This document shows positions 1-47,467 of a stretch of DNA of 47,467 bases, one piece after another. The stretch comes from Cochliopodium minus (lineage: Eukaryota > Discosea > Himatismenida > Cochliopodiidae): NCBI GenBank assembly GCA_024220525.1, contig JAMYWO010000218.1, forward strand, positions 10,529 to 57,995, given 5' to 3'. How positions within the stretch are numbered: position 1 is the stretch's first letter; each line of letters begins with the position of its first letter. The notes beneath the pieces are model-generated. The model saw only the letters and a list, made by a program, of their open reading frames with translations, was not told where the DNA came from and made no database searches. The position numbers and the translations under genes are program-made.

Positions 1-43
1 TTTTATTTTTTATTTTTTATTTTTTATTTTTTATTTTTTATTT

Positions 44-72
<29 letters not shown>
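1..72. repeat. (TTTTTTA)n heptamer array at window start
   Basis: About nine copies of the heptamer TTTTTTA, slightly irregular at the right end, run up to the acceptor of the receptor exon at 84. The same heptamer on the same strand ends block B at 25322-25382, inside the receptor's last intron. The two arrays are probably the two ends of one intron repeat that broke the assembly. Confidence 0.85.
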
Positions 73-74
<2 letters not shown>

Positions 75-83
75 AAAAAAAAG

Positions 84-207
84 TGGTCCTTTGATAGGGT
101 TTATGAATTTTATTGTCTATTACATTTCCAAAAATCCTCCCAAACAGAACGATGAAACATTATCGCTCAATAATGCGAATCAGAGTAGAGACAATCACAG
201 TTATTGA
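84..207 (+). CDS. Last exon of a seven-helix receptor (helix 7 and tail)
   Basis: After an A-rich acceptor (AAAAG at 79-83) the frame starts in phase 2 and encodes a hydrophobic helix containing GFMNFIVYYISK, followed by a polar tail ending at TGA 205-207. A helix with Asn and a final Tyr, followed by a basic stretch, is typical of helix 7 in cAMP-receptor/secretin-like receptors. No start or upstream exons exist in this block. The six-helix receptor at 24046-25270 stops with two spare bases (TC) at a donor that leads into the same heptamer repeat. TC plus the T at 84 makes a Ser codon and keeps the frame. I infer these are one gene of 274 residues. Confidence 0.8.
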
Positions 208-374
208 AGAATTTTTTTTTCAATGTATTATATTAAATTATTTTTGAAATTAAAAAACGAATGTTATATTTTTTATTTTACATTTTTTTAAAGTATTTGA
301 AGAAAAAGGTAAAAAAAAATTTTTTTGAAAAAAAAAAAAATAAAAATAATCAATTAATTCAAAAACTTTTTTTT
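208..374. other. Short AT-rich interval between convergent genes
   Basis: This 167 bp stretch separates the receptor tail exon from the end of the minus-strand pseudogene. It contains only A/T runs. No gene, RNA or repeat family is visible beyond homopolymers. Confidence 0.6.
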
Positions 375-1460
375 TTATTGAGGATAAAGGAACAAGCAAT
401 TAACTAAAACAATATTGAGGTATTATGGCAGGACTTGAAGCGGTTGGAAAGGTATTTGGAGAGGTAGAAGAAAAGGAAGAGGTGGAGGACAAATGTTGGT
501 AGTTGGAGAAAGGAAAGTTATAGTTGAAAAGAGACATCGCCTTAGTAAAAGTTTATGGAGACAATAATATAAATAATATTTTTAGTGATCAATAAAGGAG
601 TATCCACACTGCAATATGTATACCAGAACTTGCAAAGACAGGAAAAACTTTTTTGGACAAAAGAGTTCCTATTGAATCCCCTAATTTACCTTTCCTTGTT
701 CTTGATGGGTTGGTGAAGATGGAATCAAAGGTAATGGAGGTGATAATTCCATCCACGGATAAAGTGAACTGAATTCCTGCTTCTGAATCTGGACCATATG
801 GGTTTTGATGGACAGTGAAAGGGTGGAGGAGAAGATACTTTCGGGGTTGCAGGTTGGATAATTAAAGTGACCGCAGAATGCTCCTGTCACTCCACAGTTT
901 GAGATTTCACTCACGGATGCTGGAACGAAGTAAAAGGTTCCTCCACTTCCTGCTACTTTGATACAAAAAGAAGATGCAATTGTTGATGCAGTACACGAGA
1001 CTTCACAAGATGTTGTACAATAACTTGCTGTGCAACCTGTACTGCAACTTGTTGTTGCTTCTCCTGTATAAGATGGTTGTCCAACAGATCCATTTGTAAG
1101 TGGTCCCTCCTGAGATGGTATCTTCTGATCCTGCCTCCATTATAAGCTCCTCCAATCACGAATCCATCTGCACCTGGATATCCAAAATGAATGATTCCTG
1201 ATGTTGGTTGGCAGATACATATCCTATTTCTGGAGCGGATCCTGTGAAACATGATTCTCCTTTTGATGCTATTATGTTTATCAATAATGAAGATAATTCA
1301 GATCCTTTAGTACATGCTCCCAAATAACTAAACGAACCTTATCTTGTAATTTTGTAAAATCTCTTCCTAATCTGCGTGTTGTGTTCAATAACCTTCCATC
1401 ATATACAAAAGCTCCTTCAACACATGGAAATAGAATAAACGAAATCAAAGTAAAACAACC
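375..1460 (-). pseudogene. Decayed copy of the secreted Cys-rich/DUF4082-like family
   Basis: The minus strand carries every segment of the family in order but in different frames. There is a signal-peptide-like start (LISFILFPCVEGAFVYD) near 1380-1450 and a core with CQPTSGIIHFGYPGADGF near 1160-1225. The Cys-rich middle near 960-1060 is in another frame. ISNCGVTGAFCGHFNYPTC lies near 850-905, a beta-domain piece (EAGIQFTLSVDGIITSITF) near 725-775 is in a further frame, and the end near 375-420 (LNIVLVNC) resembles the family tail LDIVFYPC. No initiating ATG is present, and one base is missing in the signal-peptide region compared with the paralogues. Multiple frameshifts make this a pseudogene rather than a single sequencing error. 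Confidence 0.85.
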
Positions 1461-1657
1461 TATTTATGTGAAACTGGAATTTATAATTAATTATAAACCA
1501 AATATTTTGATTGTATGACTTCGGTATTATATTTATTTCTATCTGTAATAAACGAAAGATTTATAAACTAAAAACAATTACCCAATGAAGTCAAAATAAT
1601 AATTTAATATTCAAACAATACAATAAATCAAGGAAATAAAAGCGATTTATTGATTTT

Positions 1658-2323
1658 TTAGGTGGTTGGATAAGCAAATTTGGTGCAACATGATCCACTT
1701 CCTCCACAATTTGTAATATCGCCTGATGAAGTGTCATCAGGGACGAAATAAAAGGTTGCTCCATTTCCTGTCACATCTTCACAAGTTGCACTACTTGCAG
1801 TTATTGATGCAGTACACGAGACTTCACAAGATGTTGAACAATAGTTTGCAGTGCAACCAGTGCTGCAACTAGTTGTTGCATCTCCTGTATAAGTTGGTTG
1901 TCCAACAGATCCCCATTTGTAAGTGGTCCCTCCTGAGATGATATCTTTTGTTCCTATTCCCCCAAAGTTTGTACCTCCAATCACAAATCCATTTGATCCT
2001 GGATATCCAAAATGAATTTTACCTGATCCCATGTGTGGTTGACAGATATATCCTATTGTATCCACTGTTCCAGTTGATGAATCTGTGAAACATGATGATC
2101 CAATCGCAGCAACTTTTATTGAAATATCAGTCAATCCTGTTGAAGTTCCTGATGGACATATTCCTTTGTAAATGAAAGATCCATATCTTATACTACCTGT
2201 AAAATCTCTTCTCATCACTCTGCTTTTTGTTGTATTCAATAATCTTCTATCAAATACGAAGGATCCCTCGACAAATGATAGTAAAGCAAATGAAATCAAA
2301 AGTAAGATTATAGCTTTTCTCAT
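1658..2323 (-). CDS. Short secreted Cys-rich protein, family member without the C-terminal beta domain
   Basis: 221 residues from a clear ATG. Residues 1-20 form a signal peptide (MRKAIILLLISFALLSFVEG), followed by the family N-terminus with RRLL and RDFTGSIRYGSF. A Gly-rich core follows (HFGYPGSNGFVIGG), then a dense Cys block (CSTGCTANYCSTSCEVSC) and the conserved FVPDD and CCTKF segments. It stops at AYPTT, where the longer paralogues continue for about 150 more residues into the DUF4082-like domain. No remnant of that domain is obvious downstream before the pseudogene. It may be a natural short form or a truncated copy. A secreted or cell-surface role is inferred; function is unknown. The copy at 3882-5027 is the best full-length comparison. 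Confidence 0.8.
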   Translation of the reverse strand: MRKAIILLLISFALLSFVEGSFVFDRRLLNTTKSRVMRRDFTGSIRYGSFIYKGICPSGTSTGLTDISIKVAAIGSSCFTDSSTGTVDTIGYICQPHMGSGKIHFGYPGSNGFVIGGTNFGGIGTKDIISGGTTYKWGSVGQPTYTGDATTSCSTGCTANYCSTSCEVSCTASITASSATCEDVTGNGATFYFVPDDTSSGDITNCGGSGSCCTKFAYPTT

Positions 2324-2358
2324 TTTTTTTTTTTATTTTAATTTTTTCTTTGTTTATC

Positions 2359-2379
2359 TGTCAAAATAATCCTATGGGA
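2359..2379 (-). promoter_or_regulatory. TCCC..GGA..TTGACA-like upstream motif
   Basis: On the minus strand this reads TCCCATAGGATT, then ATTTTGACA, 36-56 bp upstream of the ATG of the 1658-2323 gene. It resembles the two sites at 5115 and 5301 upstream of the paralogue at 3882-5027, though those lie in the opposite orientation. A shared regulatory element is an inference from similarity only. Confidence 0.3.
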
Positions 2380-2499
2380 CTCTTAATAAAAAAATCTCTT
2401 TAAAAATAAATGAATTTTCCAGACCATAATGAATTCATTCAATTTATGAAGATCATAAAGATAGTCATAATTTGTCAAAGAAATTTTAATTATTCATTT

Positions 2500-3615
2500 T
2501 TAACAAGGATTAAAAATAATATCAAGTGCAACAACTTTTTCGAAAGGAGCAGAAGGTTTGGTTAATGAAGCAGCATTGAAAGCACCTTTAAAGGTTAAAT
2601 GACGACCATTAGTAAAGCTAGATACAAAATTGAAATAGTGGAAATAATCAGGTCCGCCAAGTTCAGTCTGAAAAGAAACTATGTAGTCGACTCCTGAAGT
2701 AACTGGTAATGGAGGATTAAGAACTTTTCTTAACAAACCAGAACCTGTTTCCCCAGAGAAAGTTGCAATAGCCGAAGCACCAGTAGACCAAAAGTTAATC
2801 GTACGAGCGGTGGGATAAAAGACTTCGGCATTGAAGGTTACAGCAGATATAACACCATCGACAGAGGGTGTAAATTTAATCCCATATTCTCCTGTTCCTA
2901 TTGGTGTTGTAGGACCTTGATCAAAGGTACTTGCAAAAGAACCAGTGAAGAGATTCTCTGAACGACAAAAGTCATAGTCATACAAATTAGTGCCTGTAGC
3001 ACAACAATCGTTTGGTCCTCCACAGTTTGAAATCCCTGTAACAACATCCGAAGGAACGAAATAAATTGTTTCTGATCCAGTACTTGCGGGTGTTGAACAA
3101 GAAGCAGATAATGCAGATGTTGATGCAGTACACGAGACTTCACAAGATGTTGTACAATAACTTGCTGTGCAACCTGTGCTGCAACTGGTTGTTGCTTCTC
3201 CTGTATAAGATGGGTGTCCAACCTGTCCCCATACAAATGATGTTGCTCCAGAGATGGTATCTGCTGATCCTGTTCCTCCAAAATAAGCTCCTCCAATCAC
3301 GAATCCATCTGCACCTGGATATCCAAAATGGATGATTCCTGATCCTCCTGATGTTGGTTGGCAAATATATCCGATTGAATCTGCAGATCCTGTTGATCCA
3401 TCTGTGAAACATGTTGCTGAGGGAGAAGCTTTTTTGACTGAGATATAAGATAATGGTGCTCCTGATCCAGTTGGACATGCTCCCAAATAACTAAACGAAC
3501 CGTATCTAACACTTCCTGTAAAATCTCTTCCTAATCTTCTATGTGTGGAGTTCAATAACCTTCTATCAACTATGAAAGATCCTTCAAGGAAGGTAAATAG
3601 AATAAACGAAATCAA
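2500..3615 (-). CDS. Full-length secreted Cys-rich/DUF4082-like protein with no ATG start
   Basis: An open frame of about 371 codons with all family parts: a hydrophobic leader (LLLISFILFTFLEG), RRLLNST, RDFTGSVRYGSF, the Gly-rich core HFGYPGADGFVIGG, and the Cys block CSTGCTASYCTTSCEVSC. A C-terminal domain begins near YGIKFTPSVDGVISAVTF and ends LDIIFNPC. The C-terminal pattern (FT..VDG.I..V.., then W, GLL, P...G..YIVSF) matches DUF4082-type beta domains. Compared with the intact copy at 3882-5027, the region coding MKIAI has changed to AAGGGAAATTTTG. The frame upstream reaches a stop at 3646-3648 without any ATG, so it must start at a non-ATG codon, use an unseen exon, or be a recently silenced copy. 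Confidence 0.7.
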   Translation of the reverse strand: MISFILFTFLEGSFIVDRRLLNSTHRRLGRDFTGSVRYGSFSYLGACPTGSGAPLSYISVKKASPSATCFTDGSTGSADSIGYICQPTSGGSGIIHFGYPGADGFVIGGAYFGGTGSADTISGATSFVWGQVGHPSYTGEATTSCSTGCTASYCTTSCEVSCTASTSALSASCSTPASTGSETIYFVPSDVVTGISNCGGPNDCCATGTNLYDYDFCRSENLFTGSFASTFDQGPTTPIGTGEYGIKFTPSVDGVISAVTFNAEVFYPTARTINFWSTGASAIATFSGETGSGLLRKVLNPPLPVTSGVDYIVSFQTELGGPDYFHYFNFVSSFTNGRHLTFKGAFNAASLTKPSAPFEKVVALDIIFNPC

Positions 3616-3881
3616 AAGTAAAACAACAAAATTTCCCTTTTTTTTTTATTCTTTTTTTTAATAGTTCAAATTTAAAATAAAACCTAATATTGGATAATCT
3701 TTTATATTTTGATCAAAAAAAAAAAAAAAAAAAGAATAATTCCAAACCAAATTTTTGAATGAAAAGTGCAACAAAATTAAAAGTGAATAAAATTGGATGT
3801 TTTTGATTTATCAAATGTTTTCAAAAATAATTATATATATCAGATTTGGAAATTTATAATTTTTTAATTTTTTAGATTTAT

Positions 3882-5027
3882 TTAAGAGCAAGGATTAAAG
3901 ATAATATCAAGAGGAGCAAATTGATTATAAGCAGTATCTGGTTTACTTCCAGTTGTTAAGGTATAAAAAGGACCATTAGAAGTTAAATAACGGCCATTTG
4001 TGACTGGAGTAGAATATTCAAAATAAAATGAAGAAGGATCAGCAGCAGAAATAGGGAAAGAAACAATATAAACAGTGCCCGAACTTACACTTATTGGAGG
4101 ATTCAAAATAGTTTTTAACAATCCAGAACCACTTTCACTAATAAAAGTTGTAAGAGGAGAAACACCAGTTCCCCAAACACTAACAGTACGAGAATTAACA
4201 GTAATGGAATCTGCATTATAAGTCACACCAGCAATGACTCCATCAACAGAGGGAATAAATGTAATACCATATTCTGCTGTTACGGGAGGGGAGACTGGTC
4301 CAGTTGTATAAGTTGCAGAAAAAGTACCGGTAATGAGACTCTCAGATTGACAATAAGAAAAGAATGTGGATCCTGAACAACAATCATCTGGAGAACCACA
4401 GTTTGAGTAAGATGAATCCGCTCCTGAAGGAACAAAATAAACAGTTCCTGCTCCAGAACCAGTATTGGTAGAACAAGATACAGAAGCTGCAGCAATAGAT
4501 GTTGATGCAGTACATGAGACTTCACAAGATGTTGTACAATAACTTGCTGTGCAACCTGTGCTGCAACTTGTTGTTGCTTCTCCTGAATAACTTGGTGATC
4601 CGACCTGTCCCCAAACAAATGTTGTTGCTCCAGAGTAGGAATCTCCTGATCCAACAGATCCTCCAAAAAGAGCTCCTCCGATCACGAATCCATCAGTACC
4701 TGGATATCCAAAATGAATGATTCCTGATCCTCCTGATGTTGGTTGGCAGATATATCCGATTGAATCTCCTGATCCACTTAGTGTTTCAGAAAAACAAGTT
4801 TCTGCTCCTGCCCCGACTTTTGTAATCTTAACGTGTGGTAATGGTGCTCCTGATCCAGTTGGACATGCTCCCAAGTAAGAGAATTTTCCGTATCTTACAC
4901 TACCTGAAAAATCTCTTCCTAATCTTCTGCGTGTGGAGTTCAATAATCTTCTATCAAAAACGAATGTTCCTTCAACGCAAGACAACAATGCAAATGAAAT
5001 CAAAAGTAAAACAATAGCAATTTTCAT
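3882..5027 (-). CDS. Intact secreted Cys-rich protein with C-terminal DUF4082-like domain
   Basis: 381 residues and no introns. Residues 1-20 (MKIAIVLLLISFALLSCVEG) form a signal peptide. The middle region carries CQPTSGGSGIIHFGYPG, two W-containing Gly/Thr-rich strands and the Cys block CSTGCTASYCTTSCEVSC near residues 155-175, consistent with disulphide-stabilised extracellular structure. The last ~150 residues (EYGITFIPSVDGVIAGVTY to LDIIFNPCS) have the alternating hydrophobic pattern and G..YIVSF signature of DUF4082-like domains, better known from bacterial surface proteins. This is the only copy here with a normal start and full length. It sits head to tail with its paralogues. Adhesion or surface binding is a guess; the family is otherwise unknown to me. 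Confidence 0.85.
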   Translation of the reverse strand: MKIAIVLLLISFALLSCVEGTFVFDRRLLNSTRRRLGRDFSGSVRYGKFSYLGACPTGSGAPLPHVKITKVGAGAETCFSETLSGSGDSIGYICQPTSGGSGIIHFGYPGTDGFVIGGALFGGSVGSGDSYSGATTFVWGQVGSPSYSGEATTSCSTGCTASYCTTSCEVSCTASTSIAAASVSCSTNTGSGAGTVYFVPSGADSSYSNCGSPDDCCSGSTFFSYCQSESLITGTFSATYTTGPVSPPVTAEYGITFIPSVDGVIAGVTYNADSITVNSRTVSVWGTGVSPLTTFISESGSGLLKTILNPPISVSSGTVYIVSFPISAADPSSFYFEYSTPVTNGRYLTSNGPFYTLTTGSKPDTAYNQFAPLDIIFNPCS

Positions 5028-5114
5028 TTTTTTCTACTTTTCTCTCTTTTTTTTTTATTTTTTTTTATAATTTAATTAATTTTTTATTTTGTTTGATTTT
5101 TGTTTTTTAACTGG

Positions 5115-5133
5115 TCCCAAAGGAAATTTGACA
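5115..5133 (+). promoter_or_regulatory. Upstream motif TCCCAAAGGAAATTTGACA
   Basis: It lies 88 bp upstream of the ATG of the intact family member (5027). It shares TCCC...GGA, then TTTGACA with the site at 5301. Role inferred from repetition only. Confidence 0.3.
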
Positions 5134-5300
5134 ATCAAATATTTAATTCATTTTTTTTCTTTCTTTCTTTTCTTCTTAAAAGAAAACATAAAACAAATAA
5201 AAGCTTGGAAAGCCAACAGTAGTTATTTTTAAGACTTGATTTTCCTTCTTAAAAAAGGAATATTTTGAGAAATTAAAATTATATATTTCAGTTTGAACGA

Positions 5301-5319
5301 TCCCGCGGGAAGTTTGACA
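5301..5319 (+). promoter_or_regulatory. Upstream motif TCCCGCGGGAAGTTTGACA with GC palindrome
   Basis: It starts with the perfect palindrome TCCCGCGGGA, conspicuous in this base composition, and continues with the same TTTGACA tail as the site at 5115. It is about 274 bp upstream of the 5027 start codon. A transcription-factor site is plausible but not shown. Confidence 0.35.
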
Positions 5320-5689
5320 TGTGATTTTTTTTAAAAAAATTATAAATTAAAGATCTTTGATATTTTTTTTTAAAATACTCACAACAACCACTTCCATTTC
5401 CTCTCATTCAAACAATTAGTCTAATAAAGAAATATTTTAACCTTTATTTCATTCACTATATATTTTAAAATTTCAAATATTTTAATAACAGTTTATCAAT
5501 AGATCTATCCAAATCCTTTCCAGATATTTCTATTAAAAACAATATTAATTATTGATTTTTAGAGTTGAACAACTCTACCTTTTGCGAGGAATGATTCCAT
5601 TAATCTTATTGTTGATAAAATTCAATTATTTTTTTTTTTTTGAAAATCAAAACTTCATTAATTTTCACTGATTTATAAGTTAAAATTTA

Positions 5690-6246
5690 TTAAGTGCAAG
5701 GATAAAAAACAATATCGAGTTTTCCAAAATAATTTGCATTCATAACCGGAAGGGCACCACCAGTTAAAGTATACAAGCCAGATCCTTGAGCTGTCAAATG
5801 GAGGCCATTCGAATAAGTAGAAGGGGGACTTGAATTAGCATCTCCGGAATCACTACCACCAAAATTGATAGAAACGATATAATCTTGACCCGCTGTTATT
5901 TGGTAAGGTTGTGAGAGAGAAACAGTAATACTTGTATCACCACTATTAGGAGTACCTGTTCCTGTTATTTGACTTACACCTCCGCTCCAAATATGTACAG
6001 TTCTAGGGATAACTGTCAAACTAGCTTCGTAAGTGACTGCAGTGATCTTTCCATCAACATTCGATGAGAAGGCGATTCCGTACTCTCCTGTTGCTCCAAA
6101 TGCAGATTGAGTTTGAGGAAATTCAAAGTTTGTAAACATGCTTTCAGGCTCGCAAAAAGTAAATGAGGTGCAACAAGATCCTGTTGTTCCACAATTTTGT
6201 GGATCAGCACCTGTAGGAACAAAATAAAAAGTTCCTCCACTTCCTG
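5690..6246 (-). CDS. C-terminal half of a secreted Cys-rich/DUF4082-like protein, cut by the gap
   Basis: The frame enters from the N at 6247 and runs 185 codons to a stop, TAA at 5690-5692. It starts within the conserved GSGGTFYFVPTGAD segment, continues through CCTSFTFC, and contains the whole DUF4082-like domain (EYGIAFSSNVDGKITAVTY to LDIVFYPCT). Signal peptide, core and Cys block are missing and should lie beyond the gap. The sequence is more diverged from the other copies than they are from each other. In the block order I infer, this end of block A is an outer end of the scaffold. Confidence 0.85.
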
Positions 6247-6247
6247 N
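6247..6247. other. Single-N assembly gap between blocks A and B
   Basis: The gene on the left lacks its 5' half and the PPR gene on the right lacks its 3' half, so real sequence is missing here and one N cannot be the true size. The PPR gene's missing exons are found at 36420-37067, which argues that the neighbour shown here is wrong. Confidence 0.9.
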
Positions 6248-6323
6248 AAAAAATAAAAAATAAAAAATAAAAAATAAAAAATAAAAAATAAAAAATAAAA
6301 AATAAAAAATAAAAAATAAAAAA
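6248..6323. repeat. (AAAAAAT)n heptamer array at the left end of block B
   Basis: 76 bp of perfect period-7 repeat, T at every seventh base from 6254, starting directly at the N. It lies in the intron after exon 4 of the PPR gene. Confidence 0.95.
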
Positions 6324-6351
6324 CCAAAATCAAAAAATAAATATAAATAAA
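6306..6351. repeat. 46 bp identical to 37082-37127
   Basis: The shared stretch contains a non-repetitive core (AACCAAAATCAA) flanked by A/T repeat. Both copies lie in PPR-gene introns, in the same orientation, at the points where the two gene halves are cut. This is best read as two ends of one intron. Confidence 0.8.
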
Positions 6352-6472
6352 TAAATAAAAATAAAAAATAAAATAAAATAAAAATAAAATAAAATAAAAA
6401 ATAAAATATAAAATAAAAATAAATAAAATGAGCTAAATTAAAAAATAAATATAAATAAATAAATAAAAATAC

Positions 6473-8271
6473 CACAGCAGATTGATTACGTGCATTAGCA
6501 TGTACTTTGATTAGGGTATTGAGGGTGATGGCATCCATTTTAATTCCGTTAGCTTGGAGATATTGCAAAATGTCTTTGGTGATGTTTTGGAAGGCTTCAT
6601 AGTCCAAAGCCATTCCGCAAGAACGCAAATAACTGTTCCAAGTCCTTATGTCTCTATCATCAATGAAAAAAAAATTACAATATTAATTTTTAATATTTTA
6701 TTTTTTAATTTTTTAAAGAAAATTTTTTTATAATATTTTTAAATTTTTTGATAAATTGAATATTTTTTGAATTACATTATTTTTTATTTTTATTTTTTTG
6801 ATATATTAATTTTTTAATTGAATGATTAAATTTATTTATATCATTAATCTATTTATATTTTTTTTTTACCTGCAATACTCCAAATCGTCTCGCAAAGCAG
6901 CAGTCAAAAGACCAATATCCTTGACACGACCAGCAATCCCCACAGCAATGGTCAAAAACTGAGTCTCCTTAGTAAGTTTTCTCTTCTGCTTGACACCAAC
7001 AACCTCAGAGAAGGAACCCCCCGTCTCCTTTTTTTTCCTATTTTTTTTCATTTTTTTGAGATTTATTTTCCCTTCGTTTTTTTCTTCGTCCATTGGAGTG
7101 AAGTTAAAGTTAGAATCGTCCTCATTGTTGTTCTTATCGTTGCTTTCTTCTTGGAGGTTGTAATCAGCCTTAATAAATGAAAAATAAATTATGTTTTAGG
7201 ATAGTTTTTTTTAAAAAAAAAAATAAAACAAAAAATTATCCAAATGATAATTTTAAAATAAAAATAAATGATCAAAAAATTTTAAAAATTAAAAATTAAA
7301 ATAACAGGAATTATTTAAAAACATCTACTTTGAAAAAATGTTTATTAAACAAAAAAAATGAAAATAAGTAAAAATTTTTAAAAAAAATATTAATAATAAA
7401 ATTTCCATTAAAAATAAAAATGTTTGCAATACCTTGAATTGATTGTATACTTCCAGTGCGTGATTGTATTCATTGAGATTGATTGCTAATTTCATCGCAC
7501 ATCCATACATGGGGGTGTCTGCTCTACCGTTATCCCTAAAAAAAGAGTATATTTTGTGCACATTTTCCCAGTCCTTATTTTTTCCTGCTTCCATCATCAA
7601 CTTTATCTTTTTTAAATAATAATAAAAAAGAAAAAAAAAAATTTTTATGCAAACAAATGAACAAATTTAAAATTGAAATTAATCAAATAAAAATTAAAAT
7701 AAAATCAGGCAAAATTCAAGTTTTCTCATTATGTCAAACAATATTTTAAAATTTTTTTTTTATTTTAAATATTAATTTTTTTTTTATTTTTATTTACCGC
7801 ATATGATGCATTGTAGCTTGTTTTCTTTTTGGATTGGGACATATAATTATCGAGATTATTGGAATCCTCATCTACTTCCCTGTATTTATTCTTCAGATTC
7901 TTCTCATTTGGGATCTCCCTCAAGGGGATATTCATCTTATGGCTCTCGGGTCTATATTGGATCACCCTTTGTCTAGATTTGGATCTCTTTCTCCCATATT
8001 GATTATCTTGTTGGGTGTCTTCATTATAATCTTCAAATATATCTTTTTTGGGTGGCCTTCTTTCCTCTGCATCTTTGATTAACCTCATTCTATTCGATTC
8101 ATTATCTATGAAGGTGCTATATAAAGAATTATTGTTGGGGATGTATGGATTGTTTTTTATTTTGATGGTGTTTATGAATTGCAATTTGTTATAATTCTGA
8201 TAGATATGAAAATGGGAACATTTATTGTTGAATAGCTTGATGTTTTTGAATGATAAAGATATTCCCTTCAT
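6473..8271 (-). CDS. Mitochondrial-type PPR protein, 5' part (exons 1-4)
   Basis: Exons by splice signal and phase: 8271-7798, 7606-7433, 7168-6870, 6653-6473 (1128 nt, ending in phase 0 at a GT donor). The first ~60 residues are rich in Lys, Asn and Ser, with no acidic residue before residue 57, like a mitochondrial presequence. A charged, disordered stretch follows (RRPPKKDIFEDYNEDTQQD). Then come PPR helical pairs: one at MYGCAMKLAINLNEYNHALEV, one near LTKETQFLTIAVGIAGRVKD with an acidic insert before it, and DAITLNTLIKVHANARNQSAV, which is the first half of a repeat. PPR proteins bind organellar RNA. The 3' exons are at 36420-37067 in block C; joined, the protein is 547 residues. It is divergent with the adaptor gene, 247 bp away. 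Confidence 0.85.
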
Positions 8272-8518
8272 TTTTTTATTGAATAATTATTTGTTAAAAA
8301 GAAAAGAATACACCTTCAATACATAAGATTAGGAACAGTGAATACAATAAAAGAAAAAACTTTATAAAATTTTTTCTTTGATATGAAAAATTCAATCCAT
8401 GCAATAAATTGCAAATCAAACTTATGATATTTCAAATCACATTGGATCCTCTTCTAAACATTTCAAATTTAAAAAAAAAAAATTTGTATAGTTTCCTCTT
8501 TTTGAAGCAATCGATAAT

Positions 8519-9762
8519 ATGATCTATCATTTTCTAATTACCAATGAAAAAGGAGATATCCTATTCACCAAATTTTTTCAAGAGGTGGATTCAGTTGCAC
8601 AAGAAGAATGGCTGAAAAATTTATTTTTAAAGACAGAGATGGAATGGAATATTGCCAACAAATCTCATCGTGTGGCAACACATAAGTAAAATTCTGAAAA
8701 ACAAAATTTAAATTTACTTCAAAAAATGAATTGTTAACAAATATATTAAAAATTAGGAACAAATATATTGTATTTTATAAGGTAGGAGAATTGATATATT
8801 TTCTTTCTGGGATCGAATATTGCGATGAATTGATACGTAAATAAAAAAAAAAATTTATAATTTTGAATATTAAAATGTGCAAGAATATCTTTTAAAATAC
8901 TCAAAATTTAAATCAGTAATATCGATATTCTATTGTTAATTATAAATGAAATAAACAAACCATATTCGATATAACTGATCTTTTGAACAATACTTACGAT
9001 TTGCATAAGGTGAAATTTTTATTTGTTTTTTAATATGTGTCTGGATATCAGGACACTATTTTTAACACGATAAAAAAAATCATTCATCTCTATATTGGAG
9101 CTATATCTAATATATAATTGATATTTACATACAGTGTATGGTGATTCGCTTAATTATGCAAATAATTTTTCCTTATGTTATTTGAATTTAAATTATCTTT
9201 TTAAATTTTAATTTCTTTTTTTCATTCTTAAGTTTCAGAAATGATAACAGCAATTATTAGCTCGTTGTTGCCACTCAGCAAAAAAAATCTCCTTACTGAA
9301 GAAGAGTTGATCTCCAAATATGACAGAGTTGTATCTGTCCTGGGTAAAATAAAAATAAAAATCAAAAATAAATAAAAATAAAATAAAAAATAAAAAAAAA
9401 GAAAAAATAAATAAATAAATATAAAAATTTAATTAAATTAATTTTAGGTGAAATGATTTTGTTTGGAAACATCGAACACACTAACAGAAACGTAATTGGA
9501 AATCTCATAAATGGATCAACATCAAAAATTGCAGGTAAAAAAAAAAATAATTTTAAAAATAATGTCGAAAAAAAAAAAATATTTAAAATAAAATACGAAA
9601 ATCAATCACCTTTTTTTTAAAAAAAAAAAAAAAGATGAGTGGCTTTCTCTTCCTGAACTTTGTTCTCATTCTATTGTTGGAGAGAATATCCAACTCCTTC
9701 AAAACACTCCCATCTTTTTCGACGAAGGAAGTGATGAAGAAGATTCTACTGAAAAAAAATAA
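8519..9762 (+). CDS. Longin-type small subunit of a clathrin-adaptor/COPI-like coat
   Basis: Exons 8519-8685, 8757-8836, 9239-9343, 9448-9534, 9635-9762 give 188 residues. The protein opens MIYHFLITNEKGDILFTKFF, the first strand pair of the sigma/zeta longin fold. The middle reads NKYIVFYKVGELIYFLSGIEYCDELI, equivalent to the second strand block and the NELI region of adaptin sigma and coatomer zeta. Helices around SLLPLSKKNLLTEEELISKYD and VLGEMILFGNI follow. The acidic tail (DEGSDEEDSTEKK) is extra. It should act in vesicle coats. I cannot tell zeta-COP, an AP sigma or a TSET-like subunit apart by eye. Exon 3 has two in-frame acceptors 6 nt apart (after 9232 or 9238); I chose the pyrimidine-rich one. 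Confidence 0.75.
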
Positions 9763-9835
9763 ATTTACTTGTTTATTTAAACTTTTTTTTTTGTGTGAAA
9801 AAATAATTTTTTTTATTTTTATTATTTTTTTTTTT

Positions 9836-12800
9836 TTAAAAAAATATTATTTCCAATTCTTTCTCAAAAATATCTTCCACTATCACTGAGTCCCCAAACT
9901 TTTTTTGGATGTGTAGTCCTAGTCTGTTGTTTTTGCTAGCGCATTCTATTGGGGAGACGTTTTCATTGTTCAAACAATTCAAATCCGATTTTTTCTCAAT
10001 CAAAAATCTTGAAAAATTAATTAAACAAAAAAGAAAAAAAATTATTAAAAATAAAATAAAAATGATAAAAATAAAAAAAATTTTTTACTTTATTATTTCA
10101 AATGATATATTTCCATTTTTGCAAGCATGATGCAATGGAATACACCCACTCTTGTCTTTACAGTTTAGGTCTGACTTGTAATCTACCAAATAAAAAATGA
10201 CGTCGAATGAGATGTTCTCGTTTAAACAAGCAAAGTGTAATGGGATACATTCGTCCTTGTCTTTGAAATTCAGGTTGGATTTCATTTCAATGAGGTAGAA
10301 GATTATATCAAATGAAATATTTTGATTTAAACATGCAAAATGCAAAGGAATACAGTCTAAGAAAATGTTTAAAAAAAAAATTAATTCAATTTAAATAAAT
10401 AATAAAAATAAAAATTAAAAATAAAATTTATAAATTTAAAAAAATAATGAAAAATTACCTATTTTATTTCTCATGTTTAAGCCTGATTTATTCCCAATCA
10501 TAAATTGAATTATTTCGAGAGAGATATTCTCATTGAGACAAGCATAATGCAAGGGAATATTGTCAAAATTGTTTGTCAAATTAATGTCTGTTTTATTCTC
10601 AACCAAAAACTTGACAATGTCCAAACTAAGCCTGAAATGAGAGAAATTGAATTTCATTAGAGGAGAATTTCTTTTATTTTTAATCAAGTAGTTCAAGAGA
10701 TATTGATACGTGTCTCTGTTGAAGAAAATGAAGTGGAGGGAGTTCATTGATACGAATTTGTCTTTCAGTTGGGACAAGTCTTTTTCTTCTAGAAATTTTT
10801 TGTTTACTTCATTATTAGTGAACCCCAAATCAACCAATAGTTTAAGTCCTTCTTCAACTTTTTATTTCAAAAAAAAATTTTAATTTTAATAAATAGATTT
10901 TGAGAATAAATTTAAAAAAAATTAATTTTTTTTTTACAATTAATCTTTGATAAAGAATGGTCTTTTATTTCAAATTTTTGAATTAGATTTTGAGTTTGAG
11001 TGTGCATTTCTTTCATCAACATTTTGTATTCTTTCAGCCTCAAGGTTCGCAAACGTGTGAACTCGTACCACTTGAGTTTGATGTCTTTGTCAAAGTTTTG
11101 TTTCAAAATTTTCTCGTTCAACGCTCTTAGATTTTTAATTATTTCCAAGAATTTTTCGTTTTGAGACTGAGCTTCTTTTATCTTCGTTTCTTTCTGAAGA
11201 TTTTCGAGTTTGAGTGATTCATTTTCAATTTTGATAAACTCCAATTCCTCTTTCGTGTTTTTAGTTTGTCTTTTTTCAATGTTTAAAATCGGTTCTATTT
11301 TTAAATTTTCTTTTTTAAGAAAGCAAGAAATGTCACCATTTTCAAAAATTAAAGAGATGTTGACAATTTTACCAAAAGAAGGAATGGGGAAATAAGAATT
11401 TGAGAAAAGCCACTTTTCAGATTTTTTTTCGAACTTATGGAGAAAGAGAGGATTGTTGACTTTTCTTTTTTCATTATTCACATTTTTCATTTCAAAATCA
11501 ATTACATGAGAAAGGGGATTGTTTCCCTCATCTAAATTTTTTATTGAGAAACAACCACTTTCAATATCATCAATTTTGGTAGATAAATAATAATTCTCTG
11601 TCCATTTTTCTATTTCATACTTTTCGTTATCAAATAAAACGAAATTAGAATCCCTTTCCAATAAAAGCTTGGATGATCTTATAATCTTAAATTGAGAATT
11701 TACGTCATTTTCAAATTTTTTCTTGACAGAATTGAAAAGAGGGGGAGATTTGAAAAAACTTCCGATGCAGAAAATATTTTTTATGAAATCATTTTTCTTC
11801 AAAGCAAAATCAATATATTTCAATGTTTTTTTGATAGATTTCTCGAAAAAGGAGAAAAAAATATCTCTATGAATTGTTAAATACCTTTTTCTCTTCAAAA
11901 GACATCTTCTTTCTTCTTTTAACATTAAAATGTTTTCCCCACTTTCCAAATCGAATGGAATCTCAAGGATGTAAATTTCTTTGCTCCCATCAAAAGAATG
12001 TTTTAATCTTTTCCAATTTTCAAGAAAAAGAGGATACAAAGTTTTGTTTTTGAGTTCATCAAAAAAGAAGGAGAAAGAAAGATCACAAACCAACAAAGAA
12101 TGGAACCACTTTAAAAATCGTTTGTCAACGTTTAATCCTCCATCATATCCTCCTATCTGCACTCCCAATTCTCTCAATTTCTTCTCTTCAGAAACAATTT
12201 TGAATGCAGAAATTGTTATGCTACCTGCTCCTGCTTTAACTATCAGAAATGCTTCGTTTTTATTCAGATATTCCCTTGTTTTCTTTGAGTTTGCAACACT
12301 TTTTATCATTGAATAGCTCTCCTTTATTATTTTCACATTTTCAACTTTGATTTTTTTTGATTCATTTATGCATTCTTTCAAAAATGTTATTTGTTCAAAA
12401 TCCCATAATGCATCTACCTTTATTGATTTTGCAAATTGATGAAATTTTAATTTTAATTTTAATAATTTTTTTTACACTGAAAATATATTTTGCTTTTTCT
12501 GTGATTTTATATTTCAGATTTTCTGAAATCTCTATTCTAATTTCCTTCAATATATACTCCATATATCCACTCAGCACCAACTTGCAAATTCTATAATCTT
12601 CCAGATATTTCTTTTTGTTTAACATTATCTTCAAATCCCTGTAAATAACAAGATCATCCCTCTCATCATCAATCCTATTGTTCAGATAATCTATTGCTTT
12701 ATTCCCACTTTCCAATGGTCCCTTTTCTTCTTCCGATTTTCTGTATATTTGGATTGAATCAATTGATTTGCAAGAGATAGGATCCATCTTGTGTATAGAA

Positions 12801-12918
12801 TTGAATGAATATCTCACATTTTCTGTTCCAAAATCTATTGTTATTAATTCCACTTCATCTCCTTTGATTTAAAAAAAATATAAAATCATAGAAAATGATG
12901 GTTTCAATAATCACCCAT
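9836..12918 (-). CDS. HSPA12-like actin-fold ATPase fused to coiled coil and ankyrin repeats
   Basis: Exons: possible 4-nt first exon 12918-12915 (ATGG), then 12861-12476, 12417-10938, 10857-10459, 10356-10089, 10007-9836; 902 residues. Without the tiny exon no ATG exists in frame. The N-terminus ELITIDFGTENVRYSF resembles phosphate loop 1 of Hsp70 folds. FSVDALWDFEQ matches the VPA.W....Q segment after it. IVKAGAGSITISAF (about residue 190) matches the second phosphate loop, with Lys where HSPA12 has Asp. VQIGGYDGGLNVDKRFLKW matches the HSPA12 GG.WGG..VD motif. Residues ~515-610 are coiled coil. The last ~200 residues are about five ankyrin repeats (IPLHYACLNENISLEII and four similar). The fusion is unusual. 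ATPase activity is doubtful given the altered loop. Confidence 0.75.
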
Positions 12919-13301
12919 TGACTTTCTTTTAAAGTGAATAGTACAATTTTTTTTTTTATTTATTTTTTATCTTTTAATTTTTTTATTGTTTTCACAGAAC
13001 ATTTTCAATCAGCGAAATATAAAAATGTTGAAGATTTATTTGGTGAATGAAATAGGAATGATTGAAATTGAAAAAATAAAGTAATAATTTTCTCCTTTGT
13101 AATGTTTATCAACTTTTTTAAATTTATGAAATGAATTTATCAAAGTTGAAACTAAAATCTTTTTAATGTCATCATTTATGTTTCAATAATGAAAGAATGA
13201 AAAAACAATAAAAAAAAATAATTTCAAAAAGAATAATAAAAAAAAAATTTGAGGAAAGATAATTAATAAATCATCCCCATAGGCATTATCAATTAATTAT
13301 A
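12919..13301. other. Divergent promoter region, no gene seen
   Basis: About 380 bp between the HSPA12-like and SANT-domain genes, which point away from each other. It is AT-rich with homopolymer runs. The longest ATG frame is under 20 codons. It should carry both promoters; no motif stands out. Confidence 0.6.
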
Positions 13302-16300
13302 ATGAATTTATCTTTCAACGATGTTCCCAACATGTATTATGATGGGAACAATAATACAAAAAATAACTATAATCCACACAATTACCAAAACAATACCAAC
13401 AATATCGTAATAGAAGAGGATGATCTCTATCCTGATGAAGATGAAGAATTCATACCAGCAGAAACAACATCAAAAACAAAGAAGAAAAGAACAAATAGCA
13501 GAAATCAAAAGAAACCAACAAATGTTGGAGGAGATCAACAAATAAAAAGAAAATATCCCTACGAGTTGATAAAGAAGGGAGAAAACAATAATAATCTATC
13601 AAACAAAAAGAAAAGAGATGTGGATGTGGCAGATCAAATGATAGTGCCAGCAGAACATCTGCCGATACTAGCGAATAAAGTGATAGAAGGGATCCCTGAG
13701 GAAATAAATGTAACAAAATTAAAAAAAAATAATTTTTAAAATATTTCATAACCCAATCAAATCAATAAAAATGTAAAAAAAAAAATAATATTTCGAAACA
13801 GAGTACTGTTTTTCGAAATTTCATTAATTATTATTTCAATATTTTAATTTCTCATTTTGAATCAAATTAAGAATGAAATCAATCCTTTGTTGATCCAAAA
13901 CTATGTCATCCACTGCTCCAAAGATACAGAGAGATTCAGGGGAGAAACACTCATCGAGACGATGAGCAAAATAGTGGATTTTGTGAAAGAAGAAATATTG
14001 TATAAAAAACACTCAGAATACTTTGATAGCATAAAAGACATTTCTCAAAAAATAATGAGAGTAACTTGTAAAAGAAAATGATATAAACTTTAAATTAATC
14101 TAATATTCTTCTAATAAAAAACCCTTTTTTTAAAAAAAAACTTATAGCTGTTAGTCATGAAAGAGATTTGAAAATGTTCAGTGATTATTTAACGTTCATG
14201 GACTCTGTAGAAATGAGAAAGAAAAGAAGATACCAGAACAACAGCGAGTACAAGTACGTATGGAATAAAAACGACATCAGAAGATTCTTTGTAGCTTTCG
14301 AGAAGTTTGGAAACTCGCCTGTCGCAAATAAAGCCATCGCAAAAGAAATAGGAGAGGAGGTGCATCCAAGACACGTCGTTTATTTCAAGTCTTTGTTGAG
14401 AAAAACACTTAGAATTGCAAAGAACAAAAACATTGTTATTGATGATATTGAAGACACAATGCAAACAATAGTATCTTCTGGCGTCGATTACAATTCAAAG
14501 AAGAGAAATGACAAGGATCTTGTCACTCTTTTGAAGGACCGGGAGAATGATCCTAGCATTATAAACAGGAACAATGAGAACATTAACAGATTGGACCTTT
14601 CTGATGTGGAGAGATTACAAGAGAACAGCATGTACTCGAATTCTAATGTCAGTTTAACGAGCAATTATGTTGTAAAACCTGATCCTGGAAATAACAATAA
14701 CGATAACTATGGGAATGTTCAACAAAGCAACAATTTGCAGTATACTATTGAACAACAGCAACAATTACAGCAACAACAGCAACAGTCCAATTCCTATTTT
14801 TACAACCCTTACTTTTATTCTGGTACCAACAACATCACCAACAACAACAATACTTTTAACAACTACTTCAACATAAATGTGAACAGCAATGACATTAGCA
14901 ACAATATAACCGAATTGAATAACAACGATTCTTTACAAACAAACCATATCAAAGAAAATAATGATCATTTTTCAAACTCTGTGAACAACACCAATACTAA
15001 TAACATCACCACAGAAACCAGTATCAATAACACAAACATTGATCCAAGTTTCACAACAGAAATCAAAACTGAAACTACTGAGAATTTGGAATTAAAAAAT
15101 AAAATTCGTTTAAAAAAAGAAGTTATCAATCCCCCTCCTGTTTTTCCTACTACTCCACTTCTCCTTTATGAAAACTTTCAGAACTGCTCTTCTTTTGATG
15201 ACAGTGTTAAATTCAACTCCCCTTTTCTTGCATCCGACAACACTTATTCAACTAGCAACATTCCCACAACTACCCAAACTACTTCTCCTCTTTCTACTTC
15301 TACAAATCAATCATCTCTTCCTACTTATATACCCTCAAATATCAATCCAACCCCTCTCACCTTTAATGAAGATAATTCTTCAACTCCATTAAAAACTGTT
15401 CTTACTAATCCTTCTCGATCTTCTTCTATTAACAATACTACCCAGCTGACAAATTCCAATCAGTTTCTATTATCCAACACCAATCCATCCTCAAATCCTC
15501 CCGTCCAAAACAACAACCCACCAAACAATTACAGTTCAAACCAAACAAATTCACTGACAAATCCAAATCAGTTTCTAATTCCCAACCATATGAATAACAA
15601 CAATTCTCTTTCTAATTCTAATCAACACCACATTCAACTCTCATCTCCCAACACTCCCCTTTTCAACCCCATGCAAACCAATTCATCCTCAAATTCATCC
15701 CCCTCTCCTTCTATTCTCAAAAATTCAACACATCAATCACCAAATCTTGATCAGTTCCCATTTCCCAATCAGAGAGAATTCAATCAATCTCCCGTCATTC
15801 TCAGTACGTCCCTCCAAAACATAAGTCAATCTCCTAATCCAAACACAAGAAAATCCTCCAATATTAATCAATCTCCCTTCCCCAATCAAAGAGAAATCAA
15901 TCAATCTCCTGTCATTACCAATCCGTCCCTCCAAAACATAACTCAAACTCCCAACAACAATCACCAAAATTCCTTCCAAAACTCATCCCATAATAACTTC
16001 ACTACCAAGCAAATTCCTTCTCATCCCCAATCCAACAATGCAACCCACATTCAAAGCCCCTTCTTCAATAAAAATAACAATGATGTCAATGAGAGTAATA
16101 ACACTGGCACTATCAAGAAGGATACCATCCATGATAATAACTTTAATGATCAGAATAACAATAATAACTTCAATAAAGACAATAACTTTGTTAATGACAA
16201 CGTCTGCAATAACAATAACTCTAATTATAACCTTAACAATTATTATCTCAGTGACAATAACAACATTAATTGCCAGAAAAACAACTTTAATAATGTTAAC

Positions 16301-16762
16301 AATGGTAACAACTTCGATGATAACAACCACAACAATAATGTCAATACTAATAACATCAATAATGTCAATAGCAATAACTTCAACACTTCCAATAATTATG
16401 AAAGAGATAATAATAACTTCAATAATGACAAGTACGAGAATAACTTTGATAATAACAACAACCACAACAACAATAATGTCAATATTAATAACAACAACCC
16501 CCACATCCAAGATCATATCTTCAACAATTTTGACTTTAACTCCAATAATAATCTCAACAATGACAACACCTTCAACAATAACTCCAACTATTTTCATGAG
16601 AACGCCAATAATAACACCACTAACAATTATAACGGTAACTTTGGGCATCCTCCTAATCCCGACAACATCTTCCTTCTCAACAACTTCTTCAAACAAGAAG
16701 GCTCTCCTCCTGTTAATCCTCCCTCCTATGGCAACAATCATCTCTATCCCCAATCCAAATAA
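13302..16762 (+). CDS. Asn/Gln-rich nuclear protein with a SANT/Myb-like domain
   Basis: Exons 13302-13709, 13872-14067, 14148-16762 give 1072 residues. The N-terminus has an acidic patch (EEDDLYPDEDEEF) and Lys-rich nuclear-localisation-like clusters (KTKKKR, NKKKR). After a charged helical region, residues ~235-290 read YVWNKNDIRRFFVAFEKFGN and continue with KAIAKEIGEEVHPRHVVYF, the W...F..AF..FG pattern of a SANT/Myb-type helix-turn-helix. The remaining ~780 residues are low-complexity Asn, Ser, Thr, Pro and Gln, with a polyQ stretch near 14755-14780 and long N runs. A chromatin or transcription role is inferred from the domain. The N-runs resemble those common in Dictyostelium-like genomes. 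Exon 2 uses the donor at 14068, which fits the phase of the next acceptor. Confidence 0.75.
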
Positions 16763-16944
16763 AATGAAATTTAAAAAAAAAATTTGAAAAAATATAAAAA
16801 TTTTATAAAAGCATCAACTCCTTTTATTTTTGAATTTCTATATGAGATCATATTCTTGCTTATGTGAACAGGTCATTGTTTATAAGGGTATTTATAATTT
16901 CCTTTAAATTTCTTTTTATACTTATGAATAATGTAACAAAGAAA
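16763..16944. other. Short intergenic region
   Basis: 182 bp of AT-rich sequence between the SANT-domain gene and the first ATG of the RCC1 gene. Nothing recognisable. Confidence 0.5.
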
Positions 16945-19631
16945 ATGGAGGTAAATATACTATAATCATGATTCCTTTCATTATAATTAATAAGGTATTC
17001 ATATAATTTTCTCTCTTTCTAGATTTGGTTGTTTGGGGAGTAAATAAAAATAAAAAATAATAATCAAAATGAAAACTCATATTCATTATCAATTTTCTAA
17101 AAATAAAAGGATAACAAAGTAAGGATCAATCTAAATGAAATTCCATTCAACATAAATTTCGTTTTAATTAATATTAAAAAAAAAAAAATCACAGTTTGGG
17201 TAAACACTTTCAAAATTCTTTCAAAAAATTTATATTTTTATTTATCTTCTAATTATTTTTAAAATTCAAAAGGCAATTGGGTGTTGGCTCCAAATATATC
17301 ATTAAAGAACCAAAACTGCTCAAAAATGATCCTAATGTACTCGCCATTTATCAAGGAGGCTTTCACATTTTCATTTACAAAGAGAATGGCGAATTATTGG
17401 GTTTTGGGAGGTAAAACATAAACTAAAAAAAAATAAAAAAAAATAATTTAAAAAAAAAAATATTCAATTAGAAATACAAATGGGCAACTAGGTAAAAATT
17501 TTTTGCTATTTATTAAAATTTTTATTTTTTATTAATTTTTATTATTTATTTTTATTTTGTTTTTTTATTTTATTTTTCATTTTTTATTTTTATGAAAAAA
17601 AATTTTATTTTTATTTTTTTATAAAGGTGTCAATAGTCTTATTGATATTTTGGAGCCAGTATTGGTGATGACAGACAACGCAATTAAAACGATTTCGTAA
17701 AAAAAAAAAAAAAAATTAAAAAAAAAAATTAATTATAAATTTTTTAGTTGTGGAGATAATCACACACTATTGTTAAAAAATAATGGTAAAATTTTTTTTA
17801 TTTTTTTTTTAAAAAAAAATTATTGTTGTCACTTAAATTTCTATTTTTTATTTTTCTTTTTATTTAATTTTTTATTCATTTTTTTTTTTCAAAAGGTAGA
17901 TTATTGGGATTTGGGTAAAAAATAAATAATAAGAAAATCAAAAATCAAAAAAAATAATAAAAATAATAAAAATTTAAAAAATAAAATGAAATTTTACAAA
18001 AATAAGTCAAAATGGAAATGGAGGTAAATTATTTTTTAATAATTTGATTTTAATTTATTAAATTTTTAATTTTAATTTGATTAAAGTCAACTTATTTATT
18101 TTAATTAATTTTATTTTATTTTATTTTAATTAAATTTTATTTTTTAGAGCTGGGATTGGGTCACTTGAAAAATGTTCAGGTTCCATCACTTATTATCACT
18201 GACGAAAAAATAAAGAGTATTCATTGTGGTGGTCAGTTTTCTTTGGTGTTTAAAACAAATGGTAAAAATTTAACCAAAAAAAAAAAATTCACCTAAAAAT
18301 TTTTTTAAAAAAAAAATATGAAACAAATGTAGGTGATTTATTTGGTTTTGGGTATAAAAAAAAAAATAAGAAAAATAAAAAATTTAATTCAAAAATTCTT
18401 AAAAATAAATGAAAATAAAAATAAAATTAAATTAAAAAAACAAAAATAAAAATTAAAAAAAAATAAAAATAATTGTTTAAAAACTTTAAATGAAAAATTT
18501 TTTAAAAAAAAAATGTTAAAACACCTTGAAAGGTCAAACAATAACGGAGAGCTTGGTATGAAAAAAAATACAATAACAGAAAAGATACCCCAGTTTATCT
18601 TGAATGACAAAACCATCAAGAAAATAACAACTGGAATCGACTTCACCTTCATTTTAAAGGATGGTGGAGATTTGTTTTGTTGGGGTTCAAATTCCAATTC
18701 CCAACTTGGATTTTCTAAACACGTTGTTCCTTCTCAAAATTATCCTCAATTGTAATATTTTAGTTTTTCACTTAATTGTTTTAATTATTCTTTGTTTATT
18801 TCAATTTTTTCTAATTTTAATATTTTAAAATATTTTTTTTTAATTTTTTAAATAGATTGATGAGCGATGAAAAAATCCAAGATGTAAAAAAAAATTTCTT
18901 TAACAAATAGAATTCTGAATTTTTCTCAAAAAAAAAAAAGATCTGTTGTGGTGCAAGACATACAATGATTTTAAAATCAAATGGTGATCTTTTGGGTAAA
19001 AAAAAAAAATCATAAACAAAATTTAATTTTTAATTTTTTTCTTAGTTACTGGATCAAATGACAAGGTTTCCTTTTAAATTTTTTTTTTAAATAAAAATAT
19101 TAAATTTTTGATTAGGGACAATTAGGATTACCCAATTCTGAACAATCAGTGAATGAACCAAAAATTCTGATGTCTGATGATTCCATTCAATCTATTTTTT
19201 GTGGATACCAATATTCCATGATTTACAAATCAAATGGAACACTTTTGTCGTTTGGTTTTAATGAGTAAAATTAATAATTCTGTAAAAAAAGTTTTGTTTC
19301 ATAAATATTTTTTTTTTTAGGTATGGTCAAATAGGTAAAATTAAAATGATTGTTTTTGAATTAAATTAAATAAAAAAAAAAAGGTAATGGAACCACTGAA
19401 AATCAATTCACACCTTTTTCAACAATGAACAAAGAATCTTTGTTGATAATAAACGGAGGAACACGTATCAATGAATGGGGCCCAAATAACCACAAATTCT
19501 ACACTTCTAACTTTAAAACTTCTGTTCTTTATTTGATGCTCTTTCTAAAAAGAAACCATAAAAAAACAAATACAAAAATACCAAAATTCGTTGTTTACGA
19601 AATAATAAAAAGAGCTGCCAGATTTTATTAA
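16945..19631 (+). CDS. RCC1-repeat protein in 17 small exons
   Basis: Exons 16945-16950, 17023-17039, 17273-17410, 17472-17491, 17627-17696, 17748-17785, 17896-17914, 18007-18023, 18148-18261, 18333-18351, 18533-18751, 18856-18883, 18941-18995, 19046-19065, 19116-19264, 19321-19334, 19384-19631; 396 residues. Repeats of the RCC1 propeller are plain: GDLFGFGSNNNGELG, IHCGGQFSLVFKTNG, GDLFCWGSNSNSQLG, ICCGARHTMILKSNG, SNDKGQLG, IFCGYQYSMIYKSNG. The C-terminal ~55 residues (WGPNNHKFYTSNFK to the end) form a separate basic helical tail shared with the second RCC1 gene at 31056-33174. RCC1-like propellers act as GTPase exchange factors or scaffolds; no specific partner is indicated. The first two exons, coding ME and IWLFG, are the least certain. 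Confidence 0.85.
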
Positions 19632-19680
19632 AAGAATTCTTTATATTTATCGAATTTTTAAATTTTTTTTTTTTTTTTAT

Positions 19681-21270
19681 TTAATCATAATTTAAATTTG
19701 TGTTGAAACAAAGACTGTTGTATCTAAACAAAGGATAATCTCCATCAAATCTTACACGATCAAAGCCCAAGTTGGGAGAACGAACAATAGGAAGATCCCA
19801 GTTCAATCCGTTCAATAGTTTGCGTGATAAAACATTAGCGGAGAAATCAATATCGACGAGAAGTCCCTCAATGAAGCAGTTGTTGCAACAATCATTAGTG
19901 CATCTCAACAAAGAGATGATGGCTTCGGATCCATTGGTAGAAAAGGAGATCTGGGATGTGTTGTAGCTGATGGAGGAGTAATCGAACAACAAAGACGAGA
20001 TGACGTCCCTCTATAAAAAAAGAAAATTTTGGTTAATCTGAAAGGATTAGAAAAAAAGATATGTTTTTGAAAAGAAAAATCAATTTCCAAGAAAATAAAA
20101 AGAGATCATTTGTTTTATCTAAAATGATAATGAATGCATCAAATCATTAGACAGATGAAAATGAATGATCAAATAAATATATTTTCTAGAAAACCAATAT
20201 ATATTGTTTTCATTTCTATTCTTACACTTGTTTGAGATGATTTTTCGAATTTGAAGTTGTTGGTGGGTATGTTTTGTTGAGAATCACTGGATTTAAGGGT
20301 GGTTGGATTTGATGGATTCACCAAAGAGGCCACAGCGACACCATTGTCCAATACATAGGTGATCAAAATTTGATCATTGTTGAGAAACTTGGCTTGGATT
20401 GATCTTGGGGCAAGGCATGCAGGGATATCGATAGAATAGGTATTCAAGTTTTCTACATTGCTATTTTCATCAATTCTGGTGAGATGGAGATCTAATGTCA
20501 ATTCAGATACAGGACATGATCTTCTTTGAGATGCGATCAACAAAGTTCCATTGTCATTGCTTGTGATATAGATCAGTTCGTTCAAACTATCGTTGTTGAA
20601 ATTATATTGGTTAATGAATTCGGTATTATTTGCAGTTATGAGGTAGGATGTTTCCGAAATTGTAACAACAATGAAATATTGATTTTGATCATAGGTCAAT
20701 TGGGTAGATCTGGAAGCCACATCCAATGTAGATGCACCAAAAAACTCAGATGTGACCATAGGAATACCCTCTTGTAAAAATAATCTGTTTGTAAAGCAAA
20801 AATGTTATTATGAGATTTTGGAAATTAATATGTTAGTATTTGTTTAGTGTATTTGTTCTTTTAATGAAAATCATTCCATTTAGCTAAGATCTTTTTTAAA
20901 ATAGTTTTAAAATTTTTTTTATTTACCTGGTGTCAAGTGAATAGACATACTGAGCTATTGCCAATTCTTCTTTGTCATTATATGTTACAACTACCACCCC
21001 TGAACTGATGGGATAGAAAGATACCAAGTTGATCGGCCTATTTTGAGCTTGTTGTTCGTTTAATACTACCGAATTAGTATATCCATTTGGTGTATTCACA
21101 GATATTTCTGATTTCAAACAGTTTTTATTTGCATCCAACAATCTACATGTCAACACTGCAACACATTCATTATCCAATTCTATTGTTTTTGGTTTGAATT
21201 GATTTCTATTTGGTGTTGCAATTGAATTCCAAAAAAAAAATATCATCATTATTAAAAAAATTCCTTTCAT
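19681..21270 (-). CDS. Large secreted protein of unknown function
   Basis: Exons 21270-20927, 20784-20226, 20010-19681 give 410 residues. It starts with a signal peptide (MKGIFLIMMIFFFWNSIATP). The rest is strand-rich with repeated short motifs such as LITANNTEF, LIASQRRSC and ILITYVLDNGVAVASL, suggesting a beta-propeller or similar extracellular fold. Paired Cys occur near the end (RCTNDCCNNC), and there are several N-glycosylation sequons. No transmembrane segment or anchor is evident at the C-terminus (TNLNYD). I do not recognise the family. It lies tail to tail with the RCC1 gene, only 49 bp apart. An extracellular or vacuolar location is inferred from the signal peptide alone. Confidence 0.8.
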
Positions 21271-21524
21271 CTTCCAATTGAATAGTTTCTCTCCTTAAAA
21301 TATACACTTTTCAATTTTTTTTTTTTTATTTTATAAAAATGCCATAATTTTTTGACACAAAGAAGAAAATCTGTTTTTTTACTTTGAGATAAAAGATTCA
21401 TTTGTCACAATCTCAACAGTCAATGATGATTTTACTTTAAAAATATAAAAAATATTTTATAATTTCAAAAAAAGATTTTGACGAGAAAATTTGGTAAATT
21501 GAAAAATCAAGAAATATAAAAAAA

Positions 21525-21846
21525 ATGGATAGGAAAGAAATGATTAGAAATCAAAGAAATAAGAAGGCATGGTTATTTTTTTAATTACAGTTTTTCTTTC
21601 AGACTCACTTTCTTGTTATTCTCTACAAGGGATGAGCTGCATAATTATGAAACAACATCTGGTTGCCCATGTTGGGATCACACTCATCATGCCTGTATCC
21701 CAAAAGGATCAGGTGGATATGGTTATAATTGCAATTTCTGGTATATTTGTTGCTGCCACCACTGTAATGAAGAAGAAAAAGAAAAAGAAAAATCACAATT
21801 GTTGCCACAAGAAAATGAAAACGAAAATATGGAATATAATAAGTGA
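21525..21846 (+). CDS. Small Cys-rich protein, start uncertain
   Basis: The supported part is the frame 21591-21846, with a compact Cys/His cluster (GCPCWDHTHHACIPKG, then CNFWYICCCHHC) and a charged Lys/Glu tail. It has no ATG of its own. Joining an upstream ATG exon (21525-21571) through a 19-nt GT-AG intron would give 100 residues in frame, but an intron that short has no parallel in the window, so a different first exon is possible. The Cys/His spacing suggests metal binding or disulphides; no family recognised. It is divergent from the secreted protein, 254 bp away. Confidence 0.4.
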
Positions 21847-22034
21847 AATTTTGAAATTATAAAAATTTGAAATTATTAAATTTATTATTCTTGATTATCT
21901 GGATCAATTTTTTGAATATTGGTATCAATTTCACATAATAGGTTGAAAAGCATTTTTTTTTTTTGAATTTTGTTTAATAAATTATATGTATAAGGGGAAA
22001 AAAGAAAAACAAAACAACAAATACAGAGGAGTGA

Positions 22035-23713
22035 TTAAATGTCCTCGGAAATGTCAACTTTAGCTTTATTAGATTTTCTTCTAGGAGAAGGTTTTTGAGG
22101 GGTTTGTTCAGTTTCTTGGCTATCTTCTGAAAGAACCTTGGATCTTCTTGGAGAAGCAGATTTGTTTGGTTTTTCAACTTCTTTTTCGGAAGCATCTTCA
22201 ATCAAATCACCATCTTCATCAAATCTGTATCCTTTCAACTCCAAAAGGGATTGGTACTGTCTGAGTTTGGATTGGGAAGAGGAAAGTTTGTCCTTGAGGC
22301 TGACAAGAGATTGATCAAAGACAGAGTAAACATCACTTTTAGGTTTGCTCATACCTTTACCCCAATTAGCATATTGATTTGCCATTATGTTAATTCTTTC
22401 GATAAAATTGGAGGCAGTAGAATGTTTTTTGAATTCAAGGAAGCAATCTGAAAAAAAGAAAGAAAGATTAGAATGAGAACATACCAATAAAATAATCAAT
22501 TCTTTTTTACAAGTATGATCGTGAGGTTTGTTGATGGATACATCTACTTTTGATTGTTGCATTATTTTGTTGACAAATTCCCTTATTTCTTCTTCATTGC
22601 ATGAGTTTGGTATTTTTGCAAGAAAGACGCTTTTTTGTCTCTTGATACTATCATAAATATCACATCTTTTACCCTATAAACAAATGCAAATGTTAAGATC
22701 ATATGAGATTATAAAAATATAAAGAGATAGTATTGTTTTAGTATTATAAGGGATAAGATTGAAATTAATCATTATTTTCAGTTTTTTATCTTTTTCTTTT
22801 ATTATCGTATAGTTCAATTACCTTTATAAATAAACCGAAATTCATTCTTGCAGGGGTCAATAATTTATTTTTAGAATTGATTGATTTCATTTCCACAAAG
22901 AGATGAGACTTTCTGTTGATTTCAAATCTTTCAACAGAGACGCATTTCTCGCCAATAAGTTTATTCAATACAGAATTCACATCTTCTTGGGAAATATCTT
23001 GAGGGATATCTTCAATGGTGAAATATTGAAGTCTATCTGATTCTTCTGGGAATTCATGTACTTCCAAATTTGGTGAATAGAATAATTCTTCAAGATTTTT
23101 TCTCTTATTACTAATTATAAAATTTTGTTAGTTTTTGGAAGAAAATAAGAACAAAATATCTAAAGGGATTTATTTCATTCTAATATTTTATTAAAATGAT
23201 TTCATGATGTTGATTGTTATCATATTAAATAATGATGCTTAATAATGATGGTTATTGCTACGAATAAACAGAAAAATAAAATAATATATTTTTTTATTGT
23301 TTGATAATTTTAAATTATATATATTATTAATCCTCTTACTTTGTATATCTATCTTGACCACTGCTGCTGTCTTCATCAAATCCTATCCATTTATTTCCCA
23401 TTTTGAATCTAAAATTATTTTCCCAATCATTCTCTAATGGTTGTTCCTCTTCTACAAAATTCTTATTTATAATATTCCCATCATCCATAATCTCTTCATC
23501 TGATTCATAATGCCATTTATTTTGTTCCCATATTCCCTTTTTTGCAACATTCCAGTCTTCAAAATGTTCATTGTTTGGAGTTAGATTAAGGGTTTTGAAT
23601 CCAAGAAAATTAGAATAACTATCCTTTCTGATGATCAAATTATTATTTGTGGATGTTCTTAATCCTGACAATGTTGATAATTTTTTGTGATTTATTTTGC
23701 ACAATTGCTTCAT
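22035..23713 (-). CDS. Mitochondrial-type protein with two RRM-like domains
   Basis: Exons 23713-23340, 23110-22822, 22673-22511, 22447-22035 give 412 residues; all three junctions agree in phase. The start (MKQLCKINHKKLSTLSGLRT) is basic and hydroxylated, like a mitochondrial presequence. After a W-rich acidic region, one RRM-like fold is seen at LQYFTIEDIPQDISQEDVNS through HLFVEMKS. A second begins at SVFLAKIPNSCNEEEIREFV and is completed across the last intron by CFLEFKKHSTASNFIERI, resembling RNP1. The C-terminal ~100 residues are charged with SPRR repeats. RNA binding in mitochondria is inferred, which would fit with a PPR protein in the same genome. The RRM assignment is by pattern and moderate. 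Confidence 0.65.
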
Positions 23714-24045
23714 TTTTTGGGATGGATAATTAAAAGATACAAGAGAGATGGGAAAATTTTTTTTTTTTTATTTTATTTTTCTCAAATTATTTTTTTTTAT
23801 AGTTGGCGATGTTTAATTAAAATAAAACCAATATTTTGAGTTATTTTGACAATTATATGCGTTCATTTCTTTATATTGGCATTGGTTATGTATAAAATTT
23901 TATTAGGAGGAGATATTTTTTACAAAAAATATGATTCAAATAAATTTTGATCGGAATAACAATCAATTGTCAATTTAACATCAAATATAAGACATTTTTT
24001 TTCGTTTTAAATTTGATTGTAATATATTAAAAAAAATATCAGTCT
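23714..24045. other. Divergent promoter region, no gene seen
   Basis: 332 bp between the RRM-like gene and the receptor, which point away from each other. It is AT-rich with a long T run near 23757-23769. No open frame or RNA gene is apparent. Confidence 0.55.
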
Positions 24046-25270
24046 ATGTATGTTTCATCTGTATTAAATTTGATAAGTTGTTTTCTATCCATTTTTGGAA
24101 GCAGTTTCATTATAATTCAATTTCTCAAACACTTCAAATCAAGGTGAGTCGAAAAATTTTACATAAAAATAAAATTATAAACCGAATTTGGTTTACATTC
24201 AGATCAGATATAAGAACAATAGTATTTTTCATAGCAATATGCGATCTGATGTTCTCATCAACTGCTTTTATATCTGGAATGATATTGATGTTGAAGCCAA
24301 AAGACTATGCATTTAAAATGTGTATTGTATTTAGAAGTATAATAGAATTTGCAATAATATCATCTGTAAATGAATGCCAATAATTTAAAGAAATATAATT
24401 ATTTCCACCAAATAAATAAATGAATTTTAGTTCTCATGGGCATCTATCATGGCAATCTATTTATTCAAATCAGTCAAAGATTGGAATTTTTTTTCATCCA
24501 AAAGAAGAAAATTTTGGATCTTTGCACATGGTTGCAGCTGGGGAATTTCAGGAGCCTCTTTAGTTGTAATTAAACTTTTTTCTTCCAATAAAAACAAAAA
24601 GTTTTAAATTAACACATTAAACAATTTTCAAAAAAAAAAATTGAATAGGTGATTATATCAAAGGGATTATTTGATACAAAATCTCAAAATGGATGGTGTA
24701 CATTGCCAACAAATAATTGGGGATGGTTTAAATCATTTTTTTTTTTATTTTTTATTTTTTTTATTTTTTGATTTTAAATAAGGTGGACTTTCTTTTTTAC
24801 TCCTTTGATTATTTCTTTGACCATCAATATAGTTTTGTATATCATGATAATTAGAAGAGCGTCATTTTTGAAAGAGGATATCAGGTAATAGACAATAAAA
24901 ATAAAACAAATAAAAAATAATAATAAATAAATATTTAAATAAATAAAATAAAATAATATTTTTAATAATAAAAATTGATATTTAATAAATAAAAATGGAT
25001 ATTTAAATAAATAAAAATAGATATTTAAGTAAATTGAATAAATATTAAATAAAATAAAATAAATATTTTTTTTAAAAAAATTTTGTAGAAAATTCATTTC
25101 TCGAAGATTATCCCTTTATTTGGTTGTATTTTTGATTGCATGGGTATTTATAATTTTTTCTTTTTTAAATTCTTGTTTTTATTGTTTATAAAAATGCAGT
25201 TTCCTGATTTTCTTCACAGTTTTATTGACCTAGTGTTTGGATACAAAATTTGGCCAATAGAAGATGTCTC
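24046..25270 (+). CDS. Seven-helix receptor, exons 1-7 (helices 1-6)
   Basis: Exons 24046-24143, 24203-24365, 24431-24565, 24649-24725, 24783-24884, 25089-25143, 25200-25270. Hydrophobic helices in order: LISCFLSIFGSSFIIIQFL; IRTIVFFIAICDLMFSSTAF; CIVFRSIIEFAIISS with WASIMAIYLF; FWIFAHGCSWGISGASLVVI; WWTFFFTPLIISLTINIVLY; RLSLYLVVFLIAWVFFPDFL. A conserved WC-type loop (NGWCTLPTNNWGWW) precedes helix 5, as in cAMP-receptor/secretin-like receptors. The last exon ends with two spare bases at a GT donor followed by the heptamer repeat and the N. Helix 7 is absent here and is supplied in phase by the exon at 84-207, for a total of 274 residues. The G-protein-linked role is inferred from topology. 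Confidence 0.85.
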
Positions 25271-25321
25271 GTAAAATATTTTTATTTTATTTTTTTTATT
25301 TTTATTTTTTTTATTTTTATT

Positions 25322-25382
25322 TTTTTTATTTTTTATTTTTTATTTTTTATTTTTTATTTTTTATTTTTTATTTTTTATTTTT
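25322..25382. repeat. (TTTTTTA)n heptamer array at the right end of block B
   Basis: 61 bp of perfect period-7 repeat running into the N at 25383, inside the receptor's last intron. It is the same unit and strand as at 1-72. Confidence 0.95.
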
Positions 25383-25383
25383 N
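25383..25383. other. Single-N assembly gap between blocks B and C
   Basis: The receptor on the left lacks its last exon and the golgin on the right lacks its 3' end. The receptor's last exon is found at 84-207, so the true right neighbour of block B is most likely block A. Confidence 0.9.
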
Positions 25384-28300
25384 TCTTTCTTTTCATTTTC
25401 TATTTCTTCAAAATTCTTTTTTATTTGTTGATTTTCTTTTTCAAACTTTTCGATGTCCAATTCCATTTGTTCTTTCAAATTTAAAATTTCTTTCTCTTTC
25501 TTCTCTCTTTCAATCTGACTTTCAGAAAAAAGCTTCTCCATCTCCCCAATTTTTAGTTGGTTTTCATCAATAATTTTTTGAAGTCTCACCTTACTTTCAA
25601 GAAATTGAGACTCGATGTTTTCAATACTTTTCTTGTCACTTTTAATTATTTTTTCCAATTGTTTCTCTTTCTCTTTCAACTCTTCTTTTTCTTTCAATAA
25701 TGATTCCATTTTTTCATTCAACTCTGAAATTTCCTCCACAGAAGAAAAATTTTCATTAATTTTGTTGTGAAGATGTTTGTTTTCGTTCTCCAAAGATTCA
25801 AGTTTTTCAATCATCTCCTCCTTTTCATTTTCTATTTCCTTGTAACTATTTTCTACAACTGAAAACTTCTCCATCAATTCTTCATGACTAATCTTGCTTT
25901 CTTCCAATTTCTCTTTCAACTCTTTGTTATTTCTTTCTACCTCCCTCCCAAAATCGTTTAACTTTTCTTGCAATTCTTTTTTCTCATTTTTAGAAATCAT
26001 TTCAAACTGTTCCTTCTCGTACAACAAAGTATCATATTTATTTTGAATTTCAATTAACTCTAACTCTACTTTCTCCAATTTAAGAATCTTCTCTACATTA
26101 ATTTTGTTAATTTTCTCTAATTCTTCGTTTGCTTTGTTATTTTGAGTATTGATTTCGTTTTGTAAATTCAAAAATTTCTCTTCAAGATCTAGATTTTTGT
26201 TGCAAAGTGATTGGTTCTGATCTCTCATATCCACAGATTCCTTTTCCAAATTGTCAAATCTTTCTTTCAATTCCTCAAAAATAATTCCCTTACTCACTTT
26301 CTCTTCATTCAAACACTGTAACTCTTTTGTAATATCAAACAAATTTGATTCGATTTCCTTCTTTCCTTTTAACAGAAGATTGTTTTTCTCTTTCAATTCA
26401 TCTGTTTCGTTTTTTAATTCTTCGATCATCTCATTCAATTTCTCTTTATCAGTTTCATTTTCATTATTTCCATCTTCAAGATTTCTGATCTTTTTCGAAA
26501 GCTCTTCTTTTTCAACTTCAATCTCTTCCATTGCTTCTTTCATCACTTCAATTTCGCTTCCCAAATTCTTGTTTTCTTCTTTCAAAACATCATTCAAATG
26601 TTTGAGTTCTTCAATGTTTTTATTTGAATCATTTTCTCTTTCAAGAATGATCTCTTCTTTCTCTTTCAACAATTTTTCTTTTTCTAATTTGAGATTCTCA
26701 AGTTGTATTCTCAACTCTTCTTTCTCTCTTTCATTTTCAATTCTCATCTTTTCATTTTCCACTTGAGAAGATTGTAAGTTTGAAGAAACAAGGTTTTCAT
26801 TATTTTGAATTGTATTTTGAAGTGTTTCGTTTGATTCCTTCAAATCTTTGTTCTCATTTTCTAAAGACTCTAATCTTTCGACTATTTCTTTCTTTTCATT
26901 TTCCATTTCTTCAAAAGAAGATTTCGAATTCTCCAAATTATCTTTCAATTTGTTCAAGTCACTTTTCAACTTTTCGATCAGCTCATTATTATTAGATTGA
27001 AGATCATTCATTTGGTTTTTAAGATTCTCCACTTCAACATTATTATTTTTCAATTCCTCTTCTTTCTTCTCGAGTTGTCTCTGCAACTCCCCATATTTAG
27101 ATTGGAATTCATTACTTTTAGAATAAGACTTTTCCAAATACTTCTCTTTTTGTTCATTCAAAATTTCAATCTCACTCTCCATCTTTTTAATGGTCTCAGA
27201 TAGTTTATTCACATGATCTATCAACTCTGATTTCTCTCCTTCAAAGTTTCCTTTCAATTTCTTGCTTTCCTCCAATTCTTTTTCAAAAGTAGATACCTTT
27301 TCTTTCAACAAAGAATTTTCTTCGTTTAATGTATGCAAAGAGAATTGAGTTTGTTGGTGAGAAATATTCATTTGTTCAATTTGGTTGGTAAAATATAACT
27401 TTTCTTCTTCGATTTTTTGGAGATCATATACAAAATCGTTTTTCTCATTTCTCATTTCTTCAATGCTTTGTTTCAACAATTCGATATCCTCTTTGTATTT
27501 CTTGTTACTATTCAAAAGTTCCTTGTTGCTTTCTTCATATTGCTTGATCTTCTCCTCCATAGACCCTACATCAATTTTTTGGGTATTCTGTTCTTTAATT
27601 TCTTCGAGTTTTTTTTGGAAATCAGATTGGAGAGTCTCAAGTTTATCTTTATAACTTTGAACCTCTTTTTCCAATTTTTCATTCAAAATTCTTAATTCAT
27701 TAAGTTTTTCTTCATTTAAAGAAGAGTTTAAATCTGAAGAATTTTCTTCTGTCTTTGTCGGAACATTAGAAAGAGGTGTGGATGGAGTTGATGAAAGCTT
27801 TTTGTACTTTTCCAACTCGCCTTGTTGCTGCTTAATCAAAGAGACAAGTTGAAAAGATTTCTGTTGGGAAACTTGAAACTTTGTTTGTATCTGCTCTTTC
27901 TCTTTCTTCACGTTCTCCAACTCTTCATTTATCTTGTTTTTGTTCTCTACTTCCTGTTGGAGAGTTTCTTTTAATTTTTCATATTCAGAAGAAAGAAGTT
28001 GTTTATTTTCTAAATAAAAGAAATGTTAAAAAAATGGAAACAAATTTTTCTACAGATTAAACAAAAAAAATGATTTTAAATTTTAAAAAATTCTTAAAAA
28101 AAAAAAGTGTTACCATTGTTTTCTTGTTGGTTTTCTACTCCTTTGTTTTCGTTGATCTCACTTAATTTCTTCTCCAAAATAACTTTCTCGTTTTGCAGGA
28201 CCTTCAGTTTTTCGATGAATTGTCTGCATGCATTTTCCAATTGATTTTGCTTATTCTGAGAATCCTTCAACATAAACACCAATTTCTCATTTGGAATGGA

Positions 28301-28675
28301 TTTTACATCCATTTTGGATGGTGATTTATCCACGTTATTATTTTCATTTGATGTATTTTCGCCTTTAATATCATTATTCACTTTCATATCACTGATATCC
28401 TTATTATCCTTTCCTTCTTCAATATTATTATTTAGCATTTCTTTATTTTCCTCTTCTTTAATTTCAGAAATTTTATTATTTTCATTGTCTCCCTCTATAT
28501 TTACTTTATCCTGTTCGATATTATTCCCTTCTTCTTTCTTGATTACATTATTGGGATCCACTTTATTTGGCGAAGAAACATTGGGTGTATTTCCATCCTT
28601 TTTCTTTTCATCATTACCAATTTTGGTATTAATCTTTTCTTGGACTGTATTCTTGACTTTATTGAACCAATCCAT
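25384..28675 (-). CDS. Golgin-like coiled-coil protein, 5' part
   Basis: Exon 1 is 28675-28114 and exon 2 runs from 28009 to the N; about 1062 codons and no stop. The N-terminus MDWFNKVKNTVQEKINTKIG can form an amphipathic helix. A charged low-complexity region follows (residues ~20-120), then about 850 residues of almost uninterrupted heptad coiled coil with internal repeats such as EEMENEKKE/KEIENEKEE and EKLESLENENK. The frame is broken inside one of these repeats at 25384. Long coiled coils of this kind tether vesicles at the Golgi or form cytoskeletal rods. The GRIP end that would identify it as a Golgi golgin is missing here but present on the fragment at 43849-47467. The two share a 77 bp identical stretch in the same frame. 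Confidence 0.75.
26389..26465. repeat. 77 bp identical to the window's last 77 bp
   Basis: Identical to 47391-47467; the next base on the left differs (C at 26388, T at 47390), and on the right the window ends. Both copies code NENETDKEKLNEMIEELKNE and following residues in the same minus-strand frame. Confidence 0.95.
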
Positions 28676-28886
28676 CGATTATATAAATTAAAGAGTACAA
28701 ATAACCTTTATTTCCTGTTTCTTTTTTTTTTATTTTTAATCACTGAAAAATTTATATTTGTTTTTATAAATTAAATTAAAAGAACACGAATGATTGAGAA
28801 AAAAGTTGAAATAGATATCTAAACACCACATTCATGTTGGATATTTTATTTTTATATTATTTTTAATTTAAACATATATTTTATAT
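28676..28886. other. Short intergenic region upstream of the golgin
   Basis: 211 bp of AT-rich sequence between the golgin start and the 3' end of the CPBP-like gene. Nothing recognisable. Confidence 0.5.
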
Positions 28887-30961
28887 TCACATACTGAAAG
28901 CAAATTGCCAAACAGTAATCACAATTGTATCTAAAAAAAAAAAAAAAAGATAAGAAAATAAATAAAAATAAACATTAATAGGGCTTACGTGATAAAGAAG
29001 ATGCAATGATTGAATTTTCGGCCAGAATGAAACAAATGTTGAAAGAAATACCAGAAATCATGCTAAATATACTGTAAAGAAGACTTTCTCTCACTTGAGA
29101 TTCACTATAAAAAAAAAAAAGAAAAAATAATAAATTAAAAAAAGAAAGAAGGGTTGTTTTTATTTTACTTTATCCAATGTATCAGTCCATAGAAAAAATT
29201 GGAAATTAAAATTGCCAAAACTCTACTTTTAATCAATCTTTCAATGCCCGTATACAACAATCCTCTAAAAATTAATTCTTTAAAAATTGCAACCTTTTGA
29301 TTAATTAAAAATTAAATATTTTAAAAATTATTTTTAGAAAAAATTATTTAAATTATTTTTAAAAAAAATGTTTATTTACAGTAAAAAAATTGGTCAAGAA
29401 TGATGTAGAAACAAATAAGAAGGAAGTATTGTGAGGTGTTGAAAATTTCAGAATTTTAGCGAAATATCCTACGGGAATTACTACAGCACAAAAACACAAA
29501 ACACAAACAAAAGAATAGACAATATCTAATTCAAAAAAAAAAAAATAATGATAAATTCTTTTAAAATATATTTTTTAATGTGATTTAAAATGGACATTTT
29601 TTAAATAATTATAGTTTTATGAATATTTTTTTTTTACCTCTCCAGTTCACCAGATAACAATAATAAATTTTTTCGTATCTCCTCATCCAAATCACCCCAA
29701 CAATCAAAATGCATGTGTAATACGCAGAAATAAATTCATAATTCAAACCTTCAGGTCCAAAATAAAAAGAAATATAAATCCATCTCCTAAAATGAATGTT
29801 TTTTTTTATAAAAATTTTTATTTATTTATTTTTTATTTATTTTTTATTAATTTTTTATTTATTTTTATTTATTTTTATTTATTTTTATTTATTTTTATTT
29901 ATTTTTATTTATTTTTATTCATTTTTAATATAAAAAAATTAATTTTTTTTTTACAAGTTCATTGGAGCTAACATTGACAATATAATCAAGACTATTTCCC
30001 AAGACAAAGCAGATTTTTCACCTCTTCTCAACTCATACTTCAAAATGGAAAGAACTGCAACTGCGAAAAAGAGAACATAGACAAACTGCAAAGGATAGAG
30101 TCTTCCCATAATCAAAGAATTTAACAACCAACATATCGAAATGAAAGATCCCATAAAAAGAGGTAGTTTTCTAATTTTTTATTTTAAATTTTAATTTATA
30201 ATTTAATTTTACTAATAAATTATTACATTTTATTTTGTTTTTAATTTTACTTTACTATACATTTTATTTGTGACAAATTTTTAATTGTTTATAATTTTTT
30301 TTTATTTTTTTAAAAGTTTATATTAATTTTATTTTTTTTTTTAGTTTTTTTTTTTTTGCCTAGGCGATATATTTATAAGGAGATTATGAAAATCTCTCAG
30401 AGCAGGTGGAAACCCAACGAACAAAATTATGGAGATGAGTGGAGAAAAGGAGATGATTTGGGATATGTATGATTGAACATCATATTTCCCCCACATGTTC
30501 TTTTGGTAGATGCATGCCAATGATACTATCATCGAAAATGAGAAACATAGAAAGTATATTACCAATGCTTAAAAGATCAATGAGTTCAAAAAAAAAAAAA
30601 TTCAAAAAAAAAATTTTGTTTAATTGGAGCAACTTCCAAAAGAATATAATCATCTTTTCTTAAGTGAATTGTAAGAATATTTTTAAATATATTTATTTTT
30701 CTGTGAACAAAATCATATATCCTCAAATTAAAAAAATTAATGTCCTTCATAAATTTCTTATTCTTCAAAATCAAAGAAAATCATCTCCATTTGCTCAATA
30801 GATTGATATTTCTTTTTTTTATCAATGATATTTTTTGAATTTTTTGAATTTTTTTTACATAGGAATCTGTATTTCCTCTTATAAAAGTAACATCTTTTAT
30901 GATGCTCAAAGAACTCATCGTGCTCTAATTCCACTTCGATGTTCAAGTGGTTCATGCTCAT
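28887..30961 (-). CDS. CPBP/CAAX-protease-like membrane protein
   Basis: Exons 30961-30859, 30567-30360, 30170-29955, 29786-29638, 29525-29380, 29293-29169, 29104-28989, 28930-28887; 368 residues. After a polar N-terminus there are about eight hydrophobic helices. Three features match the CPBP (Rce1/ABI) family: KELIFRG at residues 279-285 in place of EExxxR, a helix with FFYGLIH giving His313 (FxxxH-like), and His355 in SSLSHTIVITVW, whose codon is split by the last intron. The first Glu of the EE motif, catalytic in Rce1, is Lys, and no Asn follows the last His, so protease activity may be lost. Intron 2 has a GC donor (AG then GCAAAA). The first exon and its 291-nt intron are the least certain. 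It would act in the ER or other internal membranes. Confidence 0.65.
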
Positions 30962-31055
30962 TTTTTTTTATTTAATAATATAAATATAAGAAAAAGAAAA
31001 AGAAAAAGAATTATTCAAATTAAAAAAGGAAAGATAACATTTTTTTTTTATTTTA

Positions 31056-33174
31056 TTAATTATTATTTGTGAATTGAATTATCATCAGTTGTATGGGCTT
31101 TGGAACTTTAGCCAGAAAATTTTTTTTGAGCAAAATTTTGAGGACAATTAAAAAGCAAACGACCCTCTCCTTGAACTTTGAAGAAAAAAGGGAATGAGCA
31201 CTAGTGGACCAACACTAATCGAAAGAAAAAAAGAAAAATTAATTAATCAAAGTGGCTTAAAGAAATTATTGGTTTTTATTTTATTTACTAAAACTCTGTA
31301 CAAGTTATGTATCAATAAAATTTTGTTGGTTGGAATGAATTGAGGAGTATCTTGATGTTCATAATTACCAATTCCAATTTGTCCTTTTTTTAAATTTTTT
31401 TTTTTTGAAATTTTTTGTTATTTTTAATTTTTTTTAAAAAAAAACAAATTTTACCACTAAAATTATTTCCGAAAATGTAAAGTTGACCTTTTTCTAAAGA
31501 AATTTATTTTATTTTTATTTTTTTTATTTTTATTTTTTTAATTTACTTGTTATAAACACAGAGTGGTTGTAACCTGTTGTGACATGTTCAACATTGGTCA
31601 TAGTAAGTTTATAGTGAAAAGAAGGTGTATTGGTTCCAATTCCTAATTGACCAAATCTAAAAGAGAATAATTTAAATGGACAAAATAATTAAAAATAAAA
31701 TTAAATGTTAAAAAATAAATTTTTTTTTTTTTTACTTATTAGACCCAACACAAAATAAATCACCATTTTCTTTCAAAAAAAAAAAAAAATTTGTTTATGA
31801 AATAAGATTTTTTAAAAAAATAAAAAATTATTACTCTTTAAAAGAAAAGAATGAAATCCTCCACAATGAATACTTTTAATTTGATCATCTTTTAATACTA
31901 ATAAAGGTTCAAATTGATCCTCCTCGTGCCCTAAACCCAATCTCCCATATCCGTTTTTGCCAAAAGAATAGATTTCGTCGCCTGAGAAAATAGTGGTGTG
32001 GTTTGTTCCGCAGACAACTGCTTTTGCTAATGGATCGTTTTTTAACAAAATCAATTTGTTAGTTGAACTTTGGTCTAAAATTCCAAGTTGTCCTAAAAAT
32101 TATTAAAATGTAAAATTATTAAAAAAATTTATTAATTCCATGAAAATATAATAAAATAAATAAAAAAATAAACAAAAAAATTAATTCAATAAAGAAAAAA
32201 AATAAAAAATTAATTTATTACCATATTCATTTGAACCTACGACCATGATGTCATGATTTGCTTTTGTAAAATTAATTTTGTTAAATTATAAATTTTAAAT
32301 TTTAAAAGGATGTTTTTTTTTTGTTTTACATTTTAAAAACACAGCATGATTTATTCCAACTGAATAGTTGATGACATCGTCACCTTTTAAATAAAAGATG
32401 AAAACCAGTGTTTTAATAGCAATGTTAGTGCTCCTCCCAGTAAAATAAAAATTGTTGTCCTCTAATATAAAAAATAAATATTAAAAATAAAAAAAAAATG
32501 AAAATGAAAAGAAAAAATAAATAAAAAGAAATTAAAAAATAAAAAAAAATAATTTAAAACATTTTTTACCTTTTTGAATTATTGTATAACTGTCCGAACA
32601 ACAGATCTTTTTCACTTTAGATTCACACTTCACGAACTTGTGTTGATCTATTAAATTCCCAAGACCTAATTGTCCGTCTGTATTTCTGCCTTTAACCAAT
32701 ATTCATTAAATGAATAAAAAAAAAAAAAGTTTTTTCACCACATCCATATAAATCCCCATTACCTTAATTAAAATTATCAAAAAATTTTGTTTTCAAAAAA
32801 AATAAATGAATTTTTTTTTACTTTCTAAGTAGAATGTATATTCACATCCCAATGTTATGCTTTTTATTTTTGGATTGTTGAACAAAACTTTGGGTTTCGG
32901 CACATTCTCTGTATTTCCAGTTCCCTTTCAATAAATAATTTAAATTTAAATTTGTTTTTCCTTTTTTTTTTTTAAAACATCATACCAGTTGTCCATGATC
33001 ATTGCATCTATTTGATTAATAAAAATGATATATCTGTTTCCCATTTTTTAATATACCTTTTTTTCATTTTCTTCGTTCAAAAAAAAAGAATTTAAAAATA
33101 TTAAAAAAATATTTCGTTATATTTTTCTTACACCCAAAAATTATGAAATCCCCTGTGAGATGATTATTATCCAT
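31056..33174 (-). CDS. Second RCC1-repeat protein, 13 exons
   Basis: Exons 33174-33134, 33007-32986, 32924-32822, 32762-32739, 32689-32570, 32461-32330, 32260-32222, 32092-31835, 31769-31736, 31656-31547, 31487-31455, 31383-31289, 31214-31056; 389 residues with every junction in phase. RCC1 blades include ITLGCEYTFYLESNGDLYGC, GRNTDGQLGLG, VGINHAVFLKSNHDIMVVGS, AVVCGTNHTTIFSGDEIYSF, IHCGGFHSFLLKKNGDLFCV and VTTGYNHSVFITS. The C-terminal 53 residues (CWSTSAHSLFSSKFKERVV to FTNNN) align with the tail of the RCC1 gene at 16945-19631 (WGPNNHKFYTSNFKTSVL), so the two are paralogues. Role: exchange factor or scaffold for a small GTPase, by family only. Confidence 0.85.
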
Positions 33175-33422
33175 AATGAAGCATAATAAACATATCAATC
33201 CAATAATGAAATATATAAAGGTAGAATCAACTTACCATCGACTATAAAAAAAGATATAAGAATTAAATTCGAAATAATTTGTTAGAAAAATTTGCCAATA
33301 AATTTTACTTGTTAAAAATGCATTGTGGAATGAAAAACAAAAACTAGAATAACACATATCCATTTTTATTTATTTATTATTTTGAAAATTTTAATCTTTT
33401 TTTGTAAGGAACGCTTTTAAAT

Positions 33423-33982
33423 TCAAATCTTGAGCATTTTTTGCAAATCAAGAAGTGTATTTCTTTCGTTGTAATATTGAGAATTCATCTTCACATTTAT
33501 TATTTCAACCAATAAATTTGAGACCATAGAGGATTTCAAGAGATTTGGATGCATCTGCAAAATCCTCTGAATCTTTCTCAAATATTCTGAGGCATCACCT
33601 CTTTCGGACAAAAGGTAAATAGCTTCATTCATTTCGAGCAACAAAGAATCCATCCCTTCCATCCTGAGGTTGGTTTTTTTGACTTCTTCGATTAAATTAT
33701 CTAATCTTGACTTGATTGCATTTTGTTCCCCATTTAATTCAATCAATTTATGATTAATGACAATGTTGTCCAGATTTTGTTTCCCATTTCTCTTTGAAGT
33801 TCGTTTCGATCTAAATCCATATTAAAACAAATGTTACATATGTTTCTTAATCTAAATTCTGGATTCACTGGGTTGAGATTGCAACTAGAGCATCTCGTAT
33901 GGATGTAGCATCTTCTACAATATTTAACATTTTTATCTTCAATAGACCATCTGTGATTTTGACAAATTTGGCAATTTCCCAT
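33423..33982 (-). pseudogene. Zinc-binding coiled-coil protein with an apparent frameshift
   Basis: Frame 1 (33982 down to 33743) opens MGNCQICQNHRWSIEDKNVKYCRRCYI-like and shows four Cys pairs (CQIC, CRRC, CSSC, CNIC), a double zinc ribbon. Frame 2 (down to 33423) encodes a coiled coil (LIELNGEQNAIKSRLDNLIE) and ends in QKMLKI. They overlap around 33743-33785 and differ by one base. Candidate introns there have lengths divisible by three or remove the last Cys pair, so none restores the frame. It is either a true frameshift or a one-base error in the AAAGAGAAATGGGAAACAAA stretch. No family assigned. Confidence 0.5.
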
Positions 33983-34101
33983 TTATAAGTTTTTTTTTTA
34001 AATAATTTAATAATTTAATTATTAATCTCAAAATAATAAGAATTCATAAAATTAAATTGAAAATTATTTTTAAATTTAATTTTTTTTCATAATGATTTTA
34101 A

Positions 34102-36140
34102 TTAATTAAATTTGGGATCCCTTTTGTTTCTTATAGCTTCCAAACCCTCAGCCAAATCAACATGAGCATAACTTTGACTTTGGGCATCAGCCTCTCTTTG
34201 CAAAGAAATGTACAGTCCCTCATCTTGTTGTCTTCTCAATGTCATGATGGTAGAAGAGGTGGCATAATGAGAAGCAGAGGAGATTCTATGCGCAAGAAAC
34301 AAAGATCTCTCCAAACCTTTAAAGAAAAAAATTATTCTTAATATTCAAAATTATTTTTTTATTCATAATATTTTTTTTAGTTCTTTTTTTTAAACATAAA
34401 ATATTTTTTTAGTTTTTTTTTATTTTATTGATTCATTTTCATTTTGTTTGAATAACTATTTTCCCCATATAAATATGCAATAAAGAAACAGTTGTTTTAA
34501 TTATTAGTACAAAATTTAATAAAATATGATTAAAGTAGAAACGTATTAATTTAAAGATCTTTCATAATTTTTCATTTTTCATATTTATTTTTTGTCATTT
34601 TTAATTTATTTTTTATTTAACAATTTTTTAATTTTTCATATTTCTTTTATTATTTTTATTTTATTTTATTTTATTTTTTGAAACAATTTTTATTATTTAC
34701 ATTTTTCCAAGTCTTCAGTTACTTCCAAAACTAAACCAATGCGTTGAGCTTCTTCTGCACTTATGAGATCGCCTGTAGAAAGCAGTTTAGAAGCGTGTTG
34801 GTAACCAACTACCTTAGGGAGAAAATGAGTGACTCCCATACCCGGATGAATTCCCAATCTTTAAAGTAAAAAAATAAAAAAAACAAAAATAAAAAAATAA
34901 AAAATAAAATAAATAAAAATAAAAATAAATAAATAAATAAATAAAATAAAAAATAAAAATAAAAATAAAAATAAAAATAAAAATAAAAATAAAAATAAAA
35001 ATAAAAATAAAAATAAAAATAAAAAAATAAATAAAAATAAAATAAAAAATGAAAAATGAAAAAACAAAAATAAAAAATAAAAAATACAAAATAAAATAAA
35101 TAAAAATATAAAATTACCTTGTAAAATTAAAACCTAATTTGGCAGATTTAGAAGCAATTCTTATATCAGTAGACAGTGCAAAACACATTCCTGCACCAAC
35201 AGCAGTTCCCATAGAAGAGATCTAATGAAGGAGGATATAAAATAAAAAAAACATAAAAAAAAAAAAAATTTTACAATCGGAACTTGAATTAATCTCCTCG
35301 CACAAAGAAATCTGAAATTTTTAAAAAAAATTTTGGATTATGTTTTTCAAATGAAAAATGAAAATAAATTGGTTTTTTGCCTGTCGTAAAATTCCATCAT
35401 TATTTTGCTGTTTAAAAATGGTTTTTCTATTAATCTGTCTTGCAAGAAATTTAAATCTCCTCCAGCTTTAAAAGTTATTTAATAATAAAATAAAATTCAA
35501 AAATTCAGGAAATTCATTACCTGAAAAAGCCTATTAGAAAAGAAAAATTTTATATTTTTTTAAATAAATTTGTTATTTTTTACCTTTCCTTTTCCTGTAA
35601 TAACCAAACATTTTAAGGAAGCATCTTTGGATACAGTTTGTACAACTTCCTTTATTCAAAAAAAAATAAATTTTAATAACATTTAATAAATTAAAAAGAA
35701 TGTTTTTTTTTTATTTTTATTCTTTTTATTACTTTGAATCTTTCTCCCACTATGATTCAAAAATTAAATAAAATTATAATTTTTTGAAAATAATCAAATT
35801 TTTAAATACTATCAACAGTCATTGCATTCAATTTATCCTCTTTGTTGAATCTTTTTTATTTATTTGTTTATTCAGTGAAAAAATATTATAATATTTTTTT
35901 TTACGTTAACAATTGAACACCTTCATATTTGCCAGATGGTCCATTTACTAGTTATATATGGATATTTGGTTAATAAGAAAATAATGTGAGATTTTATAGA
36001 AAGATATGATTTTTATATATTTTTGGTATGGAATATATGCCTTTATCAAGAAGAACCAAATCAGAAGATGAAGATGAATAATGTTTGAAATTAAATTTAT
36101 GAAGGGATTTGAAATTATTTTTCTTTAAAATAGCTTTCAT
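34102..36140 (-). CDS. Mitochondrial crotonase-fold protein (enoyl-CoA hydratase/isomerase family)
   Basis: Exons 36140-36041, 35947-35905, 35850-35810, 35749-35733, 35649-35584, 35530-35521 (10 nt), 35465-35381, 35311-35275, 35221-35118, 34858-34701, 34316-34102; 291 residues. The first ~25 residues are basic and Ser-rich, a mitochondrial presequence. Crotonase signatures follow: LVITGKGKAFSAGGDLNFL, the oxyanion-hole region IISSMGTAVGAGMCFALS, DIRIASKSAKLGF, LGIHPGMGVTHFLPKVVG and AEEAQRIGLV. The two Glu residues of classical hydratase (in GGCELA and QPEI) are replaced (MCFA; FNFT), so it may be an isomerase or another crotonase rather than a hydratase. Introns 1 and 7 have GC donors (AG then GCATAT; AG then GCAAAA). 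Role in mitochondrial acyl-CoA metabolism is inferred. Confidence 0.8.
34900..35040. repeat. (AAAAAT)n-type repeat inside a crotonase intron
   Basis: The penultimate... tenth intron of the crotonase gene (34859-35117) is almost wholly A/T repeat, with a clean period-6 stretch near 34950-35020. It yields spurious long hydrophobic frames on the minus strand. Confidence 0.8.
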
Positions 36141-36419
36141 TTTTTTTTTAAATTAACATGTAAGCCAAATGGAAATCAAACACTGTTTCCATTAACACAG
36201 TTTCTTTGAAATAATATTTTTTAAAGAAACATTGAAACAATTAAAAAAGAAATTAAAATATAAAAATTTAATTGAAAAATAATTACACAAATTTTTGTTT
36301 TTTTTTATTTGAAACTTTGAACTAAACAAACAAAACAATTTTTAAAAATAAATAAAGAAAAATCAATAAAAAAAAAATTTAAAATAAATAGTTTATTTAT
36401 TAAAAAAGATAAGTTTCTC
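36141..36419. other. Short intergenic region
   Basis: 279 bp between the crotonase start and the PPR stop, both on the minus strand. AT-rich, no recognisable element. Confidence 0.5.
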
Positions 36420-37067
36420 TTATCCCCACTTGGTGACATCAAAATCCTCCAAACGCTCCTCCTTCTTCTCCTCCTTTACATTCTTCTTAAACTTGTTGTC
36501 CCTCTCAAGAAAGCCTCTCTGCTCACCATTATTAGAACCATTACGAGAAGACAAAAAAGAGGAAGTACTGTACATTTTATCAACCAAAATTTGTAACTTT
36601 TTCGATTTTTTTCGGAGATCCGGAGAAACATTTCTTATCGACTCCGAAATCTTCTTGAAAATGTTGGAGGTGGGGTAGATGCTGAGGTTCTCCATCATCA
36701 TGAGGGCTTTGTAGAGTCTGGACATGTCGCAGTTGTTGCAGTAGGAGTTTAAGAGAGCGCACCAGACGTACAAGTCTGGTTCAATAGAATCTTCTTGAAC
36801 CATCTGTTTGAAATATTTCTCCGCCTAGAAAAATTTCAAGTAATTTTTTTTTTTATTTTTTAATTATTTTTTATTTATTTTATTTTATTTTTTATTTTAT
36901 TTATTGATATTATTTATTTATTTATTTATTTTTTATTTTTTAAAAGTTTTTTTTACCTCGTGCAAAGAAGAAGGCAATGGATCTCTTGCATAAAAAGAAA
37001 TGATGGATGTGTAAGTTATAATGTCCCTTTTGAGCCCCAAAGTGTCAAACATTTTAAACAATTCCAG
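36420..37067 (-). CDS. PPR protein, 3' part (last two exons)
   Basis: Exons 37067-36957 and 36824-36420, both in phase 0, ending TKWG and a stop. The first starts mid-repeat (LELFKMFDTLGLKR), followed by DIITYTSIISFYARD and DLYVWCALLNSYCNNCDMSR, standard PPR helix A starts. The C-terminus is basic and charged. No start codon belongs to it. Preceding LELF with the end of the PPR 5' fragment (RNQSAV, exon ending at 6473) gives one repeat of exactly 35 residues, from DAITLN to DIITYT, and the whole reaches 547 residues with a length divisible by three. Intron sequence just upstream is identical over 46 bp to the intron after 6473. Confidence 0.85.
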
Positions 37068-37081
37068 CTAAATCAAAAAAT

Positions 37082-37127
37082 AAAATAAAAAATAAAAAAC
37101 CAAAATCAAAAAATAAATATAAATAAA
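37082..37127. repeat. 46 bp identical to 6306-6351
   Basis: It lies 15 bp upstream (minus sense) of the acceptor of the PPR exon at 37067. See the matching entry at 6306; it probably represents the same intron in two blocks. Confidence 0.8.
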
Positions 37128-37152
37128 AAATAAAAAATAAAAAATTTTAAAG

Positions 37153-37215
37153 ACTAACCTACTGTGTGAATGATGGAACCTTCTTGATGTTTGGAAGGAT
37201 CAACCTCCCACAACT
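37153..37215. other. Unplaced exon-like tail of block C
   Basis: 63 bp open on both strands and richer in G+C than an intron. Plus strand reads CVNDGTFLMFGRINLPQL after an AAAG acceptor and might precede the RapGAP exon across the gap, but the frames on the two sides of the N differ. Minus strand reads LWEVDPSKHQEGSIIHT before a GTAGGT donor and might be another PPR piece, but it is not needed for the 35-residue repeat. Not resolved. Confidence 0.35.
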
Positions 37216-37216
37216 N
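37216..37216. other. Single-N assembly gap between blocks C and D
   Basis: The PPR gene on the left is cut on its 5' side and the RapGAP on the right lacks its 5' end. The PPR 5' part lies at 6473-8271, so the right neighbour of block C is more likely block B. Confidence 0.85.
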
Positions 37217-38084
37217 TTGCATTCCATATTGGACCTGTCATGTCCGAAGAAGAGAAGAGGAGGTTGATCGGCAACGACAATATTCTCATCTTGTATTCAG
37301 AAGATCACGATTATCCAATTCACAAATTCAGAGGGAGTGTCAACTGTAAAAAATAAAAAAAAAAATTATTTTTCCATTTTTTTTTCTATTTTATTTTTTA
37401 TTTTTTATTTTTAATGTTTATTTTTATTTTCATTTTATTCAATAACATTTTAATAATATTTTTTAAAAGCTGTTTGCTTGGTTGTCCATCCCTCCAAGAA
37501 AACCAAGGACAATTTTCTTATCAGGGGATCTTTGAGGAAGGATATCCTTCAAAACCTTAAAATATGTAACATACCAACAGGCAAGAAATCTTTTCATCAA
37601 AAATTTAATTTATAAAATAAAATCAAATAATAATTAAGAAAAATATAAATTAAAAAAAAATATAAATTAAAAAAAAATATAAATTAAAAAAATGACTAAT
37701 TTAAAAAAGAATTTAATATGAAAAATAATTTAAAATTAAAAAAATAAAAATAATTAATTTTTAAAAGAAAAAATTTGATGAAAAAAATAATTTTTTTTGA
37801 TGGAAAAATTAAATTTATTCAATTTAAATAAAAGAAATTTGAATTATATTAAAAAAATTTATTTTTTAAAAAGATTTATTTTTTAAAAAGATTTATTTAT
37901 TTTTTTTAAAATTTTTTTTTCAGAGGAAATTAGTTTGGATCAAGTGAAGGACATCATTTTGTCTTCAGTTATTAACTTTACCCAAGCTGTACTCGAGACT
38001 GGAAAACTTTCTGATCTTCGAAGGAAAGCCAGGACGAGCAAAATGGAGGATATAATAAATTATCATGTCGAGAAAGTCAATTGA
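37217..38084 (+). CDS. RapGAP-domain protein, C-terminal part
   Basis: Exons from the gap to 37345, 37470-37580 and 37924-38084 (TGA). The frame reads AFHIGPVMSEEEKRRLIGND, the core RapGAP motif; the Asn of GND corresponds to the catalytic 'Asn thumb' of Rap1GAP. It continues with ILILYSEDHDYPIHKFRGSV, VCLVVHPSKKTKDNFLIRGS and the C-terminal helix ILSSVINFTQAVLETGKLSD. It should accelerate GTP hydrolysis by a Rap/Ral/Rheb-like GTPase. All sequence before the motif is missing at the gap. The second intron (37581-37923) has a GC donor in a near-perfect GC-AG context (CAG then GCAAGA) and keeps the frame, with a Glu codon formed across it; no GT donor fits. The Ras-like gene downstream is a possible partner only by proximity. 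Confidence 0.8.
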
Positions 38085-38207
38085 TCCCAAAAGTTAAAGT
38101 TTTGAATGATTGTAGAAGTCCTAAATAAAAATAAATAAAAAAAATAAAAAAATAAAATAATAAAAAAATTGAATTAAAGAAGTTTATTTGGTTTATTATC
38201 TCATTCT

Positions 38208-41122
38208 ATGGACATCAAGATATGTTTTTTGGGTTCTTTGGAATCAGGAAAAAGTAATATATGCACCAGATATGTTTATGACAGTTTCAAAGATCAAGTA
38301 AACAACAATACCAAACAATATAAATTGAAATAAAAATATTCAACCCGAGAGATTAGGATGATAAAGTTAGCTTTTTTGATTCTAATCAAATATATATCTG
38401 AACATAACAGTTTTAAATTTTATATTCATAATATTGAACATAAATACTCAAAAATGCTTAAAATCATGAAGATTGCTCAAAATTAAATCACAAAATGTTA
38501 ATTAATGAATTCATAAGATTTTTCAATAAAATTTTTTGATTTAATTTCGATTATAAAGTTATAAAAAAAAATTTTCATTAAAATTAAATCACAATTAAGA
38601 AGATTTCTTTCAAGATTTTAATTTATTTTTGATCCTAATTACATTTTTAAATCAAATTTGACTTTTAATTTATATATATATTCAAACCAAGCTTTTATTT
38701 AAAAAAATAAAAATAAAAATTAATTTATTTATTCATTTTTAAATTGAAATAGTATTCCTATGAACACATTTTTGAAGAAAATTACAAAAAGAAAGTAAAA
38801 ATAAAAAGTGTGACTTATAATCTAGAAATAACAGATCTCCCTGGAGTAGAGTATTTCTACATAGAACACCATTATAAAGTCAATGAAGTGTTCTGCATTG
38901 TTTATGACATAACCAATCGAAAAACTTTTTTAGAATTAGAACGTTACATTGTTTCCATAAAGTACGTAAGGGAATCTGAGAAGTATAGAATTATAATTGT
39001 GGGAAATAAATGTGACATTAAAGATGCTAGAGAGGTATTTTTAGAAGAAGGGCAAAAATTCGCAGTGGAAAATGGTTTTTATTTAAAAAATATTCTATTT
39101 TTCATTTTTTTAAATAATAATTTTTTATTTTTGTTCTTGATTATTTTTTTCTTGATTATTTTATTTGTTTTTTTATTTTTTTGTAAGTTTATTTATTAAT
39201 TTTATCAAATTTTTTATTTCTTTAGTGATATTTTTTTATTTTTTATAATTTTTTATAATTTTTTAAATTATTTTGTTTGAATTTTTTATTTTTAAAAGGT
39301 TGTAAATTCTTTGAATGTTCCGCAAAAACAAATTTAAACATTTCCCAAATTTTCGAACAATGTGTCGAAGAAAGTAAATTAATAAGAGATCCTCTCTTTG
39401 ATAAGAAAAAAGTTTTAATAGAGTATCTGAAGAAATATGACATTGAATCTTTTAAAAGGATAATTAAAGAGAAATTCTTCAAGAAATTTGACCTTAATTT
39501 TCCTTATTTTTTTGATGAAAAGAAAAGAAGTAAATTTCCTATACATTATCTTTGTCAACACGAAAGAGTTGAATTTGTAAATTTTTTTGATTTATTTTTT
39601 ATTTTTATTTTTATTTTTATATTTTAGTTTTTCATTACTTTTTTTTGTTTTTTGTTTTTTATATTTTATCTTTAAAAATTTTTAATTTTGTTTTCCAGGA
39701 TTTTTTGGGTTTGTTGATAAAAAATAAAGCAAGCTTGAATGTAGAGAATTACAAAGGAAAAAGGCCAATTCACTATTTATGCAAGAACAAAAACAATTCT
39801 CTCAACTTGGTGAAATATCTGATCGAAAAAAAGGCAAAGTTGAATGTTTTGGACAACAATGAAAATAGCGCTCTTCACAGTGCCTCGAAAAATCAAAATT
39901 TAAATTTAGAACTTTTGAAATTCTTAGAAAATAATTTGAAACACTTCAAAGAGAACATACATGCAGACACCCCTTTTCATTCTCTTTGTTTGAACAAAAA
40001 CATCAATTTTGAAGTTTTGAAGTTTTTCGTTGATCTCTCTCAAAAAGAGAAGAAAGAAAAAAACTTCGTGAATGAACTTGGTAACACTCCTTTCCATCTT
40101 TTACTTTTGAATGAGAATTTGAGCTCTGAAATGATTCGTTTGTTTTTGGATAATGATTTTGATCCATCATTTCAAAACAAAAACAAAGAAAGTGGATATC
40201 TTGTTTTATGTAAAAACGAAAAATCAAACTTAGAAATGTTTAAAACAATTCTATCGTAAAAAATTTTTATTTTTCTTAATATAAAATCATTTATTTTTTA
40301 TTTATTTTTTGTTTATTTTTTGTTATTTTTTTAGAAATCAAAAATACAAATTCGATCCGAGGCAAAAAGACATTAAAGGAGAAGGCTTGCTTTATCATTT
40401 ATCTTCAAGAATCAAAACAGAAACAGTTGATAAAGAACTATTCCATTTTTTGATCGAGGAAGGTTGTACAAACACTTTTGGAGAGAATAGTGTTTGTGAT
40501 TCTCTGCTCTTTAATCTTTTGAAATTAAAAGATATTTCCCTTCTCGAAAAGTTTTTGTTTCACAATCGAGATTGTTTGATAGAAGCAAACCGCTTTGAAC
40601 TCTTTCCATTGCACTATGCGAGTGAATATTTTATTGAATCTGTGGATATTTTATTGTCTTACAAAGCAGATGTCAACATGAAAGACATAAATGGTAAACA
40701 ATAATTTCAAAAGTAAAATTATATTTAATTATATAAAAAATAAAAAAGGATTCAATTTCTATGAATATGTTTGCAAATCAAAATTCTTTAAATTCTCAAA
40801 GCTTTTAAATGACAAATTTCAAAGGATGATAATTTCTATTTTGTTAACCCATTCAGTTGATTTCAATAGCACTGTCAAAGAAAAAAGAGGAGAAGATTTG
40901 GCAAATTTTTTGATGTTGGATTGTATAAAAGACTACAAAAATAAAAAGCTGTGGAAAACTGAAAGACACTACCTTTTCCCTTCCTTGTTTATTCACAAAA
41001 TTTTCAATTTCGTTCTTTGTTGTAGTATTTCTAACAGAAGAAACAGAATTATCTTTCCAAAACCTGTTCTCAAAATGATCATTTCTTTTTATTCTCAAAT
41101 TTTTACCATCAAACAATTTTAA
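38208..41122 (+). CDS. Ras-like GTPase fused to ankyrin repeats
   Basis: Exons 38208-38297, 38753-39074, 39299-39576, 39699-40255, 40335-40693, 40749-41122; 659 residues. The P-loop is GSLESGKS (residues 9-16). The switch I region reads YEHIFEENY, without the usual Thr. G3 is DLPGVE in place of DTAGQE, so the catalytic Gln is Val. G4 is NKCD and G5 ECSAKT, both intact. From about residue 200 there are ankyrin repeats (RPIHYLCKNKNNSLNLVKYL, SALHSASKNQNLNLELLKFL, TPFHSLCLNKN, TPFHLLLLNEN, FPLHYASEYF), then a ~125-residue basic C-terminal domain. It has no CAAX box. The switch changes suggest slow hydrolysis and a GTP-bound bias. Intron 1 (455 nt) is unusually long for the window. Confidence 0.85.
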
Positions 41123-41167
41123 AAAAAAAAAAAATAAAAAAAAAAAATTTTTAAAACAATTTATTTT

Positions 41168-43660
41168 CTATTTTGAAGAATCATCATCGTTATCATCTCC
41201 TTCTTCATCATCTTCATCATTTTCTTCAATATCTTTTTCTTCGATTTGAGGATTGAGTTCGTTGAGAGATTTCTCGACAGGAGCAGAAATGAAGATTTGG
41301 TAAGTGAGATTTTTGGATCTAAGATAACTAAATGTATTGTCAAAAACTAAAAAGTACTTTCCATTCTTCAATCTCTCCAAAGATCCTTTAAAAAAAAAAA
41401 ACAATAATTTAAAAATAAATTTAAAATAATAAAATAATTTAGAAATGTTTTAATTTTAATTCTATTTTTACCATCAATTTGTTCTTTAGAACAATCATAC
41501 CTTTCGTACTTTAAAACTTCTTCGCGAGTTCCGTTGTTATCGTAGAAAACACTGAATCCCACGTCATGAGCTTGAGTCTTGAATTCCCAAGCCAAATTAC
41601 TTCCTTTTTTAAAAAGAAAAAATAATAATAAAAAATCATTAAAAATATTTTAAAATTAACCAAAAAAAAAAATTTATTAAAAAATTAAAAATAAAAAATA
41701 AAGTTTTTTTTTACCTTCGGTCAAAATATCAACAGGAACTTCAATTTTTTCGGAACGAGCAATAGCAATAGTTACGGGATTGCTAGTTGTTCCATCATCT
41801 TTAACATCAACAAATTTTCCTGCCTTTGGTATTTCTCCTTTAAGCTTTCCTCCTATTGAAAAATATATTATTAAAAAATAATTTTTAAAAAATTAAAATT
41901 GGATTAAATAAAAATATTAAAAATTGAGATTAAATTAAAAATATTAAAAATATTAAAAATTAAAAATTAAAAAATATTAAAAAAATTAAAAAAATTAAAA
42001 ATTAAAATTAAAAATTAAAAATTAAAATAAAATATTTTTTTAATTTTTTTTTTGATGTACCAAACTCAATAGGAACATTCTGCTTGGGAATGCTCTTGAA
42101 AACAGTGTCCTGATAATCAGAGCCCATAATTAGAATTTTCTCCAAAGTGTGAGCATCAATCATGGGTTTGACGACCTTCCACATGATTTTGAAGATGGTG
42201 GGGGTGTTGATGATGAAAAACTTTTTGAGGCATTCGGGGTAGTGAGCTTGGTCTATGTCGAGGATTCTCTTGATCACATTGAAGCCTGGCGTGTAGTAGT
42301 GTTTCCATCCGAGGCCTGAGAGGTCTTGGACAATGATTTGTGGGGAGTAATATCCTATTTCTTTGTTTTTCGAAAGTTCATACAATCTTTTATCATTTTT
42401 ATAAAAAAAATTAAATAAAATCAAAAAAATTTATTTTAATCAAAAATTTAAATTAAAAAAAATTAAAGTTCAATTAAAAATAAAATCAAAAGGTTTAACT
42501 TTTGAATTTAATCATTTTTTCTTTTTTTTTTTTTGTATACGTTTTTTAATTAATTTATTGACATTCATTTTTACATATTTTTCTTTTATTTTTTTGATTA
42601 TATTTTCAATTTTTGTATACATTTTATGTATAATATTTTTCTTCTTCTATCATTTTACTTGTAATTTTTTAATAATTTATTTTGATTTATATTTTGATTA
42701 TATTATTTTTTTTTCACCTGTTGTGTCCCCTTTCCATTTGCCAAAGATGAAATGCGATAAGATCATCATGTGGTATAACGTCAACTATTTTTGCATCCAC
42801 TCTTGCAATCGCCTCATAATAAACAGGGACACCTGATTAAAACAATAAAAAATGATTTGATTTGTTTTTTAATTTTTTTATTTAATTAATTTCAGCTAAA
42901 TTATTTAATTTAATATTAATATAAACAATAATAAAAATTATTTTTGCTTTTTTATCCTTTTCTTTTTACCTTCATTATCAGTTCCTATAAATTTTTATAT
43001 TTTAAAAGAGAAAATAATGAGTGTGAAAAAAAAAATATAATTTATTTGAAGAATTTTTTAAATCCCATAATATCAAGATATATACAACATATCATTTCAT
43101 AGGGAATGATTTATATGGTTTAAATTTATTATATCACATATAAATAATATATTTTTGTATATATTCCAAACCTAATACTTCCCCTGGCCAATATTTCGTC
43201 AATGCCTCATAATTTTTATTCTTTTCAAAGTTTTGAACGGCATTATCCACATCGTTTTCTTTCCTCCATTTTATTGTGTTGTTGAACATTTCCACTGCTT
43301 TCTCCACATTCAATTGCCTTGCTCTCAAATATCTCCTATACATTTCATCTGTTTTGAATCTCTCACATGTTATTTCCACATCTTTTATTTTTTCTTTGAA
43401 TTCTTCCAAACACTTTCAAATGAAAGATTGATAAAAAATATGTTTATCAGATATTGTGTATGAAAGAGATATAATGAATTATAATCGATATATATAAAGC
43501 GAATTGTTTTTATACGATGAAAAATTAAACAAAATTTAAAAAAATAATATAATACCTCATTTTCTTTCTCTCTCAATTTATCTTTCTTCCTTTGTTTTCT
43601 ATTTCTCCTTTTCTTCTTTTTTTTCTTTTCATTTTCAGTATTGGGAGTGTTATTATCCAT
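41168..43660 (-). CDS. SEC14-type lipid-transfer protein with GOLD domain
   Basis: Exons 43660-43556, 43412-43172, 42984-42970 (15 nt), 42832-42718, 42386-42061, 41852-41715, 41603-41472, 41385-41168; 429 residues. A Lys/Arg-rich N-terminus (KKKKKKRRNRKQRKKDK) is followed by the CRAL-TRIO N-terminal helices (YRRYLRARQLNVEKAVEMF, TIKWRKEND). The SEC14 lipid-binding domain includes GVPVYYEAIARVD, VQDLSGLGW and FFIINTPTIFKIMWKVVKP. From about residue 290 a GOLD beta domain follows (LAWEFKTQAHDVGFSVFYDN, YFLVFDNTFSYLRSKNLTYQ) and an acidic tail. This is the SEC14L/patellin layout: phosphoinositide-linked lipid exchange at Golgi or plasma membrane. It is tail to tail with the Ras-ankyrin gene, 45 bp apart. 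Confidence 0.9.
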
Positions 43661-43848
43661 TTTTTTTATTTTTTATTTATTGTTCTTTTTCACTTTGAAA
43701 AAATCATTGAGAAAGATCAAATAAGAAGAATGCGTGAAATAGAATAGCATTCTCAAGTTCAATTATAATACAAACTCCTTTTAAATATTAATTAATTTTA
43801 ATTGTATTTATATATTTTTTTTTAATTAAATAAATTTGTGTTTGGAAA

Positions 43849-46800
43849 TCAAAACCAACCAAAAACTTTGCTTTCTCTATTTTCAATAAGTTTTTCCAAA
43901 CGTTGATACTCCTCCTTTGAAAACTGCAACAAAGTAGTGAAAATGGGCAACATAGACTTGCCATCCTGACTCTCAATGTACTTAATGACAACATTTTTGA
44001 GATAAAGTAAATCAACACCCTCTCTATTCTTTCCACGTGTATCTTCTCTTATTTCCTCTTTCAAAACATTGTTTTGTTCTGTCAAAAGTTTTTGCATTTT
44101 TAAGGATTCTGAGAGCTGTTCTTCGAGTTGGTTGATTTGTTGTCTCGCACGCGAAAGGTTCTTTGAGTTCATTTCTTTTGCTTGTTCATAAAAAAGTAGA
44201 TTTTTGTTTTCATAATCTGAATTGGATTCGGAATTATCAATTTTTTCATTCGAATCTTTATAAAATTGAAAAATAAATAAATAGAAAAAAGAAACTTTTG
44301 ATAATTTAAAATTAAAAAAAAAACTTTTGGAAGAATTTTATTCAAAAAAAAATTTAAATAAAAAATATTGATTAGTTTTTTTTTTTACCGAATTTCTTTT
44401 CTTCATCTGTTTTCTTTGGAGTAAAAGACAAAATATTTTCTTCCAAAATTTCTTCTTCGGTTTGAGGAACAGAGTTAGAATCGTTAAAGTTGTTGTTGGA
44501 AGAGATGATAGAATAAGAAAGGCTGTTGTCCAAAGAAGGTTTCTTCTTAACATTGTTGTTCTCATTATCTTTAGAAGGAGTGAAAAAAGAAGAAGATTGA
44601 AAATTAAAAGAGTTATCTTTTTCATTGTTATTTTTATCAAGAGGAGAATTTTCAAAGGAGGAAGTTTCTTCTTGTAAGTTGCTCTGTTGAATGTTTTTGT
44701 AGAGCTCTTTTATTTTGTAGTATTTCTTCGAACTTTGCTCTAACTTTTGGTTGTTCGCTTGGTTAGTTTCTTCTAACTGTTTTTGGTGGTCGTTGAACAA
44801 TTGCATGATCTTTTCTTCGTAATATTTTTTGAGGTTGGAGATTTCGAACTTGTGTTGATCTAATAACTTGTGCATCTCTTAATAAAAGAAAAATTAAAAA
44901 AATAAAAAGTAAAAAATAAAAAAATAAAAAAATAAAAAATAAAAGATAAAATTGAAAAAAAAAATATTAACAAAAATAAAAATAAAAAATAAAAAACAAA
45001 AAATAAAAAAATAAAAAAATAAAAAATAAAAAATAAAATAATAAAAATAAAATTGAAAAAAAATATTAAATAAAAAAATAAAAAATAAAAAATATAAAAT
45101 ACAAAATAAAAATAAAATAAAATAAATAAAAATAAAAAATAAAAAAATAAAAAATAAAATTAAAAAATAAAAAAACATAAAAAATAAAAAATATAAAATA
45201 TAAAAAATATTAAATGTACCCTCTTTATCTCTCTTCATATCTCCAATATCTATTTCTAGTTCATCTGCCTTTTCTTTGTAGCTTTGCAAAGTCTTGTTAT
45301 AATTCAAAAGTTCTTCAATCGTAGTCTTGAAGTTTTTCTGTTCATTCAAAAGTTCCTCGATGATCTCTTTTTTGTTAGTATCATTAGTATTAGTATTTAA
45401 ATTTGTTTCTGTTTGAGTTTCTTTCTCCTCGCTATTTTCTTCAGACGTGCTTTGCTTCTTTCTTGACTGGTTAATTGCGATAGTTGCTTTCTTCTTGTAA
45501 TTTTCGAAATCTATTTGAAGTTTCTCCAAGCTTTGTCTCTCCGTGTCATATTTCTTTTTCACCTAATAAAAAAAAATAAAATTAAAATTAATTTTATTTT
45601 TATTTTTTATTTATTTTATTTATTTTATTTTATTTTATTTATTTTATTTATTTTATTTTATTTTATTTTATTTTTATTTTTATTTATTTTATTTCTTAAC
45701 CTTCATCATCAATCTCTTCAACTTTTTGTTCTCCTCGTCCATTGTCTCCACTTTATTGGAATTTTCAACTTTATATTGACTCAAAATATCTTTTTCATTC
45801 TTGACACTGTCCAACTCTTCTTTCAAAAACTTTATTTCGTCGTTAAAACTTTGAATCTCATTTTTATACTTGATCTCATTGTCATTGTACTGGTTGATAG
45901 CAGATTTGAAAGAATTGATCTGTCTGCTTGCTTTCTGCAAAACACTCTTCACTTTTGTTAGTTCCTTTTCATTATTCGAACACTGGGTCCTCAAATCAGT
46001 CTCCTTTTGAGTCAACTCCTCAACCAATTTCTCAAATTCCAATTTTTTGTTTTGGAGATCTTCTATCTCCAGATATTTCTCTTTAATTTCTTTTGTAAAA
46101 GTCTCTACGTTTTGAGAGATATCTTCGTTCTTTGTGTTTGTTTCCTCTATCTTCTTGTTTTGTGTTTCTAGCAAGTTGCTCTTGATCTCTATCTCCATTT
46201 GCTGCTTTTTGATGATTTCCGCTTGCTGAGAAAACTTTAAATTTAGCTCTTCATTTTGTTTGTTGAGATTTTCCAACAAAGTGACTTTTTCTTTCAAGAT
46301 CTCCGACTGATTGTTGAATTTTTCAAAGATATCTTCAATGATTTTTGTTTTTTCGACAAGTTTCTCTGACAACTCTTCCTCATCTTTGTTTTTCTGTTGG
46401 ATCATTTCGTTAAGACTGTCTATTGTTTCCATTTGTTTTTGAATTTGGGTCATGTTGTTTTGGACAAGAATCTCCAAGTTTTGTTGAGAAGAGGAATTGG
46501 TTTGCATTTTAGAAATAAGTTCTTTGAATTGATGGATTTCTTTCTTTAAATTTTCGACTTGAATTTCGCTCTCCACAAAAGATTTCTCCATGTTTTCTTT
46601 TTCAAAATTTTTTTCTTCAATCATTCTCGACAATTCTTTTTTTTCTGAATCAATACTAATGTTCATTTCATTCAACATTTTGACTTTGTTTTCCAAATGT
46701 TCACTCTGTTGCTTGAAGGTGTCAATTTCATTTTTCATCTCCTCATTTTGTTTCTCCAATTCTCCATACTTCTGCGAGGTCTCTTGGATCAATATTTCTT

Positions 46801-47467
46801 GTTGTTTCACTTTGTTTTGTAGGATTTTGAAAGATTGAGCTGCTTTCCTTGCAAAATTTTCTTTTTCAGTCATTCTCTTTGTTATTTCTTGAATTTCAAC
46901 TTCCTTCTCTTTCTTGTATTCTTCCCACTTTTCGTTCAATTCACTTAAATTCTTCTCCAAAATTCCGTTCTTTCTTTTTTCTTCTTCAATCAAAATACTT
47001 TCTGTATCAGATTTTTCTGACATCAATTTTTCTTGGAAAAGTTTGTGATTCTTTTCAATTTCTTTCTTCTCATTTTCCAATTCCTCAATTTTCTTTCCTT
47101 TTTCAACAATATCATTCTCAATAATTTTAATTTTGTTTATTAATTCCCCATTTTCTTTCAAATTCTCCTCTTTTTCTTTCTCCCTTACACTTAATTCATT
47201 TTCTAAAAATTCCAATTTTTGTTTTGTGTTTTCGTTTTCTTCTTTCAAATTCTTCTTGCTTTCAAGAAGATCGGAGATTATTTTTTCGTTTTCATCCTTC
47301 AAATTTTCTATTTCAGATTTTAACAAGTCATTTTCTTTTTCAAAGTGAATTTTCTTTGATTCAATTTCTTTTTCCAAAAGATTATTTTTTTCTTTCAATT
47401 CATCTGTTTCGTTTTTTAATTCTTCGATCATCTCATTCAATTTCTCTTTATCAGTTTCATTTTCATT
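43849..47467 (-). CDS. GRIP-domain golgin, 3' part
   Basis: Exons from the window end to 45701, 45562-45220, 44877-44389 and 44255-43849; 1001 residues and a stop. Almost all is coiled coil with a Ser/Asn-rich break around LQEETSSFENSPLDKNN. The last ~60 residues (LLYLKNVVIKYIES, SMLPIFTTLLQFSKEEYQRL) form a GRIP domain with the Tyr that contacts Arl1 GTPase conserved, so the protein should sit at the trans-Golgi as a vesicle tether. No start: the frame runs off the window within a 77 bp sequence shared with 26389-26465. Together with the 5' fragment at 25384-28675 this makes at least ~2060 residues, a usual golgin size. Confidence 0.85.
44878..45219. repeat. A/T-repeat intron in the golgin
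   Basis: A 342-nt intron built of AAAAAT and AAAAAAT units. It produces a spurious hydrophobic reading frame on the minus strand and should not be taken as coding. Confidence 0.8.
47391..47467. repeat. Window-terminal 77 bp identical to 26389-26465
   Basis: The window ends exactly at the end of a 77-bp match. That length is what a de Bruijn-graph assembly with k=77 leaves at an unresolved branch, so the window end is probably a contig end rather than an arbitrary cut. Confidence 0.85.

Follow-up and report, generated by a model that had tools for sequence, protein, structure and literature searches.

Blocks of a draft genome scaffold appear to have been written in reverse order without reverse-complementing

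Introduction

Errors in which contigs are relocated or placed in the wrong order within a scaffold are a known kind of fault in draft genome assemblies. The case described here resembles these errors in that sound contigs seem to be misplaced and genes are split at the gaps. It differs in that the recovered order is the reverse one in the four scaffolds where this could be tested, with no inversion of any contig. Reverse order without inversion in four scaffolds points to the step at which the scaffolds were written out.

The ends of the misplaced blocks can be compared with the output of common assembly tools. De Bruijn assemblies (of the SPAdes type, with k = 77) have k-mer tails at contig ends. 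Likewise, two of the block ends in our data carry exactly 77 bases that are present elsewhere, whereas three other ends have no second full-length copy. In the output of scaffolders of the SSPACE and LINKS type, a one-base gap marks contigs that overlap. The joins in the window that we studied also have one N each, and the ends of two of the blocks (C and B) do overlap in sequence, but this assembly has longer runs of N as well.

Results

Four blocks separated by single Ns

The window, by which we mean the whole 47,467-nucleotide stretch of DNA that was analysed, is bases 10529–57995 of contig C218 (57,995 bases), or its right-hand part. The assembly has 598 contigs and a total of 44.65 Mb. 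The window's only non-ACGT letters are three single Ns, at the gap positions that a first-pass annotation of this DNA had given, and these divide it into four blocks: the boundary between blocks A and B is at 6247, between B and C at 25383, and between C and D at 37216. Block D reaches the right-hand end of C218. On the other side of the window the contig reads N, which could be a gap or hidden sequence. The window contains spliced genes, so its source is a eukaryote.

The annotation had described the gene orientations at the joins as compatible. This is correct for the A|B join as shown, which has minus-strand genes on both sides of the N, and incorrect for the other two. At the B|C join, a plus-strand gene and a minus-strand gene enter the N from opposite sides, and at the C|D join, both of the flanking genes lack their 5' parts on the side of the N.

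Two genes join in phase across the reversed order

The central proposal of the first-pass annotation was that the blocks are listed in reverse, and that the order D-C-B-A restores three split genes. We agree with this: the receptor and pentatricopeptide-type (PPR) genes described below join in phase, and the ends of C and B overlap by 46 bases.

Exons 1–7 of the receptor gene are at the right end of block B (24046–25270, plus strand; Pfam 7tm_2). These exons have GT/AG borders, and exon 7 ends in phase 2, with two bases of a codon followed by GT. At the left end of block A, an exon at 84–207 (plus strand) is preceded by AG, and its first base supplies the third base of that codon. The joined receptor runs from ATG to stop over 274 residues. 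The Pfam family 7tm_2 covers residues 5–183, all of which are from the part in block B, and the exon from A does not raise its score (27.6 for the joined protein versus 28 for the B part alone). The in-phase join that the annotation had claimed is present, but its placement of helix 7 in the exon from A is less direct: a plain hydropathy scan of the joined receptor did not flag a separate helix 7, and the assignment rests on a PLxGF motif. The exon from A has PLIGFM (within PLIGFMNFIVY), and another receptor from the same genome (on C96), which exceeds the cut-off for Dicty_CAR, has PLQGFF. Both sides of the receptor join are flanked by a (TTTTTTA)n array with the same unit on the same strand (25322–25382 at the right end of B and 1–66 at the left end of A, both on the plus strand), and the end of B matches the start of A exactly over 61 low-complexity bases.

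The PPR gene is on the minus strand. Exons 1–4 are at the left end of block B (8271 to 6473), and exon 4 ends with ...NQSAV, in phase 0 before GT. Exons 5–6, which reach the stop codon, are at the right end of block C (36420–37067), and the exon at 37067–36957 begins with LELFKMF... in phase 0 after AG. The joined protein matches the Pfam family PPR_3 with 52.4 bits, as compared to 22.4 and 33.4 bits for the separate parts. The match (residues 28–86) spans the join at residue 60. Furthermore, equivalent residues on either side of the join are 35 apart, which is one PPR unit, so the repeat register is kept. We found no homologues of the joined PPR protein at E ≤ 0.001 among 5050 candidates.

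Blocks B and C also have 46 identical bases, at 6306–6351 in B and 37082–37127 in C (both on the plus strand), and this identity takes in non-repetitive letters. Given this identity and its rarity (see the repeat scan below), C and B overlap in one intron of the PPR gene, and C, at least, has a wrong tail beyond the overlap. If the blocks are joined at these 46 bases, the intron would measure 181 bases.

That tail is the last 77 bases of C (37139–37215, minus strand), which are identical to C151:99612–99688. The copy is exactly 77 bases: it stops at a mismatch at one edge, and its other edge is the end of the block. The locus on C151 is a gene for electron transfer flavoprotein-ubiquinone oxidoreductase, or ETF-QO (PDB 2gmh, E = 1.1e-48). 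These bases had been read as an extra PPR exon, LWEVDPSKHQEGSIIHT. As they match the ETF-QO locus base for base, there is no PPR exon there, and the roughly 18 missing PPR residues that had been inferred from the model with this exon fell with it. For the PPR gene, the annotation's in-phase join between B and C stood.

A golgin gene is probably split between blocks C and D

The N-terminal half of a golgin gene leaves block C at its left end (25384–28678, minus strand), and the C-terminal half enters at the right end of block D (43849–47467, minus strand). The half in D includes a GRIP domain (46.3 bits) and the half in C is an N-terminal coiled coil. The order D-C-B-A sets the N-terminal half before the GRIP half, on the same strand. 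Block D closes the contig with 77 bases (47391–47467) that recur exactly inside C (26389–26465; both on the plus strand). Judging from the architecture, that is, position, strand, and the shared 77-base stretch, the two halves are likely to be one gene. The positions and strands of the halves are as the annotation had said, but no base-for-base joining is possible. The exact 77-base repeat sits in the golgin coiled coil, beside sequence that is similar but diverged.

Only one arrangement of the blocks gives all three joins

All three joins in C218 are restored by the order D-C-B-A with every block forward. If we consider the distinct arrangements of four oriented blocks and supply the joins as input, just 1 in 192 has all three of them, in keeping with the annotation's statement that the repairs have a single order in common and need no inversion. 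This order leaves two incomplete genes. One is a Rap_GAP gene without its 5' part at the left end of D (37217–38090, plus strand, with the end being approximate; 36.0 bits to positions 74–184 of the profile), which would be the true left end of the scaffold. The other is a cysteine-rich paralog without its 5' part at the right end of A (5690–6246, minus strand), which would be the true right end. Having incomplete genes only at the two ends of the scaffold is as expected for the order D-C-B-A.

The first-pass annotation had also named complete copies of the three genes elsewhere in the genome as evidence that would count against it, and we checked this in part. When the final 81 residues of the receptor were searched against the genome, C218 alone matched. 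A search with the PPR protein from exon 4 onward (a query that included the foreign exon) matched C218, as well as C151 via the foreign exon. For the golgin, there is a second GRIP match in the genome, on C473, and its sequence is different.

Repeats and 77-base tails at block ends

We scanned 193,338 readable bases (the window and 20 loci) for exact repeats that were at least 46 bases long and contained no fewer than 12 distinct 4-mers. The scan yielded local duplications in three loci (L008, L017, and L022), the paralogs in block A, and two pairs in the window. Both of these non-local pairs, which lie outside the block A paralogs, touch block ends. The right ends of C and D are exact 77-base copies of other places. 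For three other end 77-mers (C_L, A_R, and D_L), a search that skipped very common words found no second full-length copy, so a foreign tail is not present at every end. C_L has a partial match on C35 (84% over 50 bases).

The window contains three TTTTTTA arrays of at least five units, and all three are at block ends. In the loci sampled outside C218, 8 of 14 such arrays are at most 6 bases from an N or from the end of the fetched stretch, and the other 6 are interior, each being at most 63 bases long. The idea that TTTTTTA arrays are confined to block ends holds in the window and, as far as they were read, in five more contigs with Ns; in the remaining loci it does not.

Putative reversed joins in other scaffolds

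From each of 20 other contigs, we sampled the first 10 kb. Three of these are N throughout and another four start with runs of N. More generally, several contigs start with or contain long runs of N, in which a gap and hidden sequence look alike. Single Ns were found in five of the sampled contigs: C1, C216 (which has two), C220, C350, and C598. Outside C218, we looked just for adjacency in the reverse order, and joins that need an inversion could be missed.

Reversal fits four of the six single-N scaffolds that we examined (C218, C216, C220, and C598), with differing strength, and neither C1 nor C350, the remaining two, clearly contradicts it. We recovered six joins in these four scaffolds, and both blocks keep their plus orientation in each; the golgin was joined by its architecture and C598 by phase. 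We also viewed nine joins as shown in the assembly (three in C218, two in C216, and one each in C1, C220, C350, and C598) and saw no gene crossing any of them. At six of the nine (the three in C218, those in C1 and C220, and the second in C216), a recognizable gene is cut. The genes do not speak against the shown joins in C350, in C598, and at the first N of C216.

In C216, a PPIL2-type gene has its U-box half at the right end of block 2, and the sole match of this half in PDB is PPIL2 (7abi_t, residues 57–166). The left end of block 1 contains a cyclophilin half, which matches residues 328–470 of the same protein (111.1 bits); PPIL3 scores slightly above PPIL2 for this half (115 versus 111.1 bits). 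The halves follow each other if block 2 precedes block 1, with a stretch missing between them that includes part of the cyclophilin domain.

In C220, a block that starts at 3092 begins within a gene for sds22/PPP1R7. By a genome search, residues 20–81 of a relative were located at C220:38971–39153, to the right of the remainder of the gene; this N-terminal half was chosen among 73 leucine-rich matches. The joined protein aligns to residues 21–309 of human PPP1R7 (E = 1.5e-72), and the alignment has no gap where the halves meet. When compared to the relative P0004, the scores of the two halves add exactly (196 + 262 = 458), while the order as shown scores 262, the same as the C-terminal half alone. 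We had forecast a block end with a single N to the right of the N-terminal half, and a further N between the two parts of the gene. At the first of these places, the gene instead enters a run of N. This run may be hidden sequence, in which case the N-terminal half could continue inside it and the case of C220 would be weaker.

C598 was viewed as a whole and has two blocks. At its right end, block 2 has a phase 2 donor, and block 1 has, at its left end, an acceptor that fits this phase. The same TTTTTTA array, on the same strand, flanks both sides of the reverse join. The joined piece did not match any Pfam family at E ≤ 0.1, and the case rests on phase, strand, and the repeat. As for the remaining scaffolds, the right end of C350 has the start of another gene and does not visibly continue the left end. 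The shown join in C1 cuts a Rab-like gene, which we did not see continuing. A second prediction concerned an AAA gene on C215; scores were obtained for 19 of the 86 candidates, with none from this contig.

Discussion

We put at about 93% the probability that the contig sequences are sound and their order is wrong, with the list having been reversed without reverse-complementing its members, and that this fault extends beyond C218. A path reversed in this way was already suggested by the first-pass annotation. It explains the three joins in C218 and fits one join each in C216, C220, and C598. The annotation had treated the fault as belonging to one scaffold. The presence of the same fault in other scaffolds implies an assembly error rather than new biology.

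The error may have arisen as follows. The structure of the block ends suggests that a short-read graph assembly broke at (TTTTTTA)n arrays and short repeats. The arrays at the ends, together with the 77-base tails, point to a graph assembly with k = 77, which was probably the value used. Going by the genes, the scaffolding step would have linked the contigs correctly as D-C-B-A, and the program that wrote the scaffold would then have output the contig list back to front, leaving its members as they were. Equivalently, the order of the list may have been kept and the strand of every member flipped. Apart from the overall strand of the scaffold, the two descriptions give one and the same outcome, and sequence cannot separate them.

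A more ordinary explanation would be local misjoins, in which the scaffolder linked contigs wrongly at these sites and no rule applies across the assembly. Such errors would be consistent with shown joins that cut genes not seen continuing past the N, and several of the block ends carry repeats. However, random misjoins would place the partner pieces on other contigs, and the partners that we recovered are in the same scaffold, adjacent in the reverse order, and without inversion, for all six joins in four scaffolds. We therefore consider local misjoins to be very unlikely. We give practically no credence to the idea that the shown order is real, with the genes truly disrupted or rearranged in the organism, or with trans-splicing of their halves. 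Nothing beyond the recorded order itself speaks for this; against it, there is an N at each of the window's three breaks, ordinary cis splice sites fit together in phase, the ends of C and B have 46 bases of one intron in common, and the conserved genes sds22 and PPIL2 are affected in the same way. It is also quite improbable that the public record is in the correct order and that the reversal is just in the copy that we analysed.

A broader form of the reversed-list explanation is that all of the multi-block scaffolds in the 44.65 Mb assembly were written in reverse block order. We think that this is probable, and hold it with slightly less confidence because the block end in C220 is a run of N and may be hidden sequence.

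The finding is an assembly artefact to be corrected, and its interest is practical rather than biological. Studies of gene models, gene counts, synteny, or gene clusters that are based on this assembly will run into a wrong order wherever such joins occur. Conserved genes (sds22 and PPIL2 here) appear to be broken, and unrelated genes appear to be adjacent. If the reversal holds across the assembly, then gene order, and many gene models, would be wrong at every gap. In that case the remedy would be simple, as re-reversing the blocks would repair most of the models with no new sequencing.

Additional observations

The sampled contigs are nearly in order of length. C210, C215, and C218 are roughly 7–18 kb shorter than their neighbours, as if they had been shortened after being named.

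A genome search for the missing 5' part of the Rap_GAP gene in block D gave 82 matches, which were too many to single it out. The Rap_GAP family is large in this genome (82 exon-level matches at E ≤ 1).

Block A contains a family of cysteine-rich, secreted-looking proteins in tandem (589–6246, minus strand), in which five copies or fragments can be distinguished by eye, one complete copy having a match to DUF4082. Elsewhere in the window, going by the translations, we take 38753–41122 (plus strand) to be a small-GTPase-like gene that seems to extend into ankyrin-type repeats. Similarly, an open frame of 887 residues at 14099–16762 (plus strand) presumably has a SANT-like N-terminal part, and its remainder is very rich in asparagine.
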